Origin: Clostridia bacterium | Lineage (GTDB): Bacteria > Bacillota > Clostridia > CAKSNL01 > HGM11501 | Assembly (NCBI GenBank): GCA_017411325.1 | Contig: JAFQQJ010000015.1 | Span: 1-64,000 of the forward strand | DNA length: 64,000 nt | Direction: 5' to 3' | Shown: piece after piece, positions 1 through 64,000 of the stretch | How positions within the stretch are numbered: the first letter of the stretch is position 1 | How the letters are laid out: each line of letters opens with the position of its first letter | The notes under the pieces: generated by a model | What the model saw: the letters and a program-made list of their open reading frames with translations, nothing else | The model's database searches: none | Told to the model about the DNA's origin: nothing | Program-made: the position numbers and the translations under genes

Positions 1-281
1 CCTTGCGGGTATATGCTTATTTGAGAGAGGGATTCGCTTTTCTGCGGAAAAGCCGTCCGACGGCTCTGACAGTCCCCCGGACTGTCATTCACTACCGTCG
101 GTTCGAATCCTCCGTCAATATTTGCCAACAAAAAAGGATACCCTTGCGGGTATATGCTTATTTGAGAGAGGGATTCGCTTTTCTGCGGAAAAGCCGTCCG
201 ACGGCTCTGACAGTCCCCCGGACTGTCATTCACTACCGTCGGTTCGAATCCTCCGTCAATATTTGCCAATAAAAAAAGATA
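1..281. repeat. 141-bp tandem direct repeat (two copies) with three hairpins
   Basis: The sequence from base 1 recurs at 142 with an exact 141-bp period and almost no differences; a third copy begins at 282 but stops after the GGGTATC of the terminator. Each unit holds three perfect stem-loops: GCTTTTC/GAAAAGC, AGCCGT/ACGGCT and GACAGTCC/GGACTGTC. It then has a tRNA T-arm-like stretch (GGTTCGAATCC) and a GCCA, followed by a terminator-like GATACCC-TTGC-GGGTA hairpin. Because 141 is divisible by three, reading frames stay open across the copies, but no ribosome binding site or codon signal supports a protein. It may be a decayed tRNA-plus-terminator module that duplicated beside the tRNA gene. 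The left end is cut by the window. Confidence 0.85.
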
Positions 282-302
282 CCCTTGCGGGTATCTTTTT
301 TT
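271..302. terminator. Bidirectional intrinsic terminator behind tRNA-Ser
   Basis: A perfect 14-bp stem (AAAAAAAGATACCC) closes a TTGC loop, so both strands end in a seven-T run. It lies directly downstream of the leftward tRNA gene. Confidence 0.9.
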
Positions 303-304
303 GT

Positions 305-396
305 TGGCGGACAGAGAGGGATTCGAACCCTCGAACGGGTATTAGCCGTTACACGATTTCCAGTCGTGCGCCTTAGACCAGCTCAGCCATCTGTCC
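305..396 (-). tRNA. tRNA-Ser (anticodon GGA)
   Basis: On the minus strand the acceptor arms GGACAGA and TCTGTCC pair, with discriminator G and an encoded CCA (305-307). The anticodon stem CACGA/TCGTG encloses CTGGAAA, giving anticodon GGA, which reads UCC and UCU serine codons. A long variable arm (class II tRNA) is present before the T-arm GGTTCGAATCC. The length of 92 nt including CCA fits serine tRNAs. A strong promoter and a terminator flank it. Confidence 0.97.
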
Positions 397-408
397 ACAA
401 CAAAAAAT

Positions 409-437
409 ATTATAGCATAAGTAATATCTTTTGTCAA
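409..437 (-). promoter_or_regulatory. Sigma-A-type promoter of tRNA-Ser
   Basis: On the minus strand TTGACA (432-437), a 17-bp spacer and TATAAT (409-414) form a consensus promoter about 12 bp upstream of the mature tRNA 5' end. Confidence 0.93.
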
Positions 438-485
438 TAGTTTTTTTCTTTAATTTGTATTTTTAGTTTAAATTTAAGGGTTGTA

Positions 486-1310
486 TTATTGTTTCTTTGC
501 TCTGTAGTCTGAAGGGGTGGAGCCGGTAGCCATTTTAAATACTCTTAGAAAATTCGACATAGAATCAAAGCCTGAGTTGAAGCATATTTCCGTAATTGAC
601 ATGTCGCTTATTCTGAGTAGAACCTCGGCACATTCGGTTTTTCGTTTGTTAAGGTATTCGCTGTAGCCGCAACCGACGTGTTTTTTAAAATACTTGCTGA
701 AATAATCAGGGCTTTTTCCGACGGCTTCGGCAACTGTTCCTACACTTGGATTATCACGGAAATGCAAATCTATATACTGCAGCATCTGTTCTATGTCCGA
801 TTGCTTTTTATCCTTTATTTTATGCCCCTGGATGTTGTATTCTTTTATGATAATAAGAAGAGCAGATTCAATCAGGTTTTTTATAAGTTTGCTTTTAAGA
901 GGTTTATCGTAGTCTTTTACGGAATCGATAACACGGAAAAGATTTTCAAGGGAAGTTGTTTTTTCTTCGCTTAAGATTACAGAACGGCTTATTTCTCTTG
1001 AAAAAACCTGCGAAGTCATTCCGCTGGGAAGATGCTTTTCTTCAAACATCAAGTCAGCCACATCTGTGGAATCATTTACTTCAAAGCTGTGAAAGTCAGC
1101 CGGGGAAAGGATAGATACGGTGCCCCGCTTTTTCAAGAAGGGCTCACCGTTTATATATTCTGTTGTTTCCCCTGATAAGGTGAGCTCCAGCTCGTAAAAG
1201 GTGTGGGAATGTATGGGAGATATATGGCCTGGAGGAAAGTTTTGCCATAAAAGACCTATACCATCGTCATTTATGTGCTTGACATTACCAAGCCTTATTG
1301 GAGTGTTCAT
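486..1310 (-). CDS. AraC-family transcriptional regulator (cupin + HTH), divergent from cassette 1
   Basis: A 274-residue protein with the usual AraC layout. Residues ~20-100 form a cupin-like sensor (HSHTFYELELTLSG, HSFEV). The C-terminal ~100 residues hold two helix-turn-helix motifs (AVGKSPDYFSKYFKKHVG; ICFNSGFDSMSNFLRVFK) and the typical ending TGSTPSDYR. The family binds direct-repeat sites and usually activates neighbouring sugar-use genes when a small glycan or sugar occupies the cupin. ATG at 1310 follows a GAGGTGAT site. It is divergent from the A1-B1-GH43-GH78 operon with a 179-bp shared control region containing a 22-bp-spaced direct repeat, so it is the obvious candidate regulator of that operon. 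The ligand is unknown. Confidence 0.92.
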   Translation of the reverse strand: MNTPIRLGNVKHINDDGIGLLWQNFPPGHISPIHSHTFYELELTLSGETTEYINGEPFLKKRGTVSILSPADFHSFEVNDSTDVADLMFEEKHLPSGMTSQVFSREISRSVILSEEKTTSLENLFRVIDSVKDYDKPLKSKLIKNLIESALLIIIKEYNIQGHKIKDKKQSDIEQMLQYIDLHFRDNPSVGTVAEAVGKSPDYFSKYFKKHVGCGYSEYLNKRKTECAEVLLRISDMSITEICFNSGFDSMSNFLRVFKMATGSTPSDYRAKKQ

Positions 1311-1327
1311 ATAATCACCTCACGCTA

Positions 1328-1356
1328 ATTATATATCCTGAATTTGTAAAAATCAA
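1328..1356 (-). promoter_or_regulatory. Promoter of the first araC-type gene
   Basis: On the minus strand TTGATT (1351-1356), a 17-bp spacer and TATAAT (1328-1333) precede the regulator. The predicted start lies almost on the ribosome binding site, so the leader would be very short. Confidence 0.75.
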
Positions 1357-1397
1357 GAAAAATTAACAAAAAGTAGTCAAAAAACATTGAAATGTCG

Positions 1398-1433
1398 GAA
1401 TGTTGGCAGAATTGTAACTGAATGTTGATAGAC
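1398..1433. promoter_or_regulatory. Direct-repeat operator of cassette 1 (AraC-type geometry)
   Basis: GAATGTTGGCAGA (1398-1410) recurs as GAATGTTGATAGA (1420-1432), 11 of 13 identical and 22 bp apart, about two helical turns. The second copy ends where the -35 element of the rightward promoter should begin. Such spacing is typical of AraC-family activators; binding by the divergent regulator is inferred. Confidence 0.6.
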
Positions 1434-1456
1434 ACGGACTATCAGATGTTGTATTA

Positions 1457-1462
1457 TATAAT
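1457..1462 (+). promoter_or_regulatory. -10 element of the cassette 1 operon
   Basis: TATAAT lies 28 bp upstream of the A1 start codon. The sequence 17 bp before it (1434-1439, ACGGAC) is a poor -35, consistent with activator dependence. Confidence 0.55.
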
Positions 1463-1489
1463 CAGATACTTTGAAAGGTGGAGAAATAA

Positions 1490-4162
1490 ATGAAATTTGC
1501 TAAAAGCTTTTTGGGAATCCTTCTGGCACTTACGTTGATTCCGAATGAGGTATTTGCGGCGGATAAAGCCTACAACGTGGAAGAAAGTGCTTCGCTTGGA
1601 AATAACGTTTCGATAAGAGACGGCGCAGCTTCTTTCGGAATTGAAGAAAGCGTTTTTACAATAAAAGGCGTTAACCTTACGGGAATAAACTCCGTTTCGG
1701 TGGAGGCGCTTTGTGATAAGGTAGGCGGAAACGGCGACCTTTTACTTATAAGGCTTGACAGCGAAAAAGGTAAGGTTATCGGAAGAATTGACCTTAATGT
1801 AGGGACGGACTTTAATTACTTTACCGGAGCCATTGAAAAAACGGAGGGTACGCACGATGTGTATTTTATGAGCCTTCTTTCTGCAAACTCCACAAAAGTT
1901 AAGTCTGTTACCTTTAAGGAAGCGGAATATAAGTATGTTTACGAGCCCATACCTTCTGATAAGATAATTGATAAGCACGAGACCACCTGGGCGCTTACTG
2001 ATTCCCTTGGCAGAAAAATGGCAGACTATGAAGAGGTTGGCGCGCTTAAAGACGGAAAAGATGTAGGTATATTCTACTGGACGTGGCATAAGCTTTCGGG
2101 AGAAGCAACACCTGTAAACAATACAGAATTTATGAAGAAACATCCCGATGCAAAGTACGACTATAATCACCCTTCCTGGCCTACGGGCAAAGTGGTACAC
2201 TACTGGAACGAACCGCTTTTCGGTTATTATACCGCGGAGGACTACTGGGTTATGCGTAAGCACGCCCTTATGCTTGGAAATGCCGGAGTTGATGTGATGT
2301 TTTTCGACTGTACCAACGGAAAGGCAACCTTCAGAGCATCATCTGAGGTGCTTTTTAAAGCACTGCGAGATGCAATGAACGATGGTAATAAGGTGCCTAA
2401 AATCGGCTATGTAAGTAATTTTGCAGCAACAAATCCCGATGCGAAGTATAACATTTTATCCACATATTTCGGAACCTATCACGACGGAAAATATTCTGAC
2501 CTCTGGTATATGGTGGACGGAAAGCCTTTGATAATTGCCCATCCCGATCAGCTTAAGGCAGAGGGAGATGTGGAGCTGTCCAAAATTATGGATGAGGTTA
2601 AGAGTTTCTTTACTTTCCGACTTCCTCAGCCTGACCATACGGAAAAAATCAGAAAGGATAACGAGTGGGGCTGGCTCAGAACCTACGGAAATACATTTTC
2701 CAAGGAAAGAGCGGACGGAAGCTTTGAGGCTGTAAACGTGGGTGTTTCTGTTAACCGTTCCTATGAAACAGGAAAAATCGATGCGATGAACACTCCCCAT
2801 GTTATGGGAAGAGGTTATATGGAAACTCTTGGAGACGACCATAGCGCAGGCGCTCACAAGTACGGATATTTCTTCCGTGAACAGCTTTCTGCAGCACTTT
2901 CAAACGATGTGGATTTGATGCTTGTAACAGGCTGGAATGAATGGACGGTTGTCCGTCACATCGAATGGAACACAACTAAAAATGCATTCCCGGATCAGTA
3001 CGATGATAAGGCGAGTCGTGATATGGAACCTACAAAGGGCGAGCTTAAGGACATTTACTATTGTCTTTTAGTTGATGCGGTAAGACGCTTCAAGGGGGCA
3101 GAGCCCTTAAAGGCGGCGGGTGCAGAAGCTACTATTGATATCAACGACCTTAATGCATGGAATGGCATTACTGACGAGTATTTCGGCGACAGAGGTACAT
3201 ACGAAAGAAACAGTACAGGTCTTGGAAATGTGGTTTATAAAAATGATACTATGCGAAACAACCCTGTTTATATGAAGGTTGCAAGGGATTCTTCCTTTAT
3301 GTACTTTATGGCGGAAGCTGAAAGCACTCTTAAGGGCGAAGGCGACGAGGGATTTATGAACCTCTACATAAACTCCGACAGGCTTTACTATACCGGATGG
3401 GAAGGCTATGACTATGTGCTTTCAAACGGAAAGGTTTATGCACTTACATCTGACGGAAGCAGAGCAGAAAAGAGCGCATACGAATATAAGGTTATGGATA
3501 AAACCATTGTTATAAAGACAGACAGAGCACTTCTTAATCTTTCCGGCGCTCTTAATTTTGAATTCAAGTGGGTTGATAACTGTGTATCAAACGACATTCT
3601 TGATTTCTATGTAAACGGAAATGTTGCACCCATGGGACGCTTTAACTATGTATATAAAGAATCGGGTGACAATGCTCCCACCGCTGATGAAAGAGCAGCC
3701 CTTAAGGGAACTGCGATTGTTAAGCCCGGAAGCACAAAGATGCTTGTTTCGGGAGGAAAATCAAACCTTTCTGAGACAAATCCTCTTCTTATGTGCAAGG
3801 AAATAGGAGGAACGGCGTATATTCCTTATGATGCGCTTAATAAGATTTTAGGCTTTGGACTGACAAAAGTAAATTATGAGCATTTCTATAATATTTTATT
3901 TATCTACACCTCGGACTCTGACGGAAAAACGGTTAAAGAATTCAAGTGGGCAGGCACAACTCTCGGAACCAACGAGGTAAGAGTAAACGGAGTATTAAAG
4001 CCCCTCACAAATCCCGTAATAGCTGATAACGGTACTGTTTATGTTCCGCTTACTTTGCTTTCTGATTGCTTCGGAAAAACTGTAGCAAAAACCGAGGGCG
4101 GTCTTTATGTGATTAACGGAGATGCCGCTTCGGCAGATACATATTTAGTATATTTTAACTGA
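1490..4162 (+). CDS. Secreted GH99/GH71-like putative glycosidase with CBM6-like, CBM9-like and stalk domains (A1)
   Basis: 890 residues. A signal peptide (1-23, ending VFA) is followed by a CBM6-like domain (~25-155), a TIM-barrel-like catalytic region (~165-520), a CBM9-like domain (~535-735) and a degenerate two-lobed copper-amine-oxidase-N-like stalk domain (~740-885). Residues shared with the four paralogues and likely to line an active site are E241 (WNEP), D273 (DCTN), E484 (GWNEW) and D511/E513 (SRDMEP). I recognise this layout from secreted Bacillota proteins of unproved activity, most like GH99/GH71 folds. Start ATG follows AAAGGTGGAG. It heads an operon with B1 (11-nt gap), a GH43-like gene and GH78, so the substrate is probably a rhamnose- or arabinose/galactose-containing plant glycan (inference). 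Confidence 0.8.
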   Translation: MKFAKSFLGILLALTLIPNEVFAADKAYNVEESASLGNNVSIRDGAASFGIEESVFTIKGVNLTGINSVSVEALCDKVGGNGDLLLIRLDSEKGKVIGRIDLNVGTDFNYFTGAIEKTEGTHDVYFMSLLSANSTKVKSVTFKEAEYKYVYEPIPSDKIIDKHETTWALTDSLGRKMADYEEVGALKDGKDVGIFYWTWHKLSGEATPVNNTEFMKKHPDAKYDYNHPSWPTGKVVHYWNEPLFGYYTAEDYWVMRKHALMLGNAGVDVMFFDCTNGKATFRASSEVLFKALRDAMNDGNKVPKIGYVSNFAATNPDAKYNILSTYFGTYHDGKYSDLWYMVDGKPLIIAHPDQLKAEGDVELSKIMDEVKSFFTFRLPQPDHTEKIRKDNEWGWLRTYGNTFSKERADGSFEAVNVGVSVNRSYETGKIDAMNTPHVMGRGYMETLGDDHSAGAHKYGYFFREQLSAALSNDVDLMLVTGWNEWTVVRHIEWNTTKNAFPDQYDDKASRDMEPTKGELKDIYYCLLVDAVRRFKGAEPLKAAGAEATIDINDLNAWNGITDEYFGDRGTYERNSTGLGNVVYKNDTMRNNPVYMKVARDSSFMYFMAEAESTLKGEGDEGFMNLYINSDRLYYTGWEGYDYVLSNGKVYALTSDGSRAEKSAYEYKVMDKTIVIKTDRALLNLSGALNFEFKWVDNCVSNDILDFYVNGNVAPMGRFNYVYKESGDNAPTADERAALKGTAIVKPGSTKMLVSGGKSNLSETNPLLMCKEIGGTAYIPYDALNKILGFGLTKVNYEHFYNILFIYTSDSDGKTVKEFKWAGTTLGTNEVRVNGVLKPLTNPVIADNGTVYVPLTLLSDCFGKTVAKTEGGLYVINGDAASADTYLVYFN

Positions 4163-4173
4163 GGGAGGCAAGA

Positions 4174-6600
4174 ATGATGAAAAAAATATTTTCTTTGATA
4201 TTAATTTCTGCTCTTTTGTTTACATCCTTTAATTTTGCTTTTGCAGAAGATACAAACGTGATAGAAAAAAACGCCTCCTGGAAGATTTCTGCAAGCACGG
4301 AAATGAATGCGGCGTTTTCCGTTGACAAGGCTTTTGACGGAAACGATGCTACGCTCTGGCACTCTTTATATACCGTGGTTGACGGTGGTGCAGTTCCTTC
4401 CGAGATTCCCAGCTCCATAACGGTTGATTTCGGAAAAGAAGAAACAGTTTCGGGCTTTACCTATGTAAGAAGAAAGGACAATCCGTCAGGACTTTTCACA
4501 AGCTTTGAGGTGTTTTCATCAAACGACGGAGTAAACTTTACATCTATTTATAAAGGCACCTTTGATTTCGGCTCCGACAGAAGCGATATGAGCGACAAAA
4601 CCGCATCCTGGGGTAACAGGAAAATGCGTGCGATAAGAATTCTCTTTACGGGTAGAGGCGTTGCGACAGCGGCTGAAATAAAGTTTCTCCGTGAGGGAAA
4701 GGCGGACGGTAATGCCGTTACAGAAACAGTAACAAAAAAGCCTGCACCGTCAGGCGGAGAAACGAAAATTCTTGAAAAGACCGGTGCCTGGCAGATTTCT
4801 GCAAGTACTGAAATGAATGCAAATCTTTCTGCAGACAAAGCCTTTGACGGAAATGATGCAACAATCTGGCACTCTTTATATACCGTGGTTGACGGGGGCG
4901 CAGTTCCTTCCGAAATTCCAAGCTCCATAACGGTTGATTTCGGAAAAGAGGAAACGGTTTCGGGCTTTACCTATGTAAGAAGAAAAGACAATCCTTCGGG
5001 ACTTTTTACAAGCTTTGAAGTATTTGCGTCAAGCGACGGAGTAAACTTTGCATCTATTTATAATGGAACCTTTGATTTCGGCTCCGACAGAAGCGATATG
5101 AGCGACAAAACCGCATCCTGGGGCAATAAGAAGATGCGAGCAATACGAATTCTCTTTACGGGAAGAGGAGTTGCGACGGCGGCAGAAATAAAGTTTCTTA
5201 CAGGCGGTGCGGCAGTTATAGAGGCGCAGCCTGAAGTAAAAAAGGCATCAAACGGCGCGGCTTTACTTGAAAGAAGCACGTGGATCATTACGGCAGATTC
5301 CGAAATAAAAAGTGTGCCGATAACGAATGTGCTTGACGGCGATAAAAACACCTTCTGGCATTCTTTCTACACCGCAACGGGCGGAAGCGTAACAAGCCAG
5401 GATGTGCCTCCCTTTACAATTGAAATTGACTTAAAGAAAAAGGAAAAGATTTCGGGCCTCATCTTTACTCCAAGAGACAGCAAAGCGGGAATCATCACGA
5501 AGTTTGATCTTTATGCATCCGTTGACGGAGGCGAATACAAAAAGCTTTTAGAGGATAAGGTGCTTCTTGATAATACCGACGAAAAGGAAGTAATTTTCAA
5601 AAATAATGTAGAGGCTGATAAATTAAAAATTGTTGTTACGGAAGGTACCTCCAAGTACGGAACCCTTGCCGAGCTTAATGTGGCAGGCGAAAACAAAAAT
5701 GCACCGACAATAAGCTTTGAAGAGTTCTTCTCGGAGGACAGCCTGGAGCGAATGGTTGCAATTGATAAAACCGATATTACAGTTAATTGCGAAGCACCCT
5801 TCTGGGCAAGCTTTAAGCCCGGCAATATAATTGACGGAAACACAAATACCTTCTGGCAGACAGACGCGGGAAGCGACTTTGTTTTAAGCATTGATTTTAA
5901 CAAGGTTGAAAAGTTTGGCGAAATTGAATATATTCCGAGAAACACCGCGGACTTCCATGGCTTCTGGCTTGATTTTGATATAGCCGTAAGTGTGGATGGA
6001 GAATACTGGGAAACAGTGGCAGAGCATTATACCCTTGAAAAAAATCTCGGAGTCAATAAAATTACCCTGGATAAAGAGGTTGAAGCAAGATACGTTGAAA
6101 TTATCTTTAACGAAACCGTTGAAAGAAGAGTTTCCTGCGCAGAGCTTACCTTCTATCAGACCATCGCAGCAAAGAAACAGATGGCTGAAAAGAATAAGGA
6201 AAGCTATACTTTAACCATAGGAAGCAACATAATTGAGGTTTACAAAAACGGCGAAAGCTATAAAAAGGAAATTGACGTTGCACCTTATATCGTAAACGGC
6301 TCCACACTTATTCCTTTAAGAGGACTTATGGAAGAAATGGGGGCAACCGTTGACTGGGCAGGTCACAATCAGATGATATACATAGACAACGGCGTTTACT
6401 ATATTGAAATGCAGATATGGAACAAAATTGTTTACGTGGAAAGTCAGAGCTATGGAAGAGTCCGCTATGCGCTTCTTAATTTCCCGGTTATAAAGGATTC
6501 GAGAACCTTTATTCCGGTAAGATTCGTATCCGAACAGCTTGGCTATGATGTTACATGGGTGGCAGAAGAACAAAAGATTATAATTACAAAAGCAGCGTGA
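4174..6600 (+). CDS. Secreted multi-discoidin (F5/8C) protein with C-terminal stalk domain (B1)
   Basis: 808 residues. A signal peptide (1-24, ending FAFA) precedes four F5/8 type C-like jelly rolls at ~29-172, 199-342, 361-505 and 520-668. Each shows a DG(N/D)xxT(L/F)WHS/WQT core and a Y(V)(P)RR/PR strand. The C-terminal copper-amine-oxidase-N-like domain (~678-808) carries the twin signatures NGSTLIPLRGLMEEMG and DSRTFIPVRFVSEQLG. The first two discoidin domains come from a 510-bp internal duplication that is still highly similar in DNA. No catalytic motif is visible, so a glycan-binding role is likely. ATG at 4174 (or the next codon) follows GAGGGAGG, which overlaps the A1 stop, suggesting coupled translation. 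Confidence 0.85.
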   Translation: MMKKIFSLILISALLFTSFNFAFAEDTNVIEKNASWKISASTEMNAAFSVDKAFDGNDATLWHSLYTVVDGGAVPSEIPSSITVDFGKEETVSGFTYVRRKDNPSGLFTSFEVFSSNDGVNFTSIYKGTFDFGSDRSDMSDKTASWGNRKMRAIRILFTGRGVATAAEIKFLREGKADGNAVTETVTKKPAPSGGETKILEKTGAWQISASTEMNANLSADKAFDGNDATIWHSLYTVVDGGAVPSEIPSSITVDFGKEETVSGFTYVRRKDNPSGLFTSFEVFASSDGVNFASIYNGTFDFGSDRSDMSDKTASWGNKKMRAIRILFTGRGVATAAEIKFLTGGAAVIEAQPEVKKASNGAALLERSTWIITADSEIKSVPITNVLDGDKNTFWHSFYTATGGSVTSQDVPPFTIEIDLKKKEKISGLIFTPRDSKAGIITKFDLYASVDGGEYKKLLEDKVLLDNTDEKEVIFKNNVEADKLKIVVTEGTSKYGTLAELNVAGENKNAPTISFEEFFSEDSLERMVAIDKTDITVNCEAPFWASFKPGNIIDGNTNTFWQTDAGSDFVLSIDFNKVEKFGEIEYIPRNTADFHGFWLDFDIAVSVDGEYWETVAEHYTLEKNLGVNKITLDKEVEARYVEIIFNETVERRVSCAELTFYQTIAAKKQMAEKNKESYTLTIGSNIIEVYKNGESYKKEIDVAPYIVNGSTLIPLRGLMEEMGATVDWAGHNQMIYIDNGVYYIEMQIWNKIVYVESQSYGRVRYALLNFPVIKDSRTFIPVRFVSEQLGYDVTWVAEEQKIIITKAA
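4261..5208 (+). repeat. 510-bp internal direct duplication in B1
   Basis: The stretch around 4351-4670 recurs at 4861-5180 with a period of exactly 510 bp (170 codons), including long identical runs such as TTTATATACCGTGGTTGACG. It duplicates one discoidin domain plus its linker. Outer limits are approximate. Confidence 0.85.
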
Positions 6601-6613
6601 AAGAAGGATTAAT

Positions 6614-8062
6614 ATGACAACACCTTTATATAAAAAGAAAAGCTATTGTAACCCCTTGTCACTTCCTGAGCTTCCGCTCGGGGATAACTACGGGGCAGAA
6701 CCTATGAAGTATACGGGAGAGCCTTCCCTTGACTTCAGATCGATATCAGACCCCAGTGTGTTATATTATGACAACAAATGGTTTCTGTATCCAAGCTACG
6801 GAATGTGCTATGTGTCTGAGGATTTTACAAACTTTAAGCACGTTCGTACGGAGCCTTACAATATCGGCTACTCTCCGTCGGTTATACCTCACAGAGATAA
6901 GTTTTTGCTTACCGCTCATTCAAACGGCCTCTTTATAGGTGACAGTCCTACCGGCCCTTTTACCTTTGTAGATGACTTTATCAAGGTTGACGGAAGTAAA
7001 ATCCGCCCCATCGATTCGGCACTTTTCAGAGACGATGACGGAAGGATATATATTTACTGGTTTGAACAGACCATTCCCGATGAGCGCGGACGCTTTATTG
7101 CAAGAACAATGGGTGTTGAGCTTGATGGGGATGATCCGAGAAAATTTAAGACAGAGCCTGTATTGATTCATAAGTTCAATCCCGACCACTACTGGGAGAG
7201 AGGCGGAGCATATAATCAGAACTATGAAAGCGGATGGGTTGAAGGACAGTGGATGATGAAGCACAACGGAAGATATTATATGATATATTCTTCTTCCGGT
7301 ACGGAGTTCCCCAACTATTCCATGGCGGCATACTATTCTGACGAAGGTCCCCTTACCGGCTTTAAGTGCCAGAAGCACAATCCTATCTGCCGTCACGACC
7401 ACGGAATTGTAAGCGGCGCAGGCCATGGCTGCATCGAACACGGCCCCGATAATACTCTCTGGGCGTTTTATACAATAACGGCACCGGCGCTTCATCCCTT
7501 TGAGAGAAGAATCGGTATGGATCAGGTGTTTGTTGATGAAAACGGCGAGCTTTACTGTAATGTTACGGATACGCCTCAGCTCGGTTACGGTGAGACTCCC
7601 GGAAACAGCGATGCAGGGCTTCTTCCTGTAAATGCAAGGCTGAGACACAGAGTGAGAGCTTCAAGCTATGCAAGCGGAAGAAACGGCTTTTATGCAATGG
7701 ATGAAAGTATGCTTACCTGGTGGCAGCCTGAAGAAAACGACAGTGAGCCCTGCCTTTGTATGGATCTTACCGCAGACTATACCTGCGAGGCTGTTAGAAT
7801 CGTATGGCGCGATATAAACATGGATGTGAAAAACGGAATAGTTCCCGGCCCCTATAAGTATGTTGTTGAACAGCGTCTCACAGTAGGCTCCGGTGAATGG
7901 GAGACCGTTCTTGATATGAGCGGTAATACCGAGGACAGAAATATTGACTACAAGACATTTCCTCCCGCTTTATGCCGTGAGGTACGCCTTCGTATTACGG
8001 AATGGCCCAAGGGAATCACTCCCGGTGTTGTAAGCTTTGCGATTTTCGGAAAGATGAAATAA
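6614..8062 (+). CDS. GH43-family-like beta-propeller glycosidase with C-terminal beta-sandwich, cytoplasmic
   Basis: 482 residues without a signal peptide. The N-terminal ~330 residues fit a five-bladed GH43-type propeller. Candidate catalytic acids are D46 (ISDPSV), D134 (PIDSALF) and E210 (WVEGQW), matching the base, pKa-modulating and acid residues of GH43. Blades repeat motifs such as NGRYYMIYSS and DNTLWAFYT. Residues ~345-482 look like an F5/8C-type sandwich (ASSY, TWWQPE, VRLRITEWP). Family members release arabinose, xylose or galactose from plant glycans; the subfamily cannot be set by eye. ATG at 6614 is 13 nt after B1 and follows GAAGGA, so it belongs to the A1 operon. Confidence 0.85.
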   Translation: MTTPLYKKKSYCNPLSLPELPLGDNYGAEPMKYTGEPSLDFRSISDPSVLYYDNKWFLYPSYGMCYVSEDFTNFKHVRTEPYNIGYSPSVIPHRDKFLLTAHSNGLFIGDSPTGPFTFVDDFIKVDGSKIRPIDSALFRDDDGRIYIYWFEQTIPDERGRFIARTMGVELDGDDPRKFKTEPVLIHKFNPDHYWERGGAYNQNYESGWVEGQWMMKHNGRYYMIYSSSGTEFPNYSMAAYYSDEGPLTGFKCQKHNPICRHDHGIVSGAGHGCIEHGPDNTLWAFYTITAPALHPFERRIGMDQVFVDENGELYCNVTDTPQLGYGETPGNSDAGLLPVNARLRHRVRASSYASGRNGFYAMDESMLTWWQPEENDSEPCLCMDLTADYTCEAVRIVWRDINMDVKNGIVPGPYKYVVEQRLTVGSGEWETVLDMSGNTEDRNIDYKTFPPALCREVRLRITEWPKGITPGVVSFAIFGKMK

Positions 8063-8071
8063 GAGGTGCCT

Positions 8072-10276
8072 ATGTTAAAAGATGCAAAATGGATAAAGGC
8101 GCCTTGCGACATTGATGACGGATGCTTTATATTCAGCCGTGATTTTACTTTTGATAAGAAGGTTGAAAAAGCAACTCTTTATGTAACGGCTCTGGGGCTT
8201 TACAGGGCATACTTAAACGGAAAAGAGCTTAACTTAAGTCTTTTTACTCCGGGCTTTACCTCATATGATAAAAGAATTCAGTATCAGGAATATGATGTGA
8301 CGGAGTCAATAGGTAAAAATAACAGCCTTCTTATAGAAGCTGCCGAGGGCTGGGCTGTGGGTAATATGACGATTCTTCCCGGCAAAAAGCACCGCTATTC
8401 TGACCATATTAAGGTTATTTATTCTCTTGAAATCACATTTTCCGACGGAAGCAGGGAATGCATAAACTCAGGCTGTGAAACAACGGTTACAACAAGCAAT
8501 GTTATTTCTTCCTCCATATACGACGGTGAAACCGTTGATATGACCGCTGAAATAAAGCCTCTTGGCAATGCTGTTCCCACAGAGTATGAAACGAAGCTTG
8601 TCCCTGATGAAGGAGAGCGGGTTTCGGAGCACGAAGTATTTTACCCCTCTGAGCTTATAATAACGCCGAAGGGTGAAAGGGTAATCGACTTCGGACAAAA
8701 TCTTGCGGGTTATGTTGAAATTTCAGTTTCAGGAAAAAGGGGAGACCGCATAACCTTGAGTCATGCGGAAATCCTTGATCCCGAGGGAAACTTTTACACC
8801 GATAATTTAAGAAGCGCAAAAGCCGTAAATGCCTATGTGCTGGCGGGCAAAGATAAAGAAGTATTTAAGCCTAAATACTCCTGGCAGGGGTTCAGGTATA
8901 TAAGGCTTGACGAATATCCCTTTGAAGAGGTGGATTTATCCTGCTTTAAGGCTGTTGCGGTTTATTCTGATATCAGAAGAATTTCCGATTTTTCCTGTGG
9001 TAATGAAAAAATTAATCAGCTTTACAGGAATATAATTTGGGGACAGAAGGGGAACTTTCTTGATATTCCTACGGATTGTCCACAGAGAGATGAGCGAATG
9101 GGATGGACGGGTGATGCACAGATTTTCGTCCGTACAGCAGCAATAAATTTCGACGTTGAAAGGTTTTTTAAAAAATGGCTCTCTGACCTTGCAGAAAACC
9201 AATATGAAGACGGGTCGGTTCCGCTTTTTGTGCCCGATTGCAGACTGGCATTTCCAAAGGAAAAGGTTTCATCGGCCTGGGGGGATGCGGCAACAATTTG
9301 CCCCTGGGAAATATTTATGGCATATGGAAACAAGGAAATCCTTGAAAGGCAGTTTGACTCAATGAAAAAATGGGTGGACTACATAACCAAAACAACAGAG
9401 AAAGAATTTTTGTGGTTTGGCGGAAAGCAGATGGGAGACTGGCTTGCTCTTGATACGGAAGAGTCAAAGATAAGCAATAATCCGGTTTCGGGAAGAACAC
9501 CCCGCGAGTTTATTGCATCGGCTTTTTATGCTAAAAGCACGGAAATTCTGGTTAACTCCGGTAAAATTCTTGGAAAAGATATGTCAGAGTACGAAGCTTT
9601 ATATAAAAACATCGTTAAAGCCTTTAAGGAAACCTTTATGAAGGACGGATTTCCCGTTGAGGATACTCAGACAGCCTATGCAATGGCACTTTACTTTAAC
9701 CTTTGTGATGATAAGAAAAAGGTGGCAGCCGAGCTTTCAAGAATGGTCCGGGCCAACGGAAACCGCCTTACAACAGGATTCGTAGGAACGCCTTATCTTC
9801 TTCACGCACTTTCGGAAAACGGCGAAGCGGAAACGGCTTATGACCTTCTTTTTCAGGAAGGCTTCCCGTCGTGGCTCTATTCTGTAAACAGAGGTGCGAC
9901 AACCATGTGGGAGCACTGGGACGGAGTGAAGGAAGACGGGACTTTCTGGGACAAGGTGATGAATTCGTATAATCACTATGCCTATGGTGCGGTTGGGGAC
10001 TGGATTTTCGGTGCTGCGGCAGGCATCAGGAGCCTTCCTGACGGAGCGGGCTATAAGCATATAGAAATAAAGCCCTGTACAGATAAAAGGATGGGTTATG
10101 TTAAATATACTATGGAAACCCGTATGGGTAAGCTTTCAAGCCATTGGTATTACGATTTGGAAGGAAACGTTCATTTTGAGTTTGAAATTCCCGAAAAGTC
10201 AACGGCAGATATAATTTTGCCTGACGGAAGAAATTACAGTGTGAATGGTGGAAAATACAGTTTTATATGCAAATAA
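8072..10276 (+). CDS. GH78-family alpha-L-rhamnosidase, cytoplasmic
   Basis: 734 residues. N-terminal beta-sandwich domains (~1-310) include the rhamnosidase signatures LNGKELN and FGQNLAGYVEI. They are followed by an (alpha/alpha)6 barrel with the hallmark CPQRDERMGWTGD (D340, E341) and TTMWEHWD (E614), the acidic residues expected for inverting GH78 catalysis. A C-terminal beta domain ends the protein. There is no signal peptide, so it should act on imported oligosaccharides or glycosides, releasing L-rhamnose. An upstream GTG at 8066 overlaps the AGAGG site, so ATG at 8072 is preferred. It is last in the A1 operon, and a new promoter follows at once. It is somewhat shorter than the usual 850-1000 residues. 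Confidence 0.93.
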   Translation: MLKDAKWIKAPCDIDDGCFIFSRDFTFDKKVEKATLYVTALGLYRAYLNGKELNLSLFTPGFTSYDKRIQYQEYDVTESIGKNNSLLIEAAEGWAVGNMTILPGKKHRYSDHIKVIYSLEITFSDGSRECINSGCETTVTTSNVISSSIYDGETVDMTAEIKPLGNAVPTEYETKLVPDEGERVSEHEVFYPSELIITPKGERVIDFGQNLAGYVEISVSGKRGDRITLSHAEILDPEGNFYTDNLRSAKAVNAYVLAGKDKEVFKPKYSWQGFRYIRLDEYPFEEVDLSCFKAVAVYSDIRRISDFSCGNEKINQLYRNIIWGQKGNFLDIPTDCPQRDERMGWTGDAQIFVRTAAINFDVERFFKKWLSDLAENQYEDGSVPLFVPDCRLAFPKEKVSSAWGDAATICPWEIFMAYGNKEILERQFDSMKKWVDYITKTTEKEFLWFGGKQMGDWLALDTEESKISNNPVSGRTPREFIASAFYAKSTEILVNSGKILGKDMSEYEALYKNIVKAFKETFMKDGFPVEDTQTAYAMALYFNLCDDKKKVAAELSRMVRANGNRLTTGFVGTPYLLHALSENGEAETAYDLLFQEGFPSWLYSVNRGATTMWEHWDGVKEDGTFWDKVMNSYNHYAYGAVGDWIFGAAAGIRSLPDGAGYKHIEIKPCTDKRMGYVKYTMETRMGKLSSHWYYDLEGNVHFEFEIPEKSTADIILPDGRNYSVNGGKYSFICK

Positions 10277-10279
10277 CGG

Positions 10280-10308
10280 TTGCGGAAAAAATTAATGTGT
10301 GATATACT
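10280..10308 (+). promoter_or_regulatory. Promoter of the rpiB-like gene
   Basis: TTGCGG (10280-10285), a 17-bp spacer and TATACT (10303-10308) lie 26 bp before the start codon. Confidence 0.7.
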
Positions 10309-10334
10309 GATAAAAAAATGAAAGGTGAGATATT

Positions 10335-10907
10335 ATGAAAAAAGTTAAAGAAAAAGAAATATTGGTTGGTGCAGACTTTGCAGGATTTCCGCTTAAAGAG
10401 GCGGTTTGCGAGCATTTAAGAGCAAAGGGCTGGAAGATTACCGATGTCGGTGTTAAGGCAGATTCCGATCCCGATGATACAGACTTAATGTTTCACAGAG
10501 TTGGTCTTCGTGCAGGAGCTATGATTTCCGAGGGCGAATTTGAAAGAGCTCTTCTTTTCTGCGGAACAGGTATGGGTATCCATATCGCAGCAAGCAAGTG
10601 TCCCCACGTTCACGCAGGTGTTGTTGAAAGCGTTCCTGCCGCACTTCGCGCAATTACAGGTAACGGTGTAAACGTTCTTGCTATGGGTGCTTTCTATGTT
10701 GCGCCTGCTATGGGCTGCGATATCGCAGATGCATATCTTAATGCAGAGCTTGGATCAGGCTACGAATGGTGGAAAAACTTCTATGAATTCCACAAGCTTG
10801 CGATTGATGAGCTTGAGGCTTTCGATTATGAAGAATATAAGAAAAACGGCTTCAAGGTAAAAAAGCTTGGAGATTTCCCCTTAAAGCTTGAAAAGAAACC
10901 TGAATAA
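10335..10907 (+). CDS. RpiB/LacAB-family sugar-phosphate isomerase
   Basis: 190 residues. The N-terminal GADFAGFPLKEAV and the FCGTGMGIHIAASK loop identify the RpiB/LacA/LacB fold; C76 of the FCGTG loop is the conserved catalytic cysteine that shuttles the proton between aldose and ketose phosphates. Two departures stand out: the usual GxDHAG is GADFAG, and the protein is ~40 residues longer than a typical ~150-residue RpiB, with an aromatic-rich tail (YEWWKNFYEFHK). That suggests a substrate other than ribose 5-phosphate. It is monocistronic, between its own promoter and a terminator, embedded among glycoside hydrolases, so it may process a sugar phosphate from the same glycan. Confidence 0.85.
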   Translation: MKKVKEKEILVGADFAGFPLKEAVCEHLRAKGWKITDVGVKADSDPDDTDLMFHRVGLRAGAMISEGEFERALLFCGTGMGIHIAASKCPHVHAGVVESVPAALRAITGNGVNVLAMGAFYVAPAMGCDIADAYLNAELGSGYEWWKNFYEFHKLAIDELEAFDYEEYKKNGFKVKKLGDFPLKLEKKPE

Positions 10908-10911
10908 GCAT

Positions 10912-10939
10912 AAACAGCTCTCGGAAGAGGGCTGTTTTT
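10912..10939 (+). terminator. Intrinsic terminator after the rpiB-like gene
   Basis: An 11-bp stem (AAACAGCTCTC with GAGGGCTGTTT, one G-U pair) with GGAA loop runs into a T tract. Confidence 0.88.
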
Positions 10940-10969
10940 ATTGCATCTAATTTTCGTTTTACTTTTATA

Positions 10970-10998
10970 TTGACAAACAATCGAAAGGGTGATATACT
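10970..10998 (+). promoter_or_regulatory. Promoter of the GH20 gene
   Basis: TTGACA (10970-10975), a 17-bp spacer and TATACT (10993-10998) lie 28 bp before the start codon. Confidence 0.85.
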
Positions 10999-11026
10999 TT
11001 TTGTATCATTTGAGAGAGGGGATTTT

Positions 11027-12475
11027 ATGAATATTATACCTAAAGTCAAGAATTTTACCGAGAACGGAGTATCAAAAATTTCTCCTGAATTTACATCAGA
11101 CGAAAAGCTGGGTTTCTGCAAAAAAGCATTTCACAGGATGGTTTTTAAGCTTTATGATATAAGGCTCACAGAAGGAGAGGGCGGAATAAAGCTTTTATAT
11201 GATGAAAAGCTTGAAAAGGATGAATACAGAATAAACGGCGCAGAAATTTACGCCTCAGATAGCGAAGGTGCGCGCTACGGACTTGCCACAATGCTTCAGC
11301 TTATGGAAAGAAAAGAAACCGGCTTTACTATAAAAAATACGGAAATAAGGGAAAAGCCCGATAAGGATTTCCGAGGTTTTATGACAGACCTTGCAAGGCA
11401 GTGGCACGACTTTGATATATTGATTTCTTACGTTGATTTGTGTTGTTTAAACAAGATAAAATATCTCCAGCTTCATTTTACGGACAATCAGTCCTGGACA
11501 CTTCCGCTTAAGTCTTTTCCTGATGCGGCAACTAAAGGCAGAGCATATAAAAAGGCAGAAATCGACTATCTTGTGGAATATGCTTACGAGGCGGGAGTAG
11601 AGCTTATCCCCGAATTTGAAGGGATAGGACACTCGAAAGAACTTATCTTAAATTGCCCCGATGAATTCGGAAACATATATGATGAGGAAATAACATCTGC
11701 TTCGGCACTTACTTCGGGAGTCGACCAAAAGATTGGAAGAGTTGACAACATAATGTGCCTGGGAAAATCGGGAATATTTGAAAACATCCGCAAAATGCTT
11801 ACGGAGATAGCTGATACCTTCAAATATTCAGAATATATTCACGTCGGATGCGACGAAGCAAAGCATGAAAACTGGAATCACTGTGCTCTGTGCCGTGATT
11901 ATATGAAAAGACAGAGGCTTACAAGTACGAAAGCCGCATATACACATTTTGCAGAAAAGATAATTGATATATGCATTTCTCTCGGAAGGACACCCATCGT
12001 CTGGGAAGGCTTTCCCTATGAGGGGACGGAAAATATATCCCGTGACTGTATTGTGGTTTCCTGGGAAAATGTATATCAGACAGGTCCCGAGCTTCTTGAA
12101 TCCGGCTTTAAGGTGATAAACGCATCCTGGTCTCCTATGTATATAGTACCTCCGAAAACAAAGGATGCCCTTCACATAAAAAGAGACTGGACGGTTACAG
12201 GCGATAACTGGAATGTGTATGAAGTTCAGCATTGGGCAAGCGGTTCAAAAGCCTACGGAGGACTTGGTTTAACACCTCACGAAAATGTTCTTGGCGGAAT
12301 GCTTTGCCAGTGGGAATGCACGCCTTGTGAGGAACGGGAAAGGGTAATTGACCTTCTTTCACAAACCGCTGACAGAACATGGAACAGCAAAGATTTTTAT
12401 TCCGAAGAGGAATATTATAAAAATGCAGAAAAGATTAATAAGCTTTCAGAAAGGCTTTATAAAAAGAGAGAATAG
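11027..12475 (+). CDS. GH20-family beta-N-acetylhexosaminidase-like enzyme, cytoplasmic
   Basis: 482 residues. A short N-terminal alpha/beta domain (~1-120, with ARYGLATMLQL) leads into a TIM barrel opened by DFRGFMTDLARQ. The GH20 signature HVGCDEAKHE contains D276-E277, the pair used for substrate-assisted removal of terminal GlcNAc or GalNAc. Further barrel elements are EFEGIGHS, VWEGF and a tryptophan-rich end. It has no signal peptide. The ATG at 11027 is chosen because GAGAGGGG sits just upstream; the longer frame from 10970 would start inside the promoter. It precedes cassette A2-B2 by 78 bp, but A2 has its own promoter. Confidence 0.88.
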   Translation: MNIIPKVKNFTENGVSKISPEFTSDEKLGFCKKAFHRMVFKLYDIRLTEGEGGIKLLYDEKLEKDEYRINGAEIYASDSEGARYGLATMLQLMERKETGFTIKNTEIREKPDKDFRGFMTDLARQWHDFDILISYVDLCCLNKIKYLQLHFTDNQSWTLPLKSFPDAATKGRAYKKAEIDYLVEYAYEAGVELIPEFEGIGHSKELILNCPDEFGNIYDEEITSASALTSGVDQKIGRVDNIMCLGKSGIFENIRKMLTEIADTFKYSEYIHVGCDEAKHENWNHCALCRDYMKRQRLTSTKAAYTHFAEKIIDICISLGRTPIVWEGFPYEGTENISRDCIVVSWENVYQTGPELLESGFKVINASWSPMYIVPPKTKDALHIKRDWTVTGDNWNVYEVQHWASGSKAYGGLGLTPHENVLGGMLCQWECTPCEERERVIDLLSQTADRTWNSKDFYSEEEYYKNAEKINKLSERLYKKRE

Positions 12476-12497
12476 GTGTCAGGGATTATAAAAAGTA

Positions 12498-12526
12498 TTT
12501 ACATTTGAAATAATATGCTGTATAAT
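12498..12526 (+). promoter_or_regulatory. Promoter of cassette 2
   Basis: TTTACA (12498-12503), a 17-bp spacer and TATAAT (12521-12526). Unlike cassettes 1, 3, 4 and 5, no clear direct repeat is seen upstream, and the gap to the GH20 stop codon is only 22 bp. Confidence 0.78.
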
Positions 12527-12553
12527 ACCTTTATCAATAAAGGAGGAATTGAT

Positions 12554-15313
12554 ATGAAAAAAGTACTTGCATTAATGCTTTCGGTGTTGCTGTGTCTGGC
12601 GTTTTTCACGGTTGCTGAAGCAAAAGAGGTTAAAACCTTTATTCCTTCGGATATAAACGAAGGAAGGGAAAATATCACAGAATCGGGTGACAAAACTTCC
12701 GGTGAATATTTTTCCGTAAAGGAAGGTATGACTTATTTCGGAATTAAAAATGTTGACCTTACGGGAGTAAAATCCATAAGCGTTGATGCCATCATAGGAA
12801 TGAACGGCACCAACAACGGTCAGATTTTAAGAATTAAGGTGGATAATCCTTTGGGAGAGTCCATCGGACACATTGCGCTTAATCAGTATTCACCCGAAAA
12901 GAGTGTGACTGTAAGCGGAAACATAAAGGAAGTAAGCGGCGTACATAACCTTTATTTTGCAACAACCCTTACAAAAAATACCGGAGACTGGAAAATAAAG
13001 AAAATCACCTTGAATGATGAAGAATATAAAACTGAGCCGACCACGCCCGACTCTGCCATAGTTGATTTTTATTCAGACACATGGGTGGCGGTTGACGATT
13101 ACGGCAGAAAGGTTGCTGACTTTGAAGAAGCAGGTCCCGTAAAAGAGGGCGAAAGAGATGTGGCTATGTTTTACTGGAACTGGCATGTAGATTTAGCCGG
13201 AACGGAAAACACAGTAATTCCCGATGTTTACAGAAAAAATCCTGCAGCTAAAAACAATGTCCTTTTAGAAGATTGGGGATCTCCTCTTTCAAAGGCATGG
13301 TGGGGTGAACCTGTTTACGGTTTTTATTCAAGCTATGACTATTTTGTATATCGCAAGCAGGCGGAGCTCTTTGACCTTTCGGGAGTTGATGTTCTTTTCT
13401 TTGACTATACAAACGGAACAAACTGCTTTATAAGACCTTTAATTACAATGATAGAAGCATTCGACGATGCAAAGGCAGCAGGTGTAAACGTACCCAAGCT
13501 TTGCGCATTCTGTGCTATGGCTAATACAAACACCACCACCTATGATCAGGTTATGGCGATATACTATAACATAATACTCGACGAAAGATATAACGATTTC
13601 TGGTATTATAAAGATAACCTTCCGTATCTTGTTGCTTATGAGCCCACAAATCATACTCACTCGGAAGTTAATTATAAAGATAGCGATACCGTGAAGATGA
13701 TAAATGAGGTTGCAGGTAAGTTCAATTTAAGGCATTGCGGAAGCCGTGATAAAAGCACGGGAAACGACGAATTTGTACATTGGCTTGATAACTATCCTCA
13801 GCCTTTAAGGGGATATATTATGGAAGACGGCAGAAATGAGTGGATGGCAGTAGGTATGGCTATAAACGAATCCTATGTTGACCACGGCGCAAAAACCGGC
13901 GTATTTTCAGACCCCTACTCAAAGGGAAAGGGATTTTCCGAAGCCTTTGGTGAAGACTATTCTTCCGATAATGCAAGAAAGCCTTACTTCTTCCGAGAGC
14001 AGGCGGCTTTAGCTCTTGAAACAGACCCTCATATTGTGTTTGTTGACGGTTGGAACGAATGGAACACCATTAAGTTTACAGAATATTACGGCTATAAAAA
14101 CGCTTTCGTTGACCTTTGCGACGAAGAAGGAAGCCGTGACTTTGAACCTTCAAGAAGCTATATAAAGGACGATTATTTTAATCTTTTGGTAGACTTCGTA
14201 AGAAAGTATAAAGGCGTTCGTCCTGCACCCGTTGCATCAGCTGAAAAAACAATTGATATAGAAGGCGATGCATCTGTATGGAGTGATGTGGCACCCGAAT
14301 TCTTAAACTACAACGGCGAATACGGCCGTGACGAAATCGGTTTCCTTGATAAGGAAACGGGTAAGAGCCTTCGCTATACATCAACCACCTACAATTCTGT
14401 TGTGAAATCCAAGGTTGCAAGGGATAAGGATAACTTCTATTTCTATGTAGAAACTGCAGAGGATTTGGTTGAATCTCCCGGATGGATGAACCTTTATATA
14501 AATTCTGACAGAAATATAGCAACCGGCTGGATTGGCTATGACTATGCCGTAAACGTAAATGGCAAGGGCGCGGTTTCAAAATACGAAAACGGCACCTGGG
14601 TAAATATCGGAACGGCAGCTCTTAAAGAATCAGGCAAGGTTTTACAGCTTTCTTTTGCAAGAAGCTTAATCGGCGAAACAGGCATTGTTGATATTGAATT
14701 TAAGTGGACAGACAACTTTACGGGCACGGATTATCTTGACTTTTATGACAAGGCATCCGTTGCACCCGCAGGAAAGTTTAACTATCTCTATACAGAAATT
14801 CAGCAGACAGCGTTAACAGCAGATGAAAGAAAAGCACTTTCGGAAACCACAATTGTTAAAGCCGGAAGCGGAAAAATGATAATTGACGGCGGAAAAGTGG
14901 GCGTTTTTGAGGCTGATACAAGAATTACACCTTTTGAAGCAAACGGCACTATTTACATTCCCTTTATGACCTATGAGGATATACTGGGCTATGGGTATGC
15001 AAAGGTTGAATATGATTCTGAGGATAACATCCTTTATATGGCACGCCACGACCTTTCCGAAGACAAGAGAGAGATTACAAACTATCAGTGGACATATAAT
15101 GAAATAGGCACGCTTGATGCAAGAATAAACGGTGAAATCAAAAAGCTTACAGCTCCCGTTATGGTAGTGGATGGACTTATATATGCTCCGCTTACCTATG
15201 TAAGTGATATGTTCGGATGGAATGTTAAAAACCTTGGAAACGGACTTTATGCGCTTTCAAGAAATGCAATAGATGAGGCAACAGTATTAAGTGTTGCGTC
15301 ACACATTGAATAA
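12554..15313 (+). CDS. Secreted GH99/GH71-like putative glycosidase (A2)
   Basis: 919 residues, same layout as A1: signal peptide (1-~23, ending AEA), CBM6-like domain with KNVDLTGVKSISV, barrel region, CBM9-like domain (IDIEGDASVWSDV onward) and degenerate stalk. Conserved candidate residues recur: E in WGEPVYGFY, D in FFDYTN, E502 in GWNEW and D/E in SRDFEP. The CBM9-like part has the family phrase NLYINSDRNIATGW. ATG at 12554 follows AAAGGAGGAA; the longer frame from 12515 begins inside the promoter. The 12-nt gap to B2 with a strong AAGGAGG implies co-translation. A2 resembles A4 most closely by eye (matching KNVDLTGVK, YSEDF/DLSED and SVASHI ends). Confidence 0.8.
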   Translation: MKKVLALMLSVLLCLAFFTVAEAKEVKTFIPSDINEGRENITESGDKTSGEYFSVKEGMTYFGIKNVDLTGVKSISVDAIIGMNGTNNGQILRIKVDNPLGESIGHIALNQYSPEKSVTVSGNIKEVSGVHNLYFATTLTKNTGDWKIKKITLNDEEYKTEPTTPDSAIVDFYSDTWVAVDDYGRKVADFEEAGPVKEGERDVAMFYWNWHVDLAGTENTVIPDVYRKNPAAKNNVLLEDWGSPLSKAWWGEPVYGFYSSYDYFVYRKQAELFDLSGVDVLFFDYTNGTNCFIRPLITMIEAFDDAKAAGVNVPKLCAFCAMANTNTTTYDQVMAIYYNIILDERYNDFWYYKDNLPYLVAYEPTNHTHSEVNYKDSDTVKMINEVAGKFNLRHCGSRDKSTGNDEFVHWLDNYPQPLRGYIMEDGRNEWMAVGMAINESYVDHGAKTGVFSDPYSKGKGFSEAFGEDYSSDNARKPYFFREQAALALETDPHIVFVDGWNEWNTIKFTEYYGYKNAFVDLCDEEGSRDFEPSRSYIKDDYFNLLVDFVRKYKGVRPAPVASAEKTIDIEGDASVWSDVAPEFLNYNGEYGRDEIGFLDKETGKSLRYTSTTYNSVVKSKVARDKDNFYFYVETAEDLVESPGWMNLYINSDRNIATGWIGYDYAVNVNGKGAVSKYENGTWVNIGTAALKESGKVLQLSFARSLIGETGIVDIEFKWTDNFTGTDYLDFYDKASVAPAGKFNYLYTEIQQTALTADERKALSETTIVKAGSGKMIIDGGKVGVFEADTRITPFEANGTIYIPFMTYEDILGYGYAKVEYDSEDNILYMARHDLSEDKREITNYQWTYNEIGTLDARINGEIKKLTAPVMVVDGLIYAPLTYVSDMFGWNVKNLGNGLYALSRNAIDEATVLSVASHIE

Positions 15314-15325
15314 GGAGGTTTTGGT

Positions 15326-17794
15326 ATGAAAAAAATATTTGCGCTTATTTTAAGCATCGTACTTATGATATCCTCTTTATACATCTGTGTAAATGCAAAG
15401 GTTACGGAAGTTCCGGTTGAAAACTTAAAGGAATCAGGCGTGCTTCCCGAAAGAAGCACCTGGTCTGTTACAGCATCAAACTCATGGAAATGGGGCGCTG
15501 CCGAGAAAATGCTTGACGGCGATATAAAGACAATGTGGCATTCATATTATAAGGAACAGGACGGAAAGGCAGTCGATAAAGCACCTGCACCTTATTATAT
15601 TGATATCGAACTTCCCGAAAAAGCTGAAATAACCGGCTTTGTATATGCACCTAGGCAGGATATTGATTCGGGCTATGTGTTTAACTGGGAAGCTTATTCC
15701 GTTTCAGATGACGGGAAAGAAGAATTGCTTGCAACAGGCGAATTTGCCAGAAACAAAAATGCAAAGGTTGCATCATGGCAGGGTAAGGAAACCAAGAAAC
15801 TCCGCATTGTGTTTACAAAGACTACAGGTGTAGGTACCTGCGCCGAGCTTTACCTTTTAGGCAAAGGGGAGGATGCATCGCTTTTCGCATCATCCGGCAA
15901 TGCTACTGCTGATGAAAAAGAAGGCGGTGATGCTTCCCTTGAATCCAAGGTTCTCCCCGAAAGAAGCACCTGGACCATTACCTCATCAAGCTCATTGTCC
16001 TGGGCAGGACCTGAAAGAATGCTTGACGGAAACGTGAAAACCTATTGGCATTCTTACTATAAGGAGCAGGACGGAAAGGCTGTTGATAAAACACCTGCGC
16101 CTTATTACATTGATATAGAGCTTCCCGAAGAGAGCGTGGTTAAAGGCTTTACTTATGTGCCGAGACAGGATAATAATTCGGGATATGTCTTTAACTGGGA
16201 AGCATACAAGATAGGCGATGACGGAACTGAAACAAAGCTTGGAGCAGGCTCACTCGCCAACGATGCAAATGCTAAAAGCGGCATTTGGAATGAAGTGAGC
16301 CTTAAAAAAATCCGCATAGTGTTTACTAAAACCACAGGTGTCGGCACCTGCGCAGAGCTTTACTTAATAGGTAAAGGTGAAAGCGGAGTAAAGGCGGCAG
16401 TCCCCGAAAAGAAGGAAGAGGCCAAAGCTTCAAATGTAAACGACAAAGGCTGGATTGTAACGGCATCTTCTGAAAAGAACTGGGCACCCGGCATAAGAGC
16501 ATTTGACGGCAAAATGGATACCTACTGGCATACAGATTACGAGGAGGAAGGCGGCAAAGTAATAAGCCACGATATGCCTCCTCACGACCTTAAAGTTACA
16601 TTCCCTGAAAAGAAAGTTATAACAGGATTTTCTATTTATCCGAGGCAGGGAACAGATTCAAAAGCCGGTCTTATTGAAGAGTATAATTTCTATGTTTCCG
16701 ATTCCGACGACGGGGAATATTTCCTCCTTTTCTCGGAAAGCACTTCTGCCACATCCTCAACAAAAACCGTGGATTTTGCCTGCGGTATCGAAGTTAAAAG
16801 AGTGTGGATTGAAATAACCATCGGATACAGCGGTTATGCAGTAATTGCTGAAGTTGAATTTCATGAAGGCGACGAAAATACAAAGGTTGTTCCTTATGAA
16901 AGCTTTTCGGAAGAAAGGGAAGCTAACCGCCTTTATAAGATTGATAACACCGCTATTACCGTAACAGACCCTGATGATAATCCTTCCTGGTCAGGCTCAC
17001 CCGGAAGCCTTGTGGACGGCTCCGAAAGAGGATTCTGGCAAACAGAAAGACTTGATCCCGGAACTGTAGTATGCATAAGATTCGACCTTGGTGAAGTAAG
17101 AAACTTTACACATATTTCCATTTTACCGAGACCTTCCGAGGACTTTCACGGCTATATGGAGAAGTTTAATGTATATGTAAGTGAAGACGGAGATGTTTAT
17201 AAAGAGCTTTTGTATGATTATTCCTTTGAAGAATCGGAAAAGAGCCTTTCTGAAAAATTCATTTACTTTGAAGAAGGGGTAAAGGCAAGGTATGTTGAAT
17301 TTGAAGTTACAGAATATTTCAACTTCCGTGTAAGCTGTGCGGAAGTAAGCTTCTGGCAAAATAAGGAAATTTACGATAAGGAATCGGATTCGGGTAAATA
17401 TGTGCTTAAAATCGGCTCTCCCGAAATTGAAATTACAAAGGGAGGAAAAACCTATACCAAAACTATGGACGTTGCTCCCTTCATTACCTCAAGAGGACAG
17501 ACAATGATACCTCTTCGCGGTTTAATAGAAGAAATGGGAATGGATATAGAATGGAAGGATAAAACCCAGGAAATCATTCTTTCCAAAGGCATAAGAAGAA
17601 TTAATCTTCAGATAAGAAACAAGCTTGTAAAGGTGGAGGGTACGCCCTACGGAGATGTCACCTACACCCTTTATTCACCTCCTAAAATCAAGGATTCAAG
17701 AACATTTGTGCCTGTAAGATTCTTATCCGAGCAGATGGGCTATACCGTAACCTGGGATGGAGAAACACAGACGGTAACAATTGAAAAACAATAA
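15326..17794 (+). CDS. Secreted multi-discoidin protein with stalk domain (B2)
   Basis: 822 residues. Signal peptide (1-~25, ending VNA), then four F5/8C-like domains. The first two, both starting LPERSTW, are an internal duplication with a 510-bp period (15441 and 15951), the same period as in B1. The third begins KGWIVTASSEKNW; the fourth contains the cassette-specific EDFHGYMEKFNVYVSEDGD. The C-terminal stalk domain (~690-822) shows GQTMIPLRGLIEEMG and DSRTFVPVRFLSEQMG. No catalytic residues are recognised; a binding or display role beside A2 is inferred. ATG follows AAGGAGG. It ends in a strong terminator shared with the convergent araC gene. Confidence 0.85.
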   Translation: MKKIFALILSIVLMISSLYICVNAKVTEVPVENLKESGVLPERSTWSVTASNSWKWGAAEKMLDGDIKTMWHSYYKEQDGKAVDKAPAPYYIDIELPEKAEITGFVYAPRQDIDSGYVFNWEAYSVSDDGKEELLATGEFARNKNAKVASWQGKETKKLRIVFTKTTGVGTCAELYLLGKGEDASLFASSGNATADEKEGGDASLESKVLPERSTWTITSSSSLSWAGPERMLDGNVKTYWHSYYKEQDGKAVDKTPAPYYIDIELPEESVVKGFTYVPRQDNNSGYVFNWEAYKIGDDGTETKLGAGSLANDANAKSGIWNEVSLKKIRIVFTKTTGVGTCAELYLIGKGESGVKAAVPEKKEEAKASNVNDKGWIVTASSEKNWAPGIRAFDGKMDTYWHTDYEEEGGKVISHDMPPHDLKVTFPEKKVITGFSIYPRQGTDSKAGLIEEYNFYVSDSDDGEYFLLFSESTSATSSTKTVDFACGIEVKRVWIEITIGYSGYAVIAEVEFHEGDENTKVVPYESFSEEREANRLYKIDNTAITVTDPDDNPSWSGSPGSLVDGSERGFWQTERLDPGTVVCIRFDLGEVRNFTHISILPRPSEDFHGYMEKFNVYVSEDGDVYKELLYDYSFEESEKSLSEKFIYFEEGVKARYVEFEVTEYFNFRVSCAEVSFWQNKEIYDKESDSGKYVLKIGSPEIEITKGGKTYTKTMDVAPFITSRGQTMIPLRGLIEEMGMDIEWKDKTQEIILSKGIRRINLQIRNKLVKVEGTPYGDVTYTLYSPPKIKDSRTFVPVRFLSEQMGYTVTWDGETQTVTIEKQ

Positions 17795-17830
17795 AAGAAA
17801 CCCGCAGACAAAAGTCTGCGGGTTTCTTTT
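17793..17830. terminator. Bidirectional terminator between B2 and the second araC gene
   Basis: A perfect 17-bp stem (arms AAAAGAAACCCGCAGAC and its complement) with AAAA loop, T-rich on both strands, separates convergent genes. Confidence 0.93.
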
Positions 17831-18582
17831 CATCTGTGTTTGTAAAGCCTTGATGGAGGAACGCCGTATTCTTTTTTTACCACACGGCTGAAATAATTGG
17901 CGTCGGTAAAGCCTGACATAAGTGCGACTTCACTTATTGAGTGGTTTCCCGACAACAATAATTGTTCTGCAAATTTAAGTCTCTCCGAGATTAAAAATTC
18001 CGTGGGCGAACATCCTGTTTTTTCAGCAAACAGCCGCCTGAAATAGGTTCCGCTTATGCCGGAGGCGGCAATTACGCTGTCGATGGATAAATCCGGGTTT
18101 TTAAAATTTTCCTTGATGTATAAAAATGACTTTTCAAATAAATCTTCGCCTTTACTTTTATTAGATTGGAAGGATCGGCTCATAAGTACTTTCATAATAT
18201 CACAAAACAGCGAAAGGGAATTGATGGCGTAGCCGGCTTCTTTTTTATCCCATACGGCAGAAATCTTTTTGAAAATTTCTTTTGTATCTCGGGCGTTTGA
18301 AAAGTTTTCGGGCAAAGCTATTATGTCAGAATAAAAGTTTATGTATAAAATTTCGTTGTATGAATGGTATTTGGCAAAGTAAGGGGTATCTTTGGGCATA
18401 AAAAACACATCGCCGGCATTGCTGTCAAGGGAAAAACCGTCTCCCGTCAGAGTTCCGCTTCCTTTAAGGCGGTAAACAAGAGCGTTATAGCCTCTTGGTG
18501 CAACATTTGCTTCGTGGGCATTCCAGCGAAGTGAGCCCGCACGTGTTATTTTTATACTCATATTTTTGTTTAAGATTGACAT
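17830..18582 (-). CDS. AraC-family transcriptional regulator, divergent from the GH20-related gene
   Basis: 250 residues. The N-terminal half is a cupin-like sensor (KGSGTLTGDGFSLDSNAGDVFFMPK); the C-terminal ~100 residues carry the double HTH (AASGISGTYFRRLFAEKTGCSP; ALMSGFTDANYFSRVVKKEYGVPPSRL). ATG at 18582 is preferred over the GTG at 18591 because AGGTGA sits at the right distance. It is divergent from 18714-20036, and a 20-bp-spaced direct repeat fills the space between the two promoters, so one regulator could control both its own gene and the GH20-related gene. The inducing ligand is unknown. Confidence 0.92.
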   Translation of the reverse strand: MSILNKNMSIKITRAGSLRWNAHEANVAPRGYNALVYRLKGSGTLTGDGFSLDSNAGDVFFMPKDTPYFAKYHSYNEILYINFYSDIIALPENFSNARDTKEIFKKISAVWDKKEAGYAINSLSLFCDIMKVLMSRSFQSNKSKGEDLFEKSFLYIKENFKNPDLSIDSVIAASGISGTYFRRLFAEKTGCSPTEFLISERLKFAEQLLLSGNHSISEVALMSGFTDANYFSRVVKKEYGVPPSRLYKHR

Positions 18583-18598
18583 TTTTATCACCTGTTAC

Positions 18599-18627
18599 AT
18601 TATAGCAGTAAAGAAAACAAAAATCAA
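18599..18627 (-). promoter_or_regulatory. Promoter of the second araC gene
   Basis: On the minus strand TTGATT (18622-18627), 17 bp, TATAAT (18599-18604). These are the same hexamers and spacing as the first araC promoter. The predicted start falls at the ribosome binding site. Confidence 0.75.
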
Positions 18628-18660
18628 GTGTTGAAAAGTCCTGATTTGTGTTGAAATGTC
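18628..18660. promoter_or_regulatory. Direct-repeat operator between divergent promoters
   Basis: GTGTTGAAAAGTC (18628-18640) and GTGTTGAAATGTC (18648-18660) match at 12 of 13 positions with 20-bp spacing. The pair abuts the leftward -35 (ends at 18627) and lies 3 bp before the rightward -35 (18664), placing it to act on both genes. Confidence 0.65.
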
Positions 18661-18663
18661 TTC

Positions 18664-18692
18664 TTGAAACGAGCCTGAAGCCGTGGTATCCT
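18664..18692 (+). promoter_or_regulatory. Promoter of the GH20-related gene
   Basis: TTGAAA (18664-18669), 17 bp and a weak TATCCT (18687-18692), next to the direct-repeat operator; probably activator-assisted. Confidence 0.55.
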
Positions 18693-18713
18693 TGAATAGA
18701 AGGAGTGATTTAT

Positions 18714-20036
18714 ATGAGTTTTGTTTTAGACGAAAAAATGTTATTTTCTTTCCCCGAAAAGGCAAATAATGAAGCTTTGATGGAAATCTTCGGGAATTTC
18801 ACACACGGAAAGTTTAAGAATGTGAATTTCTCGTCGGAAGAAAATGTAATTGTTATTGGCGAAGGTGAAGCTGCCGACATCGCTGATGCAGAAAATGTAA
18901 TCAATGCTACGGATAAAGGCGTTTACATCAAGGGCACAAACTATACAAATTTAGTACACGGATTTTTCCTTTTCCTCGAAGGTCTTTCCTATGAAAGGAA
19001 AAGCGACAGCTTCTCCTTTAAGAAAGGTGTTACGAGAAGAAGCGGAGACCTTCCTTTCAGAAGCATCCATTTTTGCATATTTCCCGAAACAAAGCTTAAG
19101 TCTTTAAGAAAAGGAATAAGAACTGCGGCACTTTCAAAATTTACACACGTTGTACTTGAATTCTGGGGTATGATAAAATATGATTGCTTAAAAGAACTTT
19201 CCTGGCCGATTGCATACGAAAAGGATGAAATACGCGCTATTGTTAAGGAGGCAAATGCCCTCGGACTTGAAGTAATCCCTATGTTTAACCACCTTGCACA
19301 CGCATCAGGCTGCCGTGAGGCAAACGGAAAGCACGTTGTCTTGGATCAGAACCTTTCTTTAGATTATATGTTTAACTGCTACGGCTGGAGCTGGAATTTT
19401 AAGAGCGAAGAAGTATTGTCGCTTTTAAGAAAGGTGAGAGCAGAGCTTATGGAAGTTTGCGGCGAAGGAAAATATTTCCATATAGGCTGCGATGAAGAGT
19501 ACATCTGCGTTCACGACATTGAAAAAATGGACGAGGTTATTAATTATATGAACGGCCTTTCCGATGAACTTAAAAAAGTGGGAAGACGAGCTATAATGTG
19601 GTGCGACATACTTTGTCCCAATGTCGGTGAGTTTTATGAATATGCCCAGAAAAAACTTTCAAAGGACATTCTTATTGTATACTACGATTACACCAGATCG
19701 CTAACAGATTCCTTTAAGAGAATAGATATGTTCGCTGAATCCGGATTCGACTTTGTAACAGGTCCCTGGGAGGGAAGAGATAATGTGAAAGCGGCATCGG
19801 ATAAAGCGAAGGAATATAAGCTTCCCGGCGTTATGATGACTACCTGGCATTCGCTTTTCAGAAACTTCGGTGAAATCGTTTATATGGGAGAACAGGCTTA
19901 CGGAGGCTATGATGATTTACCCGTGCAGATAAGACGTTTCCATCAGGCTGAAGTGGCAAGGCGCGCCTTTTTCTCTGATGGTGATTATAAAATAGCAGGC
20001 TGGTCCGAGAAAATGACAGGCCCCGGTCTTATGTGA
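18714..20036 (+). CDS. GH20-related glycoside hydrolase, cytoplasmic
   Basis: 440 residues. A small N-terminal alpha/beta domain (~1-105) precedes a TIM barrel opened by LPFRSIHFCIFPE. The motif FHIGCDEEYICVHD includes D260-E261, equivalent to the catalytic Asp-Glu of GH20, and MFNHLAHASG resembles the GH20 histidine loop. It is too divergent for a confident hexosaminidase call; the substrate may be another amino sugar or an uncharacterised branch. No signal peptide. The start is ATG at 18714 because AGAAGGAG (18698-18705) is ideally placed; a GTG at 18705 overlaps that site. It is transcribed divergently from the second araC gene. Confidence 0.75.
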   Translation: MSFVLDEKMLFSFPEKANNEALMEIFGNFTHGKFKNVNFSSEENVIVIGEGEAADIADAENVINATDKGVYIKGTNYTNLVHGFFLFLEGLSYERKSDSFSFKKGVTRRSGDLPFRSIHFCIFPETKLKSLRKGIRTAALSKFTHVVLEFWGMIKYDCLKELSWPIAYEKDEIRAIVKEANALGLEVIPMFNHLAHASGCREANGKHVVLDQNLSLDYMFNCYGWSWNFKSEEVLSLLRKVRAELMEVCGEGKYFHIGCDEEYICVHDIEKMDEVINYMNGLSDELKKVGRRAIMWCDILCPNVGEFYEYAQKKLSKDILIVYYDYTRSLTDSFKRIDMFAESGFDFVTGPWEGRDNVKAASDKAKEYKLPGVMMTTWHSLFRNFGEIVYMGEQAYGGYDDLPVQIRRFHQAEVARRAFFSDGDYKIAGWSEKMTGPGLM

Positions 20037-20075
20037 CTGAGGAAAAATAAAAGTATTCCGAAGCGGCTCAATTTA

Positions 20076-20104
20076 TTGACAGTTTCAGTCCTTTGTGGTA
20101 TATT
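20076..20104 (+). promoter_or_regulatory. Promoter of the FliB-like gene
   Basis: TTGACA (20076-20081), 17-bp spacer, TATATT (20099-20104). Confidence 0.85.
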
Positions 20105-20144
20105 ATTAAGAGAGAAATTTGACTTAATGAGAAGGACAAAAAAT

Positions 20145-21074
20145 ATGGAAACATTAATTGAGCGCACAGGCTGTCCCATATATTACGGCGACTTTTCCTG
20201 TATTGCCGATAAATGCAAAAAAAGCTGTTGTATCGGTTGGGAGATAGATATAGATTCCGACACGCTTTCCTTATATAAAAATATGGAAGGCGGATATTCC
20301 GAAGAAATTAAAAAAAGCATAAAAACGGAAAACGGAACCTCGTTTTTCGCCCTCGGAAAGGATGAAAGATGTCCGCATCTTGATGATACCGGGCTTTGTA
20401 ACATCATTAAGGAATATTCTGATACGGCGCTTTGCGATATATGCCGCCTTCATCCGAGATTTAAGAACTTTTTCACGGGCTATACCGAAACCGGTCTCGG
20501 TCTATCCTGCGAAGAAGCTGCAAGAATTATTGTAAATAGCGAAGAACCATTTCATATAATAGCGGAATCCCTTTATGATGAAAGCCTTACAGATGAAGAA
20601 AAGGAAATAATCGAAATAAGGGAAGATATATTTACCGCCCTTACATACAGAGAACTTAAGCTTTCGGAAAGACTTACATACATTTGCAGGGAATTCGGGA
20701 TAAACATTAAAAAGCTTAATCCCGAAAAGTACATTGATAAGCTTTTAAGCCTGGAGCGGATGGATGAAGAGTGGACTGCTATACTGAAAGAGGCAGGGAA
20801 AAACAGCTTCAGCTTTGATATATTGGATTCAGAAGCGCTTGAAATACCCTTTGAACAGCTTTCAACTTACTTTATTTTCAGGCATTTTGCAAAATGCCTT
20901 GAGGATGGCGATATGGAATCGAAAATAAAGTTTTCGGTTTTTTCCATACTTTTTCTGGCATTTTTGATGAACGGCAAAGAAGATAAAGAAAAGCTTACGG
21001 AATACGCACGGATTTTTTCCTCGGAAGTTGAATACTCCGAAGAAAATACAGATAAATTATACAAAATTTTTTAA
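20145..21074 (+). CDS. FliB-like (lysine-N-methylase/YkgJ-type) cysteine-cluster protein
   Basis: 309 residues. The N-terminal third has the cysteine pattern of FliB/YkgJ proteins: CIADKCKKSCC, CPHLDDTGLC and LCDICRLHP, which probably bind an iron-sulfur cluster or zinc. The rest is helical (EEKEIIEIREDIF, FEQLSTYFIFRHF) as in proteins annotated flagellin lysine-N-methylase. No flagellar gene occurs in the window, so the target is open. ATG at 20145 is preferred because GAGAAGGAC lies just upstream; ATG at 20127 is possible. It has its own promoter, and the next gene starts 13 nt after it. It looks like a housekeeping intruder in the carbohydrate locus. Confidence 0.75.
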   Translation: METLIERTGCPIYYGDFSCIADKCKKSCCIGWEIDIDSDTLSLYKNMEGGYSEEIKKSIKTENGTSFFALGKDERCPHLDDTGLCNIIKEYSDTALCDICRLHPRFKNFFTGYTETGLGLSCEEAARIIVNSEEPFHIIAESLYDESLTDEEKEIIEIREDIFTALTYRELKLSERLTYICREFGINIKKLNPEKYIDKLLSLERMDEEWTAILKEAGKNSFSFDILDSEALEIPFEQLSTYFIFRHFAKCLEDGDMESKIKFSVFSILFLAFLMNGKEDKEKLTEYARIFSSEVEYSEENTDKLYKIF

Positions 21075-21087
21075 GGAGGCACCGGGG

Positions 21088-21951
21088 ATGAAAACATCAA
21101 CAGAAATCAATTCGGCATCAAGAATAGTAGGTGAGGAAAAGGCGATAGAGTTAATCGCAAAAGCGGGCTTTGACGCCTGGGACTTTTCAATGTTCAGTAT
21201 GGGAGTTTATGATTGGGGAAAGAAAACCTTTAATTTTGAAACAGGCCATCCGCTGTCGGGAAAGGATTATCTTGCGTTTGCAAGAAAGCTTAAAAAGATA
21301 GGTGAGGACAACGGCATTCACTGCAATCAGTCCCACGCTCCGTTTCCTTCCGGAAGCGACGAGGTTTTCCCTTATCTTTTACGCGCCATCGAATGTACGG
21401 CTGAGGCAGGCGGAGAAATATGCGTAATTCATCCCGAGAGCTTTTCAACTCCTGAACAGAATGCAGAAATGTATGCGAAATTACTTGAATTTTCAAAGCC
21501 TATGGGCGTAAAGATTGCAACGGAAAATATGTGGGGCTGGAACAGCGAAAAAAACCGTGCCGGCTTTGCGGCTTGTGCAACTCCCGAAAGCTTTGTTGCT
21601 CACGTTGATGCATTAAATGACGATTATATGGTTGCCTGCCTTGACATCGGTCACGCCGAAATGATGGATGATACCAATGCCGTAGAGCTTATCAGGGCAC
21701 TTAGCCACAGGCTTAAGTCGCTCCATATTCACGATAACGACAAGTGGCACGATTCGCATCAGATTCCCTTTACTATGCAGATTGATTTCCCGCCCATTGT
21801 AAAGGCTCTTAAGGAAATAAATTATGACGGATATTTCACCCTTGAGTGCGACTCATACTTAAAGGCATTTAATGCAGAAAACGTTGAAGAGGGCGTTAAA
21901 AACTTGAGCAATTCAGCAAGACGTCTTGCGGATATGTTTGAAGAGATGTAA
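21088..21951 (+). CDS. Sugar phosphate isomerase/epimerase-like TIM barrel protein (xylose-isomerase-like superfamily)
   Basis: 287 residues. The AP-endonuclease-2/xylose-isomerase-like barrel is marked by a metal-site series: HAPFPSG (His), VIHPES (His), IATENMWG (Glu), CLDIGHAEM (Asp, His), LHIHDND (His, Asp) and FTLECDS (Glu). Such proteins interconvert ketoses and sugar derivatives with a divalent metal; the exact substrate cannot be read from sequence. ATG at 21088 is chosen over an upstream in-frame ATG inside the FliB-like gene because AAGGAGG precedes it. It is co-transcribed with the FliB-like gene and followed by the cassette 3 control region. Confidence 0.85.
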   Translation: MKTSTEINSASRIVGEEKAIELIAKAGFDAWDFSMFSMGVYDWGKKTFNFETGHPLSGKDYLAFARKLKKIGEDNGIHCNQSHAPFPSGSDEVFPYLLRAIECTAEAGGEICVIHPESFSTPEQNAEMYAKLLEFSKPMGVKIATENMWGWNSEKNRAGFAACATPESFVAHVDALNDDYMVACLDIGHAEMMDDTNAVELIRALSHRLKSLHIHDNDKWHDSHQIPFTMQIDFPPIVKALKEINYDGYFTLECDSYLKAFNAENVEEGVKNLSNSARRLADMFEEM

Positions 21952-21968
21952 AAAACAAATGTATATTT

Positions 21969-22003
21969 GTTGCAGGAATTGATAAAATAGTTGCAGGCTT
22001 TGA
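21969..22003 (+). promoter_or_regulatory. Direct-repeat operator of cassette 3
   Basis: GTTGCAGGAATTGA (21969-21982) and GTTGCAGGCTTTGA (21990-22003) match at 12 of 14 positions with exact 21-bp spacing, an AraC-type arrangement, 13 bp upstream of the -35. The sequence differs from the other operators in the locus. Confidence 0.65.
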
Positions 22004-22016
22004 CAACATATGTACC

Positions 22017-22045
22017 TTGCATTATCTTATTTGCTGTGATATAAT
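22017..22045 (+). promoter_or_regulatory. Promoter of cassette 3
   Basis: TTGCAT (22017-22022), 17-bp spacer, TATAAT (22040-22045), with a ~35-nt leader and AAAGGAGG before the start codon. Confidence 0.83.
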
Positions 22046-22085
22046 TATAATGTTAAAACATTAACAAATAAAGGAGGATAAAAAT

Positions 22086-24824
22086 ATGAAAAAAGTTGTA
22101 TCGTTGCTTCTGACATTAATGATGATTATGTCACTTGCAGCAACAGCATTTGCTGAAGGTGAAGTTACGCTTGAAGCAAAAAATGCAACGCTTAATTCCG
22201 GCGCTACTGTGGACGGAAGCGGTGCATATAACATTGTAAAAGGAGATTATTTCGGTTTTAAGGGAGTTGACCTTACCGGAATAAATTCCATAGGTTTTCA
22301 GGTTAAGAGCAAAATCACAGGCGGAAACAACGGTGAAACCTATGCGATAAAGATTGACAACCCCGAATCGGGGCAGACAATCGGTTACATAACCGTTGAA
22401 AAGGAGTATGACAACGCGGTTATTATGACCGGGGTTGACCCTGTATCCGGCACACACGACCTTTATTTCAAGGGTGTTTACGGATTTCAGATTGCAAACG
22501 AAATTATCGTAGAAAAGGTAATTCTTTCAAAAGATGTATATACCTATGATAATACTGCCGCACAGGTTTCGGATGACTACATAAAGGATTTTTACGCTGA
22601 CACCTGGGTTGCGGTTGACGATTTCGGCAGAAAGGTTTCCGACTTTGAAGAAGCAGGCCCCGTTAAGGAAGGTAAGAGAGAGTTTGGCCTTATCTACTGG
22701 AACTGGTTCGGAAGAAGAACTAAGCCTGCAATTATTATTGAAGAGTTAATTAAAAACAACCCCGGCTCAAAGGATGACTATAACCATCCGGCTTGGGATC
22801 CCAGCGCTAATTACTACTGGGGTGAGCCTCTTTTAGGCTTTTATGATTCATACGATTACTGGGTATACCGTAAGCACGCCGAAATGTTTGCAATAGCAGG
22901 TGTAGATGCTCTTTTCTTTGACTATTCAAACCAGGGCTTAAACTTCCCCGGCGCGGTAGATGCAATTGTAAAGGCATTCCGTGATGCTAAAAAGGCAGGC
23001 GTTGACGTGCCCGGAATTACCGGTATGTTCTCTCTTGGCGATAATCCTGAATTGAATATGCGTGCACTTCAGGAGATTTACCTTCATTGCTTTGTCAAGG
23101 AGGATTATTCTGATGTATGGTTCCATATGGACGGAAAGCCCATGCTCTATTCAGGTAAAAAAATGGATCCCAACAGAAAAGACCCCTATGAAGTTGCGCT
23201 TACAGAAGAAATAACTGAATTTTTCACTTTCCGCACAAACGGTTACAGAGGCCGTCACGACGAGCCTGATTACTGGATGTGGCTTGAAAACTATCCTCAG
23301 GTTAAGAGAATGGTAAATAAAGAAACCGGCAGAGTAGGATATATGGTAGTAGGTACAGGTATAAACCAGTCTACCGTTAATGCGGGTACAACCGGCGTAT
23401 TCTCCGATCCCTATGCAAAGGGAAGAGGTTATTCCGAGGCCTTTGGTGAAGATTATACAGCCGACGGAATGAGAAAGGCATATTTCTTCCGTGAACAGGG
23501 TGGCCTGGCTCTTACCACCGATCCCGAGTTTGTTTTAGTTGATGGTTGGAACGAATGGAATACCGCAAGATATGCAAACTATCAGAATCACAGAGGAAAT
23601 GTTTTCGTTGACCTTTACGATCCCGAAAACAGCCGTGACTTTGAGCCCAACAACGGCCCCTTAAAGGACGACTATTACCTTCTTATGACAGACTTTATCA
23701 GAAAGTATAAGGGTGTTCGTCCCGCTCCCGTTGCAAGTGGTGCAAAGACAATTGATATAGCAGGTGATATCTCCCAGTGGAATGGCGTTGGTCCTGAATT
23801 CTTAAACTTCGACCAGAGCTATGAGCGTGATTCTTACGGCGCAATCGATCCTGCGACAAATGCGAAAATTCATTATACAACAACTGTAGATAATGCAATT
23901 CTTTCTGCAAAGGTATCTTTTGATGCGGAAAACATCTACTTCCTTGCAACAACAAAGGAAGCAATTGACGAAAACTCCAAGGGCTTTATGAACCTTTACA
24001 TTAACACCGACCGCAACCGTGCAACAGGCTGGGAAGGCTATGACTTTGCCGTAAACGTTGAAGGTAAGGGTATAATTTCCAAAGCAAACGGAAACACCTG
24101 GGCGTGGACTAATGCAGGAAATGTTGCAACCAAGATAAACGGAAACAACTATATGGTTGTAATCCCCAGAAGCGTACTTTCTGAAACCGGAACTGTTGAC
24201 CTTGAATTCAAGTGGACAGATTCTGTAGAATGTAACGGCGATATTTTAAGATTCTATGTTGACGGCTCAACTGCTCCTTACGGAAGATTTAACTATCTCT
24301 ACACAGAAATAGAGCAGACATCCCTTTCCGCAAGCGAAAGAGCGGCACTTTCCGGCACCTCCATCCTTAAAGCAGGTGCGGAAAATATGATAGTTTCCGG
24401 TGCAAAGATGGATATTTATGAAAAGGATACCAGAGTTCGAGCATTTGAGATGAACGGCACACTTTATGTTCCTTCAGATGTATTTGAAGAAATTATGGGC
24501 TATGGCAAATCAAAGGTTGAATACGATCCCAACTACAACGTATTCTTCACACATCACATCACTTTAACTGAGGACGAACAGGCAATAAAAGAACATATCT
24601 GGACAGTATCCTCACTTGATTCAACGGAAGTAAGAGTTGACGGCACAGTTAAGACAATGTCTGCTCCCGTAATCGCAAAGGATAATATGGTCTGGGCACC
24701 TCTTTCGTTGATAGCAGATTGCTACGGATGGAATGTAACAAACTTGGGTAACGGCGTATATACAGTTGGTGAAAATGCTCCCGACTTAAACACAGTAAAT
24801 GCCGTACTCTCACATCTTAATTAA
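22086..24824 (+). CDS. Secreted GH99/GH71-like putative glycosidase (A3)
   Basis: 912 residues. Signal peptide (1-~23, ending AFA), CBM6-like domain containing KGVDLTGINSIGF and GTHDLYF, barrel region, CBM9-like domain (IDIAGDISQWNGV onward, NLYINTDRNRATGWEGYDF), degenerate stalk domain. The candidate catalytic set is complete: E in WGEPLLGFY, D in FFDYSN, E490 in GWNEW, and SRDFEP. ATG at 22086 follows AAAGGAGG. B3 begins 11 nt downstream with its own AAAGGAGG. As for its paralogues, a cell-surface or secreted endo-acting glycosidase is plausible but unproved. Confidence 0.8.
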   Translation: MKKVVSLLLTLMMIMSLAATAFAEGEVTLEAKNATLNSGATVDGSGAYNIVKGDYFGFKGVDLTGINSIGFQVKSKITGGNNGETYAIKIDNPESGQTIGYITVEKEYDNAVIMTGVDPVSGTHDLYFKGVYGFQIANEIIVEKVILSKDVYTYDNTAAQVSDDYIKDFYADTWVAVDDFGRKVSDFEEAGPVKEGKREFGLIYWNWFGRRTKPAIIIEELIKNNPGSKDDYNHPAWDPSANYYWGEPLLGFYDSYDYWVYRKHAEMFAIAGVDALFFDYSNQGLNFPGAVDAIVKAFRDAKKAGVDVPGITGMFSLGDNPELNMRALQEIYLHCFVKEDYSDVWFHMDGKPMLYSGKKMDPNRKDPYEVALTEEITEFFTFRTNGYRGRHDEPDYWMWLENYPQVKRMVNKETGRVGYMVVGTGINQSTVNAGTTGVFSDPYAKGRGYSEAFGEDYTADGMRKAYFFREQGGLALTTDPEFVLVDGWNEWNTARYANYQNHRGNVFVDLYDPENSRDFEPNNGPLKDDYYLLMTDFIRKYKGVRPAPVASGAKTIDIAGDISQWNGVGPEFLNFDQSYERDSYGAIDPATNAKIHYTTTVDNAILSAKVSFDAENIYFLATTKEAIDENSKGFMNLYINTDRNRATGWEGYDFAVNVEGKGIISKANGNTWAWTNAGNVATKINGNNYMVVIPRSVLSETGTVDLEFKWTDSVECNGDILRFYVDGSTAPYGRFNYLYTEIEQTSLSASERAALSGTSILKAGAENMIVSGAKMDIYEKDTRVRAFEMNGTLYVPSDVFEEIMGYGKSKVEYDPNYNVFFTHHITLTEDEQAIKEHIWTVSSLDSTEVRVDGTVKTMSAPVIAKDNMVWAPLSLIADCYGWNVTNLGNGVYTVGENAPDLNTVNAVLSHLN

Positions 24825-24835
24825 AGGAGGCGGTA

Positions 24836-27409
24836 ATGATGAAAAAAATAATAGCAATACTTTCAGCAATTTCAATTATTTTCACACTTTTAACTGTGAC
24901 ATCCTTTGCCGCAGGCAGTGAAATTCCTTATAATTCATCCTGGGTTGTTACCGAAAGCTCGCATTTTGGCAACAACAATGCAACACTTTGCTTTGACGAT
25001 AAACAGACATCCTACTGGCACTCATCATATACAGTTGTAGACGGTAAGGTTGCATCAAAGGTTGAATGTCCTCACACAATAACCGTTGATTTCGGTGAAA
25101 CATTAGAGGTTTCCGGTTGGAGATACACTCCCAGAACTGACAATAGTAACGGTACTTTTAAGACATATAACATTTATGCATCCGAAGACGGTACTACCTT
25201 CAAGAAGATTTTCGAGGGTGCATTTGAATACGCAGGCTCTGCAAAGGATTTTACACCTTCCGAGGCTTCCTGGGGCAACGTTTCAATGAGAGCGATAAAA
25301 ATCGAAATAGTTTCATCCATATCAAATTATGGAACCTGCGCTGAAATTGATTTTCTCACCGGTACAAGCGGAACAAAAATTGAAAATGGTGAAATCTATA
25401 AGGGAGAAGAAACTCCCAAGGCTGATGAAAAGAAGGAAGAAGTAACATTCGGCGAAATTGGAACACTTATTCCCACAAATTCATCCTGGACCATTACCGA
25501 AAGCACACATTTCGGTAACAACAAGGCAACACTTTGCTTTGATGGTAACGCAAAATCTTACTGGCACACTTTATATACAGTTGAAGACGGTAAGGTTGCG
25601 TCCAAGGTTGAATGCCCCCATACAATAACTGTTGATTTCGGTGAAACACTTAAAGTTTCAGGTTGGAGATATACCCCCAGAACCGATAATGCATCAGGTA
25701 CAATTACAAAGTACAACATCTATGCATCTGAAGACGGCAGCACATTTACCAAAATTTACGAAGGTGCATTCGAATACAAACCCGGCCCTGCAGCGGATTA
25801 TAAGCCCTCTGTAGCTTCCTGGGGCGATGTTTCCATGAGAGCAATAAAAATCGAAGCTACCGCAACTATCTCCGGCTACGGCACCTGTGCTGAGATTGAT
25901 TTCTTAACAGGCGGCAGCGGAGATGCAATAAAAGGTGGAGACTCCTATAAAGAGCAGTCAGGAACTACATCTAAGGTAGAAACCACTCCTGCTGAAAAGA
26001 ATGAAGAGACAAATACGGATGACGTAAAGAAAGCATCCAACGGAACACCCATGCTTGACAGAACAGGCTGGAGTGCGACTGTTAACTCTGAAATGGGAGC
26101 TTGCGTAAATAAAATCTTTGACGGTAAAATCAATACCTACTGGCACTCCAAATATACATTCGAGGGTGCAACTGTGACAGGTCACGACAATCCTCCTTAC
26201 TTCCTTGAAGTAACACTTCCCGAAGCAAAGTATACTTCCGGTATAATTCTTTCTCCCAGAACAGATAACTCAAACGGACGTATTCTTACAACCGATATTC
26301 TTGTTTCTGATTCTGACGACGGCGAATTTTACTGCATTTATGAGGACTATGAGTTTGACAACACAGGAATAGAGAAAGAAATTCTTTTCGCATCAAACAT
26401 CCTTGTTAAAAAGGTTAAGCTTGAAATTAATGTTACTGCAGGCGGTTATGGTACTTTGGCAGAATTTTATCTTCTTACTGAAAATGAGAAATTTAATAAA
26501 GTATCCTATGATGAATTCAAGACAAATGAAGATGCAAACAGACTTTATAAGCTTAATGCTTCAAATATGAGAGCTGAATGCGATTATGCTCACTGGGCAA
26601 CCAATCACGTAAACAATATACTTGACGGAAATCCCACAAGCTTCTGGCAGACAGAGCAGGTTCCTAACGGTACAATTCCTCCCACACTTAAAATTGATTT
26701 AGGTTCTGTTCAGACTTTCTCAAGATTTGATTATACCCCCAGACAGTCTGCTGACTGCCACGGTTATTGGTATGTAATTAATCTCTGGGGCAGTATTGAC
26801 GGAGAAAACTGGGATATAATAGAAGAGGGAATAGATTGCGGAGAAAAGACCACAAACACATTTATTTACAACTTTGAAGTTCCCGCTACTGCAAGATATC
26901 TTGAAATTGAATTCGTTGAATTTAATGCCCAGCGAATTTCCTGTGCAGAGCTTGTGTTCTACCAGACAAAGGCTGACCGTGATGCATCAGGTGCAGGTCT
27001 TTCCGAGAAGTACGAACTCAAGATAGGCTCAAACACAATCAAGGTTACAAAGGGTGAAGAATCCTACGAAAAGACTATTGATGTTGCTCCTTACATTGTA
27101 AACGGCTCAACATTAATTCCTCTTCGTGGCTTGCTTGAAGAAATGGGCGCAGAAATCGGATGGGAAGCAGCGAAGGAAAAGGTACATATCACAAAGGGTA
27201 ACTTAAAGCTTACACTTCAGATATGGAACAAGCTTGTATATGCTGACGATCCGAGATTCGGTGAGATAAGATATACGCTTCTTAACTATCCCGTTATCAA
27301 CAATTCAAGAACATTCATTCCCGTACGTTTCGTATCCGAACAGCTCGGCTATAACGTGGCCTGGGATGGTGCAACACAGACAATTACAATAACATCAGTA
27401 ACAGAATAA
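24836..27409 (+). CDS. Secreted multi-discoidin protein with stalk domain (B3)
   Basis: 857 residues, the longest B protein. Signal peptide (1-~24, ending FAA). F5/8C-like domains lie at ~27-170 and ~209-352 (an internal duplication with 546-bp period; both read ESxHFGNNxATLCFD), ~395-545 and ~553-715. Linkers are Lys/Glu/Thr-rich (KADEKKEE, PAEKNEETNTDD). The stalk domain (~725-857) carries NGSTLIPLRGLLEEMG and NSRTFIPVRFVSEQLG. The fourth discoidin keeps the locus-wide TPRQSADCHGYW motif. No catalytic motif is recognised. ATG at 24836 or the next codon follows AAAGGAGG. A strong terminator closes the unit. Confidence 0.85.
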   Translation: MMKKIIAILSAISIIFTLLTVTSFAAGSEIPYNSSWVVTESSHFGNNNATLCFDDKQTSYWHSSYTVVDGKVASKVECPHTITVDFGETLEVSGWRYTPRTDNSNGTFKTYNIYASEDGTTFKKIFEGAFEYAGSAKDFTPSEASWGNVSMRAIKIEIVSSISNYGTCAEIDFLTGTSGTKIENGEIYKGEETPKADEKKEEVTFGEIGTLIPTNSSWTITESTHFGNNKATLCFDGNAKSYWHTLYTVEDGKVASKVECPHTITVDFGETLKVSGWRYTPRTDNASGTITKYNIYASEDGSTFTKIYEGAFEYKPGPAADYKPSVASWGDVSMRAIKIEATATISGYGTCAEIDFLTGGSGDAIKGGDSYKEQSGTTSKVETTPAEKNEETNTDDVKKASNGTPMLDRTGWSATVNSEMGACVNKIFDGKINTYWHSKYTFEGATVTGHDNPPYFLEVTLPEAKYTSGIILSPRTDNSNGRILTTDILVSDSDDGEFYCIYEDYEFDNTGIEKEILFASNILVKKVKLEINVTAGGYGTLAEFYLLTENEKFNKVSYDEFKTNEDANRLYKLNASNMRAECDYAHWATNHVNNILDGNPTSFWQTEQVPNGTIPPTLKIDLGSVQTFSRFDYTPRQSADCHGYWYVINLWGSIDGENWDIIEEGIDCGEKTTNTFIYNFEVPATARYLEIEFVEFNAQRISCAELVFYQTKADRDASGAGLSEKYELKIGSNTIKVTKGEESYEKTIDVAPYIVNGSTLIPLRGLLEEMGAEIGWEAAKEKVHITKGNLKLTLQIWNKLVYADDPRFGEIRYTLLNYPVINNSRTFIPVRFVSEQLGYNVAWDGATQTITITSVTE

Positions 27410-27421
27410 TTAGTTACAACC

Positions 27422-27455
27422 AAAGCCTCAGGGAGAAATCCCTGAGGCTTTTTTC
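27422..27455 (+). terminator. Terminator of cassette 3
   Basis: A perfect 13-bp stem (AAAGCCTCAGGGA), GAAA loop and a T6 tail, 12 nt after the B3 stop. Confidence 0.95.
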
Positions 27456-27473
27456 TTACATTCAAAGCTGAAA

Positions 27474-27503
27474 AATCGCAACTTTGTCATAGTTAATAGC
27501 AAC
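27474..27503 (+). promoter_or_regulatory. Direct-repeat operator upstream of the putative TIM-barrel hydrolase
   Basis: AATCGCAAC (27474-27482) and AATAGCAAC (27495-27503) repeat with exact 21-bp spacing, followed by T-rich similarity (TTTG/TTTT). The pair ends 9 bp before the -35. Confidence 0.5.
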
Positions 27504-27512
27504 ATTTTTATA

Positions 27513-27541
27513 TTGAAATCGATATTTTCGTATGCTATAAT
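27513..27541 (+). promoter_or_regulatory. Promoter of the putative TIM-barrel hydrolase
   Basis: TTGAAA (27513-27518), 17-bp spacer, TATAAT (27536-27541). The leader is about 100 nt and contains a hairpin. Confidence 0.75.
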
Positions 27542-27573
27542 GATTCCATCAGGTAGAAATTTACAGAATGTAG

Positions 27574-27593
27574 GGCAGGGGCTTGCTCCTGCC
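27574..27593 (+). other. GC-rich hairpin in the leader of the TIM-barrel hydrolase
   Basis: GGCAGG and CCTGCC enclose GGCTTGCT. It sits in the otherwise unexplained 5' leader and resembles short intergenic repeat hairpins. No known riboswitch is recognised. Confidence 0.5.
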
Positions 27594-27646
27594 GAAAAAT
27601 GCGGAACGAGCACGGATGCTATAATGCTATACAAGGGAGGGAACTT

Positions 27647-28915
27647 ATGCTTAAAAAAGAGAGAATCAGAATAGGTGCGTACAGTCCTGTTTTAACCTTT
27701 GACGAGGAGCATGTAAAAATGCTTTCTGAAGCCGGAGTTGACTTTGCCATATATTTAATGGATCACGTTGATGTTATTCCCGATGAATACAAGGAAAAAA
27801 TACTTCGCTGGATGGAAAAGTACAACATTGAGGCGGCGTTAAGAGATGCAACTATTGACAAGGTTATAAACAATGCCAACGTGGCAGACCTTAACAATAT
27901 TGATAAAATGTTCTTTAAGGATTCGCCTTCCTTTGCGGCATATTGCTTTATGGACGAGCCCGGAATGGTTCATTTTGACATACTGGGCGAGGAAGCTAAA
28001 AAATTCAAGGAAGCTTTTCCCGGCAAAGAAGTTTACTTAAATCTCCTCCCGATGTATGCAAACAATACTCAGCTTAAAAACGGCGCCTGGGGAACCGGCG
28101 ACGATACTTTTCCCGAAGGGTGTGAGCCTTATGAGGTATATCTTGACGAGTTCGTGAAAAAAGTAGATGTTAACCACATCGGGGTTGATATTTACCCTTG
28201 TATGAAAAGACCGTGCAAGGATAATCCCGAAAGCTTCCCCGATAAATTTGTTCCTTATACCTATAACCGATATTTAAGAAGTATAGAGGCTGTGGCGGAC
28301 AAGTGCAGAGAATCGGGAAGGGAGCTATGGACTTGCGTTCAGACCTGCTCGGATTTAAGAAATTTCCGTGCAATAAATCCATCGGAGCTAAGGTGGCAGA
28401 CATACACAATGCTTTCTTTCGGCGCAACGGCAATCATCTATTTCATTTTCTCGTCAAGAAACGGATGTAAGGGCTGTATACTTGATGAAGACGGAAATCC
28501 TACGGAGCTTTTCTATGCCTCTTCAAAGATGTGCAAAGGACTTAAAAAGATTTCAGATTTATATTGCGGCTTCAAAAATGTCGGTGCATTTACAATAGGT
28601 TATGACGAAGCAGAAACACCCTATCTTTATCTTAAAAATCCTTATGATGTAAATGATTTCGGTGTTATTTCCGATATCGAAACAAACACGCCACTCCTTA
28701 TCGGCTGTTTCGAAAAAAAGGACGATAAGGGCAAAGCCTTTACAATTGTAAATCAGCAGGACTGGGCAGAACCTAAGGATTCTGTTATAAAAATGAAAAT
28801 TGACGGCAAGGTTACGAAGTATTACGATGGTGAGCCGGAAGTTATGAAGTCGGAAAACGGCGTATATGAATTTAATATCGCCCAGGGCGACGGCGTTTTT
28901 GTTACAGTAGAATAA
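27647..28915 (+). CDS. Putative TIM-barrel glycoside hydrolase, family unassigned, cytoplasmic
   Basis: 422 residues with no signal peptide. The first ~310 residues read as a barrel: IRIGAYSPVLTFDEEHVKML, AYCFMDEPG (a strand-4-like Glu typical of retaining clan-A hydrolases), VNHIGVDIYPC, LWTCVQT and a late FGATAIIYFIFSS strand. The last ~100 residues form an all-beta domain (AFTIVNQQDW, VTKYYDGEPEV). The DEPG motif and the beta tail resemble GH42/GH5-type proteins, but I cannot place the family. ATG at 27647 is chosen because GGGAGGGAA lies 7-13 nt upstream; the longer frame from 27599 has no ribosome site. It stands alone between cassettes 3 and 4. Confidence 0.6.
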   Translation: MLKKERIRIGAYSPVLTFDEEHVKMLSEAGVDFAIYLMDHVDVIPDEYKEKILRWMEKYNIEAALRDATIDKVINNANVADLNNIDKMFFKDSPSFAAYCFMDEPGMVHFDILGEEAKKFKEAFPGKEVYLNLLPMYANNTQLKNGAWGTGDDTFPEGCEPYEVYLDEFVKKVDVNHIGVDIYPCMKRPCKDNPESFPDKFVPYTYNRYLRSIEAVADKCRESGRELWTCVQTCSDLRNFRAINPSELRWQTYTMLSFGATAIIYFIFSSRNGCKGCILDEDGNPTELFYASSKMCKGLKKISDLYCGFKNVGAFTIGYDEAETPYLYLKNPYDVNDFGVISDIETNTPLLIGCFEKKDDKGKAFTIVNQQDWAEPKDSVIKMKIDGKVTKYYDGEPEVMKSENGVYEFNIAQGDGVFVTVE

Positions 28916-28918
28916 TCG

Positions 28919-28954
28919 TGTCCGAAAAGTACAAATAAATGTCCGAAAGGTACA
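28919..28954 (+). promoter_or_regulatory. Direct-repeat operator of cassette 4
   Basis: TGTCCGAAAAGTACA (28919-28933) and TGTCCGAAAGGTACA (28940-28954) match at 14 of 15 positions with 21-bp spacing. The second copy directly abuts the -35 hexamer, the class II activator position used by many AraC proteins. This is the cleanest operator in the locus. Confidence 0.78.
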
Positions 28955-28983
28955 TTTACAACAAGTGTGTTTTAAGATATAAT
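28955..28983 (+). promoter_or_regulatory. Promoter of cassette 4
   Basis: TTTACA (28955-28960), 17-bp spacer, TATAAT (28978-28983). Confidence 0.87.
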
Positions 28984-29011
28984 ATTAAGAACAATAAAAG
29001 GAGGAATAAAA

Positions 29012-31753
29012 ATGGTGAAAAGACTTATTTCTGCATTGCTTGCACTTCTTATGCTTTTCTCAATGGCGTTTGTAATTAATGCAGAAGAAACAAAAACCTA
29101 TACCAAGGCAGACATAACTGAGAATGTTTCTGTCTTAAAGGTAGATGGGGAGTATTTTACCCTCAATACAAAAATGTCTTATTTCGGGATTAAAAATGTA
29201 GACCTGACAGGTGTTAAAGCCATAGGTTTAACCGGAACTTGCACAATTTCAGGTGGCGAAAATGCGGAAATTTTCCGTATTAAAATTGACGATCCTTTCG
29301 GAAAAGCCATCGGCTTTGTTGCATTCAATGAAAACTCAGGTTCTTCCGACGTTACAGTTTACGGAAACATTTCCGAAGTAACGGGCGTTCATACACTTTA
29401 TTTTGCAACTACCACAACAAAGAATACCGATAACTGGAAATTAAAATCTATTAGCTTAAGCAATACTCTGTTAGAAACAGAAAAAGCTGTGCCTGATTCT
29501 GCGATTGTTGATACCTTTGCAGATACTTGGGTTGCAACAGATAGCTATGGAAGAAAAGTGGCAGACTTTGAAGAAGTTGGTCCCGTTAAAGAGGGAACAC
29601 GTAAGGTTTTGATGTTCTATCATAACTGGCATACAGGAACAAGCAGTAACTACAATCAGGTTGTTCCGGACATTCTGAAAAAAGCACCTGAAGCACGCTA
29701 TGACTTCACACACGAGGCGTGGGGAAATCATATGAGTAAGTATTACTGGGGAGAACCCGTTTTCGGTTTCTATACAAGCAGTGATTACTGGGTATACCGT
29801 AAACAGGCGGAGCTTTTTGCAACCGCAGGCGTTGATGCGCTGGTGCTTGACTATACCAATGCGGGACTTTGCTTTGTTCAGCCTATGAAGGTTATGTTTG
29901 ATGCCCTGGCAGATGCAAAGGCTGAAGGCGTAAATGTACCCAAGGTTACATCCTATAACGGTATGGCGCATACAAATGAAAACAGCTATGATGAAATGAT
30001 GACACTTTATTACAACATTTATATGAATGAAAAATACCGTGATTTGTGGTTCCACTGGGAAGGTAAGCCCTTTGTTGCGGGATATGCTCCTACTAAAACT
30101 AAGATAACAACAAAAGATGCGGACATAGTGGAAACAAAAAATCTTATTGAAGAGCTTTTCACATACAGATATCATGGTGAGAGAAAACAGTCCGAGGGAT
30201 ATTTAGACGATATTTCCTGGCTTGATGGTTATCCTCAGCCTCTTCGCGGAATAGAAAGAGCTGACGGAAGAGTCGAATCTATTTCCGTCGGAGTGGCTTT
30301 AAATGAGTCCACAATCGACAAGGGTGCAAAGACAGGCGTATTTTCCGACCCCTATTCTCAGGGACGAGGCTTTTCCAAGGCATTCGGCGAAGACTATTCT
30401 GCCGATAACGGAAGAAAGGCATACTTCTTCCGTGAGCAGGCAGCCTTGGCTCTCAGTGTTGACCCCGCAATGGTTATGATTGACGGCTGGAACGAATGGA
30501 CAACTCCCAAATATTCCGACTACAAGGGACATAAGGTTGCCTTTGTTGACCTTTTTGACGAAGAAAACAGCCGTGACTTTGAGCCTACAAGAAATTACAT
30601 AAAGGACGACTATTACAACCTTCTTTGCGACTTTGTGAGAAAATATAAGGGAGTTCGTCCTGCTCCCATAGCAAGCGAAAAGGTAACGATTGATATTAAC
30701 GGTGATGCATCGGCATGGGATGTAGTTTCTCCCGAATATATCAATTATACCGGTCAGTATGAGCGTGATGCATACGGATTTAAGGATACTGCGACAAACC
30801 AAAACATTCACTACACAACAAAGGTGAATAATGCGGTTATATCATCCAAGGTTGCAAGAGACGATAATAATTTCTACTTATATGCAAAGACAGTTAAAAA
30901 TATCACAACCGACAACGAAGGCTGGATGAACCTTTACATAAATGCGGACAGAAACTATGCTACAGGCTGGGAAAGCTATGACTATGCCGTAAACAAGCTT
31001 GGTGCAGGTACTGTTTCAAAATACGAAAACGGAGCATGGAGCGTGATAGGTAACGCCGAATACAAGGTTTCGGGCAACGTTTTACAGATGTCTTTGCCTA
31101 AAGCATTAATTGGCGAAACAGGCGTAGCTGACTTTGAATTTAAGTGGGTAGATTCTGTAACATCCGATGACCTTCTTGACTTCTATTCCGAAGGTAGCGT
31201 TGCACCCACAGGAAGATTTAACTACCTCTATACAGAAATAGAGCAGACCGCTTTAACCGCTGATGAAAGAGCAAAGCTTGACGGTGTAACCGTAATTAAG
31301 GCAGGCTCCGAGAAAATGATAGTATCCGGAGGAAAAATGCCTGTTTATGAGGCTGATACAAGAGTTACCGCTTTTGAATCAAACGGAACACTTTACGTTC
31401 CTTTCAAGACATACGAAGAAATTTTAGGATACGGACTTTCAAAGGTTGAATACGATTCCGAACAGAATATCGTTCACCTTTCGAGACACGATTTGTCAGA
31501 AGACTATAAGGAAATCACCAACAAGGAATGGACATATAACGTAATCGGCTCACTTGAAGCAAGAAACAACGGCAGAGTTAAGACTCTGTCTGCACCTGTT
31601 GTTGTAACAGAAAACGGAATTTTCGTTCCTGTTTCATACCTTTCCGAGGTATTCGGATGGAATGTTTCAAATCTCGGAAACGGACTTTATGCAGTATCGA
31701 AAAATGCAATAGATGCATCGCTCGCAGAGAGTGTTGCGTCCCACATTCAGTAA
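29012..31753 (+). CDS. Secreted GH99/GH71-like putative glycosidase (A4)
   Basis: 913 residues. Signal peptide (1-~24, ending VINA), CBM6-like domain (KNVDLTGVKAIGL, GVHTLYFATT), barrel, CBM9-like domain (IDINGDASAWDVV; NLYINADRNYATGWESYDY), degenerate stalk ending SVASHIQ. Candidate active-site residues are E in WGEPVFGFY, D in LVLDYTN, E495 in GWNEW and the SRDFEP acids. ATG at 29012 follows AAAGGAGGAA. B4 follows after 13 nt. A4 appears closest to A2 by eye, sharing the KNVDLTGVK start and the same C-terminal phrase, which suggests a fairly recent duplication of a whole A-B unit. Confidence 0.8.
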   Translation: MVKRLISALLALLMLFSMAFVINAEETKTYTKADITENVSVLKVDGEYFTLNTKMSYFGIKNVDLTGVKAIGLTGTCTISGGENAEIFRIKIDDPFGKAIGFVAFNENSGSSDVTVYGNISEVTGVHTLYFATTTTKNTDNWKLKSISLSNTLLETEKAVPDSAIVDTFADTWVATDSYGRKVADFEEVGPVKEGTRKVLMFYHNWHTGTSSNYNQVVPDILKKAPEARYDFTHEAWGNHMSKYYWGEPVFGFYTSSDYWVYRKQAELFATAGVDALVLDYTNAGLCFVQPMKVMFDALADAKAEGVNVPKVTSYNGMAHTNENSYDEMMTLYYNIYMNEKYRDLWFHWEGKPFVAGYAPTKTKITTKDADIVETKNLIEELFTYRYHGERKQSEGYLDDISWLDGYPQPLRGIERADGRVESISVGVALNESTIDKGAKTGVFSDPYSQGRGFSKAFGEDYSADNGRKAYFFREQAALALSVDPAMVMIDGWNEWTTPKYSDYKGHKVAFVDLFDEENSRDFEPTRNYIKDDYYNLLCDFVRKYKGVRPAPIASEKVTIDINGDASAWDVVSPEYINYTGQYERDAYGFKDTATNQNIHYTTKVNNAVISSKVARDDNNFYLYAKTVKNITTDNEGWMNLYINADRNYATGWESYDYAVNKLGAGTVSKYENGAWSVIGNAEYKVSGNVLQMSLPKALIGETGVADFEFKWVDSVTSDDLLDFYSEGSVAPTGRFNYLYTEIEQTALTADERAKLDGVTVIKAGSEKMIVSGGKMPVYEADTRVTAFESNGTLYVPFKTYEEILGYGLSKVEYDSEQNIVHLSRHDLSEDYKEITNKEWTYNVIGSLEARNNGRVKTLSAPVVVTENGIFVPVSYLSEVFGWNVSNLGNGLYAVSKNAIDASLAESVASHIQ

Positions 31754-31766
31754 GGAGGGGATAGCT

Positions 31767-34169
31767 GTGAAAAAATTATTATCTGTACTTTCAGCACTCA
31801 CATTAATATTAGCATTGTTTGCAGTTCCTTCCTTTGCGGAGGAGTATCTTGACAGAAGCGACTGGACTTTTAAGGCATCCTCAGAAATTTCCTGGGGCTT
31901 TATCGACGAAGCCTTTGACGGAAAGGCTGATACCTTCTGGCATACATTTTATAAAGCGGAAGGCTCAACCGTAACTGAAAAGGATAAGCCTCCTCATACG
32001 GTTGAAATCAACCTTCCCAAGGCGGAAAACATTTCGGGTATTGCATATTTGCCCCGCCAGGACCATCAGTCGGGAAGACTTCTTTCCTTCGAGGTTTATA
32101 TTTCGAGCTCGGGAAATGACAAGGGCGAAAAGGCGGCAACCGTTACAATTTCCGACCAGACCTCGACAGATGAAGTTAAGACTATGTTCGCTAAGACATA
32201 TTCTGCAAAGAAAATCACCATTGTTGTAACTAAGAGTGCAGGCGATATAGGAGCCTGTGCGGAGTTTAACTTTATCGGCGGAACAGACGGTGTTAAAACC
32301 GAAGAAAGCAAAGCAGAAAGCACAACAACTGCGACTCTTGATAAGTCTACCTGGACAGCAAAGGCAAGCACAGAAATCAGCTGGGGCCTTGTTGAAGAAG
32401 CATATGACGGAAAGGAAGATACCTACTGGCATACAATGTATACAGCGGAAGGCTCAACCATAACAAGCAAGGCAGAGCTTCCTCATATCCTTGAATTTAC
32501 ATTCCCGAAGGCTGAAACCGTTACCGCCGTGAAGTACCTGCCCCGTCAGGACGGACAGTCTGGACGTTGGCTTGAAGCAGAAATTTATGCGTCGCTTGAC
32601 GGCAACGGCAAGGGAGACCTTGTTACAAAAGCAACCTTTAAGCAGGAAGATGCCGCATGGCAGACCGTCAATTTTGGTAAGAGTGTAACGGCAAAGAAAA
32701 TCACCATAGTTATAACCAAATCCGCAGGCGGCCACGGTACCTGCGCGGAAATCGACTTCCTTACAAGCGCAGTTACATCGGAAAAAGAAGATAATGCTGA
32801 CGGCTACATTAAAAACGGCAAGTTTGATACATCTAAATGGCAGATAACTGCAACCAGCGAAAAAGCGGGATGGGGTGCTATTACAAAGGCTTTTGACGGA
32901 GATGCCTCCACATTCTGGCACACGCATTATGACGAGGCTGACGGTAAGATTTTAGGCCACGATATGCCTCCTTACGATGTTGATATCGTTCTTCCGGAGC
33001 TTTCCGTAATTACGGGCTTTGCCGTAACACCGAGACCCGGCAATGCGGCAGGTAAAATTAAGGCATATAAGCTTTATATGTCAAAGGAAGACGAGGGCGA
33101 ATTTACCCTTCTTATGGAAGGAACACTCCTTGGCGCAATTGCTACGGAAAAAATTGAATTCAACTGCGGTGTTGAAGCAAAGAGAATACGATTTGAGGTT
33201 TTGGAAGGTCAGGCGGGTTATGCCACAATGGCAGAGCTTGAATTCTTCCCAGGAGATTCTTCAACGCAGATTGTAGCCTTTGAAGATTTAGAAAAGACAA
33301 TGAATGAAAACTCACTTCACAAAATTGATTCTTCCGTCTTCAAGGCAGAAAACGAATTGCCCACATGGGCAAATTGCTCTGCGGGAATGGTGTTTGACGG
33401 AACTATGTCGGGACTCTGGCAGACAGACGATTTATCCGGCAGAACTGACCCTGTTATACTTTCAACAGACCTTGGTAAAGTTCATGAGTTTTCAGCTATT
33501 TCTATCACTCCCAGACAGTCGGCAGACTATCACGGTTATTGGCTTGAGTTTAATATCTGGGCAAGTGAAGACGGAGAAAATTTCGAACCCTTGGTTGAAA
33601 ATTACAGCTTTCCCAAGAGAACTCTTGACGAAAAGTTTATTCACTTTGATGAGCCAGTAAAGGCACGTTATGTTGAGTTTGAAATTACAAAATACAATGC
33701 ATACCGTGTAAGCTGCGGAGAAATTTCCTTCTGGCAGAACTACAATCAGAAAATGGCGAGCGAAGACGGCGGCAGTTTCGTTATGCAGATAGGCTCTAAG
33801 GATATTAAGGTAGAAAAGGGTGGCGAAACTTATACAAAAACCATCGACGTTGCACCTTATATCACATCTGCAGGCTCTACTCTCATTCCTTTAAGAGGAT
33901 TGTTAGAGGAAATGGGTGCTGAAATTGAGTGGATTGGTGATACACAGACAATCAAGGTTACAAAGGATTCGCTTAAAATTGAACTTCAGATTCAGAATAA
34001 GCTTGTTTACGTTGACGATCCGGTTTACGGCCTTACAATGTATACACTTACTTCTGCTCCGAGAATCAAGGATTCAAGAACCTTTATCCCTGTTCGTTTC
34101 GTATCAGAACAGCTTGGCTACACCGTAGGCTGGGACGGCGCGACACAGACCATTACAATTACAAAATAA
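31767..34169 (+). CDS. Secreted multi-discoidin protein with stalk domain (B4)
   Basis: 800 residues. Signal peptide (1-~23, ending SFA). F5/8C-like domains at ~27-163, ~190-325 (an internal duplication with 489-bp period; both read EISWGxxxEAxDGKxDTxWHT), ~340-480 and ~490-660. The stalk domain (~670-800) carries GSTLIPLRGLLEEMG and DSRTFIPVRFVSEQLG. The start is GTG at 31767 after AAGGAGGGG; the longer frame from 31713 lies inside A4. No catalytic motif is seen. Its fourth discoidin keeps SADYHGYWLEFNIW, the motif shared by all B proteins, perhaps the conserved partner- or ligand-contact face (inference). Confidence 0.85.
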   Translation: MKKLLSVLSALTLILALFAVPSFAEEYLDRSDWTFKASSEISWGFIDEAFDGKADTFWHTFYKAEGSTVTEKDKPPHTVEINLPKAENISGIAYLPRQDHQSGRLLSFEVYISSSGNDKGEKAATVTISDQTSTDEVKTMFAKTYSAKKITIVVTKSAGDIGACAEFNFIGGTDGVKTEESKAESTTTATLDKSTWTAKASTEISWGLVEEAYDGKEDTYWHTMYTAEGSTITSKAELPHILEFTFPKAETVTAVKYLPRQDGQSGRWLEAEIYASLDGNGKGDLVTKATFKQEDAAWQTVNFGKSVTAKKITIVITKSAGGHGTCAEIDFLTSAVTSEKEDNADGYIKNGKFDTSKWQITATSEKAGWGAITKAFDGDASTFWHTHYDEADGKILGHDMPPYDVDIVLPELSVITGFAVTPRPGNAAGKIKAYKLYMSKEDEGEFTLLMEGTLLGAIATEKIEFNCGVEAKRIRFEVLEGQAGYATMAELEFFPGDSSTQIVAFEDLEKTMNENSLHKIDSSVFKAENELPTWANCSAGMVFDGTMSGLWQTDDLSGRTDPVILSTDLGKVHEFSAISITPRQSADYHGYWLEFNIWASEDGENFEPLVENYSFPKRTLDEKFIHFDEPVKARYVEFEITKYNAYRVSCGEISFWQNYNQKMASEDGGSFVMQIGSKDIKVEKGGETYTKTIDVAPYITSAGSTLIPLRGLLEEMGAEIEWIGDTQTIKVTKDSLKIELQIQNKLVYVDDPVYGLTMYTLTSAPRIKDSRTFIPVRFVSEQLGYTVGWDGATQTITITK

Positions 34170-34174
34170 AAAGG

Positions 34175-34207
34175 AAAGCGGCATTTACTTATGTTAAATG
34201 CCGCTTT
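34175..34207 (+). terminator. Hairpin after B4, probable terminator
   Basis: A 12-bp perfect stem (AAAGCGGCATTT) with 9-nt loop lies just after the stop. The following sequence is CAATTGACA rather than a T run, so termination may be inefficient. Confidence 0.55.
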
Positions 34208-34210
34208 CAA

Positions 34211-34239
34211 TTGACATATAATTTAATATATGGTAGAAT
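34211..34239 (+). promoter_or_regulatory. Promoter of the second GH43-like gene
   Basis: TTGACA (34211-34216), 17-bp spacer, TAGAAT (34234-34239), three bases after the hairpin. No operator-like repeat is seen. Confidence 0.8.
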
Positions 34240-34267
34240 TCAAGAAATAAGAAAAGGAGGAAACAAA

Positions 34268-35347
34268 ATGGAAAAATACAATAGCTTCAGACCGGGAGAA
34301 GTGTGGCTTGATACAAACGGAAACAGAATTCAGGCACACGGCGGTTCTGTAATGTTCATTGACGGAACATATTATTTTTACGGCGAAAACAAAGAAAAGA
34401 CCGACGGCAAAAACGGAATATGGCATTGGGGCGTAAGATGCTACAGTTCCAAGGATTTATACAACTGGGAAGACCTTGGAATTATAATTCCTCCCGATTT
34501 GGAGGACGAAAATTCGCCTCTTCATCCCACAGCCTGCATGGACAGACCGCACATCATCTACAACAAAGAAACAAAAAAATATGTGTGCTGGCTTAAGATT
34601 ATGCAAAAGGACGGAACGCAGTCGGAAACCGTTCTTACAGCGGATAAAATCACAGGCCCCTATGAAATCGTAAAGAAGGGGCTTCGTCCTCTCGGAATGA
34701 GTGCGGGAGACTTTGACCTGGTTGTAGCTCCCGACGGAAAAGGCTATTACTATTTTGAGAGAGTGCACAGCGAAACAATCTGCGCAGACCTGACAAGCGA
34801 TTACACCGATGTTACGGGCTATTATTCAACCCATTTTCCGCATCCTCATCCGCCTTATGTAAGAGAGGCAACAGCTCATTTTACCCGTAATTACAAGCAC
34901 TATCTTGTAACCTCGGGAACAACAGGCTATTATCCCAATCCTTCCGAGGTTGCGATTGCAGACACCTACCACGGTCCATTCACGGTGCTTGGAAATCCTC
35001 ATCCGGATGACGAAACAAACACAAGCTTCCATTCGCAGATTTCATCCGTATTCAAGGTAGAGGGTAAGAAGGATTTATACATTGCCTGCGCTGACAGATG
35101 GCTTCCCGGATATATGGATATTCCGTATGAGCAATATGAAGAAATGTTTAATCTTTTATTCTCCGACGAAAGAAATTCAGAGCGTTGCCACGAGCTTCTT
35201 GCCAAGCACAGAGAAGTTGTTGAAAAAACAATGGATGCAAACTATGTATGGCTTCCGTTAAGATTTGTTGAGCCGTCGGAAGAACATCCCCACGGGATGG
35301 TTTATATCGACTGGTACGACGAATGGAAATGGGAAGACTGGGAATAA
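34268..35347 (+). CDS. GH43-family-like beta-propeller glycosidase, cytoplasmic
   Basis: 359 residues with no signal peptide. It opens WLDTNGNRIQAHGGSVMF and YYFYGENKE, then MDRPHIIYN and GDFDLVVAPDGKGYYYFE, the blade pattern of GH43 members related to exo-beta-1,3-galactanases and similar enzymes (GH43_24/34-like by memory). The final WLPLRFVEPS and DWYDEWKWEDW are typical of such C termini. The substrate is not certain. ATG at 34268 follows AAAGGAGG; the longer frame from 34211 starts inside the promoter. It is monocistronic, ending at a strong terminator, next to a GH2 gene. A galactan-type target would fit the GH2 and GH78 neighbours. Confidence 0.82.
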   Translation: MEKYNSFRPGEVWLDTNGNRIQAHGGSVMFIDGTYYFYGENKEKTDGKNGIWHWGVRCYSSKDLYNWEDLGIIIPPDLEDENSPLHPTACMDRPHIIYNKETKKYVCWLKIMQKDGTQSETVLTADKITGPYEIVKKGLRPLGMSAGDFDLVVAPDGKGYYYFERVHSETICADLTSDYTDVTGYYSTHFPHPHPPYVREATAHFTRNYKHYLVTSGTTGYYPNPSEVAIADTYHGPFTVLGNPHPDDETNTSFHSQISSVFKVEGKKDLYIACADRWLPGYMDIPYEQYEEMFNLLFSDERNSERCHELLAKHREVVEKTMDANYVWLPLRFVEPSEEHPHGMVYIDWYDEWKWEDWE

Positions 35348-35356
35348 AATAATATT

Positions 35357-35391
35357 AAAGAGGTCGGATTTTTGAAAATCCGGCCTCTTTT
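35357..35391 (+). terminator. Terminator after the second GH43-like gene
   Basis: Arms AAAGAGGTCGGATTTT and AAAATCCGGCCTCTTT pair with one G-U and a tight loop, ending in TTTT. Confidence 0.9.
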
Positions 35392-35395
35392 ATGC

Positions 35396-35427
35396 ACAAA
35401 AGCATTTTTGAAATATGAACAAAAGCA
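35396..35427 (+). promoter_or_regulatory. Possible direct-repeat operator of the GH2 gene
   Basis: ACAAAAGCA occurs at 35396-35404 and 35419-35427, 23 bp apart, ~30 bp upstream of the GH2 -35. It is short, so only a weak case. Confidence 0.35.
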
Positions 35428-35456
35428 CTCACTTTTCGAATTCGGGGAAAAAATGC

Positions 35457-35484
35457 TTGAAAAATACTGCGGATGTGATAAAAT
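35457..35484 (+). promoter_or_regulatory. Promoter of the GH2 gene
   Basis: TTGAAA (35457-35462), 16-bp spacer and TAAAAT (35479-35484) with a TGTGA extension before the -10. Confidence 0.6.
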
Positions 35485-35512
35485 TATTATAACAGGAAAT
35501 GAGGTGCATATA

Positions 35513-37846
35513 ATGCGAGAAACAATACTTTTCAATGATGACTGGCGTTTCCACGAAGGTGATATTGATACATCTATACCGAACAAGAAAGGTCCTTTAT
35601 ATATCAGCTCCAAAACCGAGAGAGCAAAGTGGGGACCTGCTTCTATATATTACAAAGATGCGCCAGACGACTACTCTACAACAACGGAGCTTAACAATCG
35701 TGATGCATGGGATAACGTAACACTTCCGCACGACTATGTTATACTTCACACGCCGGATGAAAAGGAAAATAATACTCTTGGCTATCTTCCGTACAACAAC
35801 GCCTGGTACAGAAAGCATTTTGTTTTCGCTGAAGATGACAGAGGGAAAAGATTCGTTTTGCATTTTGACGGAGTGGCAACCAATGCAACCGTTTATTTTA
35901 ACGGCAGCTTGATGAAGCATAATTTCTGTGGCTATACTCCTTTTGATGTTGATATAACCGATTATATCCGATTCGGACAGGATAATGTAATTGCGGTTTA
36001 TGTAAATACCGAAAATCACGAGGGCTGGTGGTATGAAGGCGGTGGTATTTACCGGGATGTTTTTCTTATTAAAACAAATCGTGTGGCAATTGATACATAT
36101 GGCGTTTATGTGTACCCTGAAAAGAAAAACGACGATAAGTGGGATGTAAACATCGAAACCACCGTTGCTAACGAAGACTATGAAGATGTTTCTGTAAAGC
36201 TTGTTAGTAATATTTGTGATAAAGATGGAAATGTAGTTGCAAAAGCTTTGGGAGAAGTTTTTGTTCCCACAAAGGATACGGCAACCGCTGTCTATAAAAC
36301 CGAAATAGAAAACCCTGTTCTCTGGGATTTGGATAATCCTTATCAGTACAAGATAATTACAGAGGTTATAAAAGATGGCAAAGTAATCGACACATACGAA
36401 ACAAAAACCGGATTCAGAACCTTTAAGGCGGATCCAAATGAAGGATTTTTCTTGAATGATAAATATGTGAAAATCAAGGGCGTTTGTGCCCATTCCGATT
36501 GCGGTCTTACAGGTAAAGCGGTTGCGGACAATGTTAACAGATATAAAGCGGAGCTTCTTAAGGAAATGGGAGCTAACGGCTACAGAACAAGTCATTATCC
36601 GCAGAATCCGGCTATGATGGATGCACTTGATGACCTGGGCTTCATCGTTATGGCTGAAACGAGATGGTTCGACTCTACCGACGAAGGAAAGGAACAGCTT
36701 CGTACACTCATTAAAAGAGACAGAAACCGCCCGTCAATTTTCTTCTGGTCAATGGGTAACGAGGAGCCTTTCTTTGTAAATGAGCAGGGCAAAAATATTG
36801 CAAAGGCATTAAAAAGAGAAGTTAATAAGCTTGATAAAACAAGACTTGTTATGACTGCGGTTGACAGAACGCCCGAAAAGGCGACGGTTTATTCCGAGCT
36901 TGATGCGGTAGGTGTAAACTATAACCTTCAGTCATATGACATACTGCACGAAACATATCCCGATATACCGGTATTTTCATCGGAATGTTGCGCAACCGGC
37001 TCCACAAGAGGCTGGTATTATGACGATTGTCCCGATAAAGGATATATTTCTGCATATGACAAGGCGACTAATAACTGGTTTTTAGGGAGAGAGCAGACCT
37101 GGAAGTTTATGTGCGAAAGAAAGTGGCTTCTCGGCAGCTTCCAGTGGGCAGGTTTTGAACACAGAGGCGAAACCGTATGGCCCCGTCTTTGCTCACAGTC
37201 GGGAGCGATTGATTTATTCCTTCAGAAAAAGGATGCCTTCTATCAGAATCAGTCCCATTGGTCGGATAGGCCTATGATACATATGCTTCCGCATTGGAAC
37301 TTGAAAACAACATTCCCGGGAGAGGATGTATTGGTATGGGCATACACCAACTGCGAAGAAGCGGAGCTTATATTAAACGGTAAAAGCTTTGGAAAAGTTG
37401 CCGTTGAAAAATACGGTCACGCCCAGTGGTTTGTTCCTTATGAAGAGGGAAAAATCGAAGTTATAGGATATATCGGCGGCAAGGAGGTTTGCCGTGACGG
37501 TCACGAAACCACAAAAGCTCCCGCTAAATTAAAGCTTCGTCTTGATAACAAGATTACAGGATCGGGCAGAGATGTGGCAATAATAACCTGCTATACCGAG
37601 GATGAAGACGGACTCTTTGTTCCCGATGCATCACCGTTTGTAGACTTTCATACAAACGCCAAAGGCAGAATTATCGGTACGGGAAGTGATATTTCTGACC
37701 ATAATCCGGTTACGGAGAAGAGCCGCAGGATGAGAGAAGGCCTTATCACTGTTGCGGTGGCTGTAAAGGGCGGAACAGGAAAGCTTTCCGTTTACGCAAA
37801 AGCCGAAGGGCTTACCCCTGCAAGACTTGACATCGAAATTGAATAA
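35513..37846 (+). CDS. GH2-family glycoside hydrolase (beta-galactosidase-like), cytoplasmic
   Basis: 777 residues with no signal peptide. It has the GH2 order: jelly-roll sugar-binding domain (~1-190, FNDDWRFHEGD, VTLPHDYV, GVATNATVYFNG), Ig-like domain (~200-300) and TIM barrel (~305-590). The acid/base is E417 in SMGNEEP and the nucleophile E491 in FSSECC. C-terminal Ig-like domains (NCEEAELILNGKSFGK) follow. GH2 covers beta-galactosidase, glucuronidase, mannosidase and other activities; the barrel does not settle which. ATG at 35513 is preferred, following AATGAGGTG; an earlier frame start has no ribosome site. It is monocistronic with its own promoter and terminator. Confidence 0.9.
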   Translation: MRETILFNDDWRFHEGDIDTSIPNKKGPLYISSKTERAKWGPASIYYKDAPDDYSTTTELNNRDAWDNVTLPHDYVILHTPDEKENNTLGYLPYNNAWYRKHFVFAEDDRGKRFVLHFDGVATNATVYFNGSLMKHNFCGYTPFDVDITDYIRFGQDNVIAVYVNTENHEGWWYEGGGIYRDVFLIKTNRVAIDTYGVYVYPEKKNDDKWDVNIETTVANEDYEDVSVKLVSNICDKDGNVVAKALGEVFVPTKDTATAVYKTEIENPVLWDLDNPYQYKIITEVIKDGKVIDTYETKTGFRTFKADPNEGFFLNDKYVKIKGVCAHSDCGLTGKAVADNVNRYKAELLKEMGANGYRTSHYPQNPAMMDALDDLGFIVMAETRWFDSTDEGKEQLRTLIKRDRNRPSIFFWSMGNEEPFFVNEQGKNIAKALKREVNKLDKTRLVMTAVDRTPEKATVYSELDAVGVNYNLQSYDILHETYPDIPVFSSECCATGSTRGWYYDDCPDKGYISAYDKATNNWFLGREQTWKFMCERKWLLGSFQWAGFEHRGETVWPRLCSQSGAIDLFLQKKDAFYQNQSHWSDRPMIHMLPHWNLKTTFPGEDVLVWAYTNCEEAELILNGKSFGKVAVEKYGHAQWFVPYEEGKIEVIGYIGGKEVCRDGHETTKAPAKLKLRLDNKITGSGRDVAIITCYTEDEDGLFVPDASPFVDFHTNAKGRIIGTGSDISDHNPVTEKSRRMREGLITVAVAVKGGTGKLSVYAKAEGLTPARLDIEIE

Positions 37847-37848
37847 TC

Positions 37849-37881
37849 AAAAGGCGGAGAAGCATTGCTTCTCCGCCTTTT
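37849..37881 (+). terminator. Terminator of the GH2 gene
   Basis: A 15-bp perfect stem (AAAAGGCGGAGAAGC) with ATT loop, finishing TTTT. Confidence 0.9.
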
Positions 37882-37890
37882 CGCAAAAAA

Positions 37891-37940
37891 GATAAAAAAG
37901 CTAAGAAAATCGGCAAAGATGACAAAAAAACTAAGGAATT
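37891..37940 (+). promoter_or_regulatory. Direct-repeat operator of cassette 5 (30-bp spacing)
   Basis: GATAAAAAAGCTAAGAAAA (from 37891) recurs as GACAAAAAAACTAAGGAAT (from 37921), 30 bp apart. The CTAAGG of the second copy begins 26 bp before the -10 and overlaps the missing -35. The same element with the same geometry precedes the metallophosphoesterase pair at 43.1 kb. Confidence 0.72.
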
Positions 37941-37956
37941 TACGGTTTTTGTGTGT

Positions 37957-37962
37957 TATAAT
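37957..37962 (+). promoter_or_regulatory. -10 element of cassette 5
   Basis: TATAAT 31 bp before the A5 start. The hexamer 17 bp upstream is AGGAAT, not a recognisable -35, so transcription should depend on the operator-bound activator. Confidence 0.6.
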
Positions 37963-37993
37963 GATTGCAGAAATATTAACAGGAGGAGATTAT

Positions 37994-40753
37994 ATGAAAA
38001 AAATTGTATCAACCTTGCTCATTATATCTATGCTGGTATCCTTTTCTTTAGCAATTTCTGCGGAAACAGAAAAGGAATTAGATATACTTAAGCCTGACTT
38101 TAAAAATAATATTATGGTTTATGAAGATTGCATCAGATACAATACTAAAGACAGCTATTTCGGATTTAAGGCAGTTGACCTCACCGGAATAAAATCCATT
38201 GGAATCAGGGTGCTCAATACGTTTATAAGAGGCGCCGGAGAAAACGGAGATACTCTTGTTGTTAAGGCGGATGATCCGTTAAAAGGCGATGTGCTCGGAT
38301 ATATAGTCATGGCAGAAGCTGGAGAGCGCATTTTCAAAACATCAATCTTTGAAACGGAGGGCGTTCACGATTTATACTTTGTTTCGCTTTACGGAGAAAA
38401 CAGAGGAAATTCCAATATATATGAAATAAACTTATATAAAGATGAGTATGTTCAGGACAAATCCGCCTGTGTACCGGACTCATATATTAAAGACCTTTAT
38501 TCGGATACCTGGGCGGCAACAGATTCCTACGGAAGAAAGGTGGCAGACTATTGTGAAACCGGGGCTGTTAAAACCGACGGACGTGAAGTGGGAATTATGT
38601 ACTGGAACTGGTTTGTTGCAGATACTGCTAAATACCGCGGAAGGGTTATTTCAGACGTATTAAAGGAACACCCCGAAGCAAGAGACGATTATTACCACGA
38701 AGCCTGGGGGAAGAATAATAAATATTTCTGGACAGAGCCGGTGCTGGGATTTTACGATTCCTATGACTACTGGGTATACCGTAAGCACGCCGAAATGCTT
38801 GCAGTTGCAGGTGTCGATGTGATATTTACCGACTGTACAAATGCGGGATATACATTTACCGAGCCTCTTACAATTCTTGCAAAAGCTTTTCGTGATGCGA
38901 AAAGGACGGGAATTGATGTTCCGAAAATTTCGGTTATAGGCTCCCTTGGCCGCAGTAAATATGCATTTACCCAGCCTATGGCGATATATATGAATTTCTT
39001 TGTGGGAAACGATTATTCCGATATATGGTATTACCGCGACGGAAAGCCTATGATTTTTTCTACGGTATATAAAGCGGATACAAAGAAATATGCCAATGAA
39101 AAAGATACTGCACAGATGGATCTGGCGGAGGAAATACACGACTTTTTCACTTTCAGATATGCCGGGGCGTACAGAAACAGTAAGGTTGCTCCCAATGAAT
39201 GGTTCTGGCTTGAAGAATTTCCGCAGCAGCTTCGTAATCCCGATGAAACCGGACGGCCTGAAATGGTGGCGGTGGGATGCTCTATAAACACAACAGTCAA
39301 TGCGGCAATGGGCGTGGCTACAGCTGCATCCAATCCCTATGCAAAGGGCAGAAGCTTTTCCGAGGTATTCAACCGCGACTATTCTGCCGACAGCGCAAGA
39401 AAGGAATATTTCTTCCGTGAGCAGGCAGCGCTTGCTTTAGCGGCTGATCCTGAGTTTGTATTTATAGACGGATGGAACGAGCTTTCGGCAGAACGAAAGA
39501 GCGAATGGTACGGGCAAACCAACACCTTTGTGGATACCTTTGATGACGAAAACAGCCGTGATTTCGAGCCGTCAAGAGGCGCTCTGAAGGATGATTATTA
39601 TATGCTCCTTTGCGATTTTGTAAGAAAATTCAAGGGTGTTCGCCCTGCACCTGTTGCAAGCGGAATGAAAGCTATAGATATTAACGGTGAGCTTTCACAG
39701 TGGAGCGAAGTTGGGCCTGAATTTTTAAATGCAAATCAGGATTACGAAAGAGATTCTGTAGGTTATGCAAAAGCAGGTACGGATTTAGAACCGAATATCT
39801 ATAAAACAACTGTAAACAATGCTGTAAAGAGTGCAAAGGTGTCTTTTGACAATGAAAATTTCTATTTCCTTGTATCCTGCGAAAAGGACATAAAGGAACA
39901 CGATAAAAGCTTTCTTAATCTCTATATAAACACAGACAGGATGTATAATACCGGGTGGGAAGGTTATGACTATGCCTTTAATGTATCCGGAAAAGGTGTA
40001 ATTTCAAAAAATGCAGGAAATGTATGGTGTTGGGAAAGTATCGGCAATGCAGAATACAGGATAACCGGAAATTCTATGGTGCTTTCTTTTCCGAGAAGCT
40101 TTATCGGAGAGACGGAAAAGGTAGATTTTGAATTTAAATGGACAGATTCTGTTTCAGCGGAAGACGACTTTATGAATTTCTATTCTGATGGCTCGGTTGC
40201 GCCCTATGGTCGCTTTAATTATCTCTATACAGAAAAAGAGCAGACAGCACTTACGGATTATGAAAGAATGATGCTGTCGGATACGGCAATTATAAAAGCC
40301 GGTGCAGAAAATATGATAGTTGCAGGCGGAAAAATGCCGGTTTACGAAAAGAACAGAAATGTACGTGCTTTTTCACAGAACGGAACACTTTATATCCCTG
40401 AAGATGCATTGTGCGAAGTGCTGGGCTACGGCAGAACAAAAACAGACTATAATTCATTCTACAATGTTTCGAGAACCTATCATTATGAGATGAACGACGA
40501 ACTGACAGAGGTAATTAATTATAAGTGGACATATACAACCCTCGGCACTAATGAAGCGAGGGTGGACGGAAAGCTTACCGGGCTTTCAAACCCCGTTATC
40601 TCAAGGGACGGAATTGTATTTATTCCCTTAAGCTTTATTGAAGAATGCTACGGATATGAAGTGAAGGCAATAGGAGAGGACGTTTATACCGTATGCACAA
40701 GGGGAACAGCACCGATTGATACGGTTATGAGTGTTTTGCATCACTTTGATTGA
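37994..40753 (+). CDS. Secreted GH99/GH71-like putative glycosidase (A5), divergent member
   Basis: 919 residues. Signal peptide (1-~24, ending ISA), CBM6-like domain (KAVDLTGIKSIGI, GVHDLYFVSL), barrel, CBM9-like domain (IDINGELSQWSEV; NLYINTDRMYNTGWEGYDY) and degenerate stalk. The catalytic-type acids remain: E in WTEPVLGFY, D in FTDCTN, E496 and SRDFEP. The near-invariant GWNEW is GWNEL here, the main departure from the other four. ATG at 37994 follows AGGAGGAG; the longer frame from 37865 runs through the terminator and operator. The gap to B5 is 36 nt rather than 11-13. Confidence 0.8.
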   Translation: MKKIVSTLLIISMLVSFSLAISAETEKELDILKPDFKNNIMVYEDCIRYNTKDSYFGFKAVDLTGIKSIGIRVLNTFIRGAGENGDTLVVKADDPLKGDVLGYIVMAEAGERIFKTSIFETEGVHDLYFVSLYGENRGNSNIYEINLYKDEYVQDKSACVPDSYIKDLYSDTWAATDSYGRKVADYCETGAVKTDGREVGIMYWNWFVADTAKYRGRVISDVLKEHPEARDDYYHEAWGKNNKYFWTEPVLGFYDSYDYWVYRKHAEMLAVAGVDVIFTDCTNAGYTFTEPLTILAKAFRDAKRTGIDVPKISVIGSLGRSKYAFTQPMAIYMNFFVGNDYSDIWYYRDGKPMIFSTVYKADTKKYANEKDTAQMDLAEEIHDFFTFRYAGAYRNSKVAPNEWFWLEEFPQQLRNPDETGRPEMVAVGCSINTTVNAAMGVATAASNPYAKGRSFSEVFNRDYSADSARKEYFFREQAALALAADPEFVFIDGWNELSAERKSEWYGQTNTFVDTFDDENSRDFEPSRGALKDDYYMLLCDFVRKFKGVRPAPVASGMKAIDINGELSQWSEVGPEFLNANQDYERDSVGYAKAGTDLEPNIYKTTVNNAVKSAKVSFDNENFYFLVSCEKDIKEHDKSFLNLYINTDRMYNTGWEGYDYAFNVSGKGVISKNAGNVWCWESIGNAEYRITGNSMVLSFPRSFIGETEKVDFEFKWTDSVSAEDDFMNFYSDGSVAPYGRFNYLYTEKEQTALTDYERMMLSDTAIIKAGAENMIVAGGKMPVYEKNRNVRAFSQNGTLYIPEDALCEVLGYGRTKTDYNSFYNVSRTYHYEMNDELTEVINYKWTYTTLGTNEARVDGKLTGLSNPVISRDGIVFIPLSFIEECYGYEVKAIGEDVYTVCTRGTAPIDTVMSVLHHFD

Positions 40754-40789
40754 ATTAAAGTTATACATCAATTGAAAGGGTGAATTATT

Positions 40790-43105
40790 TTGAAAAAGAG
40801 ACTTTTCAGCTTAATATCAGCACTGTTTATTGTTACCGGAAGTATTTTTGCAGCAGCTAATGATGTTGACTTTGTCAAAGTCGAAGGCAGCGGAGGATCT
40901 GTCGGATATTATTCTGATTTACAGGAAGCTTTTAATTCTGTTTCAGAGGGGGATACGGTTACTTTACTTAAGGACTATACCTTTAATTATACAGGAAAAA
41001 GCATAACAGGAATTGATTTTCCCGAAGTGAAGTTCACATTTGACGGCGGGGGATTCACAATAACTGATGCCTTTGACAGAAAGCTGCACGGAAATCATGA
41101 CGACAGAGGATCGTATAAAATCTCCGGCGGTGATGTAACCGTAAAAAACGTAACCTTCAGAATGGATAAGTCCATCACATCGGAGGATCAGGGGCATACA
41201 AACGGATGCTTTCTTGTTACAAACGGAACAGTCCGGCTTAATAATGTAACCATCACACATTATTACGGACATAACGGAAGTGCCTTCTGGGGACAGGGAA
41301 ACGGGAAAATAATCATAGAGGATAAAGTGACAGTTTCCGATTGTCACGCGAAAACGCGCGGAATTATCGGTCTTTACTTTCTCGATGCTGAAATTAACGG
41401 ACTTACCGTAGTTGGCGGAACGGGTGATGCCATAGTTGCAGGCCCTGTAGGAGCAAAGGTAGAGCTTAAGCTTTCGGACACATCCATAAGCGGGGTTACG
41501 GGAAGCGGAATTGTGGCAGGCGGAACCAAAAGTGAAGAAAAAACAACAGTTGTTAATATCAGCGAAGGTATAAAAATAACAAATTGCGAAGGCAGCGGAA
41601 TACATATTAATCCCGGTGCACAGGTAAAGGTGAGAGGGGAAGCTGATTTATCCGGAAACAAAGGCGGTAATGTAAAGATAACCGGAAGCGGTATTTTGGA
41701 CGCCGATCCTCCGATTGTTGCCGAGGGAGAAAAAATTGTTGCCGGTGAAATCTCAAAAGCAGGGTGGACTGTTTCTGCAACCTCTGAATTTGTTAAAAAT
41801 CCCGCTAAATATCTTATTGACAATGATACGAAAACCTTCTGGCATTCAAAGTATGATGAGATTGACGGAAAAGCGAAAAATATTGAGCCTGCACCGTATA
41901 CTCTTGATTTTACACTTCCTGAAGTTACAGACATTTCGGGATTCGCCCTCCTTTCAAGAAAGGATTCAAATTCAGGTGACCTTAAAAGCTATGATATTTT
42001 GGTATCGGATTCCGATGACGGGGAATTTTATGCTATAGCTAAAGATATTACGGTTCCTTCTTATATGTATGAAGCAAAGGGATATACAAAGGTTATAAAC
42101 CTTGTTGCAAATGTAAATGCAAAAAGAATAAGGCTTTATATAAAAGAGGGCTCGGTTGCGGCATTTGCGGAATTTTCCGTGATAAAAGGAGATGACGGTA
42201 TAGAAACAATGACGCCTGCGTCATACCTTGAGTATGCATCGCTGAACACTCCGCAGCTGATTCCTCCCGATAAGTTTAAGGTTTCGTGTGAAGAAGAAGC
42301 CTGGATGCAATTTACAATAGTAAAGGCGTTTGACGGAACAAATCAGTCAATGTGGCAGACGGAGGCTGTAGGCAGTCGCCCGGTTAATATCAGTATTGAC
42401 CTCGGAGAGGTTTACGAAATTGAAGAAATACATTATTTGCCAAGACTTACAGAGGATAAACACGGCCTTTGGCTTAAAGCAAATATATCTTATTCAACAG
42501 ATAAAACCGGCTATGAGAAAATTGAAAATTACACTTTCGAAGAAAATCTTGACGAGAAAATCATAAGCTTTGGAGAAGGGCGCAAAATGCGCTATGTCGA
42601 TATAGAAGTGACCGAATATGTTGCAAACAGAGTGTCGGCGTCGGAAATCAGCTTCTATGAAACAGGAAAAGGACATCGCGAAAGAATAGAAGAGAATAAA
42701 ACCACTTATACACTTACCATAGGCTCGGATGTAATAAAAATGACAAAAGGTAAGAACAATGCAATTTCGGAAAAGAAAATAGATGTTGCACCTTATATTG
42801 TAAACGGTTCCACATTTATTCCTTTAAGAGGACTTCTTGAGGAAATGGGTGCGGAAATCTCCTGGGATGGCGAAAGACAGCTTATTACCGTGAAAAACAA
42901 TGCACTCACCATTGAGCTTCAGATATGGAATAACACGGTTTGGGTAACAAATTCAAAGGTTGACGGCAGAATGATGTATTCTGTTCCGAATCCGCCCGTA
43001 ATAAGAGACAACCGTACTTTTGTGCCGGTAAGATTTCTTTCGGAGATTCTTGGGTATACCGTTTCCTGGGACGGTACTGCACAGACTGTTACCATAAAAA
43101 ATTAA
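40790..43105 (+). CDS. Secreted beta-helix plus discoidin plus stalk protein (B5)
   Basis: 771 residues. A signal peptide (1-~23) is followed not by the duplicated discoidins of B1-B4 but by a right-handed parallel beta-helix-like region (~25-305). It is seen as repeated rungs: GDTVTLLKDYTF, GGDVTVKNVTF, TVRLNNVTITHYYGHNG, GLTVVGGTGDAI, INPGAQVKVRGEADLSGN. Two F5/8C-like domains follow (~315-470, ~485-640), then the stalk domain (~650-771; GSTFIPLRGLLEEMG, DNRTFVPVRFLSEILG). Beta-helices of this type occur in pectate lyases and other polysaccharide-binding proteins; no lyase catalytic set is identified. The start is TTG at 40790 after AAAGGGTGA, weaker than in the other cassettes. Confidence 0.82.
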   Translation: MKKRLFSLISALFIVTGSIFAAANDVDFVKVEGSGGSVGYYSDLQEAFNSVSEGDTVTLLKDYTFNYTGKSITGIDFPEVKFTFDGGGFTITDAFDRKLHGNHDDRGSYKISGGDVTVKNVTFRMDKSITSEDQGHTNGCFLVTNGTVRLNNVTITHYYGHNGSAFWGQGNGKIIIEDKVTVSDCHAKTRGIIGLYFLDAEINGLTVVGGTGDAIVAGPVGAKVELKLSDTSISGVTGSGIVAGGTKSEEKTTVVNISEGIKITNCEGSGIHINPGAQVKVRGEADLSGNKGGNVKITGSGILDADPPIVAEGEKIVAGEISKAGWTVSATSEFVKNPAKYLIDNDTKTFWHSKYDEIDGKAKNIEPAPYTLDFTLPEVTDISGFALLSRKDSNSGDLKSYDILVSDSDDGEFYAIAKDITVPSYMYEAKGYTKVINLVANVNAKRIRLYIKEGSVAAFAEFSVIKGDDGIETMTPASYLEYASLNTPQLIPPDKFKVSCEEEAWMQFTIVKAFDGTNQSMWQTEAVGSRPVNISIDLGEVYEIEEIHYLPRLTEDKHGLWLKANISYSTDKTGYEKIENYTFEENLDEKIISFGEGRKMRYVDIEVTEYVANRVSASEISFYETGKGHRERIEENKTTYTLTIGSDVIKMTKGKNNAISEKKIDVAPYIVNGSTFIPLRGLLEEMGAEISWDGERQLITVKNNALTIELQIWNNTVWVTNSKVDGRMMYSVPNPPVIRDNRTFVPVRFLSEILGYTVSWDGTAQTVTIKN

Positions 43106-43116
43106 TACTGCGAAAA

Positions 43117-43165
43117 GACAAAAAAACTAAGAAATTGAATAAAGAGGACAAAAAAACTAAGGAAA
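43117..43165 (+). promoter_or_regulatory. Direct-repeat operator of the metallophosphoesterase pair, same as cassette 5
   Basis: GACAAAAAAACTAAGAAAT (from 43117) and GACAAAAAAACTAAGGAAA (from 43147) are 30 bp apart, matching the cassette 5 operator in sequence, spacing and distance to the -10 (CTAAGG to -10 is 26 bp in both). Confidence 0.78.
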
Positions 43166-43182
43166 TGACGTTTGCGTTGTGA

Positions 43183-43188
43183 TATACT
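43183..43188 (+). promoter_or_regulatory. -10 element of the metallophosphoesterase pair
   Basis: TATACT lies 30 bp before the start codon. There is no recognisable -35, as in cassette 5. Confidence 0.6.
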
Positions 43189-43218
43189 GAAGCCAAAATG
43201 ATAAAAGGAGTGGGTTAA

Positions 43219-44115
43219 ATGAAAGAATCAGTAAAATTTGCAGCATTGGCAGACTTTCATCAGGCAATGTTTCCCGACAGGGCAGAAAATATGCTTGATC
43301 AGTTTATTGAAGCGGCTAAAAAAGAGAAGGTTGATTTTGTTATTGACCTTGGTGACTTTGCATTTCCGCTTCCTGCAAACAATATCCCGATAGAAAACAG
43401 CAAGCCTTTAATCGATAAATTCAATTCAGCTTTTGATGTTCCCGTATATCACGTATTGGGAAATCACGAGTGTGATTATTTCACCAAAAAGGAAAGCCTT
43501 GAATTTCACGGATTCGGCACGGAAGGGACCTACTATTCCTTCGACGCAGAGCCTTTCCATTTCGTTGTACTTGATGCAAACTTTATGAAGCTTCCCGAAG
43601 GTTATGTGGCTTATGAAAACAGAAACTATTATAAGTGGTCATATGAAAACCCTCCTGTAATTCCTTATATTCCGGACTATGAGCTTGAGTGGCTTCGTGA
43701 AGACCTTGCAAAGGCAAAATATCCCACAATACTTTTCTCGCATCAGCGCCTGTCTCCCGGATATTTTAACTCAGGCATCAGAAACCGTGACGAATTTCTT
43801 GAAGTTGTAAATTCCGCACCCAACAAAGTTGTTCTTTCTATTAACGGTCACGAACACGTTGACTATGTGGAAAAAATAGATAACATCTGGTATTACAGCC
43901 TGATAAGCGGAAGCAATATGTATGCGGGAAGCAAATATTCGCCTACGGTATGCCAGTATTCACAGACTCAGTACGGCATCATAACATTAGACAAAAAAGG
44001 TGCTTATGTTAAGAAAACAGAAGGGGAATATATAGGTCCTTCGCCGGTTGATATCGGTTATCCCCACGGCGAAAGGTATTTACCCTACGTCACCGAAAAA
44101 TATCTTGAATTCTGA
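43219..44115 (+). CDS. Calcineurin-like metallophosphoesterase, copy 1
   Basis: 298 residues with the full calcineurin-like metal-site series: D12-x-H14 (LADFHQ), D46 (DLGDFAF), N82-H83 (GNHECD), a late His (FSHQR) and the NGHEH pair. Such enzymes hydrolyse phosphoesters with two metal ions. No signal peptide is present, so the target is cytoplasmic. ATG follows AAAGGAGTGG. It is the first of two tandem copies and shares its operator type with A5-B5, so it is probably induced by the same signal. A role in dephosphorylating a sugar phosphate or nucleotide-linked intermediate is possible but not shown. Confidence 0.85.
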   Translation: MKESVKFAALADFHQAMFPDRAENMLDQFIEAAKKEKVDFVIDLGDFAFPLPANNIPIENSKPLIDKFNSAFDVPVYHVLGNHECDYFTKKESLEFHGFGTEGTYYSFDAEPFHFVVLDANFMKLPEGYVAYENRNYYKWSYENPPVIPYIPDYELEWLREDLAKAKYPTILFSHQRLSPGYFNSGIRNRDEFLEVVNSAPNKVVLSINGHEHVDYVEKIDNIWYYSLISGSNMYAGSKYSPTVCQYSQTQYGIITLDKKGAYVKKTEGEYIGPSPVDIGYPHGERYLPYVTEKYLEF

Positions 44116-44131
44116 AAGCGAGGAAGAAAAA

Positions 44132-45079
44132 ATGAAAGAAACGGTTAAATTTGCAGTACTTGCGGACTTTCATCAGGCGATGTTTGCAGACACCGCAGAA
44201 GAAAAGCTCGATCAGTTTATTGAAGCGGTAAACAGCGATAAAGAGATAGAATTTGTTGTTGATCTTGGTGACTTTGCATTTCCGCTTCCTGCAAACAATA
44301 TCCCGATAGAAAACAGCAAGCCTTTAATCGATAAATTCAATTCAGCTTTTAATGTTCCCTTATATCACGTACTGGGAAATCACGAGTGCGATTATTTCAC
44401 CAAAAAAGAAAGCCTTGAGTTTCACGGCTTTAACACAGAGGAAACCTATTATTCCTTCGACGCAGAGCCTTTCCACTTCGTTGTACTTGATGCAAACTTT
44501 ATGAAGCTTCCCGAAGGCTATGTTGCATACGAAAACAGAAACTATTATAAATGGTCATATGAAAATCCTCCCGTAATTCCGTATTTACCGGATTATGAGC
44601 TTGAGTGGCTTCGTGAAGATCTTGCAAAGGCAAAATATCCTACGATTCTTTTCTCTCACCAGCATCTTGCGGACAAGGTATTCGGCACGGGAATAAGAAA
44701 CTATGATGAGCTTAAAAAGATAATGGACGAATCTCCGAAGGGCGTTGTTATGTCCATAAACGGTCACGAACATTTAGACTTTGCCCATAAGCTTGACGGA
44801 AGATGGTTCTACAGCCTGATCAGCGGAACCAATATGATGATAGGAAGTAAGCACCCCTTAAAGGGAAGATATACTGAAGACTATATGCGTTCACTTCCTT
44901 GCATACATATGACACTTCCTTATGCAAAGACGCAATACGGTATATTTACAGCTGATAAAAACGGTGTTTTCGTAAAGGGAACAGAGGGCGGTTTCGAAGG
45001 TCCTGACCTTTATGAGGTTGGCTATCCTGATCCTGAATATTTTGTTCCTTATGTAAAAGAAAGATATTTTGAATTTTAA
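44132..45079 (+). CDS. Calcineurin-like metallophosphoesterase, copy 2
   Basis: 315 residues, a tandem duplicate of the preceding gene. Long DNA runs are still identical (for example the block encoding PLPANNIPIENSKPLIDK), so the duplication is recent. All metal ligands are kept (LADFHQ, DLGDF, GNHECD, FSHQH, NGHEH). The C-terminal third diverges and has an extra ~15-residue segment (KHPLKGRYTEDYMRSLPC) near residue ~250, which may reshape the active-site rim and substrate range. ATG at 44132 follows AGCGAGGAAG; the longer frame overlaps copy 1. It is co-transcribed, with a terminator 4 nt after the stop. Confidence 0.85.
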   Translation: MKETVKFAVLADFHQAMFADTAEEKLDQFIEAVNSDKEIEFVVDLGDFAFPLPANNIPIENSKPLIDKFNSAFNVPLYHVLGNHECDYFTKKESLEFHGFNTEETYYSFDAEPFHFVVLDANFMKLPEGYVAYENRNYYKWSYENPPVIPYLPDYELEWLREDLAKAKYPTILFSHQHLADKVFGTGIRNYDELKKIMDESPKGVVMSINGHEHLDFAHKLDGRWFYSLISGTNMMIGSKHPLKGRYTEDYMRSLPCIHMTLPYAKTQYGIFTADKNGVFVKGTEGGFEGPDLYEVGYPDPEYFVPYVKERYFEF

Positions 45080-45082
45080 TTT

Positions 45083-45109
45083 ATACGGGCATCTGTCGGA
45101 TGCCCGTAT
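45083..45109 (+). terminator. Terminator of the metallophosphoesterase operon
   Basis: An 11-bp stem (ATACGGGCATC) with TGTCG loop followed by ATTTAT. Confidence 0.75.
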
Positions 45110-45169
45110 ATTTATGCAAAATTTATGAAGAAAATGGGAAAAACTTGTGGAAAATACCGCTTTTATCCC

Positions 45170-45198
45170 TTGACAAATCAGTGCGGAATTGCTATAAT
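45170..45198 (+). promoter_or_regulatory. Promoter of the PFOR gene
   Basis: TTGACA (45170-45175), 17-bp spacer, TATAAT (45193-45198): full consensus, as expected for a highly expressed enzyme. Confidence 0.95.
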
Positions 45199-45262
45199 AA
45201 AGTGATGCATAATGTAAAGTTATCAAAAAACATCAAATATATATCTAAGGAGGAATTGTCTT

Positions 45263-48200
45263 ATGGCAAGAAAAATGAAGACTATGGACGGTAACAACGC
45301 TGCCGCTTGGGCGTCTTATGCGTTTACCGACGTAGCCGCAATCTATCCTATTACTCCTTCTTCTGTTATGGCTGAAGTAACAGACGAATGGGCGGTAGAA
45401 GAAAGAAAGAACATTTTCGGACAGCCTGTTAAGGTAGTTGAAATGCAGTCCGAAGCAGGTGCAGCAGGTGCTGTACACGGTTCACTCGGAGCAGGTGCTC
45501 TCACCACAACTTATACAGCTTCTCAGGGTCTTCTTCTTATGATCCCCAATATGTATAAGATGGCAGGTGAATTACTTCCCTCCGTTATTCACGTAAGCGC
45601 AAGATGCGTAGCTTCTCATGCCCTTAACATTTTCGGTGACCATTCCGACGTTATGGCGTGCCGTCAGACCGGTTATGCTATGCTTTGCTCCAACAGCCCC
45701 CAGGAAGTTATGGACTTAGGTGCTGTTGCTCACCTTGCAGCAATTAAGGGAAGAGTACCCTTCCTTCACTTCTTTGACGGTTTCAGAACTTCTCACGAAA
45801 TCGACAAGATTGAAGTATGGGATTATGAAGACCTTAAGGAAATGGTTGATATGGACGCTGTTCAGGAATTCAGAAACGGCTCCTTAAACCCCGAGCATCC
45901 TGTTTTAAGAGGTTCTGCTCAGAACCCCGACATCTTCTTCCAGAACAGAGAAGCTTGTAACAAATATTATGACAACGTTCCCGCAGTAGTTGAAGAATAC
46001 CTTGCAAAGGTAAATGCTAAGATCGGCACAAACTACGGTCTTGTTAACTACTATGGTGCTCCCGATGCTGAAAAGGTATTGGTTGCAATGGGTTCTGTTT
46101 GCGAAACAATCGAAGAAACAGTTGATTATTTAACTGCTAAGGGCGAAAAGGTTGGTCTTATCAAGATTCACCTTTACAGACCTTTCCCTGTTGATGCATT
46201 CTTAAAGGCAGTTCCTGCTACATGTAAGAAGATTGCAGTTCTCGACAGAACAAAGGAACCCGGTTCCATCGGTGAGCCCTTATATCTTGACGTTTGCGCT
46301 TGCTACAACGGCATGACAGACGTTCCCATGATCATCGGCGGAAGATACGGTCTTGGATCCAAGGACACAGTTCCCGCTGACATCATCGCAGCTTACAGAA
46401 ATCTCGATGCTGAAAAGCCCGTTAAGGGATTCACTCTTTCCATCGAAGACGACGTAACAAACCTTTCTCTTGCGCGTGTTGAAAATCCCGACACATCTGC
46501 TGAGGGCAACACATCCTGTAAGTTCTGGGGTCTTGGTTCCGACGGTACAGTTGGTGCTAACAAGAACTCCATCAAGATTATCGGTGACCACACAGACCTC
46601 TTTGCTCAGGCATATTTCTCATATGACTCCAAGAAGTCCGGCGGTATCACAGTATCTCACTTAAGATTCGGTAAGAAGCCCATCAAGTCTACTTACCTCA
46701 TCAATAAGGCAAACTTCGTTGCCTGCCACAATCCTTCTTATGTTGATAAGTATGATATGGTAGAAGACCTTGTGCCCGGCGGAAGCTTCCTTCTTAACTG
46801 CGCTTGGGATGTTGAAGAGCTCTCCAAGAGACTTCCCGGCAAGATGAAGAAGTTCATCGCTGAAAATGACATCAACTTCTACACAATCGACGCTATCGGC
46901 ATTGCTAAGGAGCTTGGTCTTGGTAATAAGACTTCTATCGTGCTTCAGTCTGCATTCTTCAAGATTGCTAACGTAATTCCCTTCGAGGATGCTGTTGGCT
47001 ATATGAAGGACGCTGTTGTTAAGTCCTTCGGTGCGAAGGGTGAAAGGATTGTAAGCATGAACCATGCTGCAATCGCAGAAGGCGAAAAGAACATCAAGAA
47101 GATTGAAGTTCCCGCTGACTGGAAGAACGCTACAGACGATGCTAAAGTTGAAGCTGACGTTCCCGAATTCGTTAAGAATATCCAGATGCCCTGTAACGCA
47201 CAGGCAGGTGACAAGCTTCCCGTATCTACATTTATGGGTATGGTTGACGGTCATATGCCTCAGGGTAGCGCAGCATACGAAAAGAGAGGTATCGCTGTTG
47301 ACGTTCCCGTTTGGGATAACACAAAGTGTATCCAGTGTAACCAGTGTTCTGTTGCTTGTCCTCACGCTGCAATCCGTCCTATCGCATTAAATGCTGACGA
47401 AGTTGCAAAGGCTCCTGCTAACCTTAAGCATAAGCCCATGACAGGCAAGAAGGAATACGAGTTCACAATGGCTATTTCTGTTCTCGACTGTTCCGGATGC
47501 GGAAACTGCGTAAAGGTTTGTCCCGAAAAGGTTCAGGCTCTTTCCATGGCTCCCATCGATACACAGAGAGATCAGCAGGCTTGCTTCGACTATGCAGTTA
47601 AGGAAGTTACAACCAAGGAAGACCTCTTAAGCCTTCCTCTCAACGTTAAGAACTCTCAGTTCCGTCAGCCTCTCCTTGAATTCTCCGGCGCTTGCGCAGG
47701 CTGTGGTGAAACACCTTATGCTAAGCTTATCACTCAGATCTGCGGTGACAGAGCTTACATCTCCAACGCTACAGGATGTTCCTCTATCTGGGGCGGTAGC
47801 GCACCTTCTACTCCTTACACAACCAACTACAAGGGACACGGTCCTGCTTGGGCTAACTCCTTGTTCGAGGATAACGCTGAGCACGGTTTAGGTATGGCAG
47901 TTGCTAATAAGCAGCTTCGTTCCAGACTTGCTGAGCAGGTTAAGGCTATTGACGATGCAGCTGTTAAGGCAGCAGCTGATACTTGGTTTGCAACCTATGA
48001 AGACGGCGACGCTAACGGCGCTGCAACAGATGCGTTAATCGCAGCTCTTGAAGCAAACGGCTCTGCTGAGGCTAAGGCAATCCTTGAAAACAAGGAATTC
48101 CTTTCCAAGAAGGCTATCTGGATCTTCGGTGGTGACGGTTGGGCATACGATATCGGTTTCGGCGGTTTAGATCACGTAATCGCTTCCGGTGAAGATGTAA

Positions 48201-48763
48201 ACATCATGGTATTCGATACAGAAGTTTACTCCAACACAGGCGGACAGGCTTCCAAGGCTACACCCACAGGTGCAGTTGCTCAGTTCGCAGCAGGCGGTAA
48301 GCCCATCACAAAGAAGAACCTTGCTGAAATCGCAATGTCTTACGGCTATGTATACGTAGCTCAGATCGCTCTCGGTTACGATATGGCTCAGTCTGTAAAG
48401 GCTATTAAGGAAGCTGTAAGCTACAACGGTCCTTCTATCATCATTGGTTATGCTCCCTGTATCAACCACGGTATCAAGGGCGGTATGACAAATACTCAGA
48501 ACGTTATCAAGAATGCGGTTATGGCAGGTTACTGGCATACATTCAGATACGATCCCAGACTCAAGGAAGAGGGTAAGGTTCCCTTCCAGATGGATTCCAA
48601 GGATCCTTCTACTTCCTACAGAGACTTCATCATGAACGAGGTTCGTTACAGCTCTCTTGCTCGTAAGTTCCCCGAAAAGGCTGAAGAGCTCTTCGCTGAG
48701 GCTGAAAAGCAGGCTAAGGCTAAGTATGAGCACTGGACAAAGTACGGTAAGCTCTACGAATAA
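45263..48763 (+). CDS. nifJ: Pyruvate:ferredoxin (flavodoxin) oxidoreductase, single-chain
   Basis: 1166 residues, the normal size of one-piece PFOR. It decarboxylates pyruvate to acetyl-CoA and CO2, passing electrons to ferredoxin or flavodoxin, the central step of clostridial fermentation. The order seen is: TPP/pyrimidine domain (YPITPSSVMAEVTDEW), domain II, gamma domain (GGITVSHLRFG), two 4Fe-4S motifs (C689 CIQCNQCSVACP and C743 CSGCGNCVKVCP), then the TPP-pyrophosphate domain with the third cluster cysteines (C811 CAGCGETPY) and GGDGWAYDIGFGGLDH. ATG follows AAGGAGGA. It is monocistronic between a consensus promoter and a strong terminator. Oxygen-labile chemistry supports an anaerobic lifestyle. 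Confidence 0.97.
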   Translation: MARKMKTMDGNNAAAWASYAFTDVAAIYPITPSSVMAEVTDEWAVEERKNIFGQPVKVVEMQSEAGAAGAVHGSLGAGALTTTYTASQGLLLMIPNMYKMAGELLPSVIHVSARCVASHALNIFGDHSDVMACRQTGYAMLCSNSPQEVMDLGAVAHLAAIKGRVPFLHFFDGFRTSHEIDKIEVWDYEDLKEMVDMDAVQEFRNGSLNPEHPVLRGSAQNPDIFFQNREACNKYYDNVPAVVEEYLAKVNAKIGTNYGLVNYYGAPDAEKVLVAMGSVCETIEETVDYLTAKGEKVGLIKIHLYRPFPVDAFLKAVPATCKKIAVLDRTKEPGSIGEPLYLDVCACYNGMTDVPMIIGGRYGLGSKDTVPADIIAAYRNLDAEKPVKGFTLSIEDDVTNLSLARVENPDTSAEGNTSCKFWGLGSDGTVGANKNSIKIIGDHTDLFAQAYFSYDSKKSGGITVSHLRFGKKPIKSTYLINKANFVACHNPSYVDKYDMVEDLVPGGSFLLNCAWDVEELSKRLPGKMKKFIAENDINFYTIDAIGIAKELGLGNKTSIVLQSAFFKIANVIPFEDAVGYMKDAVVKSFGAKGERIVSMNHAAIAEGEKNIKKIEVPADWKNATDDAKVEADVPEFVKNIQMPCNAQAGDKLPVSTFMGMVDGHMPQGSAAYEKRGIAVDVPVWDNTKCIQCNQCSVACPHAAIRPIALNADEVAKAPANLKHKPMTGKKEYEFTMAISVLDCSGCGNCVKVCPEKVQALSMAPIDTQRDQQACFDYAVKEVTTKEDLLSLPLNVKNSQFRQPLLEFSGACAGCGETPYAKLITQICGDRAYISNATGCSSIWGGSAPSTPYTTNYKGHGPAWANSLFEDNAEHGLGMAVANKQLRSRLAEQVKAIDDAAVKAAADTWFATYEDGDANGAATDALIAALEANGSAEAKAILENKEFLSKKAIWIFGGDGWAYDIGFGGLDHVIASGEDVNIMVFDTEVYSNTGGQASKATPTGAVAQFAAGGKPITKKNLAEIAMSYGYVYVAQIALGYDMAQSVKAIKEAVSYNGPSIIIGYAPCINHGIKGGMTNTQNVIKNAVMAGYWHTFRYDPRLKEEGKVPFQMDSKDPSTSYRDFIMNEVRYSSLARKFPEKAEELFAEAEKQAKAKYEHWTKYGKLYE

Positions 48764-48770
48764 GATTAAT

Positions 48771-48808
48771 AAAAATAAAGCGTTTCTTCTGAAACGCTTT
48801 ATTTTTTT
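48771..48808 (+). terminator. Terminator of the PFOR gene
   Basis: A 14-bp stem (AAATAAAGCGTTTC) with TTCT loop and T7 tail. Confidence 0.93.
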
Positions 48809-48809
48809 G

Positions 48810-49117
48810 TCACCGAGGTGCTGTTACTCAGACAATTAGTCATTATATGTTAGCCTGCGACCTGAGAATCTTTTTTTGCAAGCCTTCGTCCTATCAGAAG
48901 ATTCTTCACTCCGCCTGAAGGCAACGTTTAGGATGAGATTATAGAGTTAGTCATCCTTCTGCCGCATTGTCATTCTGAGTTGCAGGAGTTTTTTACGCCG
49001 AAAACGAAGAATCCCATCCTCTGAAAAGCTGAATTCTTTGGAGATTCTTCGCTTTGCCTGACATCTTCGCTAAGAATATGATTGTGAAAAAATTGACAAT
49101 TATTTTAAATAAATTTA
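48810..49117. repeat. Gene-free stretch with degenerate intergenic repeats
   Basis: No supported gene lies between PFOR and the SLH protein. The stretch holds several copies, in both orientations, of a degenerate motif around AGATTCTTC(G/A)CT..GCCTGA, e.g. near 48898-48920 and 49030-49065, and GTCATTCTGAG near 48968-48980. This resembles the GTCATTCTGAG/GAAGAATC type of dispersed bacterial intergenic repeat. Copies are imperfect and no transposase or clear target duplication is seen. Confidence 0.55.
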
Positions 49118-49147
49118 TTGACGGGGGAATATAATCAATGGTAAAAT
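49118..49147 (+). promoter_or_regulatory. Promoter of the SLH surface protein
   Basis: TTGACG (49118-49123), 18-bp spacer, TAAAAT (49142-49147). Confidence 0.6.
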
Positions 49148-49187
49148 AAAGTTAAACAATATTGCATTTTAAGAAAGGCGTGATTTA

Positions 49188-52100
49188 ATGAAAAAATCAA
49201 GAAAATTAACAGCGTGGGTTTTAAGCCTTGTTATGCTTGTTTCCCTCATTCCGGGCGTTACGCTGACCGCAAGTGCGACTACAAAGAGTGGCACTACAGG
49301 CGAATGTACCTGGACATTTGACGACAGCACAGGCACGCTGACCATCAGCGGCGAAGGTGCTATGGTGAGTAGCTATACCAGCGGTTCTCAGCCCTGGTAT
49401 GCTTACAAAGATAGCATAATGACAGTTATCGTTGAAAAAGGCGTTACTTCTATCTCTGCATACGCTTTCTATGATTTCCCTGCGTTGACGACAGTGAAAA
49501 TTTCAGGCAGCGTAACAGCCATAGGACAAAATGCATTTGCTGATACCACTTCTACTGCCGGTTCTATGACTGCTGAGTATTATGGAAGTTCAAATCCAGG
49601 TGGCACCAATGTATTCTTTGGCAGAATTCTTCTGTATGTCAAAGTTCTTTCTGCCTATAGTGAAAATGTGTGTTGCGGGTTAATGGCCCGAGCTATGCTC
49701 GATGCGGCAAACGAGCCTGTTCCTTCCACACCTGTCACTTACACCGTAACCGTAAACACGAGTGCAAACGGCACAGTTGCAGCCAACGTTGATGAAGCGA
49801 AAGAGGGCGATACAGTTACTTTTACCGTAACACCTGCAACAGGATACGAGCTTGATACGCTTAGTGTTAAGGATGCTGACAGTGGTGATGTTACTGTTAA
49901 CGACAATAAATTCACAATGCCTGCAAAAAACGTTACTGTTACCGCTACATTTAAGGCGGTAACTCCTGCTACTTATACCGTAAGCTTCAATGCAAACGGC
50001 GGCAGCGGTGAGATGGATGACCAGACAATAACTTCGGGCGTTGCAACCGCACTTTCAGAAAACACCTTCACAAGAGATAAATACACATTTAAGGGTTGGG
50101 CAACCTCGGCAAACGGTTCTGTTACATATACAGACAAGGAGTCGGTTACTGACCTTGCGATAGCAGATGGCAGCATTACACTTTACGCTGTCTGGGAATC
50201 AATTTATAAAAACTACCTTGTGAATTCTACAACCCTTTCTGATGTGCAGGATGTATTCAAAGACCTTGCAGAGGTAACAAAGACGGGGGATGTAATCACA
50301 ATAAAGCTTCTTTCAGACATAACAGGCAGAATTGAGTTTAACGATATTGGCAGCGAATTCGTTATGGACTTAAACGGAAAGACTGTTGATGCAGGTTCTG
50401 TCATCCAGGAAGCACTCTGTCTGAATAACAACTTCAGCGGCACCGTAACCGTAACCGGTAACGGTACTTTTACAAGCGGAAGCAATAATGTAATTTATAA
50501 ATCTTTCAGAGCCACGCTTAAGTTTGCACCGGCTGAAGGATATGATTGTTTTACACTTAAAGACGGCACAAGAAATGTACTGGCAAACGAGAATAATTTT
50601 GAAGCAACAAGCTTGACGGGCACCTACAACAGAGGTACAAGCTATGTTCTTACACAAAAGATTCTTCCCGACTACACTGTAACGTTTGACGCAAACGGCG
50701 GCAGCGGCACTATGGCAAGTGTTACTGTTAAGGAGGGTAAGAAATATACCTTACCCGAAAACGGTTTTACCGCACAGACCGGTTACAGATTTGCAGGCTG
50801 GGATAAAGGTGCCGTGGGCGATGAAATTACGGTTTCTTCCGATACCGCCATTAAGGCAGAGTGGGAGAAAATCCCCGCAGAAACACCGGGAATCACATCG
50901 GAGCCTCAGGGCTTTGAAGGTGCTGCTGCCTTGACATATGGCGAAATCGGCACAGATAAAAAGTTAAGCGTCGAGACCGATGCCGATACAGATGTATACG
51001 ATGTAGCATATCAGTGGTACAAAAACACCGAAAGCTCCAAAGATGGTGCTGCTTTAATCGGAACATCCGATGAGCTTTCGATAGAAAGCAATCTTTCTGC
51101 AGGAGATTATTACTACTACTGCGTCATTACCGTTACAAGAAAAGACAACGGTGAAGATACATCTGTCGAAACCGCATTGGTAAAGGTTACAGTTAATAAA
51201 GCTGATCCTTTGTATACTGTTCCCGAAGGGCTTGAAGCAATCTATGGCGATACTCTTTTAGATGTTACTTTGCCTGCCGGATGGAGCTGGAAATTGGAAG
51301 GCACGATGCCTGTAGGTGAAACGGGAACAAACACCTTTGTTGCAGTATTCACGCCAGAAGACACAGAAAACTATAACACCATTGAAGCCGACGTTGATAT
51401 AACCGTTGCAAGGCAGAAGGTTACAATGCCTGTGGCAGATGCCACTACATTTACCTACAATGGACAGTTGCAAGTATATAAGATTACTGCAAACGATAAC
51501 TATACCATTACAGACAACACGAGAACAGATGCAGGAAGTCAGACTGTTACGGTTTCGCTTAACTACCCCACAAATTACGAATGGACTGACGGCACTACGG
51601 ATGATTTAACCTTCAATTTTGAAATAAACAGAAAAGATATTTCTAATGCCGTAATCACTCTCGGCGAAGAGCTTACTTATACAGGAGAAGAGCAGGAGAG
51701 AGATTTTACCGTTGCACCTCTTGAAGGACTTACCATTACGTACGATGTTTCCAGAAACAAGGGAATAAATGCAGGAGATTATACGCTTACCCTGACGGGT
51801 AACGGCAATTTTACAGGAAGTGTTGAAAAGGCATGGGATATAAAAAAGGCGAATCATGCTATAAGTGATGAAGATATTCCTTCAGCGGAGCGTCTTGTAG
51901 CAGGAAAGCCGCTTTCTACATCTGCTCTTACACCTTCTGAACTTTATGATGAAGGTGAAAACCTTTTGGGTATATTCGTATGGGATGATGAGGATAGCAC
52001 AATTGAAGAAAGCGGAACATATACAAAAACAGTAAGATTTATTCCTGAAGACAGCTTGAACTACAACGAGCAGACCTTTGAGGTAAGCATCAGAGTATTC

Positions 52101-52952
52101 CTTAATGTAGGTAGTGTCGGCGGAGACGAAACACGTTATTTCAATATTCAGTTTGAATCAAACGGCGGAAGCTATGTTAAGATTCAGAATGTTGAAGAAG
52201 GAGCAAGAGTTAAAGAACCTGCCGAGCCCACAAAGGAAGGCTTTATCTTTGACGGCTGGTATACCAACAAGAAGCTTACCGATGAATATAACTTCAAAAA
52301 CAAAGTTGATGAAGGTTTTATCCTTTATGCAAAGTGGATAGAAGAAGACACAAATGATGATAAGGATGAGGATAAAGACGAGGATGAACACATTTGTCCT
52401 TCCGAGGCATTTACTGATCTTGATACTGATGCCTGGTATCACCTTGACACCGACTTTGTTCTTTCGGAAGGTCTTATGAAGGGAATGAGCGAGGATAGCT
52501 TTGAACCTTCTCTTAACCTTACCAGAGCAATGCTTGTAACTATTCTTTACCGACTTGAAGGAGAGCCTGCTACTAACAGAAGCATACCTTTCAGTGATGT
52601 AGATATGGGTTCATACTATGCAAATGCGGTATCCTGGGCAAAGCAGAACGGTATTGTAATGGGTGTAACAGAAAACGAATTTGCTCCCGATGCAAATGTA
52701 ACAAGAGAGCAGATAGCAGCAATTATGTTCCGTTATGCTGTTATCAAGGGAATGAATGCTGTTACAATGGAAGAAAATCTTCATTTTGATGATGCGGAAG
52801 AAATTTCCGAGTATGCAATTTCTGCACTTAACTGGGCAGTGGGAACAGGGTTCATAAAGGGCAGAAGCGAAAACATATTAGCACCTAAGGAAAACGCGAC
52901 GAGAGCCGAAATCGCGGCAATCCTTCACAGATTTATAGAATCTGATAAATAA
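49188..52952 (+). CDS. Large S-layer-anchored modular surface protein (BspA-like LRR, InlB-type repeats, SLH)
   Basis: 1254 residues. Signal peptide (1-~31, ending TASA), then a BspA-type leucine-rich segment (~35-130; LTISGEGAM, SISAYAFYDFPALTTVKISGSV). Next are bacterial InlB-B-like repeats (~185-255; TVNTSANGTVAANVDEAKEG), Listeria-Bacteroides repeats (~258-335 and ~500-560; SFNANGGSG...FKGWA), MBG/Ig-like repeats (~600-970) and another InlB repeat (~985-1055; YVKIQNVEEGARVKEP). After an Asp/Glu/Lys linker come three SLH domains (~1068-1254; AFTDLDTDAWYH, PFSDVDMGSYYANAV, HFDDAEEISEYA). SLH domains bind pyruvylated wall polymer, placing it on the cell surface, probably as an adhesin. ATG follows AGAAAGGCG. 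It is monocistronic. Confidence 0.9.
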   Translation: MKKSRKLTAWVLSLVMLVSLIPGVTLTASATTKSGTTGECTWTFDDSTGTLTISGEGAMVSSYTSGSQPWYAYKDSIMTVIVEKGVTSISAYAFYDFPALTTVKISGSVTAIGQNAFADTTSTAGSMTAEYYGSSNPGGTNVFFGRILLYVKVLSAYSENVCCGLMARAMLDAANEPVPSTPVTYTVTVNTSANGTVAANVDEAKEGDTVTFTVTPATGYELDTLSVKDADSGDVTVNDNKFTMPAKNVTVTATFKAVTPATYTVSFNANGGSGEMDDQTITSGVATALSENTFTRDKYTFKGWATSANGSVTYTDKESVTDLAIADGSITLYAVWESIYKNYLVNSTTLSDVQDVFKDLAEVTKTGDVITIKLLSDITGRIEFNDIGSEFVMDLNGKTVDAGSVIQEALCLNNNFSGTVTVTGNGTFTSGSNNVIYKSFRATLKFAPAEGYDCFTLKDGTRNVLANENNFEATSLTGTYNRGTSYVLTQKILPDYTVTFDANGGSGTMASVTVKEGKKYTLPENGFTAQTGYRFAGWDKGAVGDEITVSSDTAIKAEWEKIPAETPGITSEPQGFEGAAALTYGEIGTDKKLSVETDADTDVYDVAYQWYKNTESSKDGAALIGTSDELSIESNLSAGDYYYYCVITVTRKDNGEDTSVETALVKVTVNKADPLYTVPEGLEAIYGDTLLDVTLPAGWSWKLEGTMPVGETGTNTFVAVFTPEDTENYNTIEADVDITVARQKVTMPVADATTFTYNGQLQVYKITANDNYTITDNTRTDAGSQTVTVSLNYPTNYEWTDGTTDDLTFNFEINRKDISNAVITLGEELTYTGEEQERDFTVAPLEGLTITYDVSRNKGINAGDYTLTLTGNGNFTGSVEKAWDIKKANHAISDEDIPSAERLVAGKPLSTSALTPSELYDEGENLLGIFVWDDEDSTIEESGTYTKTVRFIPEDSLNYNEQTFEVSIRVFLNVGSVGGDETRYFNIQFESNGGSYVKIQNVEEGARVKEPAEPTKEGFIFDGWYTNKKLTDEYNFKNKVDEGFILYAKWIEEDTNDDKDEDKDEDEHICPSEAFTDLDTDAWYHLDTDFVLSEGLMKGMSEDSFEPSLNLTRAMLVTILYRLEGEPATNRSIPFSDVDMGSYYANAVSWAKQNGIVMGVTENEFAPDANVTREQIAAIMFRYAVIKGMNAVTMEENLHFDDAEEISEYAISALNWAVGTGFIKGRSENILAPKENATRAEIAAILHRFIESDK

Positions 52953-52956
52953 TTTT

Positions 52957-52984
52957 AAAGGAGCTGCAAATGCAGCTCCTTTTT
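52957..52984 (+). terminator. Terminator of the SLH protein gene
   Basis: An 11-bp stem (AAAGGAGCTGC) with AAAT loop and T tail; the next promoter starts two bases later. Confidence 0.92.
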
Positions 52985-52985
52985 C

Positions 52986-53014
52986 TTGACAAACAGCCCA
53001 AGTTGTGCCATAAT
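52986..53014 (+). promoter_or_regulatory. Promoter of galT
   Basis: TTGACA (52986-52991), 17-bp spacer, CATAAT (53009-53014). Confidence 0.85.
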
Positions 53015-53049
53015 AAAAAAGTTAGAAATTTAACAAGCGGAGGACGGAA

Positions 53050-54543
53050 ATGATTAATAAAAGCATTAAAAAACTTGTAACATACGGAATTGAAAAAGGA
53101 CTTATAGAAAAAGAAGATAAGATATATATTACCAATCAGATTATGGCACTTCTCAACCTTTCGGAATATGACGAGCCGAAAGAGGAGTTTTCGGATATTA
53201 ATCTAGAGGAAACTCTCGGAGAAATTCTCACATTTGCGGTAGAAAACGGCATTATTGAAGACAGCATAGTATACCGTGATTTATTTGATACAAAAATTAT
53301 GGGCGTGCTTACGGTGAGACCTTCCGATGTTATAAAGAAATTCAATGCATTGCGTGAAGAATCGGGAGAAAAGGCAACAGACTGGTTTTATAAATTCAGT
53401 CAGGATACCGATTATATAAGATGTTACAGAATTAAAAAGGATGTAAAATGGGTAACAGGAAGCAAATACGGCGACATTGATATAACAATTAATCTTTCCA
53501 AGCCTGAGAAAGATCCTAAAGCCATTGCCGCGGCAAAATTAAAGAAGCAGAGCGGATATCCCAAATGTCAGCTTTGCCGTGAAAGCGAAGGCTATGCGGG
53601 AAACGAAAATTTCCCTGCAAGGGAAAATCACAGAATTATACCGATTACGGTAAACGGAAAGCCCTGGTGCTTCCAGTATTCACCTTATGTTTACTATAAT
53701 GAGCATTGCATAGTGTTCAATTCAGAACACACACCTATGCAGATAAATACCGATACCTTCAGAAAGCTTTTATCCTTCGTCGAGCAGTTTCCCCATTATT
53801 TCGTTGGCTCCAATGCGGATTTGCCTATTGTGGGCGGCTCTATTCTTACACACGACCACTTCCAGGGCGGAAAATATGAATTTGCTATGGCGAAAGCGCC
53901 CATAGAAGAAAGACTTGAATTCGCAGGCTTTTCAGATATAGAAGCAGGCATTGTTGCCTGGCCTATGGCAACTATAAGACTTCGCAGCAAAGATAAAGAC
54001 AGAATATGTCTTCTTGCAGATAAAATCCTTGCTTCCTGGAGGAGCTACACCGATGAAGAAGCTTTTATATTCGCAGAAACAGACGGAGAACCTCATAATA
54101 CTATAACACCCATAGCAAGAATGAAGGACGGTCTTTTTGAACTTGACCTTGTTCTTCGTAATAATATAACGACTGCGGAGCATCCTTTGGGATTATATCA
54201 TCCCCATTCGGAACTTCACAATATTAAGAAAGAAAATATTGGCCTTATCGAAGTTATGGGGCTTGCGGTTCTTCCTGCAAGACTCAAGGAAGAACTCAGC
54301 TTGGTAGGAGAATTCATCGTTTCGGGAAAGAACCTTGCAACCGATGAGCGTACCGCAAAGCACGAAAGCTGGGTTGACGGCTTCATTGGAAATTATAATA
54401 ATGTTACAGCCGAAAATGTTGATTCAATCATTAAAGACGAAGTCGGAAAGGTATTTGTAAAAGTACTGGAGCATGCCGGAGTTTATAAATGCACAAAAGA
54501 GGGAAGAAAAGCTTTCCGCCGCTTAGCAGAATCGGTTAAATAA
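53050..54543 (+). CDS. galT: UDP-glucose--hexose-1-phosphate uridylyltransferase (class II GalT)
   Basis: 497 residues, the size of the Bacillota-type (class II) GalT rather than the ~350-residue enterobacterial form. It exchanges UMP between UDP-glucose and galactose 1-phosphate in the Leloir pathway. Seen are the cysteine pair CQLCRESEGYAGNENFPAR, EHCIVFNSEHTPM, and GGSILTHDHFQGG with H268-x-H270, corresponding to the uridylylated-histidine region. ATG follows GCGGAGGA. It is monocistronic. With GH2 and GH43 enzymes upstream it would channel released galactose, although galK and galE are not in the window. Confidence 0.95.
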   Translation: MINKSIKKLVTYGIEKGLIEKEDKIYITNQIMALLNLSEYDEPKEEFSDINLEETLGEILTFAVENGIIEDSIVYRDLFDTKIMGVLTVRPSDVIKKFNALREESGEKATDWFYKFSQDTDYIRCYRIKKDVKWVTGSKYGDIDITINLSKPEKDPKAIAAAKLKKQSGYPKCQLCRESEGYAGNENFPARENHRIIPITVNGKPWCFQYSPYVYYNEHCIVFNSEHTPMQINTDTFRKLLSFVEQFPHYFVGSNADLPIVGGSILTHDHFQGGKYEFAMAKAPIEERLEFAGFSDIEAGIVAWPMATIRLRSKDKDRICLLADKILASWRSYTDEEAFIFAETDGEPHNTITPIARMKDGLFELDLVLRNNITTAEHPLGLYHPHSELHNIKKENIGLIEVMGLAVLPARLKEELSLVGEFIVSGKNLATDERTAKHESWVDGFIGNYNNVTAENVDSIIKDEVGKVFVKVLEHAGVYKCTKEGRKAFRRLAESVK

Positions 54544-54547
54544 AGTG

Positions 54548-54576
54548 AAAATGCACCGCAAAGCGGTGCATTTTTT
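54548..54576. terminator. Bidirectional terminator between galT and the PHP gene
   Basis: A 12-bp perfect stem (AAAATGCACCGC) with AAA loop and T-rich ends on both strands; it sits between convergent genes and touches the PHP stop codon. Confidence 0.92.
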
Positions 54577-55387
54577 ATAACTTGACGCCGACGGGCGTTC
54601 TTTTTTTATAGTAGTGATATTCCGTGAAACCGATGCTTTTCAGCTTTTCCTTTGTTTCGGTAAAAGCATTTCCGACATTTTTGGCAATATGAGCGTCGCT
54701 TCCTAAAGTTATGAGCCTTCCGCCCAGGGCAAAATATTGCTCAACAACTTTTAGCGGAGGCATATATTCGCCGTAGAAGGAGCCGATTCCTGATGTGTTT
54801 ACTTCAAGCGCGATGTTTCTTTCTATGATGACGGATAAAATTTCTTCTACCATATCGGCAAAATCGTTAACATTTATTCCTCCGTGGTATTTACCGTTGA
54901 TATAGCGAAGCGGACAGGTTAAATGGGCAAGAATGTCAATGTCAATATTTTTTGCGGTATGCAAAACCTCGGATAAGTATTTTCCAAAATAGCTTTTTAA
55001 GAATTCTTCCGTGAAATCGGAAAAGTCAATTTTTGAATAGAAATCATTTACTTCCCCCATAAATGTGCTGTGAACCGAACCTATTACAACATCAAGGTCG
55101 GGGAGGGCGAGGATTCTTTTGGAGTATTCTTTATCGAGAAAGCCTTCCGCAAGCTCAACGCCTTTAAGTATAGTTATTTTATCACCGTATTTTATTCTTG
55201 CTTCGTCAACATCCTTATGACTCTGAAGTATTCTGTCATAAGCTTTTGTTTTCTCTGAGCTCGGTATATCAACATGGTCTGTTATACTTATTCCCGATAT
55301 TCCTTTTTCTATCGCAGAAACGCAAAGCCCGTCAAGCCTTTGCGTGCAGTCGTCTGAATTATTTGTATGAGTATGCGAGTCGTACAT
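54575..55387 (-). CDS. PHP-family phosphatase, histidinol-phosphatase-like
   Basis: 270 residues. The PHP metal motifs are all present: DSHTHTNNS, TDHVD, GVELAE, IGSVHS, ILAHLTCP, LEVNTSG and LGSDAH, as in HisK-type histidinol phosphatases. These enzymes hydrolyse L-histidinol phosphate using a trinuclear metal site; other PHP phosphatases share the same signatures. No his genes are nearby, so the pathway assignment is tentative. ATG at 55387 follows AAGGTGGC. It has its own promoter and shares a bidirectional terminator with galT. Confidence 0.85.
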   Translation of the reverse strand: MYDSHTHTNNSDDCTQRLDGLCVSAIEKGISGISITDHVDIPSSEKTKAYDRILQSHKDVDEARIKYGDKITILKGVELAEGFLDKEYSKRILALPDLDVVIGSVHSTFMGEVNDFYSKIDFSDFTEEFLKSYFGKYLSEVLHTAKNIDIDILAHLTCPLRYINGKYHGGINVNDFADMVEEILSVIIERNIALEVNTSGIGSFYGEYMPPLKVVEQYFALGGRLITLGSDAHIAKNVGNAFTETKEKLKSIGFTEYHYYKKRTPVGVKL

Positions 55388-55416
55388 ATAAATGCCACCT
55401 TAATTTCGATAATCGC

Positions 55417-55445
55417 AGTATATCATAAATTTGGTGTGTTTTCAA
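55417..55445 (-). promoter_or_regulatory. Promoter of the PHP gene
   Basis: On the minus strand TTGAAA (55440-55445), 17-bp spacer, TATACT (55417-55422). It occupies the space where the missing 5' part of sigG would be. Confidence 0.8.
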
Positions 55446-55473
55446 GTCTTTTCACCTTCATACATTCATTCCG

Positions 55474-55959
55474 ATGATAATCGGAGAGATAAGAAGATAT
55501 TTAAGGGACTATAATACAATCCGCGTAAGCCGCTCTGTAAGGGATCTGGCATACAAAGTAATCGCAGTAAGAGAAAAGCTTTCCAACGAAAAGCAAACAG
55601 AGGTTACAAACGAGGAAATTGCAAAAGTTCTTGAAGTAGATAAAAAGGATGTTGATATGGCACTTGACGCCATTGCCGATCCTGTTTCCATATTTGATCC
55701 TGTTTATCATGACGGAGGGGATGCGGTATATCTGATGGATCAGATATCCGACGAGAAAAACACCGATGAAAACTGGACGGAATCCATAGCCCTTTCGGAA
55801 GCAATGAAAAGGCTTGGAGAAAGAGAAAAAAGGATATTAAAACTTCGTTTTTTTGAAGGAAAAACACAGATGGAAGTGGCGGAAGAAGTGGGGATAAGTC
55901 AGGCTCAGGTTTCGCGTCTTGAAAAGAGTGCCATTGATAATATGAGGCGAAATATCTGA
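55474..55959 (+). pseudogene. sigG: 5'-truncated sporulation sigma factor sigma-G
   Basis: The frame encodes 161 residues that match sigma-G from MIIGEIRRYLRD through region 3 (RVSRSVRDLAYK), the DGGDAVYLMDQISDEKNTD linker and region 4 (REKRILKLRFFEGKTQMEVAEEVGISQAQVSRLE). Intact sigma-G is about 260 residues. The first ~100, including core-binding region 2 and most of the -10-reading helix, are absent. Just upstream the frame reads TFIPM, a possible remnant of TYAVPM, then reaches a stop (~55430). No ribosome site precedes the ATG, and the promoter of the divergent PHP gene overlaps this spot. A deletion that removed the 5' end is the simplest explanation. Without region 2 it should not work as a sigma factor. 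Confidence 0.85.
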
Positions 55960-56005
55960 GGGTGAAAAATAATGGCATTTTTTCGTATTCTTCTCAAAAT
56001 ATTCT

Positions 56006-56034
56006 TTGACAAATAAAGGTGTTTGTGGTATAAT
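56006..56034 (+). promoter_or_regulatory. Promoter of the lysA-scp block
   Basis: TTGACA (56006-56011), 17-bp spacer, TATAAT (56029-56034). Confidence 0.95.
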
Positions 56035-56073
56035 TTAGTGGTGAGAATTTGTTCAATCGAGGAGTAGACAATT

Positions 56074-57363
56074 ATGTTTGGCGATTATGAAGTAAGAAAC
56101 GGACATTTATATATTTCGGGCGCTGATACAGTTGAGCTTGCAAAAAAATACGGCACTCCGCTTTATGTTATGAGCGAAGATGTTGTGAGAGCATCCTGTC
56201 GTGAACTTAAAGGCGCACTTGATAAATATTACGATTCCTGCGGTATGATAACCTATGCTTCAAAAGCTATGTGTGTTAAGGAAATGTGCCGTATAGTTGC
56301 TTGTGAAGGGCTGGGAATCGACTGCGTATCAGGCGGAGAACTTTACACAGCCAAAGAAGCCGGTGTACCTATGGAGAAGGTGCACTACCACGGAAACAAC
56401 AAGACAGACGATGAAATCAGGTTCGGACTGGATATGAAAGTCGGAAAATTCATCGTCGATAGCTATGAGGAGCTTATAAAGGTAAATAAATTTGCCGGGG
56501 AAAAGGGTATTGTTCAAAAAATTCTTATCCGTGTAACCCCGGGTGTTGATGCACATACCCATGATTTTATAAAAACCGGACAGATTGATTCCAAATTCGG
56601 ATTTGCTATTGAGACCGGTGCGGCTGAAGAAATCAGCAAAAAAGCAGTGACACTTGAAAATGTTTTCTTAAGCGGTTTCCATTGCCATATCGGTTCTCAG
56701 ATTTTTGAAAAAGAACCCTTTGTCGAGACAGCGGAAATAATGCTTGACTTCATTAACGATATGGAGAATAAACTCGGCATGACCTTTACAAATCTTGTGC
56801 TCGGCGGCGGATTCGGAATCAAGTATACAGAGGATGATAAACCGCTTCCGTATGATGAAATATTAAAACCGGTTCTTTTGTATGTCAAAGAACGCAGAAT
56901 AAAAGAGGGCAAGGACTTAATCAGGCTTGGCTTTGAGCCGGGAAGAAGTATTGCCGGGCCTGCCGGAGTAACGCTTTATACTGTGGGAAGTGTTAAGGAA
57001 ATTCCCGGCATCCGCACCTATGTTTCGGTTGACGGAGGTATGGGGGATAATCCGAGATATATACTTTATCAGGCAAAGTATGAATTCCTCATTGCAGGAA
57101 GAGCTGACCAACCAAAGGAAAAAATTGTTTCTGTTTGCGGAAAATGCTGTGAGTCGGGGGATATGCTTGGAGAAAATGTTCCTCTCGGAGAAGTCTCTGA
57201 AGGTGATATTCTGGCGGTAAAGGCAACCGGAGCATATAACTATTCGATGGCAAGTAACTATAACAGGATTCCCCGTCCGCCCGTTGTGTTTGTATCAAAG
57301 GGCGAGGACAGACTTTGCGTAAAGAGAGAGTCATACGAAGATTTAGTCAAACTTGATATATAA
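56074..57363 (+). CDS. lysA: Diaminopimelate decarboxylase
   Basis: 429 residues. A PLP-dependent fold III enzyme that converts meso-diaminopimelate to L-lysine, the last step of lysine synthesis. K64 in ITYASKAM is the PLP lysine. Other family motifs are FHCHIGSQI, LGGGFGI, GFEPGRSIAGPAG and the CGKCCESGDMLGEN cysteine motif at the dimer active site, plus the final GAYNYSMASNYNR. ATG follows CGAGGAG. It has a consensus promoter, and the ScpA gene starts 20 nt after it, so it likely leads the housekeeping transcript. No other dap genes are in view. Confidence 0.96.
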   Translation: MFGDYEVRNGHLYISGADTVELAKKYGTPLYVMSEDVVRASCRELKGALDKYYDSCGMITYASKAMCVKEMCRIVACEGLGIDCVSGGELYTAKEAGVPMEKVHYHGNNKTDDEIRFGLDMKVGKFIVDSYEELIKVNKFAGEKGIVQKILIRVTPGVDAHTHDFIKTGQIDSKFGFAIETGAAEEISKKAVTLENVFLSGFHCHIGSQIFEKEPFVETAEIMLDFINDMENKLGMTFTNLVLGGGFGIKYTEDDKPLPYDEILKPVLLYVKERRIKEGKDLIRLGFEPGRSIAGPAGVTLYTVGSVKEIPGIRTYVSVDGGMGDNPRYILYQAKYEFLIAGRADQPKEKIVSVCGKCCESGDMLGENVPLGEVSEGDILAVKATGAYNYSMASNYNRIPRPPVVFVSKGEDRLCVKRESYEDLVKLDI

Positions 57364-57383
57364 GGCGCAAGCCTTTTTAGGAG

Positions 57384-58106
57384 GTGTCAAAAACGGAAGA
57401 GGTAATTTTTAAAACCGAGGAATTTGAAGGTCCTCTTGATCTGCTTTTGCACCTTATCAGCAAGAACAAACTGAGTATTGTTGATGTTTCGCTTGCGAAA
57501 ATAACCGATCAGTATTTTTCATATATCGAACAGTGGAAAGAAGAAAATATTGAATTTTCAAGTGAATTTCTTGTAGTTGCATCGGAGCTTTTGTATATTA
57601 AATCAAAGTTCCTGCTTCCGCGTCACGAAGAGGAAGAAGGAAACCCCGAAGACGAGGAGCAGAGTCTTCTTGCAAGACTTAAGGAATATAAGTTATTCAA
57701 GCATACAGCGTCTAAGATAGGCGACAGACAGTTTGAATCAAAATATCTATTCTTCCGTCTGGCAGAGCCTCTGAAGTTCAAAGCAAAGCCAATGAAAGAA
57801 ATGCCGAAGGATAAGCTTTTGATGTCGCTTTACGGCTTAGCTGAGAGAAAGGCATCGTTAAGACCGCCGGGAAAAGAAGTTTTGAAAGATGCGATTGTTA
57901 AGAAGCCTGTAAGCATTTTTTCAAAGGTAAAGGATATTTTAAGAAACATCAAAAGAAAAACAAAGCTTAAATACAAGGAACTTTTCAAAGGAACGAGGAG
58001 CGATAAGGTAGCTTCCTTCCTTGCTCTTTTGGAGCTTATTAAGTTGAGCCGTGTGAAATTTGACGGTGAAGGTGATGACATTACCATCACACATGTAAAG
58101 AGGTGA
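57384..58106 (+). CDS. scpA: Segregation and condensation protein A
   Basis: 240 residues. The kleisin subunit of the SMC-ScpAB complex that organises and helps segregate the chromosome. The N-terminal FEGPLDLLLHLISKNKLSI is the family hallmark; the middle (YIKSKFLLPRHEEEEGNPEDEEQ) and the C-terminal winged-helix (VASFLALLELIKLSRVKF) are normal. The start is taken as GTG at 57384, the only standard start after an in-frame stop, but it overlaps AGGAGG, so a non-standard start a few codons later is possible. It lies directly before scpB, the usual partner order. Confidence 0.93.
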   Translation: MSKTEEVIFKTEEFEGPLDLLLHLISKNKLSIVDVSLAKITDQYFSYIEQWKEENIEFSSEFLVVASELLYIKSKFLLPRHEEEEGNPEDEEQSLLARLKEYKLFKHTASKIGDRQFESKYLFFRLAEPLKFKAKPMKEMPKDKLLMSLYGLAERKASLRPPGKEVLKDAIVKKPVSIFSKVKDILRNIKRKTKLKYKELFKGTRSDKVASFLALLELIKLSRVKFDGEGDDITITHVKR

Positions 58107-58111
58107 AGGCA

Positions 58112-58690
58112 ATGAACGAAAAAGAAAGGCTTGCAGCTTTTGAGGCAATACTTTTTGCATCAGGGGAAAGCGTTCCCAAAGATGCAATAGCAGAGTCTCT
58201 TGAGATAACTGAAGAAGAAGTTGAAGAGCTTTATGTAAAGCTTTCAGAAAAATATAAAGACAGTGGAATAGCGGTAATAAAACTTGATACTGACTATCAG
58301 CTTACAACAAAAAAAGAATATTATGAATATGTCAGAAGAGTGACAGAACCCAAGCGAAACACTCCTCTTTCAAATGCGGCATTGGAAGCACTGTCAATAA
58401 TCGCATACAAACAGCCTGTTACACGAAGTCAGGTTGACTATATAAGAGGTGTTGACAGTTCAAGTTCGATGAGCAGACTCATAAACTGCGGACTTATCGA
58501 AGCCATCGGAGTATCGGACGCTCCCGGCAGGCCTTCTTTATATGCCACCACAAAAGAATTTTTGCGAGTATTCGGACTTGAAAGCCTTGAAGATCTTCCT
58601 GACATCGGAATGCTTGAACGGGAAATTGAGCTTGAAGAAAGCGATCAGCTTGCAATTGATACCGATGAAACGGAAGAAGCAGAAGAATAA
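58112..58690 (+). CDS. scpB: Segregation and condensation protein B
   Basis: 192 residues. The tandem winged-helix partner of ScpA in the SMC complex: EAILFASGESVPKDAIAES opens the first domain, and LSNAALEALSIIAYKQPVTRSQVDYIRGVDSSSSM is the signature second-domain helix run, then GRPSLYATTKEFLRVFGL. An acidic tail follows. ATG at 58112 is chosen because AGAGGTGA precedes it; the earlier in-frame GTG overlaps that site. It starts 5 nt after scpA. Confidence 0.96.
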   Translation: MNEKERLAAFEAILFASGESVPKDAIAESLEITEEEVEELYVKLSEKYKDSGIAVIKLDTDYQLTTKKEYYEYVRRVTEPKRNTPLSNAALEALSIIAYKQPVTRSQVDYIRGVDSSSSMSRLINCGLIEAIGVSDAPGRPSLYATTKEFLRVFGLESLEDLPDIGMLEREIELEESDQLAIDTDETEEAEE

Positions 58691-58741
58691 TATAAAGGTT
58701 GTGTTAGTCTGATTATCGGAATAATAGCAGCAATTATACTT

Positions 58742-59269
58742 TTGGCCTGTATAGTTGTATTGTATATACCCATTAGGCTATACATTCGGTATAAAGAAAA
58801 GAAGCTTGATTTTTCAATTCATTACGGAAAAATCAAAATCAGGATTCCTTTGGGTTCAAATAAAAAGGCAAAAAGCAAGGCGGGAGAGAAGAAGGAGAAA
58901 AAAGAAAAAGAGGACGATTTCGGAAATTTCCGGAAATTTATCGCTCTGATTCAGGCTTTTTACGATACTTCTCCCAAAATACGGAAAATAATTATTGTCG
59001 AAAGGCTTAAGGCGGATTCTGTTTACGGAACGACCGATGCTGCTTTTACAGGAATGGCAGTAGGATTCGCTTATGCGGAAATTTATAAACTAATCGGATT
59101 TATAAGTACGATATTTACGGTTAAGCAGCCTGAGATAACAATAAAACCTGTATTCGGCGAAGAGTCGGTTTTCGAAATTGAAGGCGAAGGCATAATAAAA
59201 ACTAAAGCGGCACATATTATTTCTACAGCAATTAAATTTTATTTTAATTATAAAAAAGCTTTAAGATGA
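58742..59269 (+). CDS. DUF2953-type membrane protein, start uncertain
   Basis: At least 175 residues. An N-terminal hydrophobic segment (ACIVVLYIPIRLYI) is followed by a basic stretch (KKAKSKAGEKKEKKEKE) and a soluble part (VERLKADSVYGTTDAAFTGMAVGFAYAEIY, VKQPEITIKPVF) typical of DUF2953 proteins found in sporulation-linked neighbourhoods. The first standard start is TTG at 58742, but it has no ribosome site. The frame stays open upstream to CTG at 58709, 10 nt after AAAGG, which would add LIIGIIAAIILL and complete a proper membrane helix. I consider CTG 58709 the likelier true start. The gene sits between scpB and gerW, the common clostridial order. Function is unknown. Confidence 0.8.
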   Translation: MACIVVLYIPIRLYIRYKEKKLDFSIHYGKIKIRIPLGSNKKAKSKAGEKKEKKEKEDDFGNFRKFIALIQAFYDTSPKIRKIIIVERLKADSVYGTTDAAFTGMAVGFAYAEIYKLIGFISTIFTVKQPEITIKPVFGEESVFEIEGEGIIKTKAAHIISTAIKFYFNYKKALR

Positions 59270-59283
59270 AAGGATTGATTTTT

Positions 59284-59691
59284 ATGACACATCCAATTCA
59301 AGGATTAATGGAAGCTTCCATGAAAAACATCAAAGAGATGATAGACGTAAATACAATTATCGGTGAGCCTGTACAGACTCCGGACGGAACAACAATTATC
59401 CCTGTATCCAAGGTGGCTTTCGGCTTCGGAGCAGGTGGTTCCGACATTCCGGTTAAGGGTGGAAACGGCACTGCGGAAACTCCTTTCGGCGGCGGCAGCG
59501 GTGCAGGTGTCTCCATTAAACCCGTAGGATTTCTTGTTGTAGGAGCAGATCAGATCAAGCTGCTTCCCATTGATTCCGCAGGTTCAACTCCTGTGGACAA
59601 GCTCTTTGAATTCATTCCCCAGATGGTTGATAAGGTAAACCATATCATCAAGGAAAAGAAGGAAAAGAAAGAAAGCACAACCGAACTTTAA
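59284..59691 (+). CDS. gerW: GerW/YtfJ-family protein
   Basis: 135 residues. It contains the family-typical NIKEMIDVNTIIGEPV, a Gly-rich stretch (GFGAGGSDIP, GGGSGAGVSIKPVGFLVV) and a Lys/Glu tail. In spore formers GerW is needed for germination, but homologues also occur in non-spore-formers. ATG at 59284 follows AAAGGATTG; the earlier frame start overlaps the DUF2953 stop. Its presence beside a truncated sigG makes the sporulation status of this organism worth checking. Confidence 0.92.
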   Translation: MTHPIQGLMEASMKNIKEMIDVNTIIGEPVQTPDGTTIIPVSKVAFGFGAGGSDIPVKGGNGTAETPFGGGSGAGVSIKPVGFLVVGADQIKLLPIDSAGSTPVDKLFEFIPQMVDKVNHIIKEKKEKKESTTEL

Positions 59692-59747
59692 TTTATTGTA
59701 AATAAACATTTCCTCCACTCATATAATGCTTTAGGTGGGTGATTTGT

Positions 59748-60881
59748 TTGCGTAAAATAGCAATATTTATAGTGGTGATGATTTTAGGAAGTGCTTCGTT
59801 TAAGGTATATTCTCATTTTGATGTTTCGGCAAAATCAGCCATATTGATAGATGCCGAAACCGGCAGAAGTATCTACGAAAAGAATGCTGATGAAAGGCTT
59901 CCGATGGCAAGCACCACTAAAATAATTACTGCAATTACTGCGATTAAATACGGAAACCTTTCCGATGTTGTCACGGTTTCTTATAATGCGGCAACAACGG
60001 AAGGGTCTTCGGTATGGCTTTCTGAAGGAGAAAAACTTACTTTATCGGATTTATTGTATGCAATGATGCTGGAATCCGGAAACGATGCTTCTGTGGCAGT
60101 GGCGGAACATATCAGCGGAAGTGTCCGGGATTTTGCTGTGCTTATGAATAAGGTGTGTAAGGAAGCCGGTGCTTTTTCAACCAACTGCGTTACTCCCAGC
60201 GGACTCGATGATGAGCTTCATTATACAACGGCACGGGATATGGCCAAAATTGCTGGCTTCGCAATGAAAGATGAAGTTTTCAGAGATATCGTTTCTACAT
60301 ATAAGGCTGTGATTCCGTGGGAAGGAAACGACTGGGACAGAACACTTGTAAATCACAACAAATTGCTTATAAATTATGAAGGCGCTGACGGAATTAAAAC
60401 CGGATATACTAAAAAATCCGGAAGATGTCTGGTATCAAGTGCCAGTAAAGATTCGTGGAGACTTATAGCGGTTACACTGAATGCAGCTGACGACTGGAAC
60501 GATCATATTAAGATGCTTGATTATGCATATGATAACTTTGGCGAAGAAACAGATTTAATCAAAAAATATATTCCGCTTGGAAAAATACGGGTATTGGGCT
60601 CCGAAAGCGGATATATAAATTACGGTGCCGGAGAAAGCGTAACTATACGGAAGCTATCCGATAAAAGTGAGGCAGTTATCAGATATGATATTCCGGAAAG
60701 CATAAAAGCTCCACTCGGAAAAGGAGAGCAGATAGGCTGTGCGGATATATTTTTGGGAAATAATTACTATAAATCGGTTCCGTTGTTTGCCTTTGAAGAT
60801 GCATACAGGGATGATAAGCTTTTTATTTTCAGGGAACATTTTGTAAGATTACTTGAAATATTACTTTATTCAGTGAGGTGA
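59748..60881 (+). CDS. D-alanyl-D-alanine carboxypeptidase (DacF/DacB-type low-molecular-weight PBP)
   Basis: 377 residues from the TTG at 59748. A signal peptide or anchor (RKIAIFIVVMILGSASF) precedes the S11 peptidase domain with S55-x-x-K58 (ASTTKI), SGN (LESGNDASVAVAEH) and KTG (IKTGYT). It trims the terminal D-Ala of peptidoglycan stem peptides outside the membrane. A C-terminal PBP5-C-like beta domain (~270-345) follows. The start could also be GTG at 59739; TTG is preferred because AGGTGGGTG is then properly spaced. It follows gerW and precedes the pseudouridine synthase gene, as in many clostridia. Confidence 0.93.
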   Translation: MRKIAIFIVVMILGSASFKVYSHFDVSAKSAILIDAETGRSIYEKNADERLPMASTTKIITAITAIKYGNLSDVVTVSYNAATTEGSSVWLSEGEKLTLSDLLYAMMLESGNDASVAVAEHISGSVRDFAVLMNKVCKEAGAFSTNCVTPSGLDDELHYTTARDMAKIAGFAMKDEVFRDIVSTYKAVIPWEGNDWDRTLVNHNKLLINYEGADGIKTGYTKKSGRCLVSSASKDSWRLIAVTLNAADDWNDHIKMLDYAYDNFGEETDLIKKYIPLGKIRVLGSESGYINYGAGESVTIRKLSDKSEAVIRYDIPESIKAPLGKGEQIGCADIFLGNNYYKSVPLFAFEDAYRDDKLFIFREHFVRLLEILLYSVR

Positions 60882-60887
60882 TTTTAT

Positions 60888-61601
60888 ATGCGATTACAAA
60901 AATTTTTAGCTATTTGCGGCGTGGCATCAAGAAGAAAAGCCGAAGAAATAATTGCTTCAGGCAGAGTATATGTAAACGGAAATAAAATTACCGAGATGGG
61001 ATTTTCTGTGAATGAGACAATTGACGTTGTAACTGTTGACGGAGAAAAGCTTCGCCCTGAAGAAAATAAACGCTATATTATTCTAAACAAGCCCAAGGGC
61101 TACATTACCAGTATGAACGATCAGTTTGACAGACCGGATATTACGGCTCTGATTTCTGATATAAATGAAAGAGTTTATCCTGTAGGAAGACTTGATTATG
61201 ATACAGAAGGATTACTTCTTTTGACAAATGACGGCGAATTTGCAAATGCTGTTGCTCATCCCAAAAAGAACATAGATAAGGTTTATATAGCAAAAGTCAA
61301 AGGTTTTTTTGATGAAGAGGTTGCTGATAAACTTCGTGCGGGCGTTATGATAGACGGAAAAATGACAGCCCCTGCAAAGGTTACCGTATTAAAGTCGGAG
61401 GGGAATGTTTCTGAGGTCAGAGTGACAATTCACGAAGGAAGAAACCGACAGGTAAGGAAAATGTTTGAGGCGGTTTCCTGTAGGGTTTCTGACCTTAAAA
61501 GGACAGCTATCGGAGGCTTTATGCTTGGAAATCTTCCTAAAGGTTCCTGGCGTGATTTTACAGAAGCTGAAATGAAACTTATTGACAAATATAAAAAATA
61601 A
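60888..61601 (+). CDS. 23S rRNA pseudouridine synthase, RluB/RsuA family
   Basis: 237 residues. An N-terminal S4 RNA-binding domain (MRLQKFLAICGVASRRKAEEII...GRVYVNG) is followed by the synthase domain with the catalytic aspartate in GRLDYDTEGLLLLTNDGE and the RsuA-family HEGRNRQVRKMF motif. It isomerises a specific uridine in rRNA, RluB-like by similarity to the Gram-positive enzyme, though RsuA/RluE/RluF cannot be excluded by eye. ATG follows GAGGTGAT and lies 6 nt after the carboxypeptidase stop. Confidence 0.92.
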   Translation: MRLQKFLAICGVASRRKAEEIIASGRVYVNGNKITEMGFSVNETIDVVTVDGEKLRPEENKRYIILNKPKGYITSMNDQFDRPDITALISDINERVYPVGRLDYDTEGLLLLTNDGEFANAVAHPKKNIDKVYIAKVKGFFDEEVADKLRAGVMIDGKMTAPAKVTVLKSEGNVSEVRVTIHEGRNRQVRKMFEAVSCRVSDLKRTAIGGFMLGNLPKGSWRDFTEAEMKLIDKYKK

Positions 61602-61621
61602 CTGTAACGGAGGGACGGAAG

Positions 61622-61975
61622 GTGTATAAAATACATCCCGTTGAAGAACGGATAATAGCGAAGAGCATTTGCCCGGAGCTTTCTGAAAACGAAATTTTAT
61701 TTGTTGTAAACGAAGAGGGTAAATTTACAGGGAAATCCATTTGCGAATTTATCGAAGATACTGTTTATGTAAAAAATCTTACAGCACCTTATGACGATGC
61801 AAGAACACTTATGTTTCTCAATATGTTAAATTACGCTGAAAGACGCGGAATTAAAAAAGCTGTATGTATTAATAAGGAACTTGATGATTTATGCAAGCGA
61901 TACGGCTTTGATGAAAATATGGCAGTGAGCCTTGAGGGATTTTTTGCTCCCGGGGCACATTGCAACCATGAATAG
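61622..61975 (+). CDS. Small hypothetical protein, possibly GNAT-related
   Basis: 117 residues. GTG start at 61622, after GGAGGGACGGAAG. I do not recognise it. The middle (APYDDARTLMFLNMLNYAERRGIKKAVC) and end (LCKRYGFDE) resemble the last helices and strand of a GNAT acetyltransferase, and the front has the beta-hairpin-like ILFVVNEEGKFTGKSIC, so it may be a minimal or degenerate GNAT domain. It sits 20 nt after the pseudouridine synthase gene in the same orientation. Confidence 0.65.
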   Translation: MYKIHPVEERIIAKSICPELSENEILFVVNEEGKFTGKSICEFIEDTVYVKNLTAPYDDARTLMFLNMLNYAERRGIKKAVCINKELDDLCKRYGFDENMAVSLEGFFAPGAHCNHE

Positions 61976-61982
61976 CAAATAA

Positions 61983-62007
61983 ATTCTTTAAGACTACCTT
62001 AAAGAAT
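61983..62007. other. Perfect inverted repeat before the decarboxylase operon
   Basis: ATTCTTTAAG and CTTAAAGAAT enclose ACTAC. It lacks a T tract, so it could be a weak terminator of the upstream block or an operator for the downstream genes. Confidence 0.55.
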
Positions 62008-62066
62008 ATTTGAATAATTCCTAAAAAATAAAGGAAAAAATATACATTATAACAGGGGGTATTTCT

Positions 62067-63512
62067 TTGGACAAGCTTCAGGAATTAATCAACCGCAAAA
62101 ATGCGGTGATGACAGGCAGCGGCGAACCTGAAAACGGAAAATTGTCTGCAAGAGACAGAATCGCTCATCTTTTTGATGAGGGAAGCTTTATCGAAACAGA
62201 TATGTTTTCCGGAAGAGAAGGGGATGCGGCAGCTGAGGGGGTTATAACCGGCTACGGTACGGTTGACTCCAGATTGGTATTTGTCTATGCTCAGGACGGA
62301 CTTGCCGGTGGCGGTGCTTTCGGATGCGAGCAGGCAAAGAAAATTACAAAAATAATGGATATGGCATTAAAGACAGGAGCACCTATTGTTTCCTTACTTG
62401 ATTCCTGCGGAACAAAGCTTTCTGACGGAGTTGCAGCACTTGGTGCTATGGGAGAAGTTATCTCAAGAAGCGTTAAGGCATCCGGTTCAATCCTTCAGAT
62501 TTCCGCTATATTCGGCACTTGTGCAGGCGGAGCGGCATTTACACCCGCAATGGCTGACTTTCTCATTATGACAGAGGACAGCGCTATGATGATAAACGGT
62601 CCCGCCACTTGCGCGAAAGACGGTGAAATCTTAACGGCAGAAGATATGTGCGGCGCAAAGGTTAATGCAACAATAAGCGGAAATGCACATTTTGTAGCAT
62701 CAACTGATGCTGAAGCTGTTGCTAAAATCCGCGAGCTTATAACTCTTCTTCCCGGAAATGCGGAAGAAATGGCACCCGAAACAGAGTGTGCTGACGATCT
62801 TAACAGAATTTCAGGTCAGCTTGGCTCAATCGGTATGCCTATGGTTGAAATTATCCGTCAGGTTGCTGATAATTGTGAATTTACAGAGGTTTCCGCATTA
62901 TATGCCGAAAATGTTCTCACAGGCTTTATCCGCATCAACGGACGTACCGTTGCTGTTGTAGCCAATAACGGAGAACTTGACTCATCAGCATCCTGTAAAG
63001 CTGCTGATTTTATCCGCTTTGCAGACAGCTTCAATCTTCCTGTACTCACATTCTGTGATACAGACGGATATAAGGCATCTAAGGAAGAGGAAAAGAACGG
63101 ACTCGCAAAATATGCAGCCAAGCTTTTATATGCTTACAGCGAAGCAACTGTTCCCAAGGTAACAGTTATTTGCTCCAAGGCTTGCACAGCATCATCTGTT
63201 GCTATGGGCTCGAGAGCAGCCGGCGCTGATTTTGTTGTTGCGTGGCCCAACGCAGTTATCGGTGCACTTTCTTCCGATATGGCTTCTGTTCTTCTTTATG
63301 AAGAAGATCTCAAGGCAGGTATGAGCCGTGATCAGGTAAAGGCTAAATACGAGGATGAAGCGGCAAATGCTTTTGAAGCGGCAAAAACCGGATTCATCGA
63401 CGATGTTATCGAGCCTGATTCTACAAGACCCAGAATTGCGGCGGCTCTCGAAATGCTTTACACAAAAAGCGATGTTTCTCCCGTAAAAAAGCACGGAAAC
63501 TTTTCTTTCTAA
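62067..63512 (+). CDS. Acyl-CoA carboxyltransferase subunit of a biotin-dependent decarboxylase
   Basis: 481 residues. Two crotonase-like halves of the carboxyltransferase fold: LSARDRIAHLFDEGSF, VFVYAQDGLAGGGAFG, GTCAGGAAFTPAMADFLIM in the first, FIRINGRTVAVVANNG, LPVLTFCDTDGYK and AWPNAVIGALSSDMASVL in the second. It should move carboxyl groups between biotin and an acyl-CoA such as methylmalonyl-CoA. With OadG-like and biotin-carrier genes following, a sodium-pumping methylmalonyl-CoA-type decarboxylase is likely. It is ~30 residues shorter than typical MmdA, and the usual DRPG-type motif is replaced. The start is TTG at 62067 after AGGGGGT. Confidence 0.88.
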   Translation: MDKLQELINRKNAVMTGSGEPENGKLSARDRIAHLFDEGSFIETDMFSGREGDAAAEGVITGYGTVDSRLVFVYAQDGLAGGGAFGCEQAKKITKIMDMALKTGAPIVSLLDSCGTKLSDGVAALGAMGEVISRSVKASGSILQISAIFGTCAGGAAFTPAMADFLIMTEDSAMMINGPATCAKDGEILTAEDMCGAKVNATISGNAHFVASTDAEAVAKIRELITLLPGNAEEMAPETECADDLNRISGQLGSIGMPMVEIIRQVADNCEFTEVSALYAENVLTGFIRINGRTVAVVANNGELDSSASCKAADFIRFADSFNLPVLTFCDTDGYKASKEEEKNGLAKYAAKLLYAYSEATVPKVTVICSKACTASSVAMGSRAAGADFVVAWPNAVIGALSSDMASVLLYEEDLKAGMSRDQVKAKYEDEAANAFEAAKTGFIDDVIEPDSTRPRIAAALEMLYTKSDVSPVKKHGNFSF

Positions 63513-63524
63513 GGAGGGGTTCTG

Positions 63525-63854
63525 ATGACATTAAGTAACGGAAGCACTTTGACAGAGGTATTATCTGTAACACTGCTTGGTATTCTGATAGTTTTCTCAG
63601 CGCTTGTCATACTTATGATAGTGCTTTATCTTATGAAGCTTTTTGCTCCTTCAGAAGAAGGCAAAAAGGCTGAAAAAGTAAAAGAAACACCGGCACCTAA
63701 GATGACAGAAAAGCCTATTGTCAATGACACGGATGATGAAGAGCTTATTGCTGTGCTTACAGCGGCAATAGCGGCATCACTTCAGACATCTGCATATAAC
63801 TTAAGGATCAAGTCCTATAAGAGAGTTCCTTCCAAGAACTCCAAAAGAGTATAA
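63525..63854 (+). CDS. OadG-family small membrane subunit of a sodium pump decarboxylase
   Basis: 109 residues. One N-terminal membrane helix (VTLLGILIVFSALVILMIVLYL), a Lys/Glu/Pro linker (EEGKKAEKVKETPAPKMTEKP) and a short helical tail with ELIAVLTAAIAASL, the pattern of OadG/MmdD gamma/delta subunits that hold the membrane pump and soluble carboxyltransferase together. ATG follows AAGGAGGGG, 12 nt after the carboxyltransferase stop. Confidence 0.88.
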   Translation: MTLSNGSTLTEVLSVTLLGILIVFSALVILMIVLYLMKLFAPSEEGKKAEKVKETPAPKMTEKPIVNDTDDEELIAVLTAAIAASLQTSAYNLRIKSYKRVPSKNSKRV

Positions 63855-63875
63855 GAAAGAGAAAGGATGAACATT

Positions 63876-64000
63876 ATGAAGAAATTTAACATAAAGGTAA
63901 ACGGAAAAACATATGAGGTAGAGGTTGAAGAGCTCGGCGGAACTCCCGCTGTTTATACAGCACCCGTTGCACCTGTAGCAGCACCCGCTACTGCTCCTGC
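63876..64000 (+). CDS. Biotin carrier (biotinyl domain) protein, partial at window end
   Basis: Only the first ~41 residues are visible: MKKFNIKVNGKTYEVEVEEL, then the start of an Ala/Pro/Val-rich linker, typical of biotin carrier subunits such as MmdC. The biotinylated MKM motif would lie beyond the window. ATG at 63876 is preferred over 63867 because AAAGGA is then correctly spaced. It is the third gene of the decarboxylase operon; the membrane beta subunit is expected next. Confidence 0.88.
   Translation, partial: MKKFNIKVNGKTYEVEVEELGGTPAVYTAPVAPVAAPATAP

Follow-up and report, generated by a model that had tools for sequence, protein, structure and literature searches.

The window analysed here, a 64,000-nt stretch of a Clostridia bacterium genome, carries five paralogous two-gene cassettes (A followed by B), which raises the question of whether A and B act together, how far the pairing extends beyond this locus and what the pairs do. 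A preliminary description, made from the DNA letters, had reported five A–B cassettes sharing order and strand, and all five are present where it placed them:

486–1310, minus strand: AraC-family regulator, divergent from A1
1490–4162, plus strand: A1, signal peptide, (CBM6-like) domain, GH99/71-like barrel, CBM9-like domain and stalk, 890 aa
4174–6600, plus strand: B1, signal peptide, 4 discoidin domains and stalk (PF07833), 808 aa; gap to A1 11 nt, GGAGG
6614–8062, plus strand: GH43 + discoidin protein, after B1
8066–10276, plus strand: GH78 alpha-L-rhamnosidase
10335–10907, plus strand: RpiB/LacAB-type sugar isomerase
10970–12475, plus strand: GH20 family enzyme
12554–15313, plus strand: A2, open reading frame from 12515, likely start 12554
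15326–17794, plus strand: B2, 4 discoidin domains and stalk; gap to A2 12 nt, AAGGAGG
17830–18591, minus strand: AraC-family regulator, convergent, immediately past B2
18705–20036, plus strand: GH20-like enzyme
21028–21951, plus strand: xylose-isomerase-like TIM barrel protein
22086–24824, plus strand: A3
24836–27409, plus strand: B3, 4 discoidin domains and stalk; gap to A3 11 nt, AAGGAGG
29012–31753, plus strand: A4, modelled with AlphaFold (pLDDT 93.6), Foldseek matches to CBM6 and GH99/GH71
31767–34169, plus strand: B4, open reading frame from 31713, likely GTG start 31767; modelled as a discoidin chain with a C-terminal stalk
34211–35347, plus strand: GH43-like enzyme, after B4
35372–37846, plus strand: GH2 family enzyme, before A5
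37994–40753, plus strand: A5, open reading frame from 37865, likely start 37994
40790–43105, plus strand: B5, N-terminal part diverged, 2 discoidin matches (Pfam level) and stalk

Architecture and copy number of the A–B pairs

The window locus is unusual in that five pairs are grouped with GH43, GH78, GH20 and GH2 enzymes and sugar isomerases. No transporter family occurs among the genes of at least 150 aa at 486–45079. Three other window genes were observed: (i) FliB (flagellin lysine-N-methylase, NCBIfam NF038110) at 20076–21074, between cassettes 2 and 3, which is an odd neighbour for glycan genes; (ii) a 438-aa protein at 27599–28915, between A3-B3 and A4-B4, which has no Pfam or NCBIfam match and by eye resembles a barrel-type glycosidase; and (iii) a 1254-aa surface protein at 49188–52952 with InlB-type repeats and SLH domains.

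Four of the A–B gaps had been described as 11–13 nt long with a strong ribosome site, and they measure 11, 12, 11 and 13 nt, each with an (A)GGAGG-type site; the 13-nt gap between A4 and B4 (AAGGAGG) is obtained once the B4 start is set to the GTG at 31767. The A5–B5 gap is 36 nt long and lacks a strong ribosome site. The description of B as a discoidin/stalk protein agrees with Pfam, which finds two to four F5/8 type C domains and PF07833 in the window B proteins (PF00754, F5/8 type C or discoidin, above the Pfam cut-off in 5/5; PF07833, Cu_amine_oxidN1, at 97–109 bits). The domain order proposed for A (CBM6-like, GH99-like, CBM9-like, stalk) is recovered in part: Pfam detects the CBM6-like domain (weakly, in 3/5) and PF07833, and the barrel appears in an AlphaFold model, while the barrel and CBM9-like parts have no Pfam match. 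PF07833 matches the A stalk weakly (24–44 bits), and in A3 (23.9) the match falls just under the 24.2 cut-off. Window A proteins are 35–38% identical to A1 over ∼900 aa, and window B proteins 31–41% identical to B1. Pfam scans of window A and B found no dockerin or cohesin domains (cellulosome), and neither a TonB-dependent receptor nor SusD is present in the Pfam results for these ten proteins.

Profile searches built from the window A and B alignments were run across the genome, a 2.94-Mb draft in 66 contigs (97.8% complete, 5.09% contamination). They recovered 46 A proteins that are full-length or nearly so (746–1581 bits), and a scripted check places B immediately downstream on the same strand in 46/46. 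The earlier picture of five cassettes at one locus was therefore correct but too small in scope: the window holds 5 of the genome's 46 pairs, which span 244,980 bp, or 8.3% of the genome. The A–B gaps are mostly 9–18 nt, with a ribosome site before the B start in 41/46. The architecture of A is rigid, with a signal peptide, CBM6, GH99/GH71-like barrel, CBM9-like domain and PF07833 stalk in 44/46 (mostly 880–960 aa). B has a signal peptide, 2–6 discoidin domains and a stalk in 46/46 (473–1732 aa; family HMMs) and is elastic, since 2, 3, 4, 5 or 6 discoidins may stand ahead of the stalk.

Simple pattern tests found no SLH, LPXTG or C-terminal membrane segment in A or B, and a lipobox pattern in 1/92. 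The genome has 87 SLH matches, none of them in window A and B, and giant SLH or discoidin surface proteins of 2100–4900 aa lie at G000:C37:60-64 kb, C63 and C14:156-166 kb. The same stalk is present in many unpaired proteins of this genome, and B-like discoidin-stalk proteins (∼1000 aa) without an adjoining A are found at G000:C36:130164-132230 and C4:26405-28465.

Of the 46 pairs, 16 have an AraC-family gene no more than 1.6 kb upstream (2.2 expected) and 23 have one within this distance on either side, mostly divergent upstream or convergent just past B. AraC excepted, no conserved neighbourhood beyond A–B was found across the pairs: other neighbours are varied and often housekeeping genes, no transporter recurs beside the other pairs, and glycosidase or transporter neighbours are absent from most pairs outside the window.

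Evolution and distribution of the pairs

The A–B pairing is real, extends across the genome and has been maintained in evolution. For the 46 paralogous pairs, the A and B trees have 22/43 splits in common, whereas 1000 label shuffles gave 0.2 on average and never more than 3; adding 15 pairs from relatives gives 35/58 shared splits. The B tree contradicts 10 of the 31 well supported A splits, which shows occasional partner or domain reassortment. Two relatives, the sister species JAUNRD (some 42 A genes) and JAUZPY from a different genus of the family (some 14 A genes), have a B behind every A wherever the contig allows. Tree congruence and adjacency in relatives, which the preliminary description had put forward as checks, both support its proposal that A and B work together. 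There is also a natural fusion, in which A at G000:C30:59107 (L027:3108-6770) is preceded by a two-discoidin N-terminal part of B type and still has its own short B next.

An origin of the five window cassettes as a local tandem array was ruled out. A2 and A4 are sisters, and the closest relatives of A1, A3 and A5 each lie on another contig, as do those of the matching B; with sisters of 3/5 cassettes elsewhere, the locus is no simple tandem array.

In a third genus (G002) there is a single clear pair, besides several proteins that are either core-only or of a long fusion type. Four ∼1640-aa proteins of this genus (L152–L155) carry the A barrel and CBM9-like part N-terminally, followed by ∼1000 further residues; L152 was scanned and has no Pfam family besides a weak GH99 match. 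Across 391 sampled genomes of the class, high-scoring A proteins spanning the first to the last domain occur in this family alone. We also scanned 84,980 named species genomes by a pattern-based search, in which rare full-length relatives may have been missed; the best full-length matches, among the matches listed, are two family members only, and the further matches listed, from Clostridia, Bacteroidota, Planctomycetota and Kiritimatiellota, extend over the barrel and CBM9-like part. Among the matches listed, no B-like protein follows the A-core relatives outside the family. In the related Clostridia family f29, A-like proteins combine CBM6, barrel, CBM9-like and stalk domains, and no B partner stands beside them in the four loci read. 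This suggests that the A–B pairing arose later than the A architecture.

In organisms outside the family, the A core occurs as a free-standing enzyme, often located in Bacteroidota SusC/SusD loci beside alpha-L-rhamnosidases. Its neighbours in 15 Bacteroidota loci include TonB receptors (6), SusD (5), GH78 (5) and GH106 (3), a setting that supports a role in glycan degradation and hints that the glycans contain rhamnose. A GH78 gene also follows B1 in the window, as beside the Bacteroidota standalone core. Standalone cores of Bacteroidota, Planctomycetota, Kiritimatiellota and rumen Clostridia have the same barrel and CBM9-like part as A (31–37% identity to A4); unlike A, they have no B partner, mostly lack the PF07833 stalk and occur in few copies per locus.

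Fold of A and probable contact with B

The AlphaFold model of A4 (61 aligned sequences) has a pLDDT of 93.6 and a pTM of 0.93. Foldseek matches its N-terminus to CBM6 (2v4v; TM by target 0.78) and its (beta/alpha)8 barrel to GH99 (4ad2 and 4ad0; endo-alpha-mannanase) and GH71 (9fnf), with a best E of about 2e-6 and TM by target of 0.4–0.57. The barrel has no Pfam or NCBIfam name, and PF16317 (GH99) has no match in window A, relatives reaching up to 27.0 bits against a cut-off of 33. In an HMM alignment, which is weak but consistent over four GH99 sequences, the family motif G-W-N-E-W falls on S-F-N-E-W-H-E of GH99. The catalytic dyad at the aligned place is E-x-x-E in GH99 or D-x-x-E in GH71 (PMC11025385, PMC12394665). 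Its first position is E in 46/46 A and its second is never acidic (0/46; A, T, V, S or N), and the motif N-E-W-x-x likewise lacks the second acid of the GH71 D-x-x-E. Assignment of A to GH99 or GH71 is therefore ruled out, and either other residues carry out catalysis or A may no longer be catalytic. A thus has in common with GH99 endo-alpha-mannosidase/mannanase and GH71 alpha-1,3-glucanase the barrel fold and the first catalytic acid, but differs in its low identity to them (about 10–15%, below the Pfam GH99 cut-off), in the missing second acid and in its extra CBM6, CBM9-like and stalk domains.

The candidate active-site residues E188, D280, N283, N494, E495, D513, R521 and D522 are invariant in 46/46 A, as are D532 and D540, and many of the candidates are also invariant in Bacteroidota and Planctomycetota homologues. 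The invariance of E188, D280, D513, D522, D532 and D540 suggests that the barrel has not decayed but holds a putative functional site, and that the family is a separate, unnamed one.

The B discoidins resemble sugar-binding CBM32 structures from sialidases, hyaluronidases and M60 peptidases, in a model that is confident per domain and not in domain arrangement (pLDDT 84.5, pTM 0.43). In the PDB, the B stalk matches a single entry by sequence, 8IMD (weakly, E 0.02), in which a PF07833 domain is the dimer interface of Paenibacillus lautus superoxide dismutase (PMC10432803). The A and B stalks are homologous to this dimerising domain, although the dismutase is a homodimer of one protein, whereas here two different proteins each bear one PF07833. 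In domain-by-domain distance comparisons, the A stalk tracks three B domains best (Spearman 0.41, 0.44 and 0.50) and the A CBM6 tracks them least (0.18–0.26); this co-variation is confounded, since the stalk is the part of A closest to the B gene. The 8IMD dimer domain and the stalk co-variation point to, without proving, a stalk-mediated association, and A and B are probably joined through their stalk domains.

Proposed function and comparison with known systems

We consider it fairly probable that the cassettes are extracellular enzyme–binder modules, each with a putative glycosidase (A) and a glycan binder (B), the 46 being tuned to different glycans. Each cassette would be a two-gene operon for an extracellular glycan-degrading module in which (i) A may be a glycosidase that is secreted, belongs to an uncharacterised GH99/GH71-like family and carries CBM6 and CBM9-like modules of its own; (ii) B may be a secreted multivalent glycan binder whose 2–6 discoidin (CBM32-like) domains keep the substrate at A; and (iii) the C-terminal PF07833 stalks probably hold A and B together, or on the wall. 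The whole pair would have been duplicated, after which the enzyme cleft and the number and sequence of binding domains changed. The outcome would be 46 modules, each for a different glycan and about half with a neighbouring AraC-family regulator, whose products would be imported by transporters encoded elsewhere. This reading draws on the 46/46 pairing, uniform domain order, congruent trees, natural fusion, confident A model and invariant candidate active-site residues, together with the Bacteroidota locus context, the window GH genes, the CBM32-like B discoidins, the stalk match to 8IMD and the co-variation of the A stalk with B domains.

Alternatively, A and B could be functionally linked and co-expressed without touching, meeting on the substrate or on the wall, with the stalk as a wall-binding domain. 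The many unpaired proteins of this genome that bear the same stalk would fit such an arrangement, but the solved PF07833 domain is a dimerisation domain (PMC10432803), the A stalk co-varies with B and a natural fusion exists, which makes it somewhat unlikely. It is unlikely that A has lost its hydrolytic activity and now serves as a receptor or sensor of glycans, partnered by B as co-receptor: A, T, V, S or N does replace the second Glu of the D/ExxE dyad of GH99/71 in 46/46 A, yet the other putative active-site residues are invariant, also in the standalone homologues beside GH78/GH106 in Bacteroidota PULs, and decay should relax some copies.

The pairs might also serve not for nutrition but as a set of variable adhesins or surface antigens, given the large paralogous set with 2–6 variable discoidins, the location of most pairs away from catabolic genes and the many SLH surface proteins in the genome. 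We regard this as very unlikely, because every A has an enzyme barrel with conserved pocket residues, AraC regulators lie near half of the pairs and the window pairs have catabolic neighbours. An inflation of the count of 46 by several genomes binned as one assembly is barely credible: although the draft has 66 contigs and 5.09% contamination, five pairs lie on the window contig, further contigs have several apiece, G+C is uniform (40–45%) and some 42 A genes are present independently in the sister species.

The preferred enzyme–binder reading can be set beside two known systems. Paired-gene amplification for glycan capture is a known Bacteroidota trait, and like SusC/SusD of Bacteroidota PULs, A–B is an obligate two-gene pair that is amplified as a unit, glycan-related and often beside a regulator. 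Unlike SusC/SusD, it includes neither a TonB receptor nor a SusD fold (A resembles an enzyme, and B is a chain of discoidins) and has no transport function, its host is Gram-positive and most pairs are without other enzymes. The Bacteroidota analogy drawn earlier thus holds for scale and pairing, and fails for mechanism (no TonB receptor, SusD or associated transporter). Gram-positive PULs (gpPULs) are also a known system type (PMC5320581). The window has their polysaccharide-degrading enzymes (GH43, GH78, GH20 and GH2) and AraC regulators, but the gpPUL transport system is absent from the locus and not consistent beside other pairs, so that the locus was ruled out as a gpPUL; the defining unit here is, moreover, the A–B pair. 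A–B resembles SusC/SusD in pair amplification and is, by definition, neither SusC/SusD nor a gpPUL. A literature search, which was not exhaustive, gave no published account of the pair, in line with the preliminary statement that no described system of this form was known in Gram-positive bacteria.

The 46 copies of one unit look like an undescribed Gram-positive scaling of one surface module for many sugar chains, an uncultured Gram-positive family having independently amplified a different pair to an extent comparable with Bacteroidota. More tentatively, and with some doubt on our part, A–B may represent an undescribed class of Gram-positive surface system: an obligate heterodimer in which a member of a new glycosidase family and its multi-CBM partner are linked by a PF07833 handshake, and which reaches >40 specificities per genome. 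If so, about a twelfth of the chromosome would encode one kind of two-protein machine, a Gram-positive functional counterpart of SusC/SusD amplification. Partner docking is a possible function for the widespread but obscure PF07833 domain, and the 46 natural cognate pairs and their orthologues offer material for studying how enzyme–binder pairing specificity evolves. A itself is a candidate new glycoside hydrolase family across several phyla.

Grouped copies of the A core were also observed elsewhere. A rumen Clostridia contig (L078:5701-17131) carries four tandem A-core paralogues of 880–1074 aa and no B. In Dyadobacter, Larkinella and Sphingobacterium (L079, L099, L110, L111 and L118), two A-core paralogues adjoin each other, one typical and one diverged, and in L079, L099 and L110 a gene pair of SusC/SusD size lies upstream of them.
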